Shown here piece after piece: positions 1 to 64,000 of a DNA stretch of 64,000 nucleotides. A program made the translations under genes and the position numbers. Source of the stretch: Mesostigma viride (Eukaryota; Streptophyta; Mesostigmatophyceae; Mesostigmatales; Mesostigmataceae); assembly GCA_009746045.1 (NCBI GenBank), contig RPFO01000667.1, positions 6,091,754 to 6,155,753 on the forward strand. Reading direction: 5' to 3'. Position 1 is the stretch's first letter; each line of letters opens with the position of its first letter. The notes below the pieces were generated by a model. It was given only the letters and a program-made list of their open reading frames with translations. It was not told the origin of the DNA and did not search any database.

Positions 1-180
1 GAAGTTACCTGTACTTGAACCAGAAAATTTTCTGCTATCAAGGATTGTGAGGACGCGGCATAGTCACATGATACTAGATACGCGTCCATCATAGAGATTA
101 CTTATATACAACACACTATTAGATGGCGTAATCAAATACTACTATCAGCTTTGAAACATCGCCGCTCTGCCCCAGCGTAC

Positions 181-324
181 CTGGCAGCACGCTCCAGCGG
201 AGGCAGGGCGTGGCGGGGAACATCATCGGCATGGCCCCCAGTGCGACCTGGACGCAGAACGTCCTCTCCGCTTCCGTCTCCAGAAAAATGCCATACGTGC
301 CATTCTGCCGGTCTTCTAGTCGAA
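181..324 (-). CDS. Exon 40, y exon of cassette F (second half of split filamin-like domain)
   Basis: Encodes 48 residues. The acceptor CAG ends at 325 and the donor GT is at 179-180, phase 1 on both sides. It shows the y-exon signature: DRQNGTYG near the start, FCVQV in the middle, then PATPCLRW and a closing LPG. The two Cys match those of the other five y exons. It is the last visible exon; by cassette order a TIG exon should follow to the left of position 1. A decayed copy of its 5' junction lies at about 411-437. Confidence 0.85.
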
Positions 325-819
325 CTGCAAGGAACGAGACATTGAAAAAAAAAAGGGGATGAAGGGGTTATGCGGAAGGGATGTGTAAGAGGGCTGCGCA
401 TGACTGCCGCTGTGCCGGTCCTCCAGCCGAACTGCCGAACTGCAAGATGGAGGATATGCAAGCATGAAGCCATTGGAAGGAAAAGTCAGACGTGAGGATG
501 AAAAGACTATGCAGTAGGTAATAGGGGTTCATACGCAGGCCATATGGAATGGTTGGTGCCCGGCCATATGACCACTGCTAACACTGCCAATACGTCCGTA
601 GTAGGCTCAGCATTGTCTTCTGTGCAAGAACTAAGCGATGTGTCAAGAGAGGAGCAGTTTGAGGAAGGGACAAGACACGAGGGCGGTAAAAACGATACGA
701 TGACATACGTGTCACAATTGATACTTGAGAGAAAGTATAAATGAAGGATGACACAAGGCTGCGAACTATGATGCCTATGAACGGAGATCTAAGTACGGGG
801 ACTCCAGCGAAGTCATCTG

Positions 820-1255
820 CCAAGGACTTAGGTAAGCCATCTCTCTCTCTCATGACCACCCTGTCTCACCAAGGACTTAGGTACGCCATCTCTCTCTCAT
901 GACCACCCTGTCTCGCCAAGGACTTAGGTACGCCATCTCTCTCTCATGACCACCCTGTCTCGCCAAGGACTTAGGTAAGCCATCTCTCTCTCATCACCAC
1001 CTTGTCTCGCCAAGGACTTAGGTACGCCATCTCTCTCTCATGACCACCTTGTCTCGCCAAGGACTTAGGTACGCCATCTCTCTCTCATGACCACCCTATC
1101 TCGCCAAGGACTTAGGTACGCCATCTCTCTCTCATGACCACCCTGCCTCGCCAAGGACTTAGGTACGCCATCTCTCTCTCTCATGACCACCCTTTCTCGC
1201 CAAGGACTTAGGTACGCCATCTCTCTCTCTCATGACCACCCTTTCTCGCCAAGCG
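820..1255. repeat. 47-bp minisatellite, about 9 copies
   Basis: Head-to-tail copies of a unit containing CCAAGGACTTAGGTACGCC, a short CT run and ATGACCACC. Copies differ mainly in CT-run length and a few substitutions. There are no unique spacers. Confidence 0.9.
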
Positions 1256-1536
1256 TAGGTGTCCCCTGCTGCTGATGCCCACATGTACACCTAGGCTTCG
1301 CGATAGCGACCCCTTCCCATTGGGCCGAATGCGGGCTGACAGGGGGTCGGTTCGGCCCGTCCTAGACTCTCCCCACTGCCCATGGCTCCCAAGCAGAGAA
1401 TAAACTTTTCTAAATTTTCATTTTTATTCTCAAGTTTATCCCCACTGCCCATGGCTCCCAAGCAGAGAATAACTTTTATTTGTTTCTTACAAGTTGAAAT
1501 GTTGTAGAAAGGCATCATGATCACTACACCCACTAC

Positions 1537-1700
1537 GAGTGCAGACTCGACAGTCGACACCCACTACGGGTGCAGACTCTACACCCACCAAGAGTGCAGG
1601 CTCTACACCAACCCAGGGCGCAGACTCTACACCCACCAGGCACCCACCGAGAGTGCAGACTCTACAACAACGAAGGGCGCAGACTCTACACCAATCACTC
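1537..1700. repeat. Short degenerate minisatellite
   Basis: Repeats of GTGCAGACTCTACACCCACC with variable 18-30 bp spacing. Short ORFs in this region are by-products of the repeat. Confidence 0.8.
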
Positions 1701-1825
1701 TACACCACTCTACTCTGTGCGATCACGTCTCAAAGGGGGGGGGGGGGGGGGAGGAAATGCCAACCGACCATTCGATAAGCCCTCTCCAGGAAAAAGAAAC
1801 GTCAACAAGGGACCCCTAGACAGAC

Positions 1826-2023
1826 CTGAAACGTTGGCAGGTGCGCCCAACAGCACCGCCACCGCCGCCGTCACGTTGTCGCCCCCCTGCCACCGCTGGT
1901 TGCCGAACGAGTCGTACGCGGTCACAACCAGGTGCCGCCCTACCGGCCGCCGCTCGGAGAAGGACCACCCGGTGGGGTCCTTGACCAGGTCTGTACCGGA
2001 TAGGGACAGCTGGGTGGCGGGGC
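1826..2023 (-). CDS. Exon 39, G exon of cassette F (first half of split filamin-like domain)
   Basis: Encodes 66 residues, starting GPATQLSLSGTDLVK and containing the RPVGRHLVVTAYDSFGNQ stretch, the RDxxGN equivalent of this exon class, followed by WQGGDNVT. It ends in NVSG, an N-glycosylation-type site. Acceptor after 2023 (CCCCAG), donor GT at 1824-1825, phase 1-1. With the following y exon it makes one complete filamin-like domain. Confidence 0.87.
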
Positions 2024-2405
2024 CTGGGGTGGGGGGTGGGGGTGGAGGTGCCATCGCAAGAAACAGTGAAATGGAGTCCATCCAATTGGGTCCTGTTGAG
2101 CAAGGCAAGCAAGGCAGTTACATGCACCCGGTCATGGCTTCACATTGGCTTTATTGATTGGCAAAGCGACCTTGATTGGCAAAGTCACCCTCTGGCACCT
2201 TGATTGTGACTGCGTGTGTTGGAGTAACAGGTAGGGAGCAGCTGACGAAGCAGGTCTCACGATTCCCACAAGACTTCCTTCCATCCCACCCTGCGTAGAT
2301 CCACGCAACCACCACCACCGCAGAGATCCCTGTCAAGTCCTCTTGTGCTTGCCTCCCCATTCCTCCCCCTCCCCCCCCCCCGTTGATAACTTTGCAATGA
2401 CTTGC

Positions 2406-2759
2406 CTGGTGCCACAGAGAAAACCACCGGATTTTGCGGGACCGATGACCCCCCGGCCACCAACGCCGCCACAAATCGTCCAGCCTTGGTCGACGAGTAC
2501 ACCGCTGTGCGCCCCTCGCCCTCCACTGGTGATGGCGTAAGGGGCAACGGGGAGGCCACCGCGAGGCTTCCTTCGGGGGTCACCGTGACGCCGATGGCAG
2601 CATTAGTATCGCTGCCTGCTAGCGGGGGCAGGGAGGCATCCTGGGGGTCCACCGCGTTGCCGTATGAGTCGCGCAGCGTCACCACGAGGGTCGCGTTTTG
2701 GCCCGCTGCCACGACGGGCTCTCGCAGCCGTAACATGCTGGTGGCGGCGGTAGGGGTCC
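2406..2759 (-). CDS. Exon 38, S exon of cassette F (filamin-like domain); GC-AG donor
   Basis: Encodes 118 residues. It begins TPTAATSMLRLREPVVAAGQ, has LVVTLRDSYGNAV in the middle (the RDxxGN hallmark) and ends FSVAPG. The acceptor is CCATAG next to 2759. The donor reads CCAG|GCAAGT, so this intron is GC-AG, the only non-GT donor I place in the gene. The strong AAGT context supports it as a true GC donor. Phase 1-1. Confidence 0.83.
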
Positions 2760-3036
2760 CTATGGATGCAGAGAAAATGGGGTGGGGAGGGGAGCCCACG
2801 TACAGCCATTAGTTACTTGTTAAAGCATGTGCAGCTGTATGGGGACTTGCTAAGCTCATGGCGTGTCCGTGTGGACTAGAAACAGAGGCATAAAGGATGG
2901 AGCTCGTTTTCCAATTTCTTTTCGATTGGGGATGCCAGCAAGCCTGTGCTGGTCCACAAATACTCTCGTATTGCCGTATTTTGTCCCCTCATTAGTACCC
3001 TGTGTTGCAGTATGGCCCGACACGGCTCCATTACGA

Positions 3037-3290
3037 TGACCCATTATACTTGCCCACTTCCCCACGTATGCTCATTATAGTGGCCCACTACGATGACCCA
3101 TTATAGTGGCCCACTTCTCCACGTATGCTCATTATAGTGACCCATTACGATGACCAATTATAGTGGCCCACTTCTCCACGTATGCTCATTATATCGACCG
3201 ATTAGGATGACCCATTATAGTGGCCCACTTCCCCACGTACACTCATTATAGTGACCCATAACAATGATCCATTATAGTGGCCGACTTCCT
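3037..3290. repeat. Degenerate 60-70 bp minisatellite
   Basis: Four to five copies of a unit with CCCATTATAGTGGCCCACTT followed by CCCACGTATGCTCATTATAG, in the intron between exons 37 and 38. It runs up to within a few bases of the exon 37 donor. Confidence 0.85.
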
Positions 3291-3297
3291 CACGTAC

Positions 3298-3960
3298 CAG
3301 GCTGTACTCGAAGGGAGAAGGGGCTGCCCAGGACGTGCTGTGGCCCCCCCTGCAGGGACCCGTCGACGCCGTCCACTGCCCCCAACGCCTCATCCACGGT
3401 TCCACAAGCTCCTTCCTCCGCCAGGCGGTTGCCCAGCTGAATGAAGACTGCGTAGAGTCCTGTCAAGGGCAGGTGGAGCCGGACCGCCATGTCCAGCGCG
3501 CCATCCGACCCGAGGAGGGCGGATGATTGCGCAGGGTCGGGTGCCCCGTTGGCGTCCAGGGTGGAGAGGGATGCGATGACGTCATCAGGGAGGGACACGA
3601 GGAAGGGCACCCCCAGCTGGCCAAAGGCCGACGTGTTTGACAATGGTGGCGGAGATAACGATGATGCTGGCAATGCTGGTGGTGGGAATGATGATGATGA
3701 GGAGGATGTATTGGAGGAGGATGAGGAGGTGATGCACACGGTGAAGAGCAGGTTGCTTGCGTCGGCCACCGAGGGAAGGAAAGGGTTGGAGTACTTGTCA
3801 CGTGGCTGGATGGAGAAGTCCAGGGTGCCAGCCGTGACGTTGTAGGTAGTAGGGGGAGGGAGCGCAGTGCCCGCAGCCTCTGCTAACTTGGCGTCCCGCT
3901 GGGCCAACGCGAAGGGGGACTCGGGCGGAACGATGGTGCAGGCCTTGCGGTCGACCGGGG
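3298..3960 (-). CDS. Exon 37, V exon of cassette F (long filamin-like domain)
   Basis: At 221 residues this is the longest exon seen. It starts APVDRKACTIVPPESPFALA, then FSIQPRDKYSNPFLPS (RDxxxN hallmark), and ends GSPFSLRVQPG, the typical filamin C-strand. The middle carries a low-complexity Ser/Pro insertion (about residues 80-115). Cys in KACTIV and in EEGACG form a likely conserved pair. Acceptor CAG at 3961-3963, donor at 3296-3297. Its DNA is very close to exon 32 over the first half. Confidence 0.9.
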
Positions 3961-4110
3961 CTGTGGTGGGGTCAGTAAGTGAGGTGACGGGTTTCAGCGG
4001 TAAGGGGTCAGTCACTTAAGAGCACAGGCATGCAGGTTGGTTCTGGCTGCGGTAGCTTGATGGGTAGTGACGGTGCATACCTCATGAACAATGAAACTCA
4101 AATATGGAAA

Positions 4111-4115
4111 GTAGT
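4111..4115. repeat. Target-site duplication of element 1, left copy (GTAGT)
   Basis: GTAGT directly before the element end AGTTAACG; the same five bases follow the other end at 7971-7975. Confidence 0.85.
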
Positions 4116-4731
4116 AGTTAACGTAAAGGATTTACGTTAGATGGATAGAGATTGTTACGCTCTTTCCAACGGCACCTTGAACGCCTCATTTGGTTAAGGA
4201 ACGTAAAAGTTATGACGTTTCCTAGGCTGTGCCGACAGTACCCGGCGCGCCACTGTGGGCGCGTACGAACACAGGATGTACAAGTGTCACTTTGATAGTC
4301 CGCAGGACGTTGACAGGACTTGTACAGGACTTGATGGTCAATTGATAGGTAGGCGTGCTGTAGCGCGCCAGGACCTATGAGACAATTGATGCTGAGCAGT
4401 GTACGGATAGGTCCACAGGACTAGCCGTATGGACAACTGATAGATCTGCGCGCCAAAGGCGTGCCAGAGTCTGTGTAATCAATTGATTGACAGTTCAGCT
4501 GTGACAGTGCAGCTGAATACTTGGACGCGTCCCTAGCAACCTATATGTGTGACTTGGTAGCACCGGGACGCTAGTTCTTGCGTGCATGTTCTCTTGGCAC
4601 TGCGACCCTGTCGTCTGTGCTGCGTGCAGTCTTGGAAGTGACGTGACTTACGTCTGTGTTCCTTATTCATAATAAAGGCGACATTTTCCTGCAAGAACCA
4701 TGGCGGAATTCTGCACAACCCTCTCACAACT
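4116..4731 (+). repeat. Element 1 left LTR
   Basis: 616 bp, from AGTTAACGTAAAGG to CTCTCACAACT, with AGTT/AACT as inverted ends instead of the usual TG/CA. The first ~25 bp carry a small palindrome (ACGTAAAGGATTTACGT). CAATTGAT words recur in both orientations and an AATAAAGG motif lies about 60 bp from the right end. An intact inverted copy is at 34475-35088. Confidence 0.85.
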
Positions 4732-4755
4732 CGTATTACTCGCCTTTTCACGATC

Positions 4756-5505
4756 ATGCCGAATTCCCAAGACTTCCGCATTCCTACCGATGAGGAAGTA
4801 GCTGCTCCGCCGGCAGATCCATTACCGGCTCCACGACCGCGTGAGCCGCAGCCGGTTGCTGCATCGTGGCAAGCTCTCGTTGACGAGGTCACGATTTCAC
4901 TCGACGAATTGCATCGTCGACAGCGAGCAGCGCTCCCGTTGCTGGGAGATTTTCCAGAAGACCCCCGCTTGCCGCCGCTGGTGCCGGCGATTCGTGGTCC
5001 ATTGGACCAAATCCGGTCGATTCTTTCGGCTTTTACGGTCCAGGTCCGCGGAGGCCTGCGTTCGGTGAACGAGGTCACCACCGCCATTGAGGAGGTGGAT
5101 AACGCCATTTCGTCGCTCACCGGGTATCAGCGAAATTTACAAAACTGGGCCTCGACGCGCACGGGGGGCGCGCCTGTGGTCTCAACAAATTTGTTTCAAG
5201 ACATCGCGTTGCTCTCGCTGCTCACTCGCGGCGTCCGCACTCGCGAGCGCCAGGTCCTCATAAACCTGGTGGCATTTCTCTCGGCTTTGCGTGAGTGGAT
5301 CCCAGCGGGCTGGGAGCTTCTTTCCATCTTTACGCATCCTCTTCGCCTTATCGCGCGTCGGCGCGTTGCGATTTTCATTCCGACGCAAAACCCGGCGAAT
5401 ACGCCGGTTTTGATCCACACCGGTGCGGGTCCGGCTATCACGCCAGACATGGAGGACGCCGAGTTTGCGTATGAGTACTGTGACTTTCGTGGCCTTGACT
5501 ATTAA
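4756..5505 (+). CDS. 249-residue LTR-adjacent ORF, element 1 left arm (unknown family)
   Basis: Starts MPNSQDFRIPTDEEV 24 bp after the LTR and ends EYCDFRGLDY. I do not recognise the family. Visible features: an acidic, Pro/Ala-rich N-terminus (residues 1-40), a helical middle rich in Leu/Arg/Glu (SLDELHRRQRAALPLLGDF; TTAIEEVDNAISSL), a central TRTGGAPVVSTNLFQDIALL, an RRR patch (IARRRVAIF) and a conserved aromatic tail. No zinc finger, protease or RT motif is seen. Its place before gag suggests an accessory or capsid-related product, which is only a guess. The copy at 33701-34450 differs at roughly one residue in ten while most base changes are silent, so the protein has been under selection. 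Confidence 0.8.
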   Translation: MPNSQDFRIPTDEEVAAPPADPLPAPRPREPQPVAASWQALVDEVTISLDELHRRQRAALPLLGDFPEDPRLPPLVPAIRGPLDQIRSILSAFTVQVRGGLRSVNEVTTAIEEVDNAISSLTGYQRNLQNWASTRTGGAPVVSTNLFQDIALLSLLTRGVRTRERQVLINLVAFLSALREWIPAGWELLSIFTHPLRLIARRRVAIFIPTQNPANTPVLIHTGAGPAITPDMEDAEFAYEYCDFRGLDY

Positions 5506-5637
5506 AACGTCGGCCATTTCTCCAGTGCTCGTCGGCATTTAGTCGACACTTCAACGGCATTTCGCGGGGGCGGCAGCGACACCGGCGCAGGCGGCAATAG
5601 TCGACAGTTTTGTAAATACTTTGTTTTGCTGCTTTGC

Positions 5638-6354
5638 TCAGGTGTTTCTAGGACAGCTTGTAGTGCACCATGGCAGACGGGCGCCGTAGATGATGACCTT
5701 GTAGGCCTTCATGGTGGAGTGAGGAGCACACATGACCTTGAGAGATCCACGTGTGGCCTTATCCAGCCCAAAGACCTTCAACCAGTTGCTCAGGGCTATA
5801 TTCTCTGCCACGTTGAAACCGTGGGCCCTGCCTTTCTCAACCATTTTGCAATAGTTAAGGAAATTCTGGATGAGATCCCCCTTGACCTCCCACCCTTGAT
5901 ACTTGTCTTGCCAATGGATGCCGACCTTCTTGCGCTGGTCTTCAAGCAGCTCCTTCAGCTCAGCTACATATACTGCCCAGGCCTTGTTGGCCTTTTTGCA
6001 TTCCTTGGTTAGGTCCTTGATCTGATCAGTGCACTTGCCAAACGTGCTGCTGCCTATCCAGATCTGATAGTAGTTGGTACCCCCGTACAAACTAGGAAAC
6101 CCTTCCAGCCCTTCTACAAACTCTTCAGCCTGCTTAGGCTTGGAGTCACATGTCACAGGTTGTAGCTGATTTACAATTAATAAGCCCTGAGTGGTAAGGT
6201 CAAATCCATGTACAGCTTGTGTATTATTAGTGTTGTGATGTACATTGGTAATTTCCCCGGTGACGCCCACGTCATCTACGTGAGCTGTCCCACTACCAGC
6301 ACCACCATTATTCCCACTGGCTGGGGCACCCTTGCTACGGCGCCCATCTGCCAT
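5638..6354 (-). pseudogene. Truncated gag fragment forming the loop of element 1
   Basis: Reads MADGRRSKGAPASGNNGG onward and matches codons 1 to ~222 of the element 2 gag (22715 on) with few changes. After AYKVII it runs into the inverted copy of the gag start, so the last ~16 codons are junction sequence. The zinc knuckle and all of pol are missing. The junction on the left arm lies right after the motif GACGGGCGCCGTAG. Confidence 0.85.
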
Positions 6355-6518
6355 GATGCACTACAAGCTGTCCTAGAAACACCTGAGCAAAGCAGCAAAA
6401 CAAAGTATGTACAAAACTGTCGACTATTGCCGCCTGCGCCGGTGTCGCTGCCGCCCCCGCGAAATGCCGTTGAAGTGTCGACTAAATGCCGACGAGCACT
6501 GGAGAAATGGCCGACGTT

Positions 6519-7268
6519 TTAATAGTCAAGGCCACGAAAGTCACAGTACTCATACGCAAACTCGGCGTCCTCCATGTCTGGCGTGATAGCCGGACCCGCA
6601 CCGGTGTGGATCAAAACCGGCGTATTCGCCGGGTTTTGCGTCGGAATGAAAATCGCAACGCGCCGACGCGCGATAAGGCGAAGAGGATGCGTAAAGATGG
6701 AAAGAAGCTCCCAGCCCGCTGGGATCCACTCGCGCAAAGCCGAGAGAAATGCCACCAGGTTTATGAGGACCTGGCGCTCGCGAGTGCGGACGCCGCGAGT
6801 GAGCAGCGAGAGCAACGCGATGTCTTGAAACAAATTTGTTGAGACCACAGGCGCGCCCCCCGTGCGCGTCGAGGCCCAGTTTTGTAAGTTTCGCTGATAC
6901 CCGGTGAGCGACGAAATGGCGTTATCCACCTCCTCAATGGCGGTGGTGACCACGTTCACCGAACGCAGGCCTCCGCGGACCTGGACCGTAAAAGCCGAAA
7001 GAATCGACCGGATTTGGTCCAATGGACCACGAATCGCCGGCACCAGCGGCGGCAGGCGGGGGTCTTCTGGAAAATCTCCCAGCAACGGGAGCGCTGCTCG
7101 CTGTCGACGATGCAATTCGTCGAGTGAAATCGTGACCTCGTCAACGAGAGCTTGCCACGATGCAGCAACCGGCTGCGGCTCACGCGGTCGTGGAGCCGGT
7201 AATGGATCTGCCGGCGGAGCAGCTACTTCCTCATCGGTAGGAATGCGGAAGTCTTGGGAATTCGGCAT
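6519..7268 (-). CDS. 249-residue LTR-adjacent ORF, element 1 right arm
   Basis: Inverted copy of 4756-5505, intact over all 249 codons. I see one residue difference (SVNVVTT against SVNEVTT). The start is taken at MPNSQ, to match the other copies, although an upstream in-frame Met exists in LTR sequence. Family unknown; see the left-arm copy for visible features. Confidence 0.8.
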   Translation of the reverse strand: MPNSQDFRIPTDEEVAAPPADPLPAPRPREPQPVAASWQALVDEVTISLDELHRRQRAALPLLGDFPEDPRLPPLVPAIRGPLDQIRSILSAFTVQVRGGLRSVNVVTTAIEEVDNAISSLTGYQRNLQNWASTRTGGAPVVSTNLFQDIALLSLLTRGVRTRERQVLINLVAFLSALREWIPAGWELLSIFTHPLRLIARRRVAIFIPTQNPANTPVLIHTGAGPAITPDMEDAEFAYEYCDFRGLDY

Positions 7269-7292
7269 GATCGTGAAAAGGCGAGTAATACG

Positions 7293-7653
7293 AGTTGTGA
7301 GAGGGTTGTGCAAAATTCCGCCATGGTTCTTGCAGGAAAATGTTGCCTTTATTAGGAATAAAGAACACAGACGTAAGTCACGTCACTTCCAAGACTGCAC
7401 GCAGCACAGGCGACAGGGTCGCAGTGCCAAGAGAACGTGCACGCAAGAACTAGCGTCCCGGTGCTACCAAGTCACACATGTAGGTTGCTAGGGACGCGTC
7501 CAAGTATTCAGCTGCACTGTCACAGCTGAACTCTCAATCAATTGATTACACAGACTCTGGCACGCCTTTGGCGCGCAGATCTATCAATTGTCCATACGGC
7601 TAGTCCTGTGGACCTATCCGTACACTGCTCAGCATCAATTGTCTCATAGGTCC
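7293..7653 (-). repeat. Element 1 inverted LTR, truncated
   Basis: Reverse complement of the LTR from AGTTGTGAGAG to GTCTCATAGGTCC. Here the sequence leaves the inverted LTR and continues as a direct LTR copy. Both possible paths share ATAGGTCC, an 8-bp microhomology. Confidence 0.85.
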
Positions 7654-7970
7654 ACAGGACTAGCCGTAGGGACAATTGATAAATCTGCGCGCCAAAGGCG
7701 TGCCAGAGTCTGTGTAATCAATTGATTGACAGTTCAGCTGTGACAGTGCAGCTGAATACTTGGACGCGTCCCTAGCAACCTACATGTGTGACTTGGTAGC
7801 ACCGGGACGCTAGTTCTTGCGTGCACGTTCTCTTGGCACTGCGACCCTGTCGTCTGTGCTGCGTGCAGTCTTGGAAGTGACGTGACTTACGTCTGTGTTC
7901 TTTATTCCTAATAAAGGCAACATTTTCCTGCAAGAACCATGGCGGAATTCTGCACAACCCTCTCACAACT
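7646..7970 (+). repeat. Element 1 right terminal LTR piece (direct orientation)
   Basis: 325 bp matching the right part of the left LTR, from ATAGGTCCACAGG to CTCTCACAACT. It is followed at once by the target duplication GTAGT (7971-7975), so it is the true integrated end. Confidence 0.85.
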
Positions 7971-7975
7971 GTAGT

Positions 7976-8232
7976 AGTATACCACATAATGTCTACGTTA
8001 AATACGAGGCTATTCGCTCAACACATAGTAGTGTACCACACAATGTATACGTTAAATACGAGGCTATTCGCTCAACACATAGTAGTGTACCACACAATGT
8101 CGATGTTAAATACGAGGCTATTCGCACAACCCATAGTACTGCACCACACAATGCATATGTTAAATACGAGGCTATTCGCACAACCCATAGTACTGTACCA
8201 CACAATGCATATGTTAAATACAAGGCTATTCG
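7976..8232. repeat. 54-bp minisatellite, about 5 copies
   Basis: Unit contains GTTAAATACGAGGCTATTCG and AGTAGTGTACCACACAATG. The element 1 insertion point abuts the first copy. Confidence 0.9.
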
Positions 8233-8407
8233 CCCATCCCTCCACTACAGTAGCAGGTAAATACTAGAACAACCCATAAAATGTGTGAATATTGTATTCT
8301 ACTTGGCATTTCACTATTTCCGCCCCTGCCGTAGTAGGTAACCGCTACGAAAAATTCGTTTGAATGTGCGGCCTCTACAATCGGTCCTCTCCTATCTATG
8401 CCCTCAC

Positions 8408-8677
8408 CGTAGTAGGTGAACCCCGAAAGCACCGGGAGGACCAGATACCCCAGGTAAACCATGACGCTGACCGAGGCAGGGCTGGGCCAGGGTGGGGTCA
8501 GGCAGCTCAGGGTGCCATCCAGGGGGTTGAAGGACAGGGCTGTGCTGGTGTCGCTCCCTCCGAACCTGGCGTACGCCACGCCGTTCCAGATCAGCCCCGA
8601 CCCGCGCAGGGTCACCCTGGTGCCCCCCTGGATGGGCCCTGAGGATGGCTCTAGGGCGGTCACCTGTGCCTGGCTCT
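8408..8677 (-). CDS. Exon 36, T exon of cassette E (IPT/TIG domain)
   Basis: 90 residues, as in every T exon. ALEPSSGPIQGGTRVTLRG opens the domain, FGGSDTSTALSF and LSCLTPPWPSPASVSV follow, and it closes GFTYYG. Acceptor CCCCGCAG before 8677, donor at 8406-8407, phase 1-1. The DNA of the second half is nearly the same as exon 21 of cassette B. Two decayed copies of its donor region lie at about 8236-8262 and 8320-8345. Confidence 0.9.
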
Positions 8678-9153
8678 CTGCGGGGAGGTGAGGCGGACAG
8701 TCAGGAGAAGATGATTGGGGGGCATTGAGAAAGAGGGAGCGATAGTCCTAATGACAGGAACTGATGGCAGAAAGGGGATATCTATGGGATGTTGGAAATA
8801 AGGAGCAGAGAATATGACCCTGGGGGCACGACTAGTGCTGAGGGAACTGATGGAAAGGCAAGATGGAGGGGGCAGGGAAAGTAATAAGACAATGAGACAA
8901 AATGGAGACAATGAGACACGAATAGTGTGAATGAGACAGCATGCAAGCGATAGTTCTTCTGACGGGACCAATCGGAACCTCGCTTCTGATAGGAGCAAGG
9001 GGAAGGGAAGATGAGCAGGCATGGGAGGCCAGTAGGAAGACGGTCCACGCGCTCGTACCTGGGAAGATGGCCCCGTGCAGGTAATGGAAGTTACTGAAAT
9101 TATAAAATCTATAGTCCATAAGTAAAATAGTAGTACAAGCACACGACTCGTAC

Positions 9154-9297
9154 CTGGGAAGATTGCCCAGCCCAGGCAGGTCACGTTGGGGAAGAGCAGC
9201 GCCGCGCCACGCAGCATCACCTCCACGCAGTAAGTCGCCTCCGCCGCCGTCACCAGCTCCATCGTGTACGTGCCATCGCGCTGGTCGGTCAGCACCA
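9154..9297 (-). CDS. Exon 35, y exon of cassette E
   Basis: 48 residues: VVLTDQRDGTYTMEL, then TYCVEVMLRGAALLFP and CLGWAIFPG. The Cys pair is kept. Acceptor CCACAG before 9297, donor GTACG at 9152-9153. A decayed second copy of the last ~25 nt with its own GTACGAG donor lies at about 9055-9082 in the following intron. Confidence 0.87.
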
Positions 9298-9872
9298 CTG
9301 TGGATATATGCAGCCATGCGGGCCAGAGGGAGGGGAGAATGAGAGATAAATGTTTAGAGAATAAGGTAAGCTTACATGCTCCTCTCTAGCAGGGGAACCT
9401 CCGTAGCCATGCGGGTGGGAGGGGAGGGGGCCATGGGAGCCTACGGCGCATTCGCTGTAAAACGAGCTCAATCTACGGCTTTGCAAGCCGACCCTTGAGG
9501 GATGGATTGTTGAAATGTTGATGTTCCTCGTTAGGAGCACAGCCAATACTAGACCCCATGAATTTATGCTACTATTGGACTAAAATTCAAAAGCCATAAA
9601 TATAATCTGCATTTGATTGTGTGGACGTTGGGAAAAAATGTGCAGCTAGACAGAGTTGTCAGCCCAGGTCCTACCGGATGCCTCAGCCGCCTCCACCATG
9701 GTCCCGGTATAGAGCGAGCGCCGACTATTTCACCACCGGTAGCTGTGAGCCCAAACCTACAGGATGCATCGGCCAAAATTCCTACCTGGCACCTGGACCG
9801 CCTCCACCATGGATCCAAAGTCCAATCATACAAGTATTTGTGGTATCAGCCGCCACTGAGACACAGCCCTAC

Positions 9873-10067
9873 CTGACGCCTGGGCCGCCTCCACCATGTC
9901 GGACGCGGTCGCCATTAGTTCATCCCCGCCAGTTGTCCGCTGGTTCCCGTACGCATCGCTTGCGGTCAGCGTGATCTTCTTGCGGGGAGGCAGGTGGTCG
10001 GTGATGTACCAGCCGGCGGGGTGTTTGACCAGGTCGGGGCTGTCAAGCAGGAACTGCGTGGTAGGGC
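9873..10067 (-). CDS. Exon 34, G exon of cassette E
   Basis: 65 residues, opening GPTTQFLLDSPDLVKHPAGW and carrying LTASDAYGNQRTTGG, the RDxxGN equivalent. Acceptor CCCCCAG before 10067, donor GTAGGG at 9871-9872, phase 1-1. Two degenerate copies of its 3' end plus donor are seen downstream in the gene (about 9785-9825 and 9655-9700), each with GCCTCCACCATGG. Confidence 0.87.
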
Positions 10068-11364
10068 CTGGGGGAAGGGAGGGGTATATTGTGGCACACG
10101 CATGGTGTTTTTATCCCATGCAGGACGTAGGGTGTCAGGTAGTCTTTATGTCGGGATGTAAAGTAGTCTCAATGATAGACTATCATCAAGCGCTGATTTC
10201 TTGTTGCGTTCTCGATTGCGTTCTATATCGCACTCTTCATTGCATTCCTGATTGCATTCTTGAGCGCATTCTTGATTGCACTCTTCATGACACTGTTGGT
10301 TGTATTCTTAACTGCTTTCTCGGTTTAAAAGTAGGATTTGAACGGGAGCCAATGTGTGCTGGCGGGCTACTGGTGTCGCACGAGGGAAAGTAATCAACAC
10401 ATACGGACGAGGTATGCGCAAGCCATGATGGGCGCGCTGGCATCGGCGCACGGGAAGCTTACCAAGTACCAAAGCCTCCAGTCGACAGTGTCAGGACTGC
10501 CGAACCCGCAAGGCTTTTGTGTGATTTTGGGAGGGACCTGCATTGCAAGCTACGATTACGATGATGCTGTAATTATACAACAGCAGTAACACTATAATGC
10601 CAACATAATACGACTACTATAATGCCTACATAATACGACTACTATAATGCCAACATAATACGACTACTATAATGCCAACATAATACGACTACCATAGTGC
10701 CAACAAGTTGGCCCCATAACATTATAATGCCAGCAAGGTGACCCCATGCAGCCAGGTACTTTGTATCACATCAAACGATACCCAATGCATCTTGTTGGCG
10801 TCTTGTACTTTGTTAAGGGAATGCCCAGAATGGTCCTCCCCCTCGCACTGAAACAGATACACAGGTGTCGCATGCGGAACGTAATCCCATGAGGGGTTCA
10901 TGGGGAAAGTATTGAACACGGATGAGGCATGGACATGCCGTGGGCACGGGAGCCAGGATACATAGGTAAGGGCAAACTATATCCAAGTTAGCATTACCTC
11001 CCAGCTCGCATCACATACTCAACGCTCACGCCTGTGGCATGCAATCCAACGCCGCGAACGACCACCAAGCGGAGTCATGCACCCGAATCGGGCAAAGAAA
11101 TGAGGTGCCACCAAGCAACTAACAAACACGGCATCCAAAGTCTTTCTCGTAGTGGCAATTCTTGTACTACTTTTGTTCTTGTACTTGTTGGAGGCCAATT
11201 GCTTCTGAGTGGAACATGGAAAAGTAGAATCCAAGCCCTTATGACAAAAGCAGAATCCAGCCCTTCCTGATCAGGGTTGCCGTGAGAAGCCCAACTGAAC
11301 CACTCGCTGCCACTCACACACGATTGAACGAAGCTGTCAGCAACCAAGAAGCCAAGAAACATAC
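10068..11364. other. Intron 33, no gene seen
   Basis: Contains a loosely repeated GATTGCATTCTTGA-like stretch (10195-10320) and a 25-bp minisatellite, CTATAATGCCAACATAATAC plus CGACTA-type ends, about five copies (10591-10715). The rest has no recognised content. Confidence 0.6.
10591..10715. repeat. 25-bp minisatellite, about 5 copies
   Basis: Unit begins CTATAATGCCAACATAATAC and ends GACTA; copies are nearly identical. Confidence 0.85.
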
Positions 11365-11706
11365 CTGGAACCACGTCGATGACGTCCGCCTCCGAAACGT
11401 CCAACCGCCTGCCCGAAATGACCAGCTCTATCTTGTACCTGCCCACCCGAGTCGGAGCGAACATGGACTCGTATCCACCCGCCCCTTCCGCCGATAACAC
11501 GAGGGGCAGCGGCGCAGGCGTTCCCAGGCCACCATCTGGCACCGCCAGCAAGGCAATGCTGTCGCCCGCGCCGGCGGTTGGCGGCCAGGGCAAAGTGGCT
11601 GGGTTCCCGAACGCATCCCTGAGGGTGAGCCGCAGGGAGGCGTTCTGGCCGGCCTGCAGGGTGGAGGAACTGATCTCCAGGGTGGTGGTGGCCGCACTGG
11701 GGGCGC
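11365..11706 (-). CDS. Exon 33, S exon of cassette E (filamin-like domain)
   Basis: 114 residues, opening APSAATTTLEISSSTLQAGQ, then LRLTLRDAFGNPATL (RDxxGN) and RVGRYKIELVISG, closing VIDVVPG. Acceptor ACACCAG before 11706, donor GTATGT at 11363-11364, phase 1-1. Confidence 0.9.
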
Positions 11707-12304
11707 CTGGTGTCGTAAGGGGGTGGCGATGGTTTCGAACCAAGGTATGGGTGGAGTTGGATGACAATGGGTGGAAGATACCAAGGGGGTGCTGGACGCG
11801 TGTGAGGACCATGAAAGGAGCAAGGAGCCACTTTAACGACAAACTAATTAATTGGTTGACTACTTTGATTAATCAGTCACTCTTGGTAGCCAAGGAGTGG
11901 GAGGGAGGAGTGTAAGGGCTATGCGAGGTGGTGAGAGAGCGAGGTGGTGAACTGGGCACAATGGCTATCCTAGTTCCATGGGTTTTGCCGGTGATATTGC
12001 GATCATGATGGTCATGACATCGCTATCCCTAAAGTAATGGTGTAACGTAGAATGGTTTCTTAGTACCGACGGTCGAATCGAATATTGTACCGGTGTACTG
12101 TAGAGTGGTATAGTGTATATGGCTTCCTCGCCTCCCTTGTCTCCCATCCAATCCGAAAACAGAGTTAAAGGAATCAAGATACGAGGGAAGGAAAAAAAGA
12201 AGAGGGCAGTCAACAGACATGAGTCAAGGAGGAACGGGGGGGGGGGAGTGGGGGGCAGAGGTATGAGGACCACGCACGCGAGAGGAACTCAGTAGAATGT
12301 GGCA

Positions 12305-12375
12305 AAGGCCACATGCACGCATCTTACATGCATGCATCTTACATGCTTGCATCTTACATGCATGCATCTTATCTG
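12305..12375. repeat. Short ATGCATCTTAC minisatellite
   Basis: Five copies of CTTACATGCATGCAT-like 15-16 bp units just downstream (in gene sense) of the exon 32 donor. Confidence 0.75.
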
Positions 12376-12390
12376 TGTCACTGTACGTAC

Positions 12391-12972
12391 CGCCCTTGAT
12401 GTTGACGTGGAACGGACTTCCCAGGATATGCGGCGAGCTGGCATTCGCGCCCCCCGCGGCTCCTGTGATGTCGCAGGCGCGGTCGAATCCAAGCTCCCCC
12501 GACTGGATGAGGACCACGTACTGCCCCGCTTGCGTCAAGGGAATGGAGACCGCCAACTCCAACGCCGTGTCGGTGCTCTGCCCGTCCATAGACACTGGTG
12601 ACAGTAAGGGTGCGGGCGGAGGTGGCGGGGCGGGCGACAGCGTCCCAGGGGCCGCCACGGCTGCATTGCTCTTTGGCAGGGCGACCACGAACGGGACACC
12701 CACCCCCTGCGTGGCGTCTCCGGGCGCTCCGGAGGCCAGCATAACACAAACGGTGAACGCGAGCGCCGAGGGGTCGCCCTCTGGGGGAAGGAATGGGTTG
12801 GAGTACTTGTCACGTGGCTGGATGGAGAAGTTCAGGGTGCAAGCCGTGATGTTGTAGGTAGTAGTGGGAGGGAGCAAGGTGCCTGCGGCCTCTGCCGACT
12901 TGGCGTCCCGCTGGGCCAACGCGAGGGGGGACTCGGGCGGTACGATGGTGCAGGCCTTGGGGTCGACCGGAG
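12391..12972 (-). CDS. Exon 32, V exon of cassette E
   Basis: 194 residues. Opens APVDPKACTIVPPESPLALA, has FSIQPRDKYSNPFLPP and GQYVVLIQSG, and ends GSPFHVNIKGG. The Cys pair is in KACTIV and FDRACD. A Pro/Ala-rich linker lies mid-exon. Acceptor CCACAG before 12972, donor GTACGT at 12389-12390. It belongs to the same V subtype as exon 37 (SAEAAGTLLPP stretch), unlike the B-D cassettes. Confidence 0.9.
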
Positions 12973-13916
12973 CTGTGGTGGGGTTGATACGTGAGGTGAC
13001 GGGTTTCAGCAGTACATGTGAAAAAGGGGGTAATGGTTTCCAATGGGTTGACGAGTTAGTGGGCTGACAGGACAGGATTACATTTCAATTGGCATTTCCA
13101 TTGGAGCTCTTGTTGGAAGTTGCAAAGCAAAAAGTTGAAATAGAATGAAAGATTCATTTTCACCACAAACAGCAGCAGTACACAATGGAAGTTACAAACG
13201 CACCGATTAGCCCTTATTACACACAAGCTTGTTCGCTACAATCAGGCGAAACAGCGAGACAGGATCCACATCCTCCAACAGGGTCATGCGTTTTCGGAGG
13301 CTATCATAGCACAAGCATCCCCAAACAGCTGTATACTTCTACAAAAATAGATACTTATACCATACCCAAGCATTCTCGATGAAAAGAAACAAGGAACCGA
13401 CCGTCAGTTGTTCTTTCCTTTAAAGAATAGTCCGGTGTGCCAGCTAAACCTAGTCCGACGCACATGAAAAGCTGAAATGAGCCACCACAGCAACCCTACA
13501 CACTGTTATACAAATATTGATGACCATTGCATGCGACCCAGTCCCCAGCCTTCATCCAACCCTGGACCCTTCTCGTGACTTGTTGCCAAATAATGGCCAG
13601 GGTCCCCCAGAAACAGCAGCATCCCTACATTAATAACAAGCCCAAGTGCTCAGCTGAGCAGACCAGTCAAAACGGTACACTTGCCACGGTATGCTAGCAG
13701 TGACATACCGTAGTCAATAAACCTGGCTGGCGTCCGGAGCAGTAGCCTGTGTTCGAATCCGGTATCGCACCAAAATATTTCACGAGCGTGCCGAGATGGA
13801 ATATTCATTCTAAATAGGGAGACTCACCGTAGTAGACAAACGCTGTGGGCGTGGGGAACACCGCAAACCATTTCCAGATGCTAGGTTGAGCCAATCTTCA
13901 CTCAAGGAAGACTCAC
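12973..13916. other. Intron 31, no gene seen
   Basis: Holds a decayed copy of the exon 31 3' end and donor (about 13823-13862: CTCACCGTAGTAGACAAACG, the same as the real boundary). Near 13740-13790 lies a tRNA-3'-end-like string (GTTCGAATCC then ACCA) that does not fold as a tRNA. Nothing else recognised. Confidence 0.6.
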
Positions 13917-14186
13917 CGTAGTAGACAAACGCTGTGGGCATGGGGAACACGTAGCTCCCCAGATGGACCGTCACGCTGACCGTGGCAGGGCCCGGCCAGG
14001 GTGGCGAGTATCCCACCAGGTAGCTGTCCCCTGCGTGGAATATGAGCTCCGCCACGGCATCGCTGCTGCCAAAGCGAGCAAAGGCGGCCAACGAGCCGTC
14101 CAGATGGAGGCCCCAGATGGTGAGCCGGGTGCCGCCGGTGGTGGGGCCCACCAGGGGCTGAAGCGAGCGGATCTCGGGTGCCGCGC
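13917..14186 (-). CDS. Exon 31, T exon of cassette D (IPT/TIG domain)
   Basis: 90 residues. AAPEIRSLQPLVGPTTGG opens, TRLTIWGLHLDG and FARFGSSDAV follow, then YSPPWPGPATVSVTV and a closing FVYYG. The Cys seen before PPW in other T exons is a Tyr here (VGYSPPW). Acceptor TCCGCCAG before 14186, donor at 13915-13916, phase 1-1. Confidence 0.9.
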
Positions 14187-15483
14187 CTGGCGGAGAGAAT
14201 GACGGGGACCATCGCCAGAGTTAAGCGGGTTGAGGGGGCAGTGGAAGCAAGTATGAGAAAGAGAGGGGGGGGCGGAGAGGAACAGCGGCCATCACCAGAA
14301 TTAAACGGGTGGTATTGCTAGCCAGCAGCTAGCTAACATGACGTTCTATGAATGAAATAAATGGGGCAAGATCAATAGGGAAGACGCTCCAGAGAAACAA
14401 CGTGCGTGCCAATTAGAGCAGATGTAGTGTAGTACTGGTGAGGGGATGCCAGAAACAGAAACAGGAAAATCATGCGTGGCTTGCAGAAGTGGGCTTGTTT
14501 AGCAACCGTGGTCAGCACATCTCACATTCTTATCAGTCCTCTCATTGCAGTTGATGCCGTGGTAGGAGAGAATCCCTTCCCGGCGATGCCGCCATCGGTT
14601 AGGCTGGTCTTACAACTCGGCCAGGAGTCTTCAAGGGCACAAGGATCACTGATTCATTCTTTCATCAGGCAGGATCGCCGTTCTACTATACAAAGCAAGA
14701 CAGCATTATAATAGGGTCGTTAGGGGATGTTGCCGTTCTACTACACAAAGAAGGATAGCGTTACCATATTAGGGTAGTTAGGGGATATAGCCGTTCTACT
14801 ACACAAAGAAGGATAGCGTTACCATATTAGGGTAGTTAGGGGATATAGCCGTTCTACTACACAAAGAAGGATAGCGTTACCATATTAGGGTAGTTAGGGG
14901 ATGTTGCCGTTCTACTACACAAAGAGGGATAGCGTTACCATATTAGGGTAGTTAGGGGATATAGCCGTTCTACTACACAAAGAAGGATAGCGTTACCATA
15001 TTAGGGTAGTTAGGGGATATAGCCGTTCTACTACACAAAGAAGGATAGCGTTACCATATTAGGGTAGTTAGGGGATATAGCCGTTCTACTACACAAAGAA
15101 GGATAGCGTTACCATATTAGGGTCGTTAGGGGATATAGCCGTTCTACTATACAAAGAAGGATAGCGTTACCATATTAGGGTAGTTAGGGGATATAGCCGT
15201 TCTACTATACAAAGAAGGATAGCATTACCATAATAGGGTCGTTAGGGGATGTTGCCGTTCTACTATACAAAGAAGGATAGCGTTCCCACCCAGGAGAAGT
15301 CCAAGCCATGTCCCATGATGCACACATACTAATGACGACATAAATAGCTGCAAAGTTGTTACAGAGATAGCCAAGTGCCGTATCGCTGGAAGCACATTCA
15401 ACCATACAATGCATTCACAGCACGAATAGGATGCAGACACAGGTACAAACACAGCGGTCGATGAAAAGTCCCTGCGGACCCAC
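14187..15483. other. Intron 30, mostly a 58-bp minisatellite
   Basis: The half near exon 30 is filled by a 58-bp satellite. The part at 14187-14680 has no recognised element. Confidence 0.6.
14691..15290. repeat. 58-bp minisatellite, about 10 copies
   Basis: Unit contains GCCGTTCTACTACACAAAGA, AGGATAGCGTTACCATATTA and GGGTAGTTAGGGGAT. Outer copies diverge most (TATAC for ACTAC; GGGTCGTT). No unique spacers. Confidence 0.92.
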
Positions 15484-15627
15484 TTGATAGCACGATCCAT
15501 CGGAGGCATGGCGTCGAGGGGAAGAGCGAGGGGGCGCCGTTCACGGCGATGGTGACGCAGTAGGCGCCCTCGGTTGCGGACGCCAGTGATACTCGGTAGG
15601 TGCCATCCAGCTGGTCCTCCAGGTGGA
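15484..15627 (-). CDS. Exon 30, y exon of cassette D
   Basis: 48 residues: VHLEDQLDGTYRVSLAS, then AYCVTIAVNGAPSLFP and CLRWIVLS. The donor is A|GTGGGT rather than the usual G|GT, so the last full codon is Ser and the closing PG of other y exons is absent. The exon length (144 nt) and phase are the same as the other copies, which supports this boundary. Acceptor GCCCCAG before 15627. Confidence 0.82.
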
Positions 15628-15957
15628 CTGGGGCAGGGGCGGGGTGGTGAGAGGGAAAATGGTGGAGGCGGTGGTGAGGTTAGAGAGGAAAAGGGTACAT
15701 TCAGAAAAGAGAGGGGAGGTGTCAAGTGACCCGCGTCAGGATGTCACCGTGAGGAGCCGTCGTTTGGTAATCAACTACTAGAGGCGTGCCTACCTATGGA
15801 GTTTCCTGTCTTGTTGATGTGCCATGTGGCCAGCTAGGGGGGCAACAGGCAACACTTATAACATACACTTATACTTATACATATACGTCAGAAGCACAGT
15901 GTCATGGATGATTATCGATCAAGGGTCGCGCAGTCGCACGAATAGGGGTATGCCTAC

Positions 15958-16155
15958 CGGTGGCATTCCCAGTCTCGTTGAAGGCCGGCTCCGCCGATGC
16001 GGTGATGTTGTCTCCTCCCGACCAACGGCGGTTGCCGAACGCGTCCAACGCCGTCGCAGTCAAGTGCTTGCTGAGGGGCAGCTTCTCGGTGACGGACCAG
16101 GCCTCGGCCTGTTTCACTAGGTCAGCGCCCTGCAAGGTGATCTGGGATGCTGGGC
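15958..16155 (-). CDS. Exon 29, G exon of cassette D
   Basis: 66 residues opening GPASQITLQGADLVKQ, with TATALDAFGNRRWSGGDNIT and a closing ETGNATG (glycosylation-type site). Acceptor CCCTCAG before 16155, donor GTAGGC at 15956-15957. Decayed copies of its 3' end (about 15785-15825) and of its 5' end (near 16300 and 16410) flank it. Confidence 0.88.
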
Positions 16156-16957
16156 CTGAGGGCGCGGTTTGGGCAGGAGCGAAGCGCTTCAAACACTTGT
16201 TTTAGAACAGGTTCGCAAAGAACAACCATGCATACCAATGTGACGTGATATTGTGACATGTCACATTGTGCACGTGACGTGATGATGTTGGAGATACGGA
16301 ATCTGGGCCGGAGGGTACGGCTTGGCCAAAGTAATGCATGTATGACTATTTTAAAAACTCGCATGCGACAACGATTACTAAGCATCCCGATGTGCCATGT
16401 TTCAAGAGTACGGGCTGAGTGGCCTGAGGGTGCAGAGTGGTGGGGAAAAGGCAATCAGAACACGAATGCAGGTTTAAATAATTATGCATGCCAAATCCCA
16501 TGGAATCTCTGGAGAATAGCTGGTACACCTCATGTCGACACATTTCCCACCTAGGCACAATGCCACCCTTCCAAGGTGCGGTTCATGGCGCATGCCAACC
16601 TTCCAAGGTGCGGTTCATGGCGCATGCCAACATAGTGTGAGACCTGCTGCCGATAGGTAGTGGACATCGCTGGCTGATATAGCTCATAACTATGCGTCGC
16701 TGCCGTTGATACTCCCTAGCAGTATATCATTAGGGCGGCATGAGGCTACTTGTGGACAACACCAGCACACCCTAGCTATTCTCAGGCATGAAACAAAAAC
16801 ATTTCAAACTGTCCAAACTACCCTGTCGCTTTCTGCTGCCACCCTTGCTTTGTGACGTTTGCCAGACAACACCAGGCACATGAATGCCAGCACTATGTCG
16901 CGCAAGCTATACTTTATTTTTCCAGAATTTATACTTTTCTCAGTCGCCAGCACTCAC
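16156..16957. other. Intron 28, no gene seen
   Basis: Has two decayed copies of the exon 29 acceptor region and a 32-bp perfect tandem duplication (CCTTCCAAGGTGCGGTTCAT plus GGCGCATGCCAA) at about 16567-16630. Nothing else recognised. Confidence 0.55.
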
Positions 16958-17377
16958 CTGGCAGTACGGTGAGCCACACCGCGCCACTGGTCACGCCGCT
17001 CGTCCCCGCCACCAGCACAAACGAGAAGCGGCCGATCCTAGGAGACGCAAACGTGCTCGTGTGCGGCGCGCCCTCCACCACCGGCGGCGACAGCTGGAGG
17101 ACCCCACCAATATCCTGGTTGCTATCCAGGGTGTACAGTACATAATAGGACGCAGGGATAGTGCCTGTGGAGAGACTGGGCGTGCTTATGGCGTCCGAGA
17201 GGGAGCCGTCATTGGAAAAGGTGTTCACAGGAGGCGGAGAGGCAGTAAGGGTTGTGCTGGAGGAGGTGATCCGGTTGCCGTAGGCATCTCGCAGCGTCAC
17301 CAGCAGGGTCACGTTCTCACCCGCCACGGCGACCGTCCTCTCCAGCTGCAACGTGGACGTGGCTGCGCTCGGCGGAC
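16958..17377 (-). CDS. Exon 28, S exon of cassette D (filamin-like domain)
   Basis: 140 residues, the longest S exon. Opens GPPSAATSTLQLERTVAVAG, has LLVTLRDAYGNRITSSS and RIGRFSFVLVAG, closes WLTVLPG. A Ser/Thr-rich insertion (about residues 40-75) accounts for the extra length. Acceptor TTCTTCCAG before 17377, donor GTGAGT at 16956-16957. Confidence 0.9.
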
Positions 17378-17499
17378 CTGGAAGAAGGGGGCGAGTGGCA
17401 GGGACAAAAGGCAGGATCCTTGAGAGAATGGCCATGTAACAATCAGAACTGATAGGGCACAGTTAGGCAAAATCAGGGAAAAAACAGGCTGAGTCAGGC

Positions 17500-17860
17500 A
17501 CGGTCAGGCACACTTAGGCAACATTAGCCAAAAGTAAGCAGAGTTATGACTGACGGGGCACGATTAGGAACACTTAGGCTACATTAGCCAAAAGTAAGCA
17601 GAGTTATGACTGACGGGGCACGATTAGGAACACTTAGGCAACATTAGCCAAAAGTAAGCAGAGTTATGACTGACGGGGCACGATTAGGAACACTTAGGCA
17701 ACATTAGCCAAAAGTAAGCAGAGTTATGACTGACGGGGCACGATTAGGAACACTTAGGCAACATTAGCCAAAAGTAAGCAGACTTGTGACTGACGGGGCA
17801 CGATTAGGAACACTTAGGCAACATTAGCCAAAAGTAAGCAGAGTTATGACTGACGGGGTA
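17500..17860. repeat. 60-bp minisatellite, 6 copies
   Basis: Unit contains CACGATTAGGAACACTTAGG, CAACATTAGCCAAAAGTAAG and CAGAGTTATGACTGACGGGG; copies almost identical. Confidence 0.92.
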
Positions 17861-17904
17861 CGATTAGGAAATCTCAAGTCCAAGTATCCCCGTGCACGTG
17901 GCAG

Positions 17905-18418
17905 CGTTACAGAGAGGACTGGCCAGAAAAGTAAGGAAGGTACTACAGAGAGGACTGGCCAGAAAAGTAAGGAAGATACTACAGAGAGGACTGGCCAGAA
18001 AAGTAAGGAAGGTACTACAGAGAGGACTGGCCAGAAAAGTAAGGAAGGTACTACAGAGAGGACTGGCCAGAAAAGTAAGGAAGGTACTACAGAGAGGACT
18101 GGCCAGAAAAGTAAGGAAGGTACTACAGAGAGGACTGGCCAGAAAAGTAAGGAAGGTACTACAGAGAGGACTGGCCAGAAAAGTAAGGAAGGTACTACAG
18201 AGAGGACTGGCCAGAAAAGTAAGGAAGGTACTACAGAGAGGACTGGCCAGAAAAGTAAGGAAGGTACTACAGAGAGGACTGGCCAGAAAAGTAAGGAAGG
18301 TACTACAGAGAGGACTGGCCAGAAAAGTAAGGAAGGTACTACAGAGAGGAGTGGCCAGAAAAGTAAGGAAGGTACTACAGAGAGGACTGGCCAGAAAAGT
18401 AAGGAAGGTACTACTGGC
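17905..18418. repeat. 36-bp minisatellite, about 14 copies
   Basis: Unit begins GAGAGGACTGGCCAGAAAAG, then TAAGGAAGGTACTACA. Because 36 is a multiple of three, all frames stay open over the array; I treat those ORFs as artefacts. Confidence 0.93.
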
Positions 18419-19266
18419 GGATGATACAAAGAAGGTGCTGAAGAATAAACTAGTGTGGTATAAGAGAAAGTGAAGAAAGTGCTGAAGAAGAAGCTACTGT
18501 GGTGCAAGAGAAAGGGAAGAAGGTGCCGAAGAAGAAACTGCTGTGGTCAAGAGAGAGTGAAGAAGGTGCTGAAAAAGAAACTGCTGTGGTGCAAGAGAAA
18601 GGGAAGAAGGTGCTGAAGAAGAAACTGCTGTGGTGCAAGAGAAAGGGAAGAAGGTGCTGAAGAAGAAACTGCTGTGGTGCAAGAGAAAGTGAAGAAGGTG
18701 CTGAAGAAGAAACTGCTGTGGTCAAGAGAGAGTGAAGAAGGTGCTGAAGAAGAAACTGCTGTGGTCAAGAGAGAGTGAAGAAGGTGCTGAAGAAGAAACT
18801 GCTGTGGTCAAGAGAGAGTGAAGAAGGTGCTGAAGAAGAAACTGCTGTGGTGCAAGAGAGAGTGAAGAAGGTGCTGAAGAAGAAACTGCTGTGGTCAAGA
18901 GAGAGTGAAGAAGGTGCTGAAGAAGAAACTGCTGTGGTCAAGAGAGAGTGAAGAAGGTGCTGAAGAAGAAACTGCTGTGGTCAAGAGAGAGTGAAGAAGG
19001 TGCTGAAAAAGAAACTGCTGTGGTCAAGAGAGAGTGAAGAAGGTGCTGAAGAAGAAACTGCTGTGGTGCAAGAGAGAGTGAAGAAGGTGCTGAAAAAGAA
19101 ACTGCTGTGGTGCAAGAGAAAGGGAAGAAGGTGCTGAAGAAGAAACTGCTGTGGTCAAGAGAGAGGGAAGAAGGTGCTGAAGAAGAAACTGCTGTGGTCA
19201 AGAGAGAGTGAAGAAGGTGCTGAAGAAGAAACTGCTGTGGTGCAAGAGAAAGTGAAGAAGGTGCTG
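18419..19266. repeat. 43-45 bp minisatellite, about 19 copies
   Basis: Unit GAAGAAGGTGCTGAAGAAGA, then AACTGCTGTGGT with either CAAGAGAGAGT or GCAAGAGAAAGG. In gene sense it is a long pyrimidine-rich tract with CTTCTTCAGCACC words, i.e. many potential AG acceptors. Confidence 0.92.
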
Positions 19267-19503
19267 TAGAATCATCCACGTGCTTGAGGGCCGACAATAT
19301 CAAGCCCTCGAGAAGATACTTGCACCTCTTTTCCGCTATAGAAAATACTTGTGACAGATCCATTACCATGCCACTAAGTTAATAGTAGGACTACTAATGG
19401 ACTAAAGTACCACTAGGTACTGGAATAAAGAACCACTAGAATCCATACTACTAGAATAGAGTACCCTGCCTGGCAAATCCTAGGGCAACGATGCACCACT
19501 CAC

Positions 19504-20082
19504 CAGCAACCACCGCGAGCTTGAATGGACTACCCAGTATCGGCGCGCCCACGCCCGACGTCACGTTGGTCCCCGTCTGGGCCCCTGCCAGCCCGCAGGC
19601 GTCCCCAAGAGACAGTTTCCCGAGCGTGATGATGATCTCATATCGGCCAGCGGTGGACAGGGGCAGCGACACAGGGAGTACCACTGTCCCTTCCGAGCCA
19701 TACCCTGTTAGCAGGGTGGCATTCAAGAGCGGTGAGGTGGCGTTGTCCTCGGCCCCCGCGGGTACAGAGGGCAGCGAGACGACCTGGAATAGCGGGGCAG
19801 CGGGAGGAATACTGCCAGAGTAAGGGTCCTCAGTAGAGCTCGAGGGTGGCGGCAGGGCACAGACTGTGAATACAAAGTCCGCCACTTCTGCTGCCGACGG
19901 CACGAACGGGCTGAGGAATTGGTCCCGCGGCTGGATGGCAAAGGGGAGAGGCCCCGCACTGGCGGCGTAAACGGGCGGGGGCGGACTGGCGTTTGTCACC
20001 GTGCCGGCGCGCAGGTCCTGCTGGGCCAGCGCGAGGGGGGACTCGGGAGGAACGATGGTGCAGGCCTTGGGGTCGACCGGAG
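19504..20082 (-). CDS. Exon 27, V exon of cassette D
   Basis: 193 residues. Opens APVDPKACTIVPPESPLALA, has FAIQPRDQFLSPFVPSAAEV and GRYEIIITLG, and ends GSPFKLAVVAG. Cys in KACTIV and GDACGL are the conserved pair. NATSPLLNAT gives two glycosylation-type sites. Acceptor CCAACAG before 20082, donor GTGAGT at 19502-19503. Confidence 0.9.
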
Positions 20083-20315
20083 CTGTTGGTGGGGTGAAAA
20101 ATGAGGTTACGGGTTACAATAGGTTGATGAGTTAGTGCAGTGACGGTGCTGGCCCTCTCATTGACCAGAGTTCTTTGGTGTATGCCAAAGTGCAGATACC
20201 ATGCGTTCAAAAAACAGACAGATGCGGCAAGCAACGAAACTACCAGAACCGTGCCTGGCCCATGCAGCATGCATGCCCTGTCGCACCTACCCCACCCCAC
20301 TACACGCACACGCAC

Positions 20316-20585
20316 CGTAGTACAGGAAACCAGCCGGGGCAGGGAGGATGGCATCCCCCAGGTAGATGGTGACGCTCACGGAAGCGGGCACGGGCCACGG
20401 TGGTGACAGGCACGTGAAGGAGTTGTCCACCGGGTTCAAGGCGAGGGGCGTGAGGTTCTCACTGCTGCCGAACCGCAGGGACCCTGTCGAATAGCCGCCG
20501 AAGCGGAGACCCCGAAGGGTCACGCGGGTGCCTCCGCTGATGGGGCCCGAAGAGGGCTCGAGGCCCGTCACCTCGGGGGTGGTGT
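20316..20585 (-). CDS. Exon 26, T exon of cassette C (IPT/TIG domain)
   Basis: 90 residues: TTPEVTGLEPSSGPISGG, TRVTLRGLRFGG, LRFGSSENLTPLAL, FTCLSPPWPVPASVSV and closing FLYYG. Acceptor ATGGCAG before 20585, donor GTGCGT at 20314-20315. Its partner exon 25 lies 14.8 kb away because element 2 is inserted in between. Confidence 0.9.
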
Positions 20586-21149
20586 CTGCCATGGGAAGGT
20601 CATTGTAACAGGCAATCGCAAGAGCGTAGTCACTGTCACAAACCTCTTGGGCTCTCAGGTCAGAGTGCATAGGAGAATAGTTTCAGATGCAGGTAGTCCC
20701 TGGGCAAATTTATATAGTAGTAGCAGTTCTACTAGAAAAGACTAGACAGTAGCAAGATCATAACGCAACATAGTTCTCACAAATCTGGCCAGAAAACTGG
20801 CTCAGCCTTCCCCAACGCTGATCCAATTTAGGCCGCAGCGGCATCAAAATGATGTATCACGCTAAACCCTATAACCCCGCTACATCCGACAACTCAGCTA
20901 CTATAGCGGCCATTCTTCCATTTGATTCCAAAGAAACTGTTTTCAGAAGATCACGTTAGGTACTATAAGTTCACATGCCAATTACCAAAACAGCAGTATA
21001 CCATGGGAGGATAAAAACAAGGGGAGTTTGTATATATGTCGCGTGCAATAGATGAGACATGGAAAGTACTACCCCTAGTAGTATCTATAAGATACCCATC
21101 TGCTGCGGTAACGATCCGCTGACGGATTGTCCTGCCCTATGTCTGCTGT
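20586..21149. other. Intron 25, left part, up to element 2
   Basis: Contains a decayed DIRS end repeat (20737-20955) and the left target duplication of element 2 (GCTGT at 21145-21149). Otherwise nothing recognised. Confidence 0.7.
20737..20955 (-). mobile_element. Decayed DIRS/PAT end-repeat relic
   Basis: Aligns by eye, with many substitutions, to the outer ~220 bp of the 431-bp repeat of the intact DIRS element (28314-28534). Shared landmarks: CTAGACAGT, CTGGCCA/AGAAAAACTGGC, CTATAGCGGC, CCATTYGATT..AAAGAAACT and TTCAGA..ATCACG. No coding part remains. It shows an older insertion of the same family near the same gene. Confidence 0.75.
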
Positions 21150-21181
21150 AGTTGTGAGAGAGTTGCCCTGAATTCCGCCAT
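21150..21181 (-). repeat. Element 2 left terminal LTR remnant (32 bp, inverted relative to gag-pol)
   Basis: AGTTGTGAGAG... to CCGCCAT equals the start of the right LTR (34475 on). At 21181 the sequence flips into a direct LTR copy that begins near its own outer end (TTACGTTAGATGG). Confidence 0.8.
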
Positions 21182-21182
21182 C

Positions 21183-21780
21183 TTACGTTAGATGGATAGA
21201 GATTGTTACGCTCTTTCCAACGGCACCTTGAACACCTCATTTGGTTAAGGAACGTAAAAGTTATGACGTTTCCTAGGCTGTGCCGACAGTGCCCGGCGCG
21301 CCACTGTGGGCGCGTACGGACACAGGATGTACAAGTGTCACTTTGATAGTCCGCAGGACGTTGACAGGACTTGTACAGGACTTGATGGTCAATTGATAGG
21401 TAGGCGAGCTGTAGCGCGCCAGGACCTATGAGACAATTGATGCTGAGCAGTGTACGGATAGGTCCACAGGACTAGCCGTATGGACAATTGATAGATCTGC
21501 GCGCCAAAGGCGTGCCAGAGTCTGTGTAATCAATTGATTGATAGTTCAGCTGTGACAGTGCAGCTGAATACTTGGACGCGTCCCTAGCAAGCTATATGTG
21601 TGACTTGGTCGCACCGGGACGCTAGTTCTTGCGTGCACGTTCTCTTGGCACTGCGACCCTGTCGTCTGTGCTGCGTGCGGTCTTGGAAGTGACGTGACTT
21701 ACGTCTGTGTTCCTTATTCTTAATAAAGGCAACATTCCTGCAAGAACCATGGCGGAATTCAGGGCAACTCTCTCACAACT
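21183..21780 (+). repeat. Element 2 left LTR (direct with gag-pol), missing its outer ~18 bp
   Basis: Runs from TTACGTTAGATGG to CTCTCACAACT, very similar to 4134-4731. The palindromic tip AGTTAACGTAAAGG of the intact LTR is lost at the flip point. Confidence 0.83.
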
Positions 21781-21804
21781 CGTATTACTCGCCTTTTCAC
21801 GAAC

Positions 21805-22552
21805 ATGCCAAATTCTGAGGAATTCCGCATTCCCACTGATGAGGAGGTAGCTGCTCCGCCGGCTGATCCATTACCGGCTCCGCGTCCGCGCGAGCCAAGG
21901 CCGGCTGCGCCATCGTGGCAACAACTTCTTGACGAAGTCACGTTTCGCTGACGAACTCCATCGTCGTCAGCGAGCAGCACTCCCATTGCTCGGGGATTTT
22001 CCCGAGGACCCCCGTCTGCCGCAGCTGGTGCCGGCCATTCGAGGGCCGTTGGACCAAATCCGAAACATTCTTTCGCAATTTACGGTCCAGGTCCGTGGCG
22101 GCTTGCGGTCGGTGACCGAAGTCACCACCGCTATCGAGGAGGTGGACAACGCCATTTCCTCGCTGACCGGCTACCAGCGAAATTTGCAAAACTGGGCATC
22201 GACACGCACGGGGGGCGCGCCGGTGGTCACCACGAATTTATTTCAAGACCTCGCATTGCTGTCGCTGCTTACACGCGGCGTGCGCAGTCGAGAGCGACAG
22301 GTCCTCATCAACCTGGTCGCATTTCTCGCAGCCTTGCGCGAGTGGATTCCCGCAGGCTGGGAGTTGCTTTCAATTTTTACTCATCCTCTGCGCCTCGTCG
22401 CGCGTCGGCGAATTGCAATTTCCGAGCCGACGCAAAACCCGGCGAACACTCCGGTTTTGATTCGTACCGGTGCAGGTCCGGCGCACACGCCGGACATGGA
22501 GGATCCAGAGTACACCTATCAGTACTGTGATTTTCGCGGCCTCGACTACTGA
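21805..22552 (+). pseudogene. 249-residue LTR-adjacent ORF, element 2 left arm, frameshifted
   Basis: Starts MPNSEEFRIPTDEEV and reads in frame to DEVTFR, then stops at 21949-21951. Compared with the intact right-arm copy (33701-34450), single bases are missing in GTCACG(G)TTTCGCT(A)GACG, near 21940 and 21950. The remaining 200 residues are open in the next frame and end CDFRGLDY at 22552. One arm is thus broken while the other is intact. Confidence 0.83.
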
Positions 22553-22714
22553 ATAAATCGGCCCGTTTTCCAGTGCTCGTCGGCGTTTAGTCGACTTTTC
22601 AGCGGCGATTTGCGGGGGCGGCGGCGACACCGGTGCAGGCGGCACTAGTCGACAGTTTGTACATACTTTCTTTTGCTGCTTTGCTCAGGTGTTTTGGACA
22701 GCTTGTAGTGCATC

Positions 22715-23463
22715 ATGGCAGACGGGCGCCGTAGCAAAGGTGCCCCAGCCAGCGGGAATAATGGTGGTGCTGGTAGTGGGACAGCTCACGTAGATGACGT
22801 GGGTGTCACCGGGGAAATTACCAATGTACATCACAACCCTAATAATTCACAAGTTGTTCATGGATTTGACCTTACCACTCAGGGCTTATTAATTGTTAAT
22901 CAGCTGCAACCTGTCACATCAGACTCCAAGCCTAAGCAGGCTGAAGAGTTTGTAGAAGGGCTGGAAGGGTTTCCTAGTTTGTACGGGGGTACCAACTACT
23001 ATCAGATCTGGATAGGCAGCAGCACGTTTGGCAAGTGCACTGATCAGATCAAGGACCTAACCAGGGAATGCAAGAAGGCCAACAAGGCCTGGGCAGTATA
23101 TGTAGCTGAGCTGAAGGAGCTGCTTGAAGACCAGCGCAAGAAGGTCGGCATCCATTGGCAAGACAAGTATCAAGGGTGGGAGGTCAAGGGGGATCTCATC
23201 CAGAATTTCCTTAGCTATTGCAAAATGGTTGAGGAAGGCAGGGCCCACGGTTTCAACGTGGCAGACAACATAGCCCTGACCAACTGGTTGAAGGTCTCTG
23301 GGCTGGATAAGGCCACACGTGGCTCCTTAAAGGTCATGTGTGCCCCACACTCAACCCTCAAGGCCTACAAGGTCATAATCAAACAAGCACTCGAGGCAGA
23401 GGAGCTGTTTGAGGGTGGAGTACCAGCAGTGAAGGCTACCCAGGCAGGTGGGCGTACCCAGGG
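22715..23463 (+). CDS. Element 2 gag, N-terminal part
   Basis: Opens MADGRRSKGAPASGNNGG and runs about 249 codons in this frame. It has the copia-type UBN2-like gag look (FVEGLEGFPSLYGG; NFLSYCKMVEEGRAHGF; NWLKVSGLDKATRG; HSTLKAYKVIIKQAL). The leader from the 249-residue ORF is ~160 bp. At GGGGG (23461-23465) coding passes into the -1 frame, where the basic stretch RRGNHNKRKANHS leads into the zinc knuckle. Confidence 0.8.
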
Positions 23464-25347
23464 GGCTCCAAATCGTCTGAGGCTGACAGAAGCCAAGGAG
23501 GGCGTAGGGGCAACCACAACAAGCGGAAGGCCAATCATTCACCCGACCCTGACGGGAGGTCACACTCCAAGTCGGTGTTCAGGCGGGTGGGTGGTCAGCC
23601 CAAGCAGGGCAACGCATCTGACAACGGGGGCAGTGGCCAGGGCAAGTCAAAGATACAATGCTACCTGTGCAAGGGGTGGGGGCACATCAAGAAGGAGTGT
23701 CCCAGCTTCAAGAAGACCCAGGGCCAGGGCAGCAACAAGAATAACAACAAAAACAACAACAAGAACAACAACAAGTCCCAGGCAGGCCAGCCTTCAAAGG
23801 GCAGTCAACAAGAAGACAACAAGGAGCAGTGGCTGTCTGAGGCAACCCCTACACACCTTAATTCACCCAGGGGGGAGGCCAGGTGCTCCAATGCAGATTT
23901 TATATCTGGGCAACAAGAGGGTGATCTCCAGGTTCAGGGTGGCCCCAGGTCACCTGGAGAGGTACAGGTTCCTATGAAGACGTCCTTGACAGCTGGTGCA
24001 GCTGTAAGAATGTCTGACCCCATGCATCCTCGTGCTGGGCACGAGGGTGGACCTCTCATTTTGAGAGAAACCAATGTACAACCACAGAGGGGTGTGAAGG
24101 CCTCTGGTGGTATGCATGTGGTCCCTGCTGGCGGTCCAGGTGTTGGGCATGAGCAGGGTGACTCAGGCTCTGAGTCAGAACAGGATGGAAGTCAGCATGG
24201 TGATGCTGGACAACCTGACAGCACAGTCCTGACTGTGCCAGGGACTGCTTCCTCTGTGTACCAGGAGTTGGGTGCCCGAATCCACAACATGTTTGGGCAT
24301 GCCACTTCTCTGTCAAACAACTTTGCCTTCCGTATGGGCAGGGCACCCCTTCTCAAGGCGTGCCAGCAAGCTGCCTCACGGTGTAAGTGCCAGTTGTCCT
24401 CCAACAAGCCCAGGAAATCACATGCCAAAGCTCTACCTCAGAGCATTGGTGATCTGCAGTGTGATATCCAACACATCAGGGGCATGCAACTGTTGGTGTG
24501 CGTGGACAGGTACACAAAATACAAGGTGCTAGAGCATTTACCTTCTATGAAGAACAGGTACTTGCTGGCTGCCCTGCAGAATGTAAGAGCCAAGTTTCCT
24601 ACCACAAGGATCCAGGTGGACATGCAGTTTCAGCATCTCAAGGGTGATCCCACCCTTCCTGAGTTGCTGGTTACACCTAGGGAGGCTCATGGGCAGCAGG
24701 GTGCTATAGAGAGGGCAATCCAGGAGGTCAAGAAATTGATCATCTCTGAAGACTGGGTACCCTTGTCTGCACCTGCACTTGTCAGGAGTGCATGGCTGAG
24801 GAACGTGGAGCAGCAGCTGAACAGCAGGGTTAACTTCTACTATGATGGAGTTGCTGTCAGCCCAATGGGTCTATATCATGGCCTGTGCCCACCACATGTG
24901 CTGGAGGGCTGGAAACATGCTGCACATGTCACCTTTGCCAAGCTGAGGGAGAAGGACCGGGGTTGGAAGATGCTGGAGCCACAAGTGGGTCAGAAGGTCC
25001 TAGCTTGGAAGGAACCTAGCCTTTATGGCAAACGTGGTAGCTGGAGTCCTGGGGTGGTTACCCAGGTTGATGAAGCTAGCCACGCATGCTTGGTCAGCAT
25101 GGAGGACGAACCAAAGCATGTGCACCGGCTGAGTTGGTCATATGTCAAGCCTAACCTGATGAATGAGGGCAGTCAGGCACAAGGCTCACAGGATCTGCAG
25201 GATTTTCAGGTCCCAAGTGACATCACTGACGCAACGACCACATCTGTTGCAGGGGAATCTGTCAGCCCTGGCCAGGTTGCAGAGGTACTGTTGAACAGGC
25301 TGCAAGGTCAACAGCTGGGGAGTCAACTGTCAAGCCCAAGGCTCTAA
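23461..25347 (+). CDS. Element 2 gag zinc knuckle and integrase
   Basis: In the -1 frame relative to gag. The knuckle CYLCKGWGHIKKEC is a perfect CX2CX4HX4C. After a long polar linker comes an HHCC-like segment (HNMFGHAT ... CQQAASRCKC), then the DDE core: D in LQCDIQHI, VCVDRYTKY, D in RIQVDMQF 52 residues on, and E in GQQGAIERAI about 30 residues later. An SH3-like tail follows (VGQKVLAWKEPSLYGKRGSW ... RLSWSYVKP). Integrase joins cDNA to the target and fits the 5-bp target duplications. It lies upstream of the protease, which is unusual. Confidence 0.8.
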   Translation, partial: GGSKSSEADRSQGGRRGNHNKRKANHSPDPDGRSHSKSVFRRVGGQPKQGNASDNGGSGQGKSKIQCYLCKGWGHIKKECPSFKKTQGQGSNKNNNKNNNKNNNKSQAGQPSKGSQQEDNKEQWLSEATPTHLNSPRGEARCSNADFISGQQEGDLQVQGGPRSPGEVQVPMKTSLTAGAAVRMSDPMHPRAGHEGGPLILRETNVQPQRGVKASGGMHVVPAGGPGVGHEQGDSGSESEQDGSQHGDAGQPDSTVLTVPGTASSVYQELGARIHNMFGHATSLSNNFAFRMGRAPLLKACQQAASRCKCQLSSNKPRKSHAKALPQSIGDLQCDIQHIRGMQLLVCVDRYTKYKVLEHLPSMKNRYLLAALQNVRAKFPTTRIQVDMQFQHLKGDPTLPELLVTPREAHGQQGAIERAIQEVKKLIISEDWVPLSAPALVRSAWLRNVEQQLNSRVNFYYDGVAVSPMGLYHGLCPPHVLEGWKHAAHVTFAKLREKDRGWKMLEPQVGQKVLAWKEPSLYGKRGSWSPGVVTQVDEASHACLVSMEDEPKHVHRLSWSYVKPNLMNEGSQAQGSQDLQDFQVPSDITDATTTSVAGESVSPGQVAEVLLNRLQGQQLGSQLSSPRL

Positions 25348-26290
25348 CCAAGCCCAGGGGGACAAGTTTGGCTGGATTGATTGGGGCTCTACAAAGAGCC
25401 AAGAAGCAGCCCAAGGTAGCCAAGCTCAGGTGGCATGGCAATCTGGGGCTGGACACTGCCTTAGAGGTAGACACTAATTCTCAGGTTTCCATCATTGGGA
25501 CCAGAGCTGCAGCAGGGTACAGCATGACTGAACCCAGCTATCAGTTTGTGTCTGACTTCAGTGGCGGGGTACACGTGAAGGTACTGGGTGAGGTATCTAT
25601 TCCTATCCTTGGACAGGACACTGCATTTTGTGTCTTGGAGGGCTATCAGGGACCTGCTCTTCTGGGGCAGAATTTCCTATGCCAGGATGGGGTAGTGATC
25701 ACGTCCTCTCTCCTGACTAAGGAAGGGGCTGGTCAGGTCCCACTGATTAATTTCAGGACCACTCACCTATCACGTGCAGTAACCAGGACGGTTAAGCGTG
25801 TGCAAGTGTGCCAGGGGCAGGAGCCCTTGGTTGATGACCTCATATTGCCAGCTGCTAGTCATCCAAGCAGTTTGGGCATTGGTCCTCACTCACTTGCTGG
25901 ACACAGCCCTATCAACTACCAAGGCCTGGTGAAGCTCATGTCCTCTCCCATTATGTGTCCCCAGGTCACACTGGGTCTGATTAAATCTGGGGAGGACTGG
26001 ATCTCCAAGAAATGCGTGGAACCTGTCAATGACCTGCCTCCTGCACGACGTCTACTCAAGCTCAAGTTTGTCATCAAGATGAAGGAGGTGGACGGGGTCA
26101 AGGTACCACATGTCAGGCCAGTGCTGAATGAGTTCAAGGGTACTGGTGAGTGCACTGCTGAGGAGTTGTATACCCCTGGCATGCTGCATGACACTTGGAG
26201 GCTGCTGCTGTGTGTATTTCTAGGCCTTCTCAACAAGGGCTTGGACTATGGCTCAGTGGTGGTAGACTTCAAGAGGGCATTTCTGGAGGG
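25320..26290 (+). CDS. Element 2 retropepsin and N-terminal reverse transcriptase
   Basis: A further -1 frame step, probably near GGGG at 25317. The protease has LEVDTNSQVSIIG (DTN for the usual DTG/DSG) and a C-terminal GPALLGQNFLCQDGVVI, the retropepsin hallmark. The RT follows: KFVIKMKEVDGVKVPHVRPV, then VVVDFKRAFLEG, which is the copia motif VDxKxAFLxG. DTN at the active site may mean loss of activity or a variant. The frame ends its homology at GGGG (26287-26290). Confidence 0.75.
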
Positions 26291-26705
26291 GATGCAGATG
26301 TGGCACAGGAAAAGTGGGAGGGCAAGACGCCTTTCTATGTCAGGGTGCCTGCTGTATGGAAAAGGGACATTCACACTGAGTTCCTTAAAATCCTCAAGGG
26401 CCTGGAGGGCCTGAGGTCAAGTCCAATAATCTGGAGGGAGACTCTCAACCGTTTCCTGAAGGAGCATTGCAACTTGAAGGTCTCTCCTGTAGACCCCTGT
26501 CTGTTTCTGGGGCAATGGGAAGGCCTACCAGTGTATGCTTCGCTGCACGGGGATGACCTACATCTGATAGCTCCCACGTCGTGGCTTAAGGAGCTGATCT
26601 CCATCATTAAGTCCAAGTTTCCTCTGGGTAGGGAGCAATGGCAGGTGGAGAATGAGCCTCTGCTGTTTGTGGGCATGGAGGCCACACTGGTGAAGAAGGG
26701 GGGGA
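26290..26705 (+). CDS. Element 2 reverse transcriptase, C-terminal part
   Basis: Continues in the next -1 frame: DADVAQEKWEGKTPFYVRVP, SPIIWRETLNRFLKEHCN, DPCLFLGQW and VYASLHGDDLHLIA. The last holds the catalytic DD (copia usually YVDD; here HGDD). FPLGREQWQVENEPLLFVGM corresponds to the fingerprint following RT. It breaks at a six-G run near 26697-26702. Confidence 0.78.
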
Positions 26706-27456
26706 GTGGCGTATGCTGCTGGTGGGGGGCAATGATTATCAAGAGACCCTCATTAGCAAGCTTCCTCCAGTCATCACACAGGCACTGTGTCCCATGGTGA
26801 GGGGCATGGTTGCTTGGGTGGCAGGCATTTCCAGGCCAGACCTTATGGTCATAGCCAGGTTGCCTGATGACATGCTGATGGAGCTAGGGTCTGCCAAGGT
26901 GGCTGATCAGGTCAGGGCTTCATCTGGCATTCTGTTGTCTGCAGTGGATTTATCACAACCCATTTGCATGGAGCTGTATGTGGATAGCTCAATGGACAGC
27001 AGGCAGGTCTCCAAGGTCAGGGGCAGGGCTGCAGGGCTCTTTGTGCTCAGACAGGAAGGCCTGGGGAGTTTGGTGAGCTGGTTTAGTCGCCTGCACAAAC
27101 GGGTGGCTGTCAGCAGTGATGTGGCAGAATGCAGGGCTATTTGTGAAGGCATTCACACAAGCCTTTATCTGAAGGAGTTGCTTCATCAGATGACTTCTAA
27201 CACTCCTTGGCCACTTCAGGTTACCACTCTTCTAAAAACAGACTCCATGGGGATGGTGCAGTTTGTGCACAGGCAGATGGCCAGAAGTAGGGACTTGGAT
27301 TATCTCCTTCTTAAGGAATTGTCCTCCTTGGCCAATATTGAGCATATCCCTGGGGTTGACAATCCTGCTGATGCTTTGACCAAGCTAGTGCAGAAGGCAG
27401 CAGTGCAATACAAGGTTCTTCAGTCTCTGATGGACCCATCTCAGCAAGCTGTCTAA
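26700..27456 (+). CDS. Element 2 connection and RNase H
   Basis: Final -1 frame. EWRMLLVGGNDYQETL links to the RT, then MVAWVAGISRPDLM, and the copia-type RNase H: LYVDSSMDSRQVSKVRGRA (first Asp), SSDVAECRAICEGI (Glu), LLKTDSMGMVQFVHRQMA (Asp) and IEHIPGVDNPADALTKLV. It ends TAA after QQAV. The downstream ~560 bp up to the DIRS insert are non-coding. Confidence 0.82.
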
Positions 27457-28017
27457 GCTGGTGCCTGGTTATAGGGCATTGGAGAGCAGATTGTGTGGTA
27501 GTGTCAGCATTGTGACTGGCATAATACCTGTATTTTAGTCTGTACTAAGGCTCATGGACCATGTTACACTCACTCTGATTTTATTCAGGATACAGCCAGG
27601 TTTTGGCTGGGGTTCATGCTGTTGACTACACAAGGTTGACAGGTCCATTACAGACCATGTATTCTATTTTAAAAGAAATGTATATTTGTACATACTTCTA
27701 ACAATGGTCTGGGAACCTTCATACTGGGGTTTATAGGGCGGGGTTCGATTCCCTGGTATTATGTTTCTACAAGCTGGCCTGTTCAGGTGTTTGCCTGTTC
27801 AGACTTCCCTAGTTCCCCAGGGCAGGATTTAATTGTTGCCTATGTGTTTCATTTTGTCATTTGTTTGCTGTGGCAGTTTACCATCTGGCAAGTAGACGGG
27901 CGCCGTAAGACGGGCGCCAATAGACACCTGTTGAGAGAATGACAGGCAAACTATTGTAATACGCCTTACTTTGTCAAGTGGTATTTTAATTGTGATAGAT
28001 TTATTGTACTTATATTG
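27457..28017. other. Element 2 3' region, left of the nested DIRS
   Basis: Non-coding. Two copies of GACGGGCGCCGTA/CAA lie at about 27895-27920; the same motif marks the gag start and the inversion joint of element 1. A B-box-like GGTTCGATTCC is at about 27738. The remainder of this region continues at 33441-33692 beyond the DIRS element. Confidence 0.6.
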
Positions 28018-28077
28018 ATTCTATTAACCGTGGAACTCCAGGGAACACTTATTGCTTGGCAAAGGCTAGCCTTACCC
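28018..28077 (-). repeat. DIRS split repeat B2
   Basis: 60 bp, from ATTCTATTAACCGTGGAACT to CTAGCCTTACCC. It matches both ends of B1 but lacks the 75-78 bp interior of B1. Confidence 0.85.
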
Positions 28078-28103
28078 CCAAACACGCAGGGAGGGTGGGC
28101 GGG

Positions 28104-28534
28104 AAAAGAAAAGAGGCCGACCTTAGCTAGGTGGGTTTGTTTTTGTCCTTTTTTGCGTGTCATGCGGCCTTGGCCCGGACGGCATTTTTTCGCCACGCAA
28201 ATGTTGCGTCTGAACAAATGACGCAATGTGGCGTTCTAATTGCCGGCAGCTTACGTAAGGCTGCCGGGGCTATTAGGTCACATATTGCGTGAGAGAAAGA
28301 ATCTAGATCTAGTTAATCACTACGCCATGAGCCAAGAAACCTAGACAGTGGCAGGTTTATATCTCAACGTAGCTCCTGCCACCTGGCCAAGAAAAAACTG
28401 GCCAAAGCTTTGGCCACGACTGATCCGGATCAGGCCGCACCGGCCTCAAAAGGTTTGTCACGTGAACCCAATAACCTAGCTATAGCGGCTACCCTTCCAT
28501 CTCACTATAAAGAAACTATGTTCAGAGAACCACG
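28104..28534 (-). repeat. DIRS split repeat A2
   Basis: 431 bp, AAAAGAAAAGAGGCCGACC to TCAGAGAACCACG, identical by eye to A1 at 33010-33440. It contains the palindrome TGCCGGCAGCTTACGTAAGG with CTGCCGG. Confidence 0.9.
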
Positions 28535-28672
28535 ATTCTATTAACCGTGGAACTCCAGGGTAACCAGACTCTTTATTAAAACAATGAGTGGAGCACATAC
28601 AAAAGGCAGGCCACATCCCGGCCGCCGATGCTCATGGGAACACTTATTGCTTGGCAAAGGCTAGCCTTACCC
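28535..28672 (-). repeat. DIRS split repeat B1 and transcript 3' end
   Basis: Both ends equal B2; the extra interior carries, in element sense, TTTTAATAAAGAGTCTGG, a likely polyadenylation signal for ORF2. The A2/B1 joint at 28534/28535 (CCACG|ATTCT) represents the circle junction sequence. Confidence 0.8.
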
Positions 28673-28744
28673 TTATATCCCTCCCTGGCGATCCATGCCA
28701 GGGGCAAAGAACCTAGCATAATGACAGAGAAATGAACAACCAAA

Positions 28745-31700
28745 TTAGGTGGAGGGCAATTTCAAAATAGCCCGCCAGGCCCGAGGGGGGCAGGCGGCCA
28801 TGGCCCGAAGAATAACCTCAGGCAGCTGCACCTCCAAACTGCGGTGCAAGCCCACATAATGGGCAACCGTGGAGCTGCTAAGCCAGCGCCCCCGGCCCTG
28901 GATGTCCCCCATGCTGCGACCCGCGAGGAAATCGTGAGTGGCACCTCCATGCCGCAGCCCGTGAATGGTGAAAATCTGGGCGACCCCCAAGGCCTGACTC
29001 GCAGCCTGCCAAATGCGCCGGAATTGCGGGTAGGTGAAAGGGAACACGGCCTCCCAAGCGTGCTTACCCGCGATGCAGTGACGGAGGATGGTTTCAGACA
29101 TCACATCTTCTACCACCACTGACTGAGTCTTGCCCTTAGAGGTCTTGGTAGACCTCAGCAGTAGGGCGCCCCGTTGAGCCGGCCCAAGCCGAACGTCAGG
29201 CTGGAGGCGCACATGGCCAACACGGAGGTTCAGCGCCTCCGAGATTCGCAGGTAATGGCGGAACACGATGACAACCAGCAGGCCCGCAAGGCGCTGACCT
29301 TGCATGACCATCGTGCTGGCAAGTGCAAACGCCGCCTCCCATGGAATGGGAGGAGGGGCACGGGGGGGCACAAGTGTTTTCCACCCAGCGAGGACGCCAC
29401 GGGCCAAGTCCCACCGCTTCACCATACCGGGATAATAAAGTTGCAACCCCATCAAGGCATTGACACACACTTGGCGGCTGTACCCCCGAAAATGAGCCCA
29501 GGCGACATACGCACAAAATGTCTCCTCAAGGGTGTCAGCTCGTGACGATGACCCGTCCGCCCGCCCACCAGCCTCCCACCAAGTCAAGAGGGAATCAAGA
29601 CCACGACGGTAGGCCAGCAAAGTAGCCGGCTTTACTTTCCCCTCTAGCAATGGAAGGTAGCTAACAGGTGCAGGGGGCCCCGGGTTAGGATGGATGCCTT
29701 CCGCGGTCAGGTCGCGCACCCAGCCTGCCAAGAAAGTCGCCATGGATTGGCCGCGAGAAACGCCATCGGCTGGTTGAAGTGCACTCGGCGTCCACACCCA
29801 CTGGGAACGACTCCCCGTGGCGAGGGTCAGCGCGCACAAGCGGCGGCACTGCTTGTTGAGCTTGTGGGATGAGGACCGCCCCTTAGCCAAGCAGCCCAAC
29901 GCCGCGGTGGAGTCCACCAACCTCACCACCCGCTTGCCTCGGTTTGCCAAGCTGCGCGCACTCCTCTCCACGCCCTTCACTGCAGCCCGCACCTCCTTCT
30001 CGTTGATGTGCATCCCCGGATCCCGCCAACGACTCCGGACCCCAACCCGCCATTGCTGGCTAGTGATTGCTTGTTGCGCCCGCGCGCTCAGTGGCCTAGG
30101 GCCAGCGTAGGCCACCTCACTTGGTATGAGCAAAGTCGGGTACCCCCGCACCTCTCGTGCCCTCGCCAGCTCCGTCACATCGCCCGGCTCCATGGTTGCG
30201 TACACGACACCTTGCCCGTAGGTGGACGCGTCAGATGCAACCACCTCACGGGCCAAAGGTGCGCTTCGGTCAACCCTTAGCATGGGAGCCAAGGCCAGGG
30301 CACACTCTAACTCCTCCCGCACCCCGGCCCACAGCACCCAGGATCGCTGCCCCCACCCTTGCAGGCTGATGAATTTGAAACATTGCTGCCAAATGGACAA
30401 GCAGCTGCGGCTTAACATCTGCAGCCACAACCACCGCCCCAAGACGGCAGCCAGCCCCTCGGCCGTAGCTCGGCCTCGAGTGAGTATAGCCTGCGTGTGG
30501 GCGATCACAAGGTTGAGCTGCTTGACCGTTGGTTCCAGCACGCCGTTCCGTCGGTGCACCACCCCTAGGGCTTCTAGCTCGTCCCCTTCCAGGCTCGCCA
30601 TCTTAGTCTTCTCCTTAGACGGCACAAGGTTGTTAGGGAGGTAGCCTTCCTCAATAGCGCGCGTGATGAGCTGGTTCACCGCCTCGCAGGTCCGCCCGTT
30701 GCTGGCCACCAAGTCATCAATAGTGATGGACAGCATGGGGGCAGGGGGGTTTTCCAGGTCAATCTGAAGCTCCCCGGCGCGCTCCTCCTTGTACTCGATG
30801 GCCAAGCGCAGTGGCTGGCCACACTCGTCGCGCACCAAGGTGAGCTCACCTGCGCTTGAGAGGTAGTTGACCTGGCGCCTCGGATCCAGGGCACCGGTCA
30901 TGTAGAGCACCATCTCATGGATGGCCTCCCCCAGCGCCACCGCATGGGAATGTCCCATGGCCAGCACCTTGAGCACGGGCCACACCTTCCGCCTGGGCCC
31001 TGCCAGACCTACGCTAGTCGACCACACACTAGGAAGCCCTTGGTAGTCCCACCACCACTCGGGCACCTCGATGGAATAGTAGTATGACACGAGGTCGCTC
31101 TTGGCGCAGTAGCACCAGCCTTTGATGTAGACCTCCACGAGGATGCCCAGGTGGGGTAGCAGGATCTTGGGGGGGTCCACCCACAGCAGGTTGCCCAGCT
31201 TCCTGTTGACGATGAACCGAAGCTCACCCACCCCCTTGGCCACTCCAAAGCAGCCATCCACCCACTTGGGCCGCCTCTCCCGGAACGCCACCATGCCCAC
31301 GCCCGCTGCCCGGCTCATGAGCTTGCCCCATTCAGCCATGGAGCATCCCCGGCTGGGCTTGGGCACATTCCAATACTTTGCGCTCGCCACGACCGCTGGC
31401 TTGATGCAGTTCTCTTCGCTGGCATATATCTCCCGCCAGCTCGGCCGCATAGCCAACAGGTCGAGCAGCCGTGCCTTCCCCGCCACCTCCGCCTTTGGTA
31501 GACTCACCGCGTCCGCGCGCAGTTGTTCATACTTATTCTGCTTCCCATATATTGCATCAGCACCTTCTTGCTCCTGGCCTGTCGCAACGCCCCCTACGCG
31601 GCGACTGTGCCAGGTGCAGTGCCTCTTGACCCTCGCAAGGGCCTCCTCCCTCCCCTTAGAGCACGCCCCTCTAGGGTTAGGAGGAGGGTCTTGCCCCCCT

Positions 31701-31999
31701 CCCCACAGCCAATTAAGCCAACGCACTACCTTGCATTGCAGTGTGTACTCGCGGTGGCGGCGCGTGGCACGCTGTCGCCGGCGTGCCGATCTCACCCTGC
31801 CCCACGCGGTGTACGCTGGCCTAAGTGGGTATGGCAGCGGGAAAAGGGAGCGGTCCCGCTGGGATTCTATTTCCCTACTTGTTGAGCCTTGCTGAGCTTG
31901 TCCAAGAGGATGGCAGTTTGGAGAGCTGCCTTGACAGCCGGGGTGGCTGACAGTGCAGCCTCCTCCCCCAATGGCAGGAGGTGGCTGGCCACCTTCCAC
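28745..31999 (-). CDS. DIRS ORF2: reverse transcriptase, RNase H and tyrosine recombinase
   Basis: An uninterrupted frame of up to 1,084 codons. RT: VDPPKILLPHLGILVEVYI, CAKSDLVSYYYSIEVP and MLSITIDDLVASNG, where DD is catalytic. RNase H: VVASDASTYGQGVVYA, INEKEVRAAV and VVRLVDSTAALGCL. Tyrosine recombinase at the C-terminus: Arg in FRHYLRISEALNLRV, Lys in STKTSKGKTQ, HGLRHGGATHDF (HxxR), and GRWLSSSTVAHYVGLH with the nucleophilic Tyr. All tetrad residues are present, so the copy looks competent. The N-terminal ~180 codons overlap ORF1 and may not all be used. Confidence 0.9.
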   Translation of the reverse strand: MEGGQPPPAIGGGGCTVSHPGCQGSSPNCHPLGQAQQGSTSREIESQRDRSLFPLPYPLRPAYTAWGRVRSARRRQRATRRHREYTLQCKVVRWLNWLWGGGQDPPPNPRGACSKGREEALARVKRHCTWHSRRVGGVATGQEQEGADAIYGKQNKYEQLRADAVSLPKAEVAGKARLLDLLAMRPSWREIYASEENCIKPAVVASAKYWNVPKPSRGCSMAEWGKLMSRAAGVGMVAFRERRPKWVDGCFGVAKGVGELRFIVNRKLGNLLWVDPPKILLPHLGILVEVYIKGWCYCAKSDLVSYYYSIEVPEWWWDYQGLPSVWSTSVGLAGPRRKVWPVLKVLAMGHSHAVALGEAIHEMVLYMTGALDPRRQVNYLSSAGELTLVRDECGQPLRLAIEYKEERAGELQIDLENPPAPMLSITIDDLVASNGRTCEAVNQLITRAIEEGYLPNNLVPSKEKTKMASLEGDELEALGVVHRRNGVLEPTVKQLNLVIAHTQAILTRGRATAEGLAAVLGRWLWLQMLSRSCLSIWQQCFKFISLQGWGQRSWVLWAGVREELECALALAPMLRVDRSAPLAREVVASDASTYGQGVVYATMEPGDVTELARAREVRGYPTLLIPSEVAYAGPRPLSARAQQAITSQQWRVGVRSRWRDPGMHINEKEVRAAVKGVERSARSLANRGKRVVRLVDSTAALGCLAKGRSSSHKLNKQCRRLCALTLATGSRSQWVWTPSALQPADGVSRGQSMATFLAGWVRDLTAEGIHPNPGPPAPVSYLPLLEGKVKPATLLAYRRGLDSLLTWWEAGGRADGSSSRADTLEETFCAYVAWAHFRGYSRQVCVNALMGLQLYYPGMVKRWDLARGVLAGWKTLVPPRAPPPIPWEAAFALASTMVMQGQRLAGLLVVIVFRHYLRISEALNLRVGHVRLQPDVRLGPAQRGALLLRSTKTSKGKTQSVVVEDVMSETILRHCIAGKHAWEAVFPFTYPQFRRIWQAASQALGVAQIFTIHGLRHGGATHDFLAGRSMGDIQGRGRWLSSSTVAHYVGLHRSLEVQLPEVILRAMAACPPRAWRAILKLPST

Positions 32000-32921
32000 C
32001 CCCCCCTCCTTGCCCTTCCACCTGCAGCAAGGCCGCCACCACCCTCATTAGGTACTCCATGCCCACAAGCTCCCCGGCTGCTGAGCCCAGCTCCTTGAGA
32101 AGGGTGTCCATGGCCAATGCAATGTTCATGACAATTTTCCTGTTCTCCATGTTCCGCCAATTTCCAGGCTTTACCGTCATGACCCACGACCGGATTCCCA
32201 TCCCATTGTCGCTGGCGTCCTCCAACACCCCCGGCAGCACCCGCTCCGAAACCCGATATTTCACGCTCTTGGCTCGGCTTGGCAGCGCCACCCCTTTCGA
32301 GGCCTTGAAGTGGCTTCCCGCCCCCTCCATTCCTCCCAGCGCTGCCTTCAAACCTTGCATGAATTTCTCGGCTGCGACCTCCCCCTCCTCGTCCTCCTCG
32401 TCGTCCTGATTTTCGGTTTCCGGAGGTGCCCCAACGAATGTCGCCAACCTCGCCCTCATTTCCTTTCCGACAGCCCCCCCACCTGCCGAAACCTTGGCCG
32501 CGCCTTTCGGCTTGGCCATTTTTCGCTGCGCAGGTGTCGTTGGTGGCAGCGCCTGATCCTCCTCCTCGTCCGCCGCGAGATCTGCCACGGCCAGCAGTTT
32601 TGCCACCAACGTTCCGTTTGGGTCACGTGCGTCCAACACGTCGCCAACATCAACGTGATCGGCCAGCAACTGCACGACAGACTTCAGCTGGCTCGAGCTC
32701 CACGAGCTGGCGTCCGTCACCCAGTCCTCGGCACCGAAGACCTGCTCGACTGCCCCCACCGCCTCTGCGGGGCTGATGCACTTGGCGAGCAGAGTGGCGA
32801 GCTGCTTCTTTTTGGCGCTGAAGGCGACTGGCGCGTGACTGGCGGCAGCAGCCCGCGGTGTGGGCGTCCCGTCCTCCCCGCGCGCTGCCTGCCCTCCTGT
32901 AGCTTTGCGCCCCTTCGGCAT
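31875..32921 (-). CDS. DIRS ORF1: Gag-like protein
   Basis: Opens MPKGRKATGGQAARGEDG; no zinc knuckle. It has an acidic stretch (ENQDDEEDEEGEVAAEKF), a helical core (LKELGSAAGELVGMEYLMRV) and WRNMENRKIVMNIALAM. Near 32004-32012 an eight-base homopolymer separates two frames. The -1 frame gives a sensible amphipathic C-terminus (EEAALSATPAVKAALQTAIL ... LSKAQQVGK) that the annotated frame lacks, so one base is probably missing there. Role by position: Gag-like structural protein of DIRS elements. Confidence 0.78.
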   Translation of the reverse strand: MPKGRKATGGQAARGEDGTPTPRAAAASHAPVAFSAKKKQLATLLAKCISPAEAVGAVEQVFGAEDWVTDASSWSSSQLKSVVQLLADHVDVGDVLDARDPNGTLVAKLLAVADLAADEEEDQALPPTTPAQRKMAKPKGAAKVSAGGGAVGKEMRARLATFVGAPPETENQDDEEDEEGEVAAEKFMQGLKAALGGMEGAGSHFKASKGVALPSRAKSVKYRVSERVLPGVLEDASDNGMGIRSWVMTVKPGNWRNMENRKIVMNIALAMDTLLKELGSAAGELVGMEYLMRVVAALLQVEGQGGGGGRWPATSCHWGRRLHCQPPRLSRQLSKLPSSWTSSARLNK

Positions 32922-33009
32922 TGCTGCTCAGGGCCAAAAATGGCTCCGACAGTACAGGTTCGTCAAACCAGAGGTTCGTTTCCCCTGGCTTGCTGTCGCC
33001 GCCCTCGTG

Positions 33010-33440
33010 AAAAGAAAAGAGGCCGACCTTAGCTAGGTGGGTTTGTTTTTGTCCTTTTTTGCGTGTCATGCGGCCTTGGCCCGGACGGCATTTTTTCGCC
33101 ACGCAAATGTTGCGTCTGAACAAATGACGCAATGTGGCGTTCTAATTGCCGGCAGCTTACGTAAGGCTGCCGGGGCTATTAGGTCACATATTGCGTGAGA
33201 GAAAGAATCTAGATCTAGTTAATCACTACGCCATGAGCCAAGAAACCTAGACAGTGGCAGGTTTATATCTCAACGTAGCTCCTGCCACCTGGCCAAGAAA
33301 AAACTGGCCAAAGCTTTGGCCACGACTGATCCGGATCAGGCCGCACCGGCCTCAAAAGGTTTGTCACGTGAACCCAATAACCTAGCTATAGCGGCTACCC
33401 TTCCATCTCACTATAAAGAAACTATGTTCAGAGAACCACG
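33010..33440 (-). repeat. DIRS split repeat A1 (5' end of the element)
   Basis: 431 bp, identical by eye to A2. Its outer end is CAGAGAACCACG next to target sequence AATATGTACTGG. Confidence 0.9.
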
Positions 33441-33692
33441 AATATGTACTGGGTTTTATGGGATTAGTATCTGGGATTAATGTAACTCACCGCCAGAAGG
33501 TCATTGTACTGGAGGCTCTACCGAGGTGATGGGATTAATTCCTGGAGAAGACCTCATAGAATTAACCTGTATGTATTTAATTGTGTGTGTTCCTAATATC
33601 TGGTGGTACTCTGTAATGCCACTTCCATAGGTTTTTATCCATTTCTCATGGAATGGTTTTCCCTGTGGCAGATCTGTTTCTTTTCCAGTTCT
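33441..33692. other. Element 2 3' region, right of the nested DIRS
   Basis: About 250 bp, AT-rich, with several GGGATTA words. No coding signal. It ends where the inverted arm begins (CGATTTATTCAGTAGTCGAG). Confidence 0.6.
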
Positions 33693-33700
33693 CGATTTAT

Positions 33701-34450
33701 TCAGTAGTCGAGGCCGCGAAAATCACAGTACTGATAGGTGTACTCTGGATCCTCCATGTCCGGCGTGTGAGCCGGACCTGCACCGGTATGAATCAAAACC
33801 GGTGTGTTCGCCGGGTTTTGCGTCGGCTCGGAAATTGCAATTCGCCGACGCGCGACGAGGCGCAGAGGATGAGTAAAAATTGAAAGCAACTCCCAGCCTG
33901 CGGGAATCCACTCGCGCAAGGCTGCGAGAAATGCGACCAGGTTGATGAGGACCTGTCGCTCTCGACTGCGCACGCCGCGTGTAAGCAGCGATAGCAATGC
34001 GAGGTCTTGAAATAAATTCGTGGTGACCACCGGCGCGCCCCCCGTGCGTGTCGATGCCCAGTTTTGCAAATTTCGCTGGTAGCCGGTCAGCGAGGAAATG
34101 GCGTTGTCCACCTCCTCGATAGCGGTGGTGACTTCGGTCACCGACCGCAAGCCGCCACGGACCTGGACCGTAAATTGCGAAAGAATGTTTCGGATTTGGT
34201 CCAACGGCCCTCGAATGGCCGGCACCAGCTGCGGCAGACGGGGGTCCTCAGGAAAATCCCCGAGCAATGGGAGTGCTGCTCGCTGACGACGATGGAGTTC
34301 GTCTAGCGAAACCGTGACTTCGTCAAGAAGTTGTTGCCACGATGGCGCAGCCGGCCTTGGCTCGCGCGGACGCGTAGCCGGTAATGGATCAGCCGGCGGA
34401 GCAGCTACCTCCTCATCAGTGGGAATGCGGAATTCCTCAGAATTTGGCAT
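33701..34450 (-). CDS. 249-residue LTR-adjacent ORF, element 2 right arm (intact)
   Basis: Opens MPNSEEFRIPTDEEVAAPP and ends CDFRGLDY, the same length as the element 1 copies. Unrecognised family. Compared with element 1, about one residue in ten differs, mostly conservatively (SAF/SQF, RTRER/RSRER), while many third positions differ, e.g. in the PAPRPREP segment. The block TGYQRNLQNWASTRTGG is invariant in all four copies. It is oriented against gag-pol of its own element but with the LTR at 34475-35088. Confidence 0.82.
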   Translation of the reverse strand: MPNSEEFRIPTDEEVAAPPADPLPATRPREPRPAAPSWQQLLDEVTVSLDELHRRQRAALPLLGDFPEDPRLPQLVPAIRGPLDQIRNILSQFTVQVRGGLRSVTEVTTAIEEVDNAISSLTGYQRNLQNWASTRTGGAPVVTTNLFQDLALLSLLTRGVRSRERQVLINLVAFLAALREWIPAGWELLSIFTHPLRLVARRRIAISEPTQNPANTPVLIHTGAGPAHTPDMEDPEYTYQYCDFRGLDY

Positions 34451-34474
34451 GTTCGTGAAAAGGCGAGTAATACG

Positions 34475-35088
34475 AGTTGTGAGAGAGTTGCCCTGAATTC
34501 CGCCATGGTTCTTGCAGGAATGTTGCCTTTATTAAGAATAAGGAACACAGACGTAAGTCACGTCACTTCCAAGACTGCACGCAGCACAGACGACAGGGTC
34601 GCAGTGCCAAGAGAACGTGCACGCAAGAACTGGCGTCCCGGTGCGACCAAGTCACACATATAGCTTGCTAGGGACGCGTCCAAGTATTCAGCTGCACTGT
34701 CACAGCTGAACTATCAATCAATTGATTACACAGACTCTGGCACGCCTTTGGCGCGCAGATCTATCGATTGTCCATACGGCTAGTCCTGTGGACCTATCCG
34801 TACACTGCTCAGCATCAATTGTCTCATAGGTCCTGGCGCGCTACAGCTTGCCTACCTATCAATTGACCATCAAGTCCTGTACAAGTCCTGTTAACGTCCT
34901 GCGGACTATCAAAGTGACACTTGTACATCCTGTGTCCGTACGCGCCCACAGTGGCGCGCCGGGCACTGTCGGCACAGCCTAGGAAACGTCATAACTTTTA
35001 CGTTCCTTAACCAAATGAGGCGTTCAAGGTGCCGTTGGAAAGAGCGTAACAATCTCTATCCATCTAACGTAAATCCTTTACGTTAACT
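34475..35088 (-). repeat. Element 2 right LTR (intact, inverted relative to gag-pol)
   Basis: 614 bp from AGTTGTGAGAG to TTTACGTTAACT, the reverse complement of the 4116-4731 type. Followed by the target duplication GCTGT (35089-35093). Confidence 0.87.
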
Positions 35089-35380
35089 GCTGTCACGTGT
35101 TCAGTCACGTATACGATATTCACGTGTTCAGTCATGTGTATATGAACTAATATGTCTTCTGACCTTGGCATCCTCTACAGTCATAGCAGCTAAGGGTTGC
35201 CATGAAGAATAGAGCACCGTGATCATGTAGCTGAAAGGAGATCAGATACCTTGGCCATTTCAAACAACATATCCCTTACTTTTTTATTTCCTATCCTAGT
35301 AGTAGCAGCAGCTTGTACATTTGCTTGCTCGTGCTATTGGAACTCGTCAGCAAAATTTGTTCACAAGGGCAGTAACCTAC

Positions 35381-35524
35381 TTGAAAGGAGCTCCCACTTG
35401 AGGCAGGTATCGTTGCCGAACAGCACGGGATTTCCCCGCAGTGCCATCGTCAAACAGAAGACTCCGGGGGCGTCCGCCGTCAGGTTGACGCGGTAGCTCA
35501 TGTCCAGGGTATCAAGCATGTAGA
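35381..35524 (-). CDS. Exon 25, y exon of cassette C
   Basis: 48 residues: VYMLDTLDMSYRVNLTA, then GVFCLTMALRGNPVLFG and CLKWELLS. Donor A|GTAGGT, as in exon 30, so the closing PG is absent. NDTC gives a glycosylation-type site next to the second Cys. Acceptor ATTGCAG before 35524. The following intron contains element 2. Confidence 0.85.
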
Positions 35525-36425
35525 CTGCAATGAACATATTCCAGGAATAAAAGGAAGTTTTGGTCAATCAGTAAATAAGAGTGCATCATTGTACACACAT
35601 GGATGAGGTTATCAAGCAGATGGTATGCCCTGCTATGTCCACATTGAACTGCCCTGTCGCCCATCGCCAGTTATCGAAGAAGAGCGCACACTACCACTAC
35701 GCCCACATAACAGAAACTGTCCATTCGAGGAAGGAGGAATTCTCGCACAGGTGGACCGCCCTTGCGCCAGGGATCAGTCAAGATAGGAGAACAAAAGGTT
35801 GCTGGAGTAGCAACCAAGCACAACAAGATCACACACCCTCGCGCACACATACACACACACACTATATGATATAGTGACCACAGACATGTACACGCATGTT
35901 CGCGCCATGCATAGGAAAGGCGGACGCAACAAGGGCCACAACACAAGATTAGCAGCGAGGCAGAGACAGCATCTTTGCTAACGGCAGCTACGGTACGCTT
36001 TGTAGCAAGGGCGACAGCATCCCTGGGGCACATCACATCGAGCCCGAGGCAAGATGGCACGGTCCACATCTCAGAAAGATATCGAGGGAGAAGCTAGGCA
36101 TGAATACTGGTCTGCTGACAGACTATAGGCTACCTCCACTGACATGCGCTGTGGTGAATGCCTAGAAGTCTTCGACTCACGGTGTGCGATAGGACTATAG
36201 TGCCGGTGCCTCAAACAAGGACACAGACACATGAGGTTATTTTTGAAGGTAGGGACATTGCGAGGAGCATGCTGTAGGCCCCTACTCGCGCTTTTTCTCC
36301 TACACTAAACCCAAAGTATACGCCTCTAGGTGCCAAAACAAGCATACATCTTCAAACATGTTAGGGGCATACAGGAAGCATCGGTCCATTAGCTGGCCAC
36401 ACCCCTCGCTAATTAATTGACCTAC
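35525..36425. other. Intron 24, nothing recognised
   Basis: About 900 bp with a short ACACAC run (35845-35862). No repeat array or coding signal was found. Confidence 0.55.
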
Positions 36426-36626
36426 CGTACACAGCCTGGGAAGCGTTTGACGTGCAGACAGCGGCCAGTATAAAATCCCCCGCTCCCAAGGGGCTCGGGT
36501 TGTCAAATGCATCGAACGCCGTCACCAGCAGGTACTCCCCCTTTTGGGGCATCTTCTCGCTCACAGACCAGCCGTCGGGGCTCTTCAGAAGCCTACTGCC
36601 TTCGATGGTTAGCTGGGTGGGGGGAC
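36426..36626 (-). CDS. Exon 24, G exon of cassette C
   Basis: 67 residues opening GPPTQLTIEGSRLLKSPDGW, with LLVTAFDAFDNPSPLG (FDN where others have FGN). Acceptor CACCGCAG before 36626, donor GTAGGT at 36424-36425, phase 1-1. Confidence 0.87.
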
Positions 36627-37180
36627 CTGCGGTGTGGGAAGACAGGTGGGATTCGGACCAGCAGGGCGGGGATATTGAGCAGGCTGGTGGCTACAGTGAC
36701 CTAATCGAGGGTTACAGTGACCATGCACGATACTAGCAGCACTTGGATTCCCGTAGTGGTGCGCGCATCCTCTTGGGCGCAGCAACAGCAGCATGGTCTC
36801 AGGTATTCCAGACAATCCTACCTCGGTCTGGCCATGCGAGTACGGTACAGTGCTAGGTATTCCAGACTACGCTGAGCTGGGGGGAAACAAACCGCCCCCT
36901 GTATCTGCCCAAGAATAAACTTGCGGCAAGCCAGTAGATTCTCTGACCTATTTCACAGAATACCGGTAGATTTTCTAGACTTGTTAGCTAGAAATGTATC
37001 AGTGGATTCTTAGATCTACCTCACAGAGTTTACGTTTGCTTGACATTCGAGAAAGGTGCTCAGGCAAAGACACCCCGAGCCGCTGGGCAGCTTGTTTGAT
37101 GTTTGAAATGCACAGCGCATTTGACACAGATGAATATGCAACAGGCACCAAAGCAATCGCACCCTGAGCTCCCTACTTAC

Positions 37181-37540
37181 CAGGAAGAACCGCGACCACC
37201 AGCTGGGACCCATTCACCCGCACGCCTCCCACCACCAGCACGACCAAGATGTCACCGACCGTGGTAACAGTAGCGGTGTAGGTGGTGCTATAATTCGACA
37301 CGCCGTCACCCGGTGCCTGGCTGACTGGAAACACCGTCCTGGCCCCCAAGCTGTCTGTCCCAGAGACCTCCAGGGTGACGGCAGGTAGGCTTCCATCGCT
37401 GGTCCTGTTTGAAGATGTCCCTGGCAGGTACACTATGTTCTCGTATTGGTCGTACAGGGTCACGAGGATGGTGATGTCATCGCCGGCCAGTATTTCCGTT
37501 TCCATCACGCGCGCGACGGTCTTGGAGGGGTCCACGGCTC
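37181..37540 (-). CDS. Exon 23, S exon of cassette C (filamin-like domain)
   Basis: 120 residues: GAVDPSKTVARVMETEILAG, ILVTLYDQYENIVYLPG (YDxxEN replaces RDxxGN), NYSTTYTATVTTVGDILVVL and closing VAVLPG. It is the most diverged S exon. Acceptor CCTTCCAG before 37540, donor GTAAGT at 37179-37180. Two decayed copies of its 5' junction lie near 37783-37830 and 37960-37995. Confidence 0.87.
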
Positions 37541-37551
37541 CTGGAAGGGAG

Positions 37552-37700
37552 AGCAGGTGTCACGCATGCATGGGAAGAGCAGGTGTCATGCGTGCATGGG
37601 GAGAGCAGGTGTCATGCATGCATGGGAAGAGCAGGTGTCATGCATGCATGGGGAGAGCAGGTGTCATGCATGCATGGGAGGAGCAGGTGTCACGCATGCA
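37552..37700. repeat. 26-bp minisatellite, about 6 copies
   Basis: Unit GAGCAGGTGTCATGCATGCA plus TGGGGA, directly upstream (gene sense) of the exon 23 acceptor. A seventh copy sits with a decayed junction near 37820. Confidence 0.88.
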
Positions 37701-38336
37701 GGCGTGCATACAGGCGTGCACAGCATGGCGAGTTCGTAAGGGGTGGCAGGTTGCGGGGGTCTGTTTGCATGACATGCACGATCGTCTTTGATGGGTCAAG
37801 AGTCCCTGGAACAAAGAGCAGGTGTCATGCATGCATGCGCAGCGTGCCGAGTCAAGTGTGGGCTGCCAGGTGAACAAGATTCATGCCGGACACCCCCCTT
37901 AGCCACATGGGCAAGGGGTGGCGGGTTGCGGTGGTGCGTTTGCACGACACGAACAGTGGTGTTTGAAAGGTCCACGCCTCCTGGAACAGGGAAGGCGTGC
38001 ACTCTGTGGCAGCTGAAAGTCGCAAGCCATGGTATGATGGGTTGGGTTGCAGTGGTCGATGTGTGACAATGAGATTCCACTGCATGACAAGGGGGGCCAA
38101 ACGACAGCTGGCAGGCCTCTCGATGGCGGACATGGAAGCTTTGGGCATTACAGGCACTGGGACGCTCTCAGAGAAAGAAAGCTTAGTGCCAGCTGGCAGG
38201 TCTAGATCGAGCAAACAAATGGCTTAAGGGACAAGAACGCCATCAATGCGACGATCAATCACACGAAGGGGAGCTACCACAGCACTGGCAGTGAGGTGGC
38301 AGTGAGGTGGACATGAGCATCAGCCGACATGCCCAC

Positions 38337-38954
38337 CTGCTTTGACAGCAACGTTGAACGGGCTGCCGAGAACATGCCAAGTGTCGCTCTGCGAGGAGGT
38401 CTGCCCCAGCACGGCTCCGCACGCCCCCCCGCCTGACATCCGGTCGCCCAACTGGACATTAACCACATAGGTGCCAGCGGTGGGCAGGAAGAGGGGTACG
38501 GCCACCTCCAGCGGGGCGTCTCTGTTGTAGCCGCCGCTGCCAGGTGACAGGGACCCTGCGGTGGGCGACGAGGACGCGTCTGCCAGCGCGGAGAGAATGT
38601 CGGCGGAGAGGGCGGAGAGGAAGGTCACACCCAGCGGTGTGCCCCCTGTGCTGTTGGTGCCAGTGATGATGGTGGGACCGCTTGTCCCGTTGGTGATGGC
38701 GGTGACGTTGCTTGTGGCGGAAGGCAGCACGCAGATGGTGAACACCAGGCTGCCCGCTTCTGCTGCCGACGGCACAAATGGGCTGAGGAATTCGTCCCGC
38801 AGCTGGATGGAAAAGGGGAGCGGCCCCGCACTGGCGGCGTAAACGGGCAGGGACGCACTGGCGTTTGTCACCGTGCCAGCGCGCAGGTCCCGCTGGGCCA
38901 ACGCGAGGGGGGACTCGGGCGGAACGATGGTGCAGGCCTTGGGGTCGACTGGGG
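38337..38954 (-). CDS. Exon 22, V exon of cassette C
   Basis: 206 residues: APVDPKACTIVPPESPLALA, FSIQLRDEFLSPFVPSAAEA, GTYVVNVQLGDRMSGGGACG and GSPFNVAVKAG. The middle has a Thr/Gly/Asn insertion with several N-x-S/T sites (TSNVT, TNGTS). Acceptor CCACAG before 38954, donor GTGGGC at 38335-38336. Same V subtype as exons 17 and 27. Confidence 0.9.
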
Positions 38955-39243
38955 CTGTGGTGGGGTGAAGATAGCGTTGACAAAGTTTCCGATGGAATAT
39001 TGCACAGGAATGATTAGAATAATTTTGTTTGAATTTTGGTATCATTTTTGGGAACTGTTTGTACAATGCTGAATGCCGACGGTAAACAAATGAACATCAG
39101 TGTGATGTACTTACAGCTATACTGCTAAGCTGCAGTGCCCACCAAATCATCCCTCATTCTGATAAGTGAGCCCGGATGCCACTCCAGGCACCATCTCCCG
39201 TACTATTATAATAAATGATAAATATAAAACAAAGGTCCCTTAC

Positions 39244-39513
39244 CGTAATAAGTAAACCCTGACGCCACCGGGAGCACAGCATACCCCAGATAGACCATGA
39301 CGCTGACCGAGGCAGGGCTGGACCAGGGTGGGGTCAGGCAGCTCAGGGTGCCGTCCAGGGGGTTGAAGGCCAGGGCCGTGGCGTTGGCGTTGTTACCAAA
39401 GTGGGCGAATGCGGCCTCCCAGCCGTTGAGAAGGGCACCTGACAGGGTGATGCGGGTCCCTCCCGCGACCGGCCCAGAGGATGGCCAGATGGTGCGGATT
39501 TCGGGGTTTCCTT
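39244..39513 (-). CDS. Exon 21, T exon of cassette B (IPT/TIG domain)
   Basis: 90 residues: GNPEIRTIWPSSGPVAGG, TRITLSGALLNGWEAAF, ATALAFNPLDGTLSCLTPPW and closing GFTYYG. Acceptor CCCTGCAG before 39513, donor GTAAGG at 39242-39243. Immediately upstream in gene sense stands a (CT)n/poly-C tract of about 140 bp. Confidence 0.9.
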
Positions 39514-39550
39514 CTGCAGGGGTCGGGGGGGGCACGGAGACAGGGGGGGA

Positions 39551-39688
<138 letters not shown>

Positions 39689-39774
39689 TGCGTGTGTGTG
39701 TGAGTGGAAGGGCACATTGCAGGGCTGTGGTTGAGGGTGATAGAGCATTATACTGACAAGCAGACAGATTGGAG

Positions 39775-40092
39775 TATGAAAGCATGCCGATCAATTAGGG
39801 AACATGCTGATCAATTAGGGAACATGCCGATCAATTAGGGAACATGCCGATCCATGTATGAAAGCATGCCGATCAATTAGGGAACACGCCGATCAATTAG
39901 GGAACATGCCGATCAATTAGGGAACCTGCCGATCAATTAGGGAACCTGCCGATCCATGGATGCAAGCATGCCGATCAATTAGGGAACATGCCGATCAATT
40001 AGGGAACATGCCGATCAATTAGGGAACATGCCGATCAATTAGGGAACATGCCGATCAATTAGGGAACATGCCGATCAATTAGGGAACATGAC
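39775..40092. repeat. 20-bp minisatellite, about 15 copies
   Basis: Unit GCCGATCAATTAGGGAACAT, interrupted twice by CCATGTATGAAAGCATG-type variants. Confidence 0.92.
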
Positions 40093-40233
40093 CGCTACGG
40101 GTTCATCGCTGTCGTGTCATTAAACAACTGGTTCATTCTGCTGCATAGCTAGGTGAACCGCACCATCATACACAGCCAGCAGATTCGTCTATCAAAGCTG
40201 ATATAGGATGACTTCTGGTTGTTGTGCTCCGCT

Positions 40234-40433
40234 TACCTGGCAGAACGAACCGCGTCAAGCATGTCTGCATGAGGTGGAGATCAGTATTGACATCATAACT
40301 ACTATAAAATAACTGCAGGTTGGTGTGCCCCGTACCTGGCGAGACGAGCCACGCCAAGCACGGCTGCATGAGGTTGAGATCAGTATTGACATCATCATTA
40401 CTATAAAAAAGTGCAGGTTCGTGCCCCCCGTAC
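40234..40433. repeat. Two tandem decayed copies of the exon 20 3' end with donor
   Basis: Units of about 90 bp at 40241 and 40329 repeat GTACCTGGC-AGACGAGCCACG-TCAAGCA, as at the true exon 20 boundary (40431-40465), plus GATCAGTATTGACATCAT. Each carries a plausible GT donor in the gene sense. Confidence 0.85.
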
Positions 40434-40577
40434 CTGGCAAGACGAGCCATGTCAAGCACGGCTGGCTGGGGAAGAGCAAAGGCGTCCCCCACAGCCGGAT
40501 CTGGAGGCAGTACGATCCCTCACTGCTCGCCGTCACGTTGACGTGGTAGGTGCCGTTGGACATATATGTGACCGCCG
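40434..40577 (-). CDS. Exon 20, y exon of cassette B
   Basis: 48 residues: AAVTYMSNGTYHVNVTA, then SYCLQIRLWGTPLLFP and CLTWLVLPG. SNGT is a glycosylation-type site. Acceptor TGTGCCAG before 40577, donor GTACGG at 40432-40433. Confidence 0.87.
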
Positions 40578-41144
40578 CTGGCACAGACACGACAAAGCAG
40601 GAGCAAAGGAACCATGAGCCAAGAGCAAGGCCAAGCACCGGGGTTGATGGCCAGGCAACAGGGGACGTTAACAAGAGCAATCCAGTGTTTCAAGTGTTCG
40701 AGGCTTCACTATCAGAGCACGGCATGTCTAGGGGACCCATGCTTCTGCTTGCACAGGAGCAGGGTGGGTCAGGGGGTAGAGACCACCTGCAAAACGTCCA
40801 GGACTAGTCCACCACCTAAGTGGTTGACATGGACATCTAGTACGGTTCCGATGCAGATGGGACAGAGTATGCCAAATTAAAACAAGCCCCCCACCCTCCC
40901 GGTACCTGAAGCCTTATCCACCAAACCTCATTTGTACTGTTTGTCATGGCCCGGGCGTGACAGATATAATGGAATATGCTACTAGTACGATTAGACCATA
41001 TTATGACCTGTCCGATATAGTAGTCAGGCCTGACCATTCTGGTACCTGAAGGCTTCCAAACAGAGCCTCAGCAGTATACAGCGTGTGCTAGCCCGGTGAA
41101 AGGTATGTTAGTCAGCCCAACTATTCTGGCACCAGGAGCCTTAC

Positions 41145-41342
41145 CTGAAGCCACCGCAGAGGCGTTGGATGTCGCGGAGATGGACACGCTGATGGGCCGC
41201 TCGTTGTCTCCCCCGCGGTTCCCAAACCGATCATAGCTCGTCAGCACGAGGTAATTGCGCGGGGGGAGGTTGTCGTTGTTGTACCACCCTTGGGGCTTCT
41301 TAACCAGCCCAGCACCCTCCACGGTGACCTCCGTTGCAGGGC
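41145..41342 (-). CDS. Exon 19, G exon of cassette B
   Basis: 66 residues: GPATEVTVEGAGLVKKPQGW, NYLVLTSYDRFGNRGGDN and closing TSNASAVASG. Acceptor GTGTCAG before 41342, donor GTAAGG at 41143-41144. Decayed copies of its donor end (GTACCTGAAG-type) occur near 40905 and 41041. Confidence 0.88.
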
Positions 41343-41662
41343 CTGACACACAGGTGGAAAAGAGACAAGAAGATCCGAAGCAAGTCGTGTTCTAAGAGGG
41401 GCAGACAATCAAACAGATTATTGCTAGGCCGCCAAGCCAATCAAATGAGCTTTCCTATGAATTCTATCCCATGGTCTTATCATGAGCACTCAGCGCGGTC
41501 CTAGTGGGCCCTTGTAAAACACCTCTGGTATAGTCTTCATCATCTCACAACAATAATACTCTCATTCAAGCGAAGATGTTCTCATCAAACCAACACAACT
41601 GACTTGATGATCACCACTCCGCAATGCTATAATACTCTTATTCACGAGCATATCAAACCCAC

Positions 41663-42001
41663 CTGGCCTGATCGTCACCACTTGCTGAGTCGCACAGATG
41701 GGCGTGCCTCCCATCATGAAACCGATGAGGTATCGGCCGGGGCGAGTGGTCACAAATGTGGCCCGATTTGTGCCAGATGTCGGAATTATCGGCAGGGTGA
41801 CGGCCCCCCCCAGGCCACCTTCAAGGCCGGCTTGCATCGTGACGGGGCCAGAATGATTGGCCGTCCCAGGGGCCACGTAGGATGCCGACGGCACGGGGTT
41901 GCCGTGCTGGTCCTTGAGAAGCGCATTGATGGTGCAGGTTTCGCCCACGGTGAGAGCGGCGCTGGACAGAGTAAACGAGCTGGTCAGCGGGCTCGGGGGC
42001 C
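41663..42001 (-). CDS. Exon 18, S exon of cassette B (filamin-like domain)
   Basis: 113 residues: GPPSPLTSSFTLSSAALTVG, INALLKDQHGNPVPS (KDxxGN), RPGRYLIGFMMGG and closing VVTIRPG. Extra Cys in GETCTI and in TPICAT may pair. Acceptor CTCCACCAG before 42001, donor GTGGGT at 41661-41662. Confidence 0.89.
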
Positions 42002-42908
42002 CTGGTGGAGTGCCGGTCAACACAGAGCATTTGTTGAGGGGGGGATAGAGCAGGGACAGTTGATGGCATACGTGAAACGAGGGCGGCGCAAAGCAAGATG
42101 TGCATCGTAAGAGGGTTGAATAGCCCTACCACAGTAGCACCTACGGGGATAGATATATATTCATTGTTAGTTGTACCTTGTGCAGTTGGCGTGATCCTTG
42201 GATGTCCGTGTCAGATTACTATGAATTTCTTCAGGGTTCTTCTTCTTTTCAGGTTTTTCCTTATGTTGCATGCCAATCTCACCTCCGTAATTTATCATTC
42301 TCAATGAGTATATATATTCATTGTATATATATTCATTGTAAACATATATATATTCATTGAGAACGATAAGTTACGGAGGTGATATACATATATGTGTAAA
42401 CACACACATATATATTTACAGTCATAAGTTTTATGAACAGATGACGTAAAATCAGAATACATAACAGCAAGCTTCTACCTAGGGAAATTATGGACCTATC
42501 CGTAACCCGGTTGATATTCTTAACCTCACGAAGCTTTACACCCTTACCCAGGTTGCCCTTGCACACCAGAGCACGGTTCTTGGACGCTAAGGAGTGCAGC
42601 CCCGAGATCAGTAATTCTCCATACTTGTGACATGCGGATGCGCGTTTCGAGAGCATATGCCCGATTTACTTCAGGGAAGATACGTACTCATGTGTGATGT
42701 GGGCACCAAGTATAGCTGCTAATGTGGGTAACAAACATAGTCAAACATTTGCTCTCCCAACCTACGGAAAATCTTGGCAGGATGATCAAGGGAACTTTCA
42801 AGAGGCAGGCTAGTCAAGGAAACCCGATTTCACACTATGTAAGGCACAGAGAAGAAAACCTCTCCAGGTGCAACTGCCAGGTGGCGACATGCACCCAGCA
42901 CAGCGTAC
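42002..42908. other. Intron 17, with an AT-rich hairpin
   Basis: Holds an inverted repeat (42279-42382) with ATATAT-rich loop. No coding signal elsewhere. Confidence 0.6.
42279..42382. repeat. Inverted repeat / hairpin with ~37-bp arms
   Basis: Left arm TCACCTCCGTAA..TTATCATTCTCAATGA, right arm its near-perfect complement (TCATTGAGAACGATAAGTTA, CGGAGGTGA), separated by ~30 bp of ATATATTCATTG repeats. It could be a small MITE-like fold-back or a structured intron segment. Confidence 0.8.
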
Positions 42909-43496
42909 CTGGCTGGACCTGCAGGTTGAAGGGGCTGCCGAGGAGGTGAAACACTGCAGCTGACGGTGCCGACACGCTGGAATTAACCTGCCCGCCGCAC
43001 GCCCCCCCGCTTTGCAGGTGGTTCCCATACAGCACGTGCACCGTGTACGCGCCCACCAGGGTCATCTGGGGCAATGACACGGGCACCTGAAGCGCCCCAT
43101 CTGAAGTAGTAGTGGGGGGGGAGGTGGTGGTGGTTGATGTGGCTGGGGGTGGCGGCGGTGGAGGGCTCCAGGCTAGTAGTGGCGGGGAGCCGGTCAACGA
43201 GCGTACCACGGCCTCTGGCAGGGAGGCGAGGAAGGGGGAGGGGGCCACCCCAGATGCAATGCCAGAGACCACGCAGACCGTGAAGATGACGCTGCCCGCT
43301 TCTGCTGCCGACGGCACAAATGGGCTGAGGAACTGGTCCCGCGGCTGGATGGCAAAGGGGAGCGGACCCGCACTGGCGGTGTAAACGGGCGGGGTCGCAC
43401 TGGCGTTTGTCACCGTGCCGGCGCGCAGGTCCCTCTGGGCCAACGCGAGGGGGGACTCGGGTGGCACGATGGTGCAGGCCTTGGGGTCCAGCGGCG
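42909..43496 (-). CDS. Exon 17, V exon of cassette B
   Basis: 196 residues: APLDPKACTIVPPESPLALA, FAIQPRDQFLSPFVPSAAEA, VGAYTVHVLYG, GGACGG and GSPFNLQVQPG. The mid-exon insertion is a poly-Pro then Thr-rich stretch (PPPPPPPATSTTTTSPPTT). Acceptor CCAACAG before 43496, donor GTACGC at 42907-42908. Confidence 0.9.
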
Positions 43497-44191
43497 CTGT
43501 TGGTGGGGTGATGAGGAAAGCAACAGGAAAAAGATTTAATGGATAAGTATTGAAAGGTAGTGCACTGATGGTGCAGGCCTAGGGATTATAGCAGTGAGCA
43601 CTGTCGGTTGGGTGTTGACAGTTGGTGTAAGCATTAGGTATATAGAGGTGAGGTTATTTCTTGGATGTAGAGATGAGGTTATAGCTTGGATGTAGAGATG
43701 AGGTTCGAGCTTGGATATGGAAATATTGCTGGGATATTTGGCCACTCAGGAGCCCAGGGCCACGAGTGGGAAGCACGGCTGACAGTAAAAGGGGAAAGAA
43801 ACTCCTCGGCCAAATAGATCTCGTCTCGGAAGGAACAACCCAAACCCATAGCTTCTTAAAATGAAGCCATTTTCTCTTAACTAGGAGCCAAGCTGTTTGA
43901 TCAGCTGGTGGGGGGACACCAACAAAGAACAAACAAACACACTTCCTTCGTGTGGTTGGGTTCTTCTGGGAGCAAGAACCACATATCCAAATGAGTTGGG
44001 ACCTCCTGAATCTCCTGAGCCCCAAGCCATGCGCCCTAAGTCTAGTACACATTTGCATACGTAGGGCTTATCTGCATACCCTCGTATGCATACGCACCCT
44101 AAGTCTAGTACACATTTGCACACGCAGGGCTTATCTGCATACCCTCGTATGCATACGCACCGTAACTCGTGAATAGCGTTGATGTACGCAC
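43497..44191. other. Intron 16, with duplicated exon-end segments
   Basis: Contains a 25-bp degenerate repeat (GATGTAGAGATGAGGTTATA, 43640-43720) and two ~62-bp tandem copies (44035-44160) of GCATACCCTCGTATGCATAC-containing sequence. Next comes GCACCGTAACTCGTGAATAG, a decayed copy of the exon 16 3' end (GCACCGTAATACGTGAACCG). Confidence 0.7.
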
Positions 44192-44461
44192 CGTAATACG
44201 TGAACCGTGATGGAGCAGTCAGCGTGGCGGTTGCAAAGGAGACGACCATCGACACCGAGGCAGGGCTGGGCCAGGGTGGGGTGGTGCACCGGAACGTGGC
44301 ATCTGCAGGGTTGAAGGACATCTCGATGACAGAGATGCTGCCACCAAAGCGGATGAATGCCGACTCCTTGCCGCTGAACCCAACGCCCCGGAGCGCGATT
44401 TGCGTCCCGCCGGTCATGGGCCCTGAGGAGGGCACGACGGATTGGATCTGGACAGGAGCAT
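44192..44461 (-). CDS. Exon 16, T exon of cassette A (IPT/TIG domain)
   Basis: 90 residues: APVQIQSVVPSSGPMTGG, TQIALRGVGFSGKESAF, FGGSISVIEMSF, FRCTTPPWPSPASVSM and closing RFTYYG. Acceptor TTGCACAG before 44461, donor GTGCGT at 44190-44191. A 268-bp (CTT)n tract stands just upstream in gene sense. Confidence 0.9.
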
Positions 44462-44500
44462 CTGTGCAAGTGGGGGGGGAGGGAGTGTGTGACGGGTGAA

Positions 44501-44522
44501 AGAAGAAGAAGAAGAATAAGAA

Positions 44523-44553
<31 letters not shown>

Positions 44554-44768
44554 AAGAAGAAGAAGAAGAAGAAGAAGAAGAAGAAGAAGAAGAAGAAGAA
44601 GAAGAAGAAGAAGAAGAAGAAGAAGAAGAAGAAGAAGAAGAAGAAGAAGAAGAAGAAGAAGAAGAAGAAGAAGAAGAAGAAGAAGAAGAAGAAGAAGAAG
44701 AAGAAGAAGAAGAAGAAGAAGAAGAAGAAGAAGAAGAAGAAGAAGAAGAAGAAGAAGAAGAAGAAGAA
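44501..44768. repeat. (GAA)n trinucleotide array, about 89 copies
   Basis: Near-pure AAG/GAA array (two AATAAG interruptions at the left). On the gene strand it is (CTT)n, 40 bp upstream of the exon 16 acceptor. Confidence 0.96.
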
Positions 44769-45631
44769 AGGTGGTGGGGCCATTTCATGGGCGGGAGGAT
44801 GGGGCAGAAGGGTGGAGAAGGTTAGGAAGGCTTGGATTAGGTTGCGTGCTCGAACGTTAGGGTATTTAGAACTGGGGGGGAATGTCCGATCAGGAGATTC
44901 AGTAGAGGGGTTATTCGATAGATGAAGAGATGGATGTGGCAGGAAAGAGGCGAGGAATAGGAAACGGTTTTTGATAGTTTAGCTTTGATTGTACTGGAGT
45001 CACATGCGATGCAAAGGGCCATCCTGGGTACCTGGTCATCCTATTGGGTACTTCATACTGCTTGTGGAGTGTGGAAGGAGCTGCGACTAACTCATACTAC
45101 TATAACTTTAAGAGCCAGCAAAGGAACAAGGGTTGAATAGGTCTCAGCCCAAGCCAATTGAGCTCTTTGGCTCTCTGAGGCTTCCCCCTTGAAGCCCCCT
45201 TCCGCCTATATTAAGCCCCTTATTTCCTTTCTCATCAACCCTCCTGCCCCATCGACAATCGCTTCCCTGTCTCTACAACCCCTCTTGCCCCCACCAAAGG
45301 AAGTTAACCAAGACCTGCCTGCACATGCACGAACTGGTGGTAGTGAAAAGCTAGAACCGAACACACGGATCTCTTCTACGTTCATTATGAGAAGGCACCG
45401 AGAACAGAACAACAAATTTCCCTTCCGAAAGTGGCTGCAACACAGCCACGGTACAGGCATATAACCCAAGAAAAAACATGTTGCTGTAAATAATAATAAA
45501 AGTTACATATATTAATTTTATCGTTATCGTTAATACCATTGCTTTTATCCTTATCCTTAGTCATCATTATTGTTGCGATTATTCTATCAACCGCGGAATC
45601 AGAGAGCCACGAATAGTCATAGTGCGCCTAC
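44769..45631. other. Intron 15, main part
   Basis: No array or coding signal. At about 45585-45615 ATTCTATCAACCGCGGAA is followed by TCAGAGAGCCACGAAT, which resemble the two outer ends of the DIRS element joined directly. Confidence 0.55.
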
Positions 45632-45778
45632 CCGCGTAGACGACCCAGTACAGGCAGGGATCCCTGGGCGTGCGCACAGGCATCCCGTTCAGCCTCAGGT
45701 TGATGCAGAAGGTCCCTGGGGACGCCGCGGTCAGGGAGACCAGGTAGGACTGGGGCGTGCCAAGCGTGGGGGGATACA
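45632..45778 (-). CDS. Exon 15, y exon of cassette A
   Basis: 49 residues, one more than the other y exons: VYPPTLGTPQSYLVSLTA, TFCINLRLNGMPVRTP and CLYWVVYAG. It lacks the DGTY motif near the start, so it is the most diverged y copy. Acceptor CTGGCAG before 45778, donor GTAGGC at 45630-45631. Confidence 0.84.
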
Positions 45779-47079
45779 CTGCCAGGAATCATGCCCCCAT
45801 GTATTGTGGCGGGGGGGGGGGGGGGGGGGGGGATTTGCGGGGGGGGAGGGCGCGCACAGAGCAAGAAAGATACGAAGGGGATTGAGTAAGTGCGTGTTCA
45901 TGCACTGGAGGCATGCGACAGAGTACCCGATGAGGTACCTTTCTACGCGGGTACTGCACCCGCAAAGGCAAGTAGTGAGACTCCCTCACCCAGGTCTGGA
46001 GTTGCAGATAGCAACCCGGCGTCATCCGGAGTATCCCAGGCGACTGTGCGCTCGGCCATGATAAAGGGTGTGGGGGTAGGCTGCATGCTAATCCCCGATA
46101 GCCCAGGATAGGGATACAGGGAGGAGCATGAGGTGGCAAATGGAAGGGTGATTCAAATATGCTATGGGCAGCAAAACCGCAACAGGACACGCTCCTGCTA
46201 GCATACACATGTTGCGGTCCAAGTGAAGCTGCTCGGTCACGCGCCGTGTGGGAAAGGCTTTGTAGAAGAAGTCCTTTGATGGATTAATCGATGATTGACC
46301 CCTTTGATGGATTGATCGATGATTGACCCCTTTGATGGATTAATCGATGATTGACCCCTTTGATGGATTGATCGATGATTGACCCCTTTGATGGATTGAT
46401 CGATGATTGACCCCTTTGATGGATTGATCGATGATTGACCCCTTTGATGGATTGATCGATGATTGACCCCTTTGATGGATTGATCGACGATTGACCCCTT
46501 TGATGGATTAATCGATGATTGACCCCTTTGATGGATTGATCGATGATTGACCCCTTTGATGGATTGATCGATGATTGACCCCTTTGATGGATTGATCGAT
46601 GATTGACCCCTTTGATGGATTAATCGATGATTGACCCCTTTGATGGATTGATCGACGATTGACCCCTTTGATGGATTGATCGATGATTGACCGTACAAAA
46701 ATTGAGTGGGCGTGTGATTGCTACCCCTCCTCAGGGGCTTCTATATCTCTACAGACTTCGTGCTCAGACATCCACCAGTGAGCTATAAAGCCACTGGCTA
46801 CAGTCTTAATCGCCAAACGCATAGCAGTATCTGAAAAAATGACTAAGCATACTTACCATGGATTAAGGCCATTGGAGTGCAACCAGACCATACAGCCACG
46901 AGATTTGATCTATTTTGTTTCGGCTTGAAAAGGGACAAATGAGGGGTTTATAGTAGGGACTTCGGTTTCTTGGCCGTCCCCTTTCAGACCCTTTTGCCTC
47001 ATGAGTATAACCCGAGCAGAACCTCACAAAGTTTCGTCATAGCAAAGCCCAGTGACAATCACCCCATCATGAAACTCAC
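45779..47079. other. Intron 14, repeat-rich
   Basis: Holds a poly-G run (45810-45832) and a 28-bp minisatellite (46268-46692). The rest shows no coding signal. Confidence 0.65.
46268..46692. repeat. 28-bp minisatellite, about 15 copies
   Basis: Unit TTTGATGGATTGATCGATGA plus TTGACCCC, with GATTAATC and GACGATT variants scattered through the array. Confidence 0.94.
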
Positions 47080-47289
47080 GGGTGACAGTCTGGTTGGCCC
47101 CCGACAGCTGCGCGATTGTGTAGGTGACGTTGTCCAGGTCTCCCACCGCCACCGACGACCGATGGTTGCCGAACGCATCCATGGGTGTGATGGTCAGGTT
47201 GCAGCGGGAGCCGGCCTTGCCCGTCACGTACCAGCCACTGGGGTGCTTCACCAGGTCCGCGCCGTGGACGTCGGCGTAGCTTGCAGGAC
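47080..47289 (-). CDS. Exon 14, G exon of cassette A
   Basis: 70 residues: GPASYADVHGADLVKHPSGW, CNLTITPMDAFGNHRSS, VAVGDLDNVTYT and a closing QTVT. Donor C|GTGAGT, so the phase-1 base is C rather than G. Acceptor CTCACAG before 47289. Confidence 0.86.
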
Positions 47290-48170
47290 CTGTGAGAGTG
47301 TGGCAGGTGGACAAACAAACCAGCCACAAGTTGGTTAATCACATGCGCCAAGAAAGGGGGTCACCAAGCAATCGGGAGGGTAGGGCCATAGCAAGGGCTC
47401 GCAATGGCTTGGATATTAGGGTTGCCACACCACCCATGCTCCCTTTATATGCATTGAGCACTGAGAAATCTGGGGCTCAATACAAAGGGCCCAAATGGCC
47501 CTGTGCAAGTGTCACGTTTCGATGGGGGGTTTACAGAGCGGCGTTTCAAGGGTGCAGGGCTTCCGTCTCACGGTTGCCATAACGATTCTGTCGTTCTTGC
47601 GACAAGATAATGCAGTTGTATACGATGGGCTCGAACACTTCATTACTATCCGAAAACTATAGCACGCGGGTTTGAGCTTGGAGCATGGGGTATGAGGCGC
47701 GCCATGTGAGGTCATAAGCTAGTGGCCTAATAGTCGGGTTAAGCTAGTAGCCTAATAGTCGGGCTGCCTAAGTATGCCAATAGTCGGATAGAGCACGGGG
47801 GCGCGAGGGTTGCCTTGTTCAGCCACAAGTATCCTCATCATCAGGGCTGAATCTCCGATATGCTATATACGATAGCAACGGGCATGACAATCGTTGCAGA
47901 TTTCTTTACATGATCAGAGCGACAGGACTTAGAGGGAGGCAGCACTGCCCAACCACCAGGGAAACAGTGCTTCCGATGCAAACAGGGAAGTTAGTGTTCT
48001 ACGCATTCAAGCTCGTGAGGGCCTAGTTCAGTAGGCCCTACTCTTTCGAAGACCTTCTAAGAATCTCAAGACTCTAAGTAGGGCTGATGATAACACTTGA
48101 AAGACTAGCTTAAGGCTATCATCAGGAGTAGGCTGACTGGACTGTTCAGGCTTGTCGAGCGACCACCTAC
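47290..48170. other. Intron 13, nothing recognised apart from a short duplication
   Basis: A ~27-bp tandem duplication (AAGCTAGTGGCCTAATAGTC) lies near 47715-47765. No coding signal. Confidence 0.5.
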
Positions 48171-48578
48171 CGGGGACAAAGGTGACGTTTTGATCCGTTC
48201 CAGCGACCGTCACGCCCCGGATTGCCAGCCAGAACACCACGTTGCCTGGGCGCGTCGTCACGAACGCCGCCACACATGGCCCCCCTGCGACAGCTGGCGG
48301 GGCCAGGTACACGGACATGAGCAGTCCATCGCTGGGCAAGACCTGGACGGTGACCAAGTCGAGATGGAAGCCAGAAGTAGTGCCGGTGGTGGTCGCAAGA
48401 GTGCTGCCGCTGCTGCTGTCACTGCTTGACGGTGGCGTTGGTGTCATGGCGGCGGTGTCATTCAACTGGACAAGGTTGCCGAACTCGTCTCGCAACGTCA
48501 CCAGCATGCGCGCGGGCTCCCCCGCGCTGACACCTGTCCTCTCCACAACCATGGTAGAGGTGAGGGGGCTGGGGTCGC
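48171..48578 (-). CDS. Exon 13, S exon of cassette A (filamin-like domain)
   Basis: 136 residues: GDPSPLTSTMVVERTGVSAG, MLVTLRDEFGNLVQLN (RDxxGN), a Ser/Thr insertion (PSSSDSSSGSTLATTTGTTS), RPGNVVFWLAIRG and closing VTFVPG. Acceptor CCCCACAG before 48578, donor GTAGGT at 48169-48170. Confidence 0.9.
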
Positions 48579-49179
48579 CTGTGGGGTGGAGCCGAGAAGG
48601 GTGTGTGTGGGGGGGGGCGGAAGGCAGCAGTACAATCACAGAGGAAAGTTGGGTAAGGGTAATTGTAATTAATCCTGCTCACTCGATAATTAAGTGATTA
48701 AGGTTAGCGAGCACACTTAATTAATGAAGTGTCTGATAGATAAAGTGATCAAGATTAGTGAGCAGGGTCGATCCCAGCGAGAGACGGTGGACGGGGGACG
48801 TACGTAAGTAGCAACACAGGGGTGAAGGGTAGTTACAGAGGAAACTGATGTTTTGATAGTCAAGTACATGAGTGGGTCCGAGTGCTGGACAAGGCTTCTC
48901 TCAACTCGTGAAGCTGAGTGGGCGGAGATAACAGAGATAGCACGGGTACCCGAGAGACGAATGACATAGCGGAGTACGACTGTCGTCTGGTAACTAGAGA
49001 GAAAAGCCGGTCGAAGTCTGGTCATGTACACTCATACACAGAAGGTGACAACATGCCTTCCATCAACTTTTGTAACAAGGCTTTAGGTTAGCAAATGTCA
49101 ACAGGCTTCACCCTATAAGCCCTGAACACACAGCTAACAAATGCCCAGCTTGCCTGGCAGTATGTAAGCATAAGCGTAC

Positions 49180-49713
49180 CGGCGTTGACTTGAAGGTTGA
49201 ACGGGCTGCCGAGGATGTGCGACGGAGGCCCCTGAGTAAAGTTCCCGCAGGCCCCTGCACCCAGGCGGTTGCCTAGCTGGATGTACAGCGAATATGGCCC
49301 AGATTTGAAAAGGCTGAGCGATACCGGCAAATCCCAGGTGCCATCTGACCCTGGGAGTAATGTCTGGGATGTCCCGGACGGGGGAGGTGGTGGCGGGGGC
49401 GGTGGAGGATACGTCGGCGCTATTCCGCCATATGACCTGGACACCAGGAAGGGTGTCACAGTCACGTTCATGCCTGGGGCTAGCGGCACCAAGCAGACCG
49501 TGAAAGTGACGTTTCCAGAATCAGAGGGTGACGGGAGGAAGGCGTTTAAGTAGCGGTCCCGCGGCTGGATGGTGAAGGCCAGGGCGCCAGCAGGCAGCAC
49601 ACAGGCGGTGGAGCTGTTGGTGACCCCCTGGGGAGGCAACCGGGCGGCTTGTTGCGCGAGGGCAAGCAACGAATTAGATGGGCCGATGGTGCACCCGCTG
49701 GCGTCGATGGGTC
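49180..49713 (-). CDS. Exon 12, V exon of cassette A (first cassette)
   Basis: 178 residues, the shortest and most diverged V exon: GPIDASGCTIGPSNSLLALA replaces the VDPKACTIVPPES block, but the Cys stays. FTIQPRDRYLNAFLPSPSDS, YPPPPPPPPPPSGTS, GAGACG and GSPFNLQVNAG follow. Acceptor ACAACCAG before 49713, donor GTACGC at 49178-49179. A decayed copy of its 5' junction lies near 49785-49810. Confidence 0.88.
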
Positions 49714-50456
49714 CTGGTTGTGACAGGTGATAGGTGGCAGTCATGTGCATGAAAAGCATAAGGTCCTATTTACCCCGCAAGTGTTGATGGGTCTTGACAG
49801 GTGGCGGCTATGGACATGTCGGCAAATGAGCACGAGGCAGAAAGTTGTTGAGGTCATGAAGACTTCAGAATTGGGCAGCCAAAAACTATGGTGTCGTACG
49901 AATTGTGGATCAACGCCTACAAGAACTAAGTAAGCAGATCATGCAAAACCAATATTGACAAACTATTAAGTAAGCAGATCATGCAAAACCCATTTTGGCA
50001 ACCCATTATAAGTAAGCAGATCACGCAAAAGCCAAGTAAGCAACCCATTATAAGTAACCAGACCATGCAAAACCCATGTTAGCAACCCATTATAAGTAAC
50101 CAGATCATGCAAAGCCCATGTTAGCAATCTGCTACCAAAATCTTTGACACTAAAGTTGTACTCTGAAAGACTATTATAGTAAAGACTAGTTAGGAAATCA
50201 GAATGGGCGGTGAGACTATTATAGTAAAGACTAGTTAGGAAACCAGAATGGGCGGTAAGACTACTATAGTAAATACTAGTTAGGGAATCAGAATGGGCGG
50301 TTGGCTTTGAACGATGCAGTCTGGAATGCCCACTTGATACCCTCATCACACATAGGTCCAACTAACTGGCCCACACGGTGAAGGTGGAGGCACCAGGTGG
50401 CTGACTTTACTCCCACGGCCCACATACGCACACCCACATCACCAGACGCGACCTAC
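49714..50456. other. Intron 11, degenerate repeats
   Basis: Two loose repeat families: GTAAGCAGATCATGCAAAAC-type units (49925-50120) and GACTATTATAGTAAAGACTA-type units (50165-50300). No coding signal. Confidence 0.6.
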
Positions 50457-50825
50457 CTGCCCGCACGGTGAAGCTGACGGGACTGTTCAGGAGCGGGATC
50501 CCGAATAGCTGCGCCTCTGCCATGAAACTTCCCCACAGGGACGCGCTGTACGCGTGCACAAACCCCCCCGGCCCGACCGGACTCAACACCGCCGATTCTG
50601 GCTCCGTAGCAGATGCCGCCGCACTGGCCGGGAATGTCCTGGTGAATGTCAAGTGGAACCGGGTGCCTTCTGGGAGGCCCCGCACGTTGCCAAAGCCGTC
50701 GCGCCCCTGCATCCCGTAGTAGGTGCTATCGCCCGCGAGGAGGGGCAGGGGCCACGTGCCCCCTGGCAGGGGGGCCAGGGACGGGCTTAGGAGCACGAGG
50801 GGGCTCGTGGACGGCGAGATGGTGG
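50457..50825 (-). CDS. Exon 11, single-copy filamin-like domain
   Basis: 123 residues: ATISPSTSPLVLLSPSLAPL, YYGMQGRDGFGNVRGLPEG (RDxxGN), MAEAQLFGIPLLNSPVSF and closing TVRAG. Acceptor GAATGCAG before 50825, donor GTAGGT at 50455-50456. Decayed copies of its 5' junction (GATGGTGGCTGCAT..CGGCACGGG) occur near 50905 and 50975. Confidence 0.86.
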
Positions 50826-51988
50826 CTGCATTCGGCACGGGAAAGAAAAACAATGGCCATGGCAGTGGATAAAAAGTATATATAAAACAAGCATGGGTTA
50901 GGGCGCGATGGTGGCTGCATCCGGCACGGGCAGGGGAAGGCACAGTCATAGAGCCAAGCATGGGTGAGGGCGAAATGGTGGCTGGATATGGCAGGGGAGA
51001 GAGGGGCCATGGCAGGGTAGATGGGTCATAGAGTCAGGTGCAACCCAATGCTGGAGGCATGGCATGGGTCCGGACACAGGCCTTCCCATAAAGTACCCTT
51101 CCCGTAACATAGAAGTTGCATAGCGAGCTTGGGCCATGGTAATGCAGCGCTGCATGGATTGTTAGACAGACTATGATGGGTGCATGGACATACTGCTAGA
51201 ACAGGAAGCTGGGCCCATGGAAACGGAGCAAGCGCAAGGTGAGATCTGGCTCCACGGTCCCTCCCATTTATAATACATAGGAGTATAACTCATAGGAGTA
51301 TAATACATAGGAGTATAATGCATAGGAGTATAATACATAGGAGTATAATATCACTGTTTTGCGCTTTTATTGTGTTGCCAAACTCGTTCTCTTAGCTTTC
51401 AATAAATGTATGTATAGTGGTCTCGTGGCAAGCCAGGGGCAGCTGGTGATGGGTAGTTGAGCAATGCACGTGATAGCGGCAGCTTTATAGTTGAACTGGG
51501 TACTACTTTATAGGTGTCCAGCCAGGCGCCAGTACTGCGATGAATTGGTACTCCTATTGAAATTAAAATAAATAGGTACTTATAATGGTGGTAAACAAAT
51601 AGTAGTAGGTATTTATATGCTATCCCAGTAGCCCAGGGGCAGCTATTCGTCCAGCTGGCACACGGCACCGCACCACTCAACACCGTGCGTGCCTGAACCT
51701 TGCACGTGCCACATCACCACCCCTTGTAACAAACCAAGCTGGGCTATCCTAGGCGTGAGAGCCTCGCATCCTGGGCCTAGTAGACTAGGAACCTAGCCGA
51801 TGTTAAAATCCTGGTGGATGGTTAAACACGCACAGCACGAGCACTCCAACAGCCAAAACAAGAAGAGAGAGACCGCTGGAGGCAGAAATAAAGGAAAGGA
51901 AAAAATCGCCACAGCTGCCAAGAATCTACAAAGAAGCTACTTCACCCCCCTTTCTCCCCCTCATTAATGCCCCGCGTAAAATACCCAC
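50826..51988. other. Intron 10, with short repeats
   Basis: Has the decayed exon 11 junction copies and a 15-bp AGGAGTATAATACAT minisatellite (about 51270-51350). Nothing else recognised. Confidence 0.6.
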
Positions 51989-52519
51989 CAGGGAGCACGG
52001 GCAGCACGAGGGGGGACCCCCCGACGTGGGCCGTGGAGTTGCCCAGCGTGACGGCCAGCAGGAAACATCCCGAACGCGTGACCGCCAGGCTCGCCGCGTG
52101 CTCGCTGCTGTCGCCCCCCGACCCTGCCAGGGGGGTCGCCGCCTGCCAGAAGCGCAGTGCCTCTAACAGAGCGACCGTCCGATTGACCCGGGTGGCCCCG
52201 CAGGCGGTGACGTTTCCCGTAACACCGATCCCCAGGCTGGAGGCGATGCGGGACTCCTCGGAGGATGCTATGCCATGAGGCGCGCTCGCCGTAGCGTTTG
52301 CGTACGAGGACGCCGTCATCTGCAGCGAGAAGGCCAGCAGGGTCCCTGCTGCGTCCGTGGGGCCGCTCAGCACGTTCCCAAAGCGGTCGCGCGGCGTCAC
52401 CCGCACCTGCCGCGCCACGCCCGCGGTCAGGGGGTAAGCCACCGGGAGGAGCTGGCCGCCGAGGGCGGGGGGAAGGGTGAGGTCGAGGGAGAGGGAGCAC
52501 AAGGGCAGGTGGATGGGCC
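51989..52519 (-). CDS. Exon 10, single-copy filamin-like domain
   Basis: 177 residues: GPIHLPLCSLSLDLTLPPAL, VTPRDRFGNVLSGPTDAA (RDxxGN), YANATAS, CGATRVNRTVALLEALRFW, RSGCFLLAVTLGNSTAHVGG and closing VLPVLPG. Several glycosylation-type sites. Acceptor CCCTGCAG before 52519, donor GTGGGT at 51987-51988. Confidence 0.88.
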
Positions 52520-52667
52520 CTGCAGGGACGGGGGCATGGGCAATAAGGTGTAGGGGGGTGTCATGCACAAAATTAAGTCAGTTATGAAGAAACTGCAGGA
52601 GGCATGCACAGCCGTAGTTCTGCCTGCACAGCCCACCATGACAAAATGAAATGTTTTGAAAGGTCAG

Positions 52668-53008
52668 TACCAAATGGCCATGGCTGTAATAGCAAGCGAA
52701 GAGCATGGCTGTAATAGCAAGCGAAGACAATGGCTGTAATAGCAAGCAAAGACCATGGCTGTAATAGCAAGCGAAGACCATGGCGGTAATAGCAAGCGAA
52801 GAGCATGGCTGTAAAAGCGAGCGAAGACCATGGCTGTAATAGCAAGCGAAGAGCATGGCTGTAATAGCGAGCGAAGACCATGGCTGTAATAGCAAGCGAA
52901 GAGCATGGCTGTAATGGCAAGCGAAGACCATGGCTGTAATAGCAAGCGAAGACCATGGCTGTAATAGCAAGCGAAGACCATGGCTGTAATAGCAAGCGAA
53001 GAGCATCA
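52668..53008. repeat. 25-bp minisatellite, about 13 copies
   Basis: Unit ATGGCTGTAATAGCAAGCGA plus AGACC or AGAGC, in the intron between exons 9 and 10. Long ORFs on the minus strand here are repeat artefacts. Confidence 0.94.
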
Positions 53009-53521
53009 GAACGAAGCTTCATTTGGCGTTGAATGGCCACAAGAAATAGGTCACGCTGAAAAGGTAAATTTGGGGTTTATCCATGGCCTCAGCGGACGGA
53101 TGGGGTGCATGTTACTGGATCCTTCCAAAATATCTCATCGGATTTGAGATGAAATGCTGTGAGGCTGACAGACGGTCGTTCACCCAGAGAATCTCGTAAA
53201 ATAAGGCACCTCAAGTTTACTTTTGGGGCAAGCAAAAGTTTCCCACACATGATGGCGACACCAGCAAGGGTACATGACGGCCCAGGGGATATCTCCAAAG
53301 GAACCCTTCAGGGTGCAACAAAAATGGCTTTAACCGCGAAATGTGCAAAGAACCTAAGCGGAGCTAGATTGGTGCGATGGCTGCGATGGCTGGGTGAGAT
53401 GTGTGGGTGAGATAGGTCGGTGCGAAGGGATGGTGCGATGGGATGGTCGGATGGGATGGTACGATGGGTGGGTGAGATGGGTTGCTAAGTCCCCTCCCTT
53501 CTCCCCAACCCTGGGACTCAC
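53009..53521. other. Intron 9, remainder
   Basis: Loose GATGGGATGGTRCGATGGG repeats at about 53385-53480, next to the exon 9 donor. Nothing else recognised. Confidence 0.55.
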
Positions 53522-54007
53522 CAGGGGCCACCTGCAGCGGTGCAGGGCTGCCCTCCAGCTCCTGCCCCGCGTGCGCCACCGACACAAAGTAGCTGCCAGC
53601 CACCGTCGCCGTGAAGTTGACCGCATGCGCGCCCGCGTTGACGCCCGATGCGACCACGTGGGAGTAGAACTCGACCGCGCGCAGGCGGAGGGGGTCCGTG
53701 TCGGCGTACAGCTTCAGCACAAACAGGCCGGTGCCGTTGGTGGGCGCCGGCATGCGCGGGGACGCGTTGCCAAACTTGTCCCTGGGCCTGATGACCAGGG
53801 TGGCCAGGTTGCCCGCGGCGAGCGGGGGCCAGGCGTGCTTCAGGGGCGTGGGCGGCGGGATGACTGCGCGGTTCCACCAGAAGTCGCTCGTGGCGTTCTG
53901 GGGAGGGCTCAGCGGGGGCGGGGGTGGGGGCGGCGCGACATCGGTGGGGGTGGCGTTGTCTTCCACGCCCAGCATGATGAAGTACGACCGGGCGGGGGCC
54001 ATGGGGC
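53522..54007 (-). CDS. Exon 9, single-copy filamin-like domain
   Basis: 162 residues: GPMAPARSYFIMLGVEDNAT, a poly-Pro stretch (VAPPPPPPPLSPP), LVIRPRDKFGNASPRM (RDxxGN), AGSYFVSVAHAGQELEGSPA and closing QVAPG, a textbook filamin end. Acceptor CATGCAG before 54007, donor GTGAGT at 53520-53521. Confidence 0.9.
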
Positions 54008-54914
54008 CTGCATGCCGCGGTTGGAGGGTAAGACAAAGCAAGCACAGGAAAGACAAGAGAGATGTGAGATGGATAGGGGCGACACTTGGTGAGTGTGGGG
54101 CCAGCAAGTATGATAAAGGGCAGGTGTCTTGTGAACTAAGGAGAGACAGGGGAAGGTGAGGGAAGGACAAGCAAGCATACTTCTTGGGTAAGAGGAGACG
54201 TCACGTGCAACCGTTGGATCCGAAAATTGGTGAGGGTAGGGCGAGCAAGCATGGAAAGAGGAGAGGCTGTGCGCGATGGGGAAATGTTGAATGAGAAGGC
54301 AAATGGCAACTCAACTCAACAGGAACTGCAGCAATACAAGCTCAACAGGAACTGCAGGGTCAACTGGGTATCACATATATATTATATTATACATCATATC
54401 TATTATCTACTATATTATCTATTATACATCATATCTATTATATTTATATGTATTATATATTCGGAGAAGGTTTGTGTTGTATCTGAGGGAAGCCCAGCAG
54501 AGACTTCTCCTTCTTTACTACTTTGATGAGGCACTGTCATTGAAACACCATCCAGAAAAGAATCACTGTGTGAGCACTTATATAATCACTGTTGCTGTGG
54601 ACCTGTTGACTTTCACAGTCAATTACCTTGAATTGAGACATAACATGGACAGGGATGTAATGATGGTACAGCAGATACAAACAAGGGCTTTGGTGCCCTA
54701 GCTATGTCCGGACAGATGCACCCCCCACACTCGGGACCCCACGTGCCCCCGCTGGATCCCGTGAAACTGCAATCCATTCCGCATGACCCCTCATTGCACC
54801 ACATGACCCCACACAACCCTACTTAATCCCACTTGACCCCTGTGGGACCCCACATAACCCCACATTACCCCACACCCCCGCATGGCCCCGCATGCCCCTC
54901 AAATGCAACTATAC
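54008..54914. other. Intron 8, AT-rich segment and CCCCACA repeats
   Basis: An ATATCTATTATACATC-type low-complexity stretch spans 54370-54465, and loose TGACCCCACA repeats 54780-54885. No coding signal. Confidence 0.55.
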
Positions 54915-55301
54915 CTGGAAGCACCGTTTTCACAAATGGGCTGCCCGCAACATGCCCCGTCGGCGCATCAGTCGGGGTGTTGAGGTTTGTCGCGGTGACG
55001 GAGATATAGTACGGCCCCGCCCGCACAAAGGAGAGCACCGCCTCGTGCAGGAAGTCGCCGCGCGCGATCTTGGGCAGCTCGTCCCCGAGGGAGGCCGTGC
55101 GGCCGGCCGCACTGGGGACGCCCCACTCGATGGGACACGCAAACACCCTCACGCCGGGCAGGGAGTCGGAGCCATTGGACCTGTAGTCCGCCACGTCGTC
55201 CCTGGCGTCCCTGGGGATGACCACGATGTTGCTGACGGTGCCAGCATCACTGGGCAGCAGGCCAGCCCCTTCTACAAAGTAGTTGGACGGCATGGGCGGG
55301 C
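54915..55301 (-). CDS. Exon 8, single-copy filamin-like domain
   Basis: 129 residues: GPPMPSNYFVEGAGLLPSDA, IVVIPRDARDDVADYRSN (RDARDD in place of RDxxGN), GPYYISVTATNLN, HVAGSPFVKTVLPG. Acceptor CTCACCAG before 55301, donor GTATAG at 54913-54914. Confidence 0.88.
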
Positions 55302-55660
55302 CTGGTGAGGAGAGGGGATTAGGCATTTGGCGATGGCAGAAACATGACATTGTTTGCATGAGTAGGGGGGAGCACAACGCATAGGGGGGAAGAAAGGCCG
55401 TTGGCAGTGTAAGGTGATAATTAAAAGAGAGAGATGGTGGGACGACCCGACAAAAAAATAGGTCAGAAAAAGCAAGGGCTTCTTTCCCTTCCAACCACTG
55501 TCAACATGTGCGGAGTGCTGTGCCAGCTGGGGTAGAAGCATTTGGGGTTGAATTGCGGGGTGTACCTCTGTCGGGTGGAACCTTGCACGAGAGGAACCTT
55601 CTGGCAAAGAGGCTGTTTTTCATTCTAAAACCGAATACTTGCATCACACGGCGCATTACA

Positions 55661-55681
55661 CTACTACTACTACTACTACTG

Positions 55682-55724
<43 letters not shown>

Positions 55725-55773
55725 CACTACTACTACTACTTCTACTACTACTACTACTACTACCACTACTACT
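55661..55773. repeat. (CTA)n trinucleotide array
   Basis: About 37 copies of ACT/CTA with a few GCT, CCA and TCT interruptions, near the donor of exon 7. Confidence 0.94.
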
Positions 55774-55801
55774 AATGTTGCATAATGCTGCTGCGCCTCA
55801 C

Positions 55802-56194
55802 CGGCAAAGACGCGAGCGTTCAGGTTCAGGGGCCGCACGGTCCCTGACAGGGAGTCGGAGACCCGGAGCGAGTACCACCCGGCGACGGTCGTGTTGATGA
55901 CGAACACGTGGTAATCCAGGGTGGCGTCGTATACTGTCGACACGGGAAGCCAAGTGACCGGCACCGCCGGCGGGTTATCCAAAGGTGACGGGTCGGACGC
56001 GTATTCCGCTGGATTGGCCACTATCTTCCACCGGGACGGGATGTCGAACTCGGGGTCGAGGCGAGGCCCGTTATAGTACTCGAAACTGCGGCACCAGAGT
56101 TGGTCGGGCTTGCCGACGCGGAGCGCGTCGGTGGGGGTGAAGGGCATCCGGGACGCGGTGTAGAAGGTGCACGAGAGGATGGGCCCGGCTTCCT
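55802..56194 (-). CDS. Exon 7, single-copy filamin-like domain (divergent)
   Basis: 131 residues: EEAGPILSCTFYTASRMPFT, LWCRSFEYYNGPRLD, VFVINTTVAGWYSLRVSD and closing NARVFAG. The RDxxGN motif is absent; placement rests on phase, flanking splice sites and the closing strand. Acceptor GCCTGCAG before 56194, donor GTGAGG at 55800-55801. Confidence 0.83.
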
Positions 56195-56766
56195 CTGCAG
56201 GCGACGTGGGACAGGTGGCAACGGGGTAGGGCGGGAAAAAAAGGGGCACTTTTGATTTGATTAGGGCACTTCCGACGTGCCGCCGGTCCGGGCCTTGTAC
56301 CGCAGTATTATGTTTCAAAATTAGCTTCTGAGAAAGTCAAAGTTGAAAAAGCAATAGCATCAACCCTAGACGTGGTCGAAAAGCCTCGCTGAGACGACTG
56401 CTGACAGATTGTGAGCGAGGGAGGCAGGACCGGTGATGACCAGGTTTCCATGCGGCCAGGTATGGCAAGGGTGTGAAATCCTGTGGAAGATATAAAAAGA
56501 ACCCCGAGAGCATGACCAAAAACCGATTCAGCCTGATCTGCAAAGCCAGATGCAGTCAAGGAAGCTTGTATTTCTGGTGGGTGCGAGTTAGGTTCAAGGG
56601 GGCAGGGTACATTTCAGCTCTGCTTACCTAGTTAACGCGGCTGAGAGCACCAAAACAAACCTATAGATGATAAGACTCACCGATGGGCTGACCCTAGACT
56701 ACGCTGATTACTCCGATTGTGACTCCTGGAACAAAGAGAGAAGCGAAAAGCGAAAAAGGAACTCAC
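56195..56766. other. Intron 6, nothing recognised
   Basis: About 570 bp without arrays or coding signal. Confidence 0.5.
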
Positions 56767-57138
56767 CTATCGACTGTGTTATCTCCACGTTGACAGGGCT
56801 ATTCTTGACACCCGCCCCATCCACCTGGACCGCCAGCCTGTACGTGCCAGCTGTCAGCACGCGGTACTCGTTGTACCACGCATTGCCAGCCGCATCCCAC
56901 TGCCAGGCGGGGAGCGCCCACTCCGCTCCGCTGCTGCTGCCCGTGGCGGTGTCGGCGAGGCTCGCAGTAATGAATAACCCTGACTCGATGATAGGGTCGC
57001 TGTAGATGAGGTTGTCATAGCGGTCGCGCAAGACCACCTGGATGCGCCGCCATTCGCCGACCAGGGGCCCCTGACTCAGCGTCAGGTTGCTGTTGATTCG
57101 CCCCGCCGACAGCTCGCAGTTGGCGGGACTGCGGGCGG
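56767..57138 (-). CDS. Exon 6, single-copy filamin-like domain
   Basis: 124 residues: AARSPANCELSAGRINSNLT, IQVVLRDRYDNLIYSDP (RDxxDN), AGTYRLAVQVDGAGVKNSPV and closing ITQSIG. Two AG acceptors ten bases apart are possible; the outer one (GGCGCAG before 57138) is chosen because only it keeps phase 1. Donor GTGAGT at 56765-56766. Confidence 0.82.
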
Positions 57139-57831
57139 CTGCGCCATGGAGGCAAGAGGGAGGGGGGCGAAGAGATAAGAAAGTGGGGCGAGGAGATATG
57201 GGATTAGCAGCTCAGGGAAAAAGAAATAGTGGCATGGGGATTCGGGAAGGGTGGAAACCGCAGTGCGTACCCCCCCCTTCCCCCCCCCCCCCCCCCTTCC
57301 TAGACAGAATGGGGTCCCTGCTTGTTACAAAAATATATACAATAATATAATAAAATACATATAATACAACAAATCTCGGTTATCCCTCGCAGGCATGGTT
57401 GCAAAGGTGCGGACAGGTCTTGTCTGGCGTCCACTTTGTCACAGTCTAAAGGCCTCTTTGTAACAGACAATCACTAACAGCTCAGAGTCCAGGAGTCTTT
57501 AACACTCTGTGCATGTCACAGAAACCTGAGCTGGTAAGTTTGATATTTCTAGCAATTCAGCTTACCATCTCCAAAAACATATGTTCTAAAATGAACGAAT
57601 GTTTTTAAAACAAACAACTGTTTTAAGAGGAGAAGCAACCATGATCCGACCAACTCCCCCCAACATTGTCTTTTGGGACGAAGCCTTTAGACACAACTTC
57701 TCATCGTATAACAAGGGGTCGACGGCACCTTAACTCGTACCCCGTGTTGCAGCCATGAGATTCAATTGATCGATTAGTTGATTAAGAAGTTATGTAGAAA
57801 GGAAAAAAAGAGATAATTAATTAAAACCTAC
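57139..57831. other. Intron 5, with poly-C run
   Basis: Contains a C-rich run (57268-57298) and an A/T-rich stretch after it. Nothing else recognised. Confidence 0.5.
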
Positions 57832-58149
57832 CTGGCATCAGGAGCAGGTTCTCTGGAAACTGGAAAATGGGCGTCCCATCATACGTCACTGAGGCATAGC
57901 GGTGCACCGAGATGCCTTCAAACCCCAAGATGGTGAAGTTGATGTGGGCGGTGCCGGCGCCAGTGTCCATGAACGTGCGCGAGTACGCGACACTGTCCAT
58001 GTCGATGCCAAACATGGACGCGTTGCCCCCCGCGTACACCCAGTTGCCGAAACTGTCGACCATCTGCAGGTTGTATGAGTAAATAGTACCGGCGACGTAC
58101 GAGGGGCCCAGGGTGTTTGTGGCCAGAGAGTGCTGCGCAACGACGGTCC
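57832..58149 (-). CDS. Exon 5, single-copy filamin-like domain
   Basis: 106 residues: GTVVAQHSLATNTLGPSYVA, YNLQMVDSFGNWVYAGGN (VDxFGN), INFTILGFEGISVHRYASV and closing LLLMPG. Acceptor CCCCCAG before 58149, donor GTAGGT at 57830-57831. Confidence 0.87.
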
Positions 58150-58817
58150 CTGGGGGGGGGGAGGGGGAACGGGTGCACCAGACGGGCCAGGCAAGCGCAA
58201 GAAAGAAGGCAGGGAGATAGGAGACCAGAATACCCACATTGCTTATGTCAGTTAGTACATGACACTGTTGCATTCCGCACAGCAATATGCTGTCCATGGC
58301 AGATGATGAAATATATTATAGCCTGCAAATAGAAAGGGACTTTTGTGAGAACCGTACTGCCAGGCATGACCCGGAAGAAGATGAAGCATAAGCATCGAGT
58401 TCTTGCTTTCCTTTCTTGGATGCACAGGCAGCAGCAGGCGTTGTCCTGTGTGCGGCTTGTAAACCTTGCTAACATTGTAAACCTTGCTAACGTTGTAAAC
58501 CTTGCTAACATTGTTAACAAGCTAACATTGTTAACATTCAAAACATTTGGCCTGTTCATTTTGCTAGCAGCGCAAGCCCCTCGTGGGACTGCCTGGATTC
58601 CTCGTACCCTTCGATGCCTGGGTGACCTAGCCGCATATCTCTCGGGTGGAATCACTAGCAGCTCATGTCCCTTTTTGCACCTTTACTTAGTTACTTACTT
58701 TTTCTTACTTGCTCAACCCAGGCCAAACCTCCCCTTCGCTGTCCATATACTTCTGTGTTGTGAAAAACACACACCGAAATCCACAAGTGTAACTGTATGA
58801 GCCACGGGCGCGCCTAC
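58150..58817. other. Intron 4, with a 15-bp repeat
   Basis: GTAAACCTTGCTAAC-type 15-bp units repeat four times at 58458-58520. Nothing else recognised. Confidence 0.55.
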
Positions 58818-59249
58818 CTGCTCTCGCCGCCTTCCGGAACGGGCTGCGTCCCAGCGGCAGCGTCCCCTGCGGCGCATCCCACTCCACGTGCACCAGGTAC
58901 TGGCCGGCGCGCGTCACACGGTAGGACCCCTGCAGGGTGCCATCTACCAGGACGACCAGGGGGAGCGCGACAGGTGGCGCCGGCATCCCCTCGTTGCCCC
59001 CGAGCCCGTCGTCGTCCGGCACCAGGGTGTTGGTGGCCGGGTCCAGGGTGGGTGGGTCGAGCTTCCAGGGGTCTCCCTCCCATTCGATGGTGGCACGCAG
59101 CGAGGGCAGCAGGGACTGCAACGCGTCGCGGCTGGTGATGTTGTTGCCATATTCGTCCGTGAGGGAGAGCTTGAAGTACTCGTAGGAGCCGACGACAGAG
59201 TTGTCGAGGCCAGCCCCCGTGATGATGCAGCGCTCGGGGGAGAGGGTCC
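58818..59249 (-). CDS. Exon 4, single-copy filamin-like domain
   Basis: 144 residues: GTLSPERCIITGAGLDNSVV, KLSLTDEYGNNITSRDA (TDEYGN), LPLVVLVDGTLQGSYRVT, AGQYLVHVEWDAPQG and closing AARAG. Acceptor CCACGCAG before 59249, donor GTAGGC at 58816-58817. Confidence 0.88.
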
Positions 59250-59929
59250 CTGCGTGGTTGTGGATGTAAAGCAGCCGTGGGTTGCAACCGCAAAAGCAGC
59301 AATGAATAAATAACAAACACATAGCAGCTATGAGTTCGATGACAACACTGAGGAAAACTATAGAATAGGATACTATTTTAGTTGTATGCCATCAGGGAAT
59401 CAAACGTAGCCTAATAGGGATATTTCGTTCACATCCATCCTCACCAACTCTGTGCCCAATGCCCCCTGAGTCCAGATTCTGTTTAAGGGACTGTGACCTA
59501 CTCGTGTCCGTAAGACTTTCATGTCATGCCGTCCATCAGATTGATTCCGTCGCATCGATCCCTGAGCTACTTGGCCGTGTGGGCCAACAGCTGTCCACAA
59601 ACCGAAAGACCACCACTCTCCAGCTGCTAGCTCTGTAGCTTAGCTCCATACTTAGCCTGCCCTACATGGTATGATTTAGCACGTGCCAACATCCGAATAC
59701 ACCGTTGAGCATTTTAGCTTCATACTTTGCCTGCCAGGCATGTATCACACCCAACCAATGGACCCCCCCCAAAAAATAAGAAATGAAGAAAAGGAAAAAA
59801 AAGGGCGGCCCGACGGGAGCCACCCACCCGGAAGGAATAACACACACAACGTGGTGCATTTCAGATTTATAACACGTCCACGAACTCATCATGCCCACCC
59901 GCACGTCCTCAGGGGAGGCGTGCACCCAC
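59250..59929. other. Intron 3, nothing recognised
   Basis: About 680 bp without arrays or coding signal. Confidence 0.5.
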
Positions 59930-60250
59930 CCGGGAGGAAGACCAGCGACTGAGGGCTCCCTGACGTCTCCACGCCGTTGATGTAGCTGCGGAACTGGATG
60001 ACCCCGGCCTTCTGCACCCGATGGTTCACCGCGATCAGGTTGGACGCCGTGAGGATGTTGGGAAACGACCTCTCGCTGAACCAGCCATCGGCCAGGCTGT
60101 CGAACCGGAAACGGATCGATTCGTTCCCTGGAAAAATCTCCGGGCCACCGACGGGGTTCCAGGAATAGAACTTCACGTAGACGAAGCTGCCAGCCGTCAA
60201 CGGTGGGGGGGGTAGATCCAGCTCTGCGTGATAGTACAGTGCCTGAGTGC
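59930..60250 (-). CDS. Exon 3, single-copy filamin-like domain
   Basis: 107 residues: GTQALYYHAELDLPPPPLTA, VYVKFYSWNPVGGPEIFPGN, AGVIQFRSYINGVETSGSPQ and closing VFLPG. The SGSP..V..PG end is typical of filamin repeats; RDxxGN is absent. Acceptor CCTGCAG before 60250, donor GTGGGT at 59928-59929. Confidence 0.86.
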
Positions 60251-60597
60251 CTGCAGGAGGGTCAGCGGTAAAGAATTCGGCAGGCAAGGCACCCCGTACC
60301 GGCAGGCAAGGCAACTTCCTTCAGAAGGATGGACCATTTGGTCCCAGAAGCACTCCCTATGGTGTAGGATAGGGCTACGAGCTGGACTTGCTGGTAGGGG
60401 GCTTGCGCACGCAAGTCGCCCGGTAGGATGTGGTGGGAACACAGGGGGGCGCCTCATGGTGGGGGCCTGTAAATAAATTGGTCTATCTAATATATAGTAT
60501 GCGCCTGTCTGCAGAATCCATCTCATGCAATACTGCGAAGCATATGGTGGGACTCCGCAAGGATCACATGCTGATAAAAACACAGGGGTCCGAGGAT

Positions 60598-61552
<955 letters not shown>

Positions 61553-61858
61553 ACACAGGTGTCCCGGCATCTGATGGTGAGGTCCTGTTAATACCGCTGT
61601 ATGACTGACTGTACTGATTAGCTGAGCTCATCGCATGGTCGTGTGGGGTCATCGTCGCCCCAGCCTTGAGGCAGATCTGGCATGCGCACCACGCCGCACA
61701 CACTATAAATCTAGCGCACCACCCCTGCCCCACGACATGGCATGCACAACCCCACCGTCCCCAGGTGCCACGAGGGACGCGAGACGCCGCCGTATGTTGG
61801 ACTTGTGGCCGTGGCATGAGCACCACACGGCCTACCAAAAGCAAAGAGAAAGGCTCTG

Positions 61859-61970
61859 TTGTACCAAATAGGGTTAGGCTTGCACCAAATAGGGTTAGGC
61901 TTGTACCAAATAGGGTTAGGCTTGTACCAAATAGGGTTAGGCTTGTACCACATAGGGTTAGGCTTGACCC
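61859..61970. repeat. 21-bp minisatellite with TAGGGTTAGG, 5 copies
   Basis: Unit ACCAAATAGGGTTAGGCTTG plus T. It resembles telomeric words but the period (21) and flanks exclude a telomere array. Confidence 0.9.
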
Positions 61971-62333
61971 CTCAGGGCTTGAGTGTCATGGTTCTGAACA
62001 GCAAATGCCAGGACACTATACGATCCAAGAGACCACCCGCGCAGGACACGATACTTTCTTTGGCAGTACCGGAAAATGTTACAACTATTATAAACGGCCT
62101 GCTGCCTTTTCTTTTTTAAGCTGAGAGCACTTCTCAATTGAGATTTTTCCAAATGAGAACACTTGTCCAGTAGGCGTGTGCGACAATGCAGCCCAGCAGG
62201 GCTTGTGCAACACTCGGCACACTAGTCGAGGGAGAACCACGGGCCCTCTTTCATGGCAGAGTGTCCCCTCATCCAACGGTTTCCCTGAGACAACCAGACA
62301 CATTTGGGCCCAAACGGCCATCATCGCACTAAC

Positions 62334-62645
62334 CAAGGCCCGCAGACAGCCACCGCGACGCGACCTCCCCCCACGCGCTCGTCACGCTGAGCGCCCACAG
62401 CCCAGTGCTGAACACCGTGTAGCGAGCCAAGTAGGACCCCGACGCATTGCCCTGCGTGAACGAGCCCCGGACGATGGCTCCCGTGCTCCCGTGCGTCAGC
62501 CTCAGTTGCACGTCGTCTGAGGGGGTGAGGATGGCTGGGTTACCGTACTGGTCGCGCGCCCACAGGGTGAAGTAGGAGGGCTCGCCCATCGCCGCCGCTG
62601 CCAGGCCATCGCCTTCTACCGTGGTGGTGGCGAGCGACATGGGGC
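62334..62645 (-). CDS. Exon 2, single-copy filamin-like domain
   Basis: 104 residues: GPMSLATTTVEGDGLAAAAM, YFTLWARDQYGNPAILTPS (RDxxGN), NASGSYLARYTVFSTGLWAL. Donor G|GTTAGT at 62332-62333, phase 1; acceptor CACGCAG before 62645. It lacks the closing PG, ending in SAGL. Confidence 0.84.
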
Positions 62646-63345
62646 CTGCGTGCATGCCAAGAAAGGTGCGCCAGAAGTAGCACATGGCAAAGACATCCGC
62701 CCACGATGGCGCCGATCCATGCAGCAGCACGAGAGCACTCCATGATTGATCTATTGTCACGCACATGACATATTTCTAGAGCCAGGAACCTTATATGATT
62801 GATCTAGTGTCACGCACATGACATATTTCTAGAGCCAAGAACCTTATGACAAGGAAGGGGCGGGCACAGATGCGACACCTTACTTAGCCTAGAGACCGTT
62901 AAGCACGGACTAGTTCTAAGAATAGAACAGTTATGACAAGGATCTTAGGGGGGAGCGCAGGCGTTGCTTCTTACGAACTTGCTCATGTCTCAGGGTTGAA
63001 CTTTGCCTCATTCAGATCCCACCATGGACACCAACCAAGAGCGAATTTAATGGAAAACACCCACTTCAGGCCTGCCTTTCCCCACCTGTGATGGTGCAAT
63101 ACAGCACACCACCGACCTGCAGACTCTACTACAGGACTCTACTACAGTGTAATTTTGCAAAATCTGTGGTGCATCCCAGCTCAAACGGATACAAATACGC
63201 TGGGCTAGCCTTTGCCTGCCCTCCACACATGTGATAATGCATCCCAGCGCACCGCCAAAATAGAGACTTCAGTATAAAGCTCTATGTATGACTTCGCTAG
63301 GTCTGTGGTGCATCCCAGCTCATGTAATAGTTCATCCCAGCTCAC
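62646..63345. other. Intron 1, with duplicated segments
   Basis: A 59-bp tandem duplication (GTCACGCACATGACATATTT..) lies at about 62738-62850. Three decayed copies of the exon 1 donor region (GCATCCCAGCTCA/GCGCACC) lie at about 63171, 63237 and 63308. Confidence 0.65.
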
Positions 63346-63717
63346 CTGCTCTGAAGACAATAGCAGGCACTGGGCTGCCAGAAATATGCACGCCACCGGC
63401 CGTGGCCGTGACGTTATACACGCCCGACCTCGTGGTCGCGAACGACAGCATCGACGTCCCATTGGACCATGGCTGCACCATAAACGGGGTCGATGACGGC
63501 GGTGTCCCCGTGGGGGGAACCTGGGTGGGCATGACTTGAATGTCAAATGGCTGGGCGGACTCGGTCCAAACATTCCCCCACACGTCCCGCGCCTGGAGCA
63601 CAAAGGAGGCGCTCTGGCCGAGGTCGTAGCCAGAGACGCCAGCAGAAACAGCGCTGACGTTGCTGGGGGCTGATGCCACCTGGGTGATGATGGAGCTCTG
63701 CGCGGGCGACAGGGCGC
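63346..63717 (-). CDS. Exon 1 (of those visible), single-copy filamin-like domain
   Basis: 124 residues: GALSPAQSSIITQVASAPSN, FVLQARDVWGNVWTESAQP (RDxxGN), SGVYNVTATAGGVHISGSPV and closing VFRAG, a canonical filamin repeat. Acceptor CCCTGCAG before 63717, donor GTGAGC at 63344-63345. It is also phase 1 at its 5' side, so further exons lie upstream beyond the window. Confidence 0.88.
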
Positions 63718-64000
63718 CTGCAGGGGGGTCCAAGGCGTGGGCGCGAGGGGGGCATTCTTTGTATGCATTAGCAATCGAGACGGGCATGGTACCGAATCGG
63801 GTAATAATGCGCTGCGCTTTCGGCACTTTCTAGGGTTCATGCGTCCTGTTCCATGGCCAAGCGCCGAGATGGCTCCACAAATTTCAGACAGTAAACAGTT
63901 ATTCTCCGTATGGTACCGTAGAGCAAGTATAAGTCATGATTTTACTCCGGTTTTAGATGCAAGGATGGACTGCAGCCCTCACAGCATTCATGCGACGAAA

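What the first reader, a model, noticed from the sequence alone, without database searches (positions are those of the whole stretch)
4116..35088. LTR retroelements integrated as giant palindromes, with correct 5-bp target duplications
Seen: two insertions, GTAGT-[4116..7970]-GTAGT and GCTGT-[21150..35088]-GCTGT, share the same LTR ends (AGTT..AACT). In both, the LTR plus a 249-codon ORF recurs in inverted orientation at the far side, followed by a short terminal LTR piece in the original orientation (325 bp in element 1, 32 bp in element 2). The outermost ends therefore form a normal direct LTR pair while the body is a 1.4-1.5 kb-armed fold-back. The inner borders differ (element 1 arms run into gag; element 2 arms stop ~10 bp past the ORF), so the shape arose more than once or is remodelled. 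Inference: self-primed or template-switched cDNA, inverted by fold-back, is a regular substrate for integration in this family, or the inverted form is the standard form. I know of no described copia lineage with this layout.
Basis: partly seen in the sequence, partly recalled or inferred. Interest (0 to 1): 0.9.

Follow-up and report, generated by a model that had tools for sequence, protein, structure and literature searches.

The report
Inverted-body retrotransposons, probably self-primed
The two palindromic jumping-gene copies are real but defective members of an ordinary family, and other body-inverted copies in the same genome suggest that this family starts its DNA copying from a site near the 3' end of its own RNA instead of borrowing a host tRNA.

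Summary
E1 (4116-7970) and E2 (21150-35088) have 5-bp target duplications, inverted ~1.4-kb arms (99% identical) and an outermost direct LTR pair. The inverted form is not the standard form: ordinary copies (LTR-ORF249-gag-pol-3' region-LTR, about 7.85 kb) exist genome-wide, and of 66 five-prime junctions of this subfamily group only E1's and E2's lie head to head. Both lack the polypurine tract and look like dead ends.

The idea that inverted cDNA repeatedly integrates is supported in another form. Eighteen other places carry one junction: LTR end, primer-binding site CGTATTAC, then the reverse complement of the element's own 3' region, copied for 15 nt up to nearly the whole body, with ten different second switch points. 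GTAATACG in the 3' region complements the primer-binding site exactly (11-14 nt in diverged subfamilies). A related family with a different primer-binding site, CGTATTATTGT, was predicted beforehand to carry the matching complement; the one copy read does (ACAATAATACG).

Best reading: reverse transcription is primed by the element's own 3' region, and primer read-through leaves inverted bodies. E1 and E2 lack that junction; they are other opposite-strand template switches.

The parts
4111..4115 (.). E1 target duplication GTAGT (left; right copy 7971-7975)
4116..4731 (+). E1 outer 5' LTR, 616 bp, complete
   Evidence: 98-100% full-length hits elsewhere
4732..4739 (+). Primer-binding site CGTATTAC
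   Evidence: conserved in the leaders read
4756..5505 (+). ORF249, forward copy (no Pfam match)
5506..5689 (+). UTR and first ~20 nt of gag, up to the inner junction (1-nt microhomology)
5690..6354 (-). Inverted 5' part of gag
6519..7268 (-). ORF249, inverted copy, 99.5% identical to the forward copy
7293..7653 (-). Inverted partial LTR (positions 256-616)
7646..7970 (+). Terminal direct LTR piece (positions 292-616); joined through 8-nt ATAGGTCC at 7646-7653
21145..21149 (.). E2 target duplication GCTGT (left; right copy 35089-35093)
21150..21181 (-). 32-bp terminal U5 piece; junction with one extra C at 21182; whole junction seen only here
21183..21780 (+). E2 inner LTR, lacking the first 16 bp
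21805..22552 (+). ORF249 copy, frameshifted
22715..27456 (+). gag-pol in several broken frames: zinc knuckle, integrase, RVT_2 (weak Pfam hits); RNase H by eye
27898..27918 (+). GGGCGCC hairpin upstream of the proposed self-primer, shared with family B
27951..27963 (+). Proposed self-primer site CTATTGTAATACG; last 8 nt complement the primer-binding site
28018..33441 (-). Later nested tyrosine-recombinase retroelement (not part of the finding)
33442..33693 (+). Rest of the 3' region, cut before the polypurine tract
33701..34450 (-). ORF249, intact inverted copy
34475..35088 (-). E2 outer LTR, complete, inverted

Best explanation
E1 and E2 are defective copies of an otherwise ordinary Ty1/copia-type LTR retrotransposon. 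Each was made when reverse transcriptase left its template, copied part of the element (LTR, ORF249, gag or more) on the opposite strand, and switched again. The product kept one U3 end and one U5 end, so integrase inserted it normally. They belong to a wider class of body-inverted copies in this genome. In the commonest form plus-strand DNA runs off the LTR end through the primer-binding site into the reverse complement of the element's own 3' region and then switches elsewhere. I infer that the family primes minus-strand synthesis not with a tRNA but with its own RNA, cut after GTAATACG in the 3' region and paired with CGTATTAC after the 5' LTR; copying through this primer gives exactly the observed junction. 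Shown: the structures, the 18 junction places, the complementarity, the matching change in a second family. Inferred: RNA cleavage, priming, strand switching, and that E1/E2 arose during reverse transcription and not later.
For: Ordinary copies with direct LTRs (L018, L019, L020). Only E1 and E2 are head to head among 66 junctions. E3: direct LTRs, duplication ACAGT, body inverted from the fixed junction. Junction 28-mer exact at 16 places and with 2 mismatches at 2; 18-mer exact at all 18. Ten different second switch points. One rearranged form present at four places, three of them read at both ends with different duplications. C800: inverted and sense 3' regions identical, 0 of 359 differ. 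Leaders of diverged copies match the family-A 3' region over 11-14 nt from the first base after the LTR, 0 of 2000 shuffles each. Prediction written, met: family B's 3' region holds the 11-nt complement of its own different primer site (1 of 2000 shuffles). Hairpin 45 and 39 nt before the site end in A and B, the one clearly shared stretch of the two 3' regions.
Against: E1 and E2 do not carry the fixed junction, so their link to self-priming is inference. In their own subfamily only 8 nt match, reached in 24 of 2000 shuffles, and other 8-9 nt complements of the leader occur in the same copies by chance. For most diverged leaders the 3' region compared is that of L018, not their own. Longer leader/3'-region pairing is not exceptional (ranks 65 of 706, 333 of 707, 344 of 706, 74 of 704, 45 of 546 windows). 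Read-through in family B: six inexact places, none with a longer pattern. Family B was read in one copy. The tRNA search was narrow. No expression, cleavage or cDNA data.
Confidence: 0.65

Rival explanations
1. tRNA or half-tRNA priming with a decoy: plus-strand strong-stop DNA ending in the 8-nt primer-site copy mis-anneals to the octamer GTAATACG of the 3' region in sense RNA and is extended there.
For: Gives the same first junction; an 8-nt chance match is not very rare (24 of 2000 shuffles); half-tRNA primers are known in algal copia (Osser; PMC6317226 passages).
Against: Does not predict the 11-14 nt matches in diverged leaders or the matching change in family B. Pattern GTAATACG plus a tRNA T-arm gave 2 places, neither a tRNA by ARAGORN or Rfam.
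Confidence: 0.2
2. For E1 and E2 only: post-integration repair. A break inside an ordinary copy was repaired by microhomology-driven template switching onto the element's own other arm.
For: Short or no microhomology and single added bases at the junctions; arms copied from the element itself; both lie within 31 kb, a closeness that a local event would explain.
Against: Both events would have to keep both termini and duplications intact and take the same overall layout; inverted copies of the family elsewhere start at a primer-site junction, which points to reverse transcription. E1's inner LTR shares three variants with its terminal piece and not with its 5' LTR, although conversion between the adjacent pieces could do that.
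Confidence: 0.25
3. One founder with the fixed junction was made once, and all 18 places descend from it with later deletions.
For: Four places share one second switch point and three lie in one tandem array.
Against: Several LTR types stand before the junction; inverted 3' regions carry the alleles of different ordinary copies (C777 like L020, C1641 like L010, C1984/C1579 far apart); C800's two halves are identical.
Confidence: 0.12
4. Assembly artefact.
For: No reads could be examined; palindromes are prone to error.
Against: Exact 5-bp duplications at the outer ends of E1, E2, E3, C54, C335, C1646 and C114, sequence divergence between arms, and repeated occurrence of the same form at different sites.
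Confidence: 0.03
5. The inverted layout is the standard, replicating form of the family.
For: Two of two copies in the window have it.
Against: Ordinary copies are the rule in the listed parts of the census; E1 and E2 lack polypurine tract and second U3.
Confidence: 0.01

Closest known systems
Tf1/sushi self-primed LTR retrotransposons (Ty3/gypsy)
   Same: The element's own RNA pairs with the primer-binding site and is proposed to prime the minus strand.
   Different: Tf1 uses the first 11 nt of its RNA, at the 5' end (PMC7175516 and PMC10085805, passages). Here the complement lies in the 3' region, about 440 nt (A) and 310 nt (B) before the 3' LTR, and was absent from the LTR in 4 of 4 copies.
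TAR lineage of Ty1/copia (Houba, Osr-1), predicted self-priming
   Same: Ty1/copia and thought to self-prime (PMC6317226, passages).
   Different: The passages seen do not say where the primer lies; no inverted read-through copies are mentioned there.
Half-tRNA-primed copia elements (Osser, Bryco)
   Same: Primer-binding site without the usual TGG start.
   Different: Those match half of tRNA-Met (PMC6317226, passages); no tRNA match was found here, by a narrow test.
Dictyostelid Skipper and fungal GalEa
   Same: LTR elements without a recognised tRNA primer; a novel self-priming was suggested for Skipper (PMC5006619, passage; PMC5445492, passages).
   Different: No complement in the element's own 3' region is mentioned in the passages seen.
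Defective proviruses with inversions (e.g. HIV-1)
   Same: Normally integrated copies with internal inversion and deletion, put down to strand-transfer errors (recalled; PMC8264403 seen only in a search listing).
   Different: Here one fixed junction at the primer-binding site recurs at 18 places and one product has multiplied.

Membership tests
Ty1/copia LTR retrotransposons | Direct LTRs, 5-bp duplication, integrase before reverse transcriptase (RVT_2) | tested here: met
   Ordinary copies; duplications; weak Pfam hits in the order zf-CCHC, rve, RVT_2 (E 0.0044, 0.015, 0.0013, all below the curated cut-offs).
Tf1/sushi-type self-primed elements | Primer-binding site complementary to the 5' end of the RNA (within the LTR) | tested here: not met
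   GTAATACG occurs once per element, in the 3' region, in 4 of 4 ordinary copies.
Self-primed LTR elements in the wide sense | Complement of the primer-binding site in the element's own RNA, changing together with it between families | tested here: met
   two families compared, family B by one copy.
Self-primed LTR elements in the wide sense | RNA cleavage at the site and primer extension | not testable with these tools
   Needs RNA or cDNA data.
tRNA- or half-tRNA-primed LTR elements | Primer-binding site complementary to a host tRNA | tested here: inconclusive
   One pattern with one form of T-arm: 2 places, not tRNAs. Host tRNA genes were not listed.
Primer read-through class (this report) | LTR end, CGTATTAC, reverse complement of the 3' region | tested here: not met
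   For E1 and E2: all four LTR/leader junctions in the window continue into the normal leader. Met at 18 other places.

The most novel reading that the evidence does not exclude
A copia lineage starts reverse transcription from an internal cut in the 3' region of its own RNA (a 3' self-primer beside a GGGCGCC hairpin). The minus strand is therefore joined to a sense copy of the whole body, and read-through of this unusually long primer repeatedly yields body-inverted and palindromic elements, some of which multiply as non-autonomous forms.
Probability: 0.65. Interest if true: 0.87.

Novelty: new variant of a known kind. Interest (0 to 1): 0.75.

Why it matters
Most LTR retroelements borrow a tRNA as primer; the known self-primed ones use the 5' end of their RNA. 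A primer inside the 3' region would be a third arrangement, independent of host tRNA, and would offer an answer for elements without a recognisable primer (raised for Skipper, PMC5006619, and fungal GalEa, PMC5445492; passages seen). It would also give a concrete source for palindromic and body-inverted retrotransposons, which are easily dismissed as assembly errors or nested debris. The inverted copies would then act as fossils that show where the primer ended, so the mechanism could be read from genomes.

Tried and rejected
Standard-form hypothesis: rejected by the census. E1 as a deletion form of E2: rejected, its forward arm contains UTR and gag start absent from E2's right arm. Inversion between E1 and E2: rejected by reasoning, because duplications match within each element and arm sequences are element-specific. 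Self-priming by the RNA 5' end (Tf1 type): rejected. Ribozyme cleavage at the site: Rfam gave 6 matches in three loci (L064, L035, L015), all below the curated cut-offs and none at the site. Extended leader/3'-region pairing: not exceptional. Relatives by tblastn in viral contigs (two queries) and plasmids (one): none. Family-B read-through: six inexact places, not confirmed by a longer pattern. Literature searches listed no paper that, by title and abstract start, describes a 3'-region self-primer or recurrent body-inverted LTR elements; that covers this open library, those terms and the rows shown only.
Full report
Observation. E1 and E2 are as described. The outer ends AGTT..AACT and the duplications GTAGT and GCTGT are intact. 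Arms are 98.8% and 99.0% identical within the elements. Between the elements ORF249 is 83% identical while the LTR is about 97% and gag about 95%, so they belong to two subfamilies with mosaic histories. Inner junctions differ: 8-nt and 1-nt microhomology in E1, one extra base at each junction in E2. E2 carries a later nested tyrosine-recombinase element.

Census. A 30-mer from the LTR 3' end occurs 1133 times with up to 3 mismatches; 100 rows were listed. I analysed 96 and left out the 4 closest to E1 (three in E1, one on C998): 45 same-strand neighbours within 20 kb, 27 of them at 7.1-7.3 kb, and 2 opposite-strand neighbours. Ordinary full copies are LTR-leader-ORF249-UTR-gag-pol-3' region-polypurine tract-LTR, about 7.85 kb (L018, L019, L020). 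The LTR-end/leader 31-mer of the E1/E2 type occurs at 66 places, and the only converging neighbours within 60 kb are E1's and E2's own arms. The main-subfamily 31-mer occurs at 331 places with up to 2 mismatches; 100 exact ones were listed. The script compared 67 of these, on contigs with more than one row or near other hits, and found no converging pair within 60 kb; the other 33 are each the only row of their contig. The 231 unlisted places were not examined. E2's left junction is found whole only at its own place (40 of 48 candidates scored). The family's 19-nt polypurine tract has no exact match in the window, nor has its first 12 nt between 4000 and 36000.

Third case. A full LTR beside an inverted LTR tail led to E3 (L030, C1469:2060000-2068800). 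Its LTRs are direct and its duplication is ACAGT, but the body is inverted from 3'-region position 507 back to LTR position 459. Its left junction reads LTR end, CGTATTAC, then the reverse complement of the 3' region. CGTATTAC is both the first 8 nt of the normal leader and the reverse complement of GTAATACG in the 3' region.

Recurrence. The junction 28-mer is present exactly at 16 places and with 2 mismatches at 2. The remaining 579 of 597 hits need 3 mismatches; the 82 of these that were shown read as ordinary 3' regions. An 18-mer version is exact at 26 places: the same 18 and 8 others. A complete or nearly complete LTR stands before the junction at 9 of the 18 (C54, C335, C114, C777, C1469, C1646 and three in C2156). 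At 4 only part of it does (C1641 first copy, C1679, and 19 and 14 nt of U5 at the second C1641 copy and C1984). At 5 only 7-14 letters were read (C800, C1132, C1605, C1847, C1579).

What follows the junction differs. C114 returns to its own leader after about 15 nt through 6-nt microhomology; its duplication is GCTGG. C54, C335, C1646 and C1132 return at pol2 861 after 37 nt; the first three were read at both ends and have different duplications (CCGTC, CTAGG, GATAC), so this form has multiplied. C1847 and C1605 return in gag (166, 517). C2156 is a tandem of three short units returning at 3'-region 485. C800 folds back at pol2 1824; its inverted and sense 3' regions are identical over 359 nt. 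C1679 returns at 3'-region 464 after copying into pol1. E3 returns at 3'-region 508. The first C1641 copy, with 4.6 kb unread in the middle, runs to the start of ORF249 and then into the last 19 nt of U5, through the primer site and into the inverted 3' region again. C1579 jumps from the inverted 3' region to the inverted gag start. These are ten different second switch points. C1984, with about 4.3 kb unread, looks like an ordinary copy with an insert at the site, where GTAATACG is followed directly by 14 nt of antisense U5. C777 is inverted into gag, its far end not seen. The second C1641 copy was not followed.

Why the junction is fixed. In ordinary copies GTAATACG occurs once, in the 3' region (4 of 4). 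Leaders of diverged copies agree with the reverse complement of the family-A 3' region for longer: L049 and L053 14 nt, L050, L051 and L054 13, L021 12, L058 11. All of these but L049 go on to an ORF249-like start; L049 runs into sequence that matches none of my queries. Of the 8 extra places the other three are an LTR-primer site-inverted LTR hairpin (L052) and two copies that go to pol after 13 nt (L055, L056). Matches of 11-14 nt anchored at the first base after the LTR were reached in 0 of 2000 shuffles of the L018 3' region; 8, 9 and 10 nt in 24, 8 and 4 of 2000.

Prospective test. A related family, B, nested in L016, has an LTR without significant similarity to that of A (best E 0.48) and the primer site CGTATTATTGT. 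Before seeing its 3' region I wrote that it must contain ATAATACG. The one 3' region fetched (L064) contains ACAATAATACG, an exact 11-nt complement of B's own primer site, reached in 1 of 2000 shuffles; across families the match is 7 nt. The two 3' regions share one clear stretch, 26 nt around a GGGCGCC hairpin (E 6e-4; next best 0.1), which ends 45 nt (A) and 39 nt (B) before the end of the site. A second prediction, read-through junctions in B, gave six inexact places and no hit with a longer pattern: weak support at best.

Mechanism. Proposed steps: the genomic RNA is cut after GTAATACG; this end pairs with CGTATTAC after the 5' LTR; minus-strand DNA starts in U5 and is thus joined to sense RNA; plus-strand copying that reaches the end of U5 normally stops after about 8-13 nt of primer and transfers; when it does not stop it copies the primer RNA, giving antisense 3' region, pol and gag, until it switches. 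All steps are inferred from genomic structures. The rival of a tRNA with a decoy octamer gives the same first junction but does not predict the longer matches or family B. A narrow tRNA search found none.

E1 and E2. They do not have this junction. E1's inner and terminal LTR pieces share three variants absent from its 5' LTR (positions 4544, 4662, 4669), consistent with two sibling templates or with conversion between the adjacent pieces. They fit opposite-strand template switching after a correct start, perhaps favoured because sense and antisense strands are tied together in this family; that link is inference. Their closeness, within 31 kb, is unexplained.

Known systems. Tf1 uses the first 11 nt of its RNA (PMC7175516, passages; PMC10085805, passages). 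TAR copia elements are predicted to self-prime and Osser-type ones use half-tRNA (PMC6317226, passages). Skipper (PMC5006619, passage) and fungal GalEa (PMC5445492, passages) lack a known primer. The searches named under Tried and rejected listed no description of a 3'-region self-primer.

Noticed in passing
window 28018-33441 (- strand): Nested retroelement with a tyrosine-recombinase (Phage_integrase) domain and split direct repeats, PAT/Ngaro-like by recall, inserted in the 3' region of E2.
   Followed up: partly
window 4756-5505 and relatives: A 249-aa ORF between LTR and gag without Pfam match; it diverges far more between subfamilies (83%) than LTR (97%) or gag (95%), which suggests mosaic evolution or diversifying change.
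   Followed up: no
window 25368-25800: By eye a retropepsin-like stretch lies after the integrase region and before RVT_2, unlike the usual copia order; Pfam gave no hit, so this is unverified.
   Followed up: no
L029 (C1491:2211500-2217500): Direct duplication of LTR tail plus ORF249 ending about 14 nt after the ORF249 stop, close to where E2's arm ends: a possible second switching hot spot.
   Followed up: partly
L039 (C2156:1087300-1092050): Tandem array of 1245-bp units, LTR plus a short foldback internal part, sharing LTRs head to tail.
   Followed up: partly
L052 (C1524:2127630-2128080): LTR, 13-nt primer site, then the same LTR end inverted: a hairpin centred on the primer site.
   Followed up: no
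window 14592-15403, 17437-19285: Dense minisatellite arrays (36-, 43/44-, 58- and 60-bp units) between E1 and E2; not examined as a cause of local rearrangement.
   Followed up: no
L062, L063 (C335:5103720-5103900, C334:5680-5860): Near-identical repeat with two T-arm-like GGTTTGATTCC/GGTTCGATTCC boxes, not called as tRNA by ARAGORN or Rfam.
   Followed up: partly
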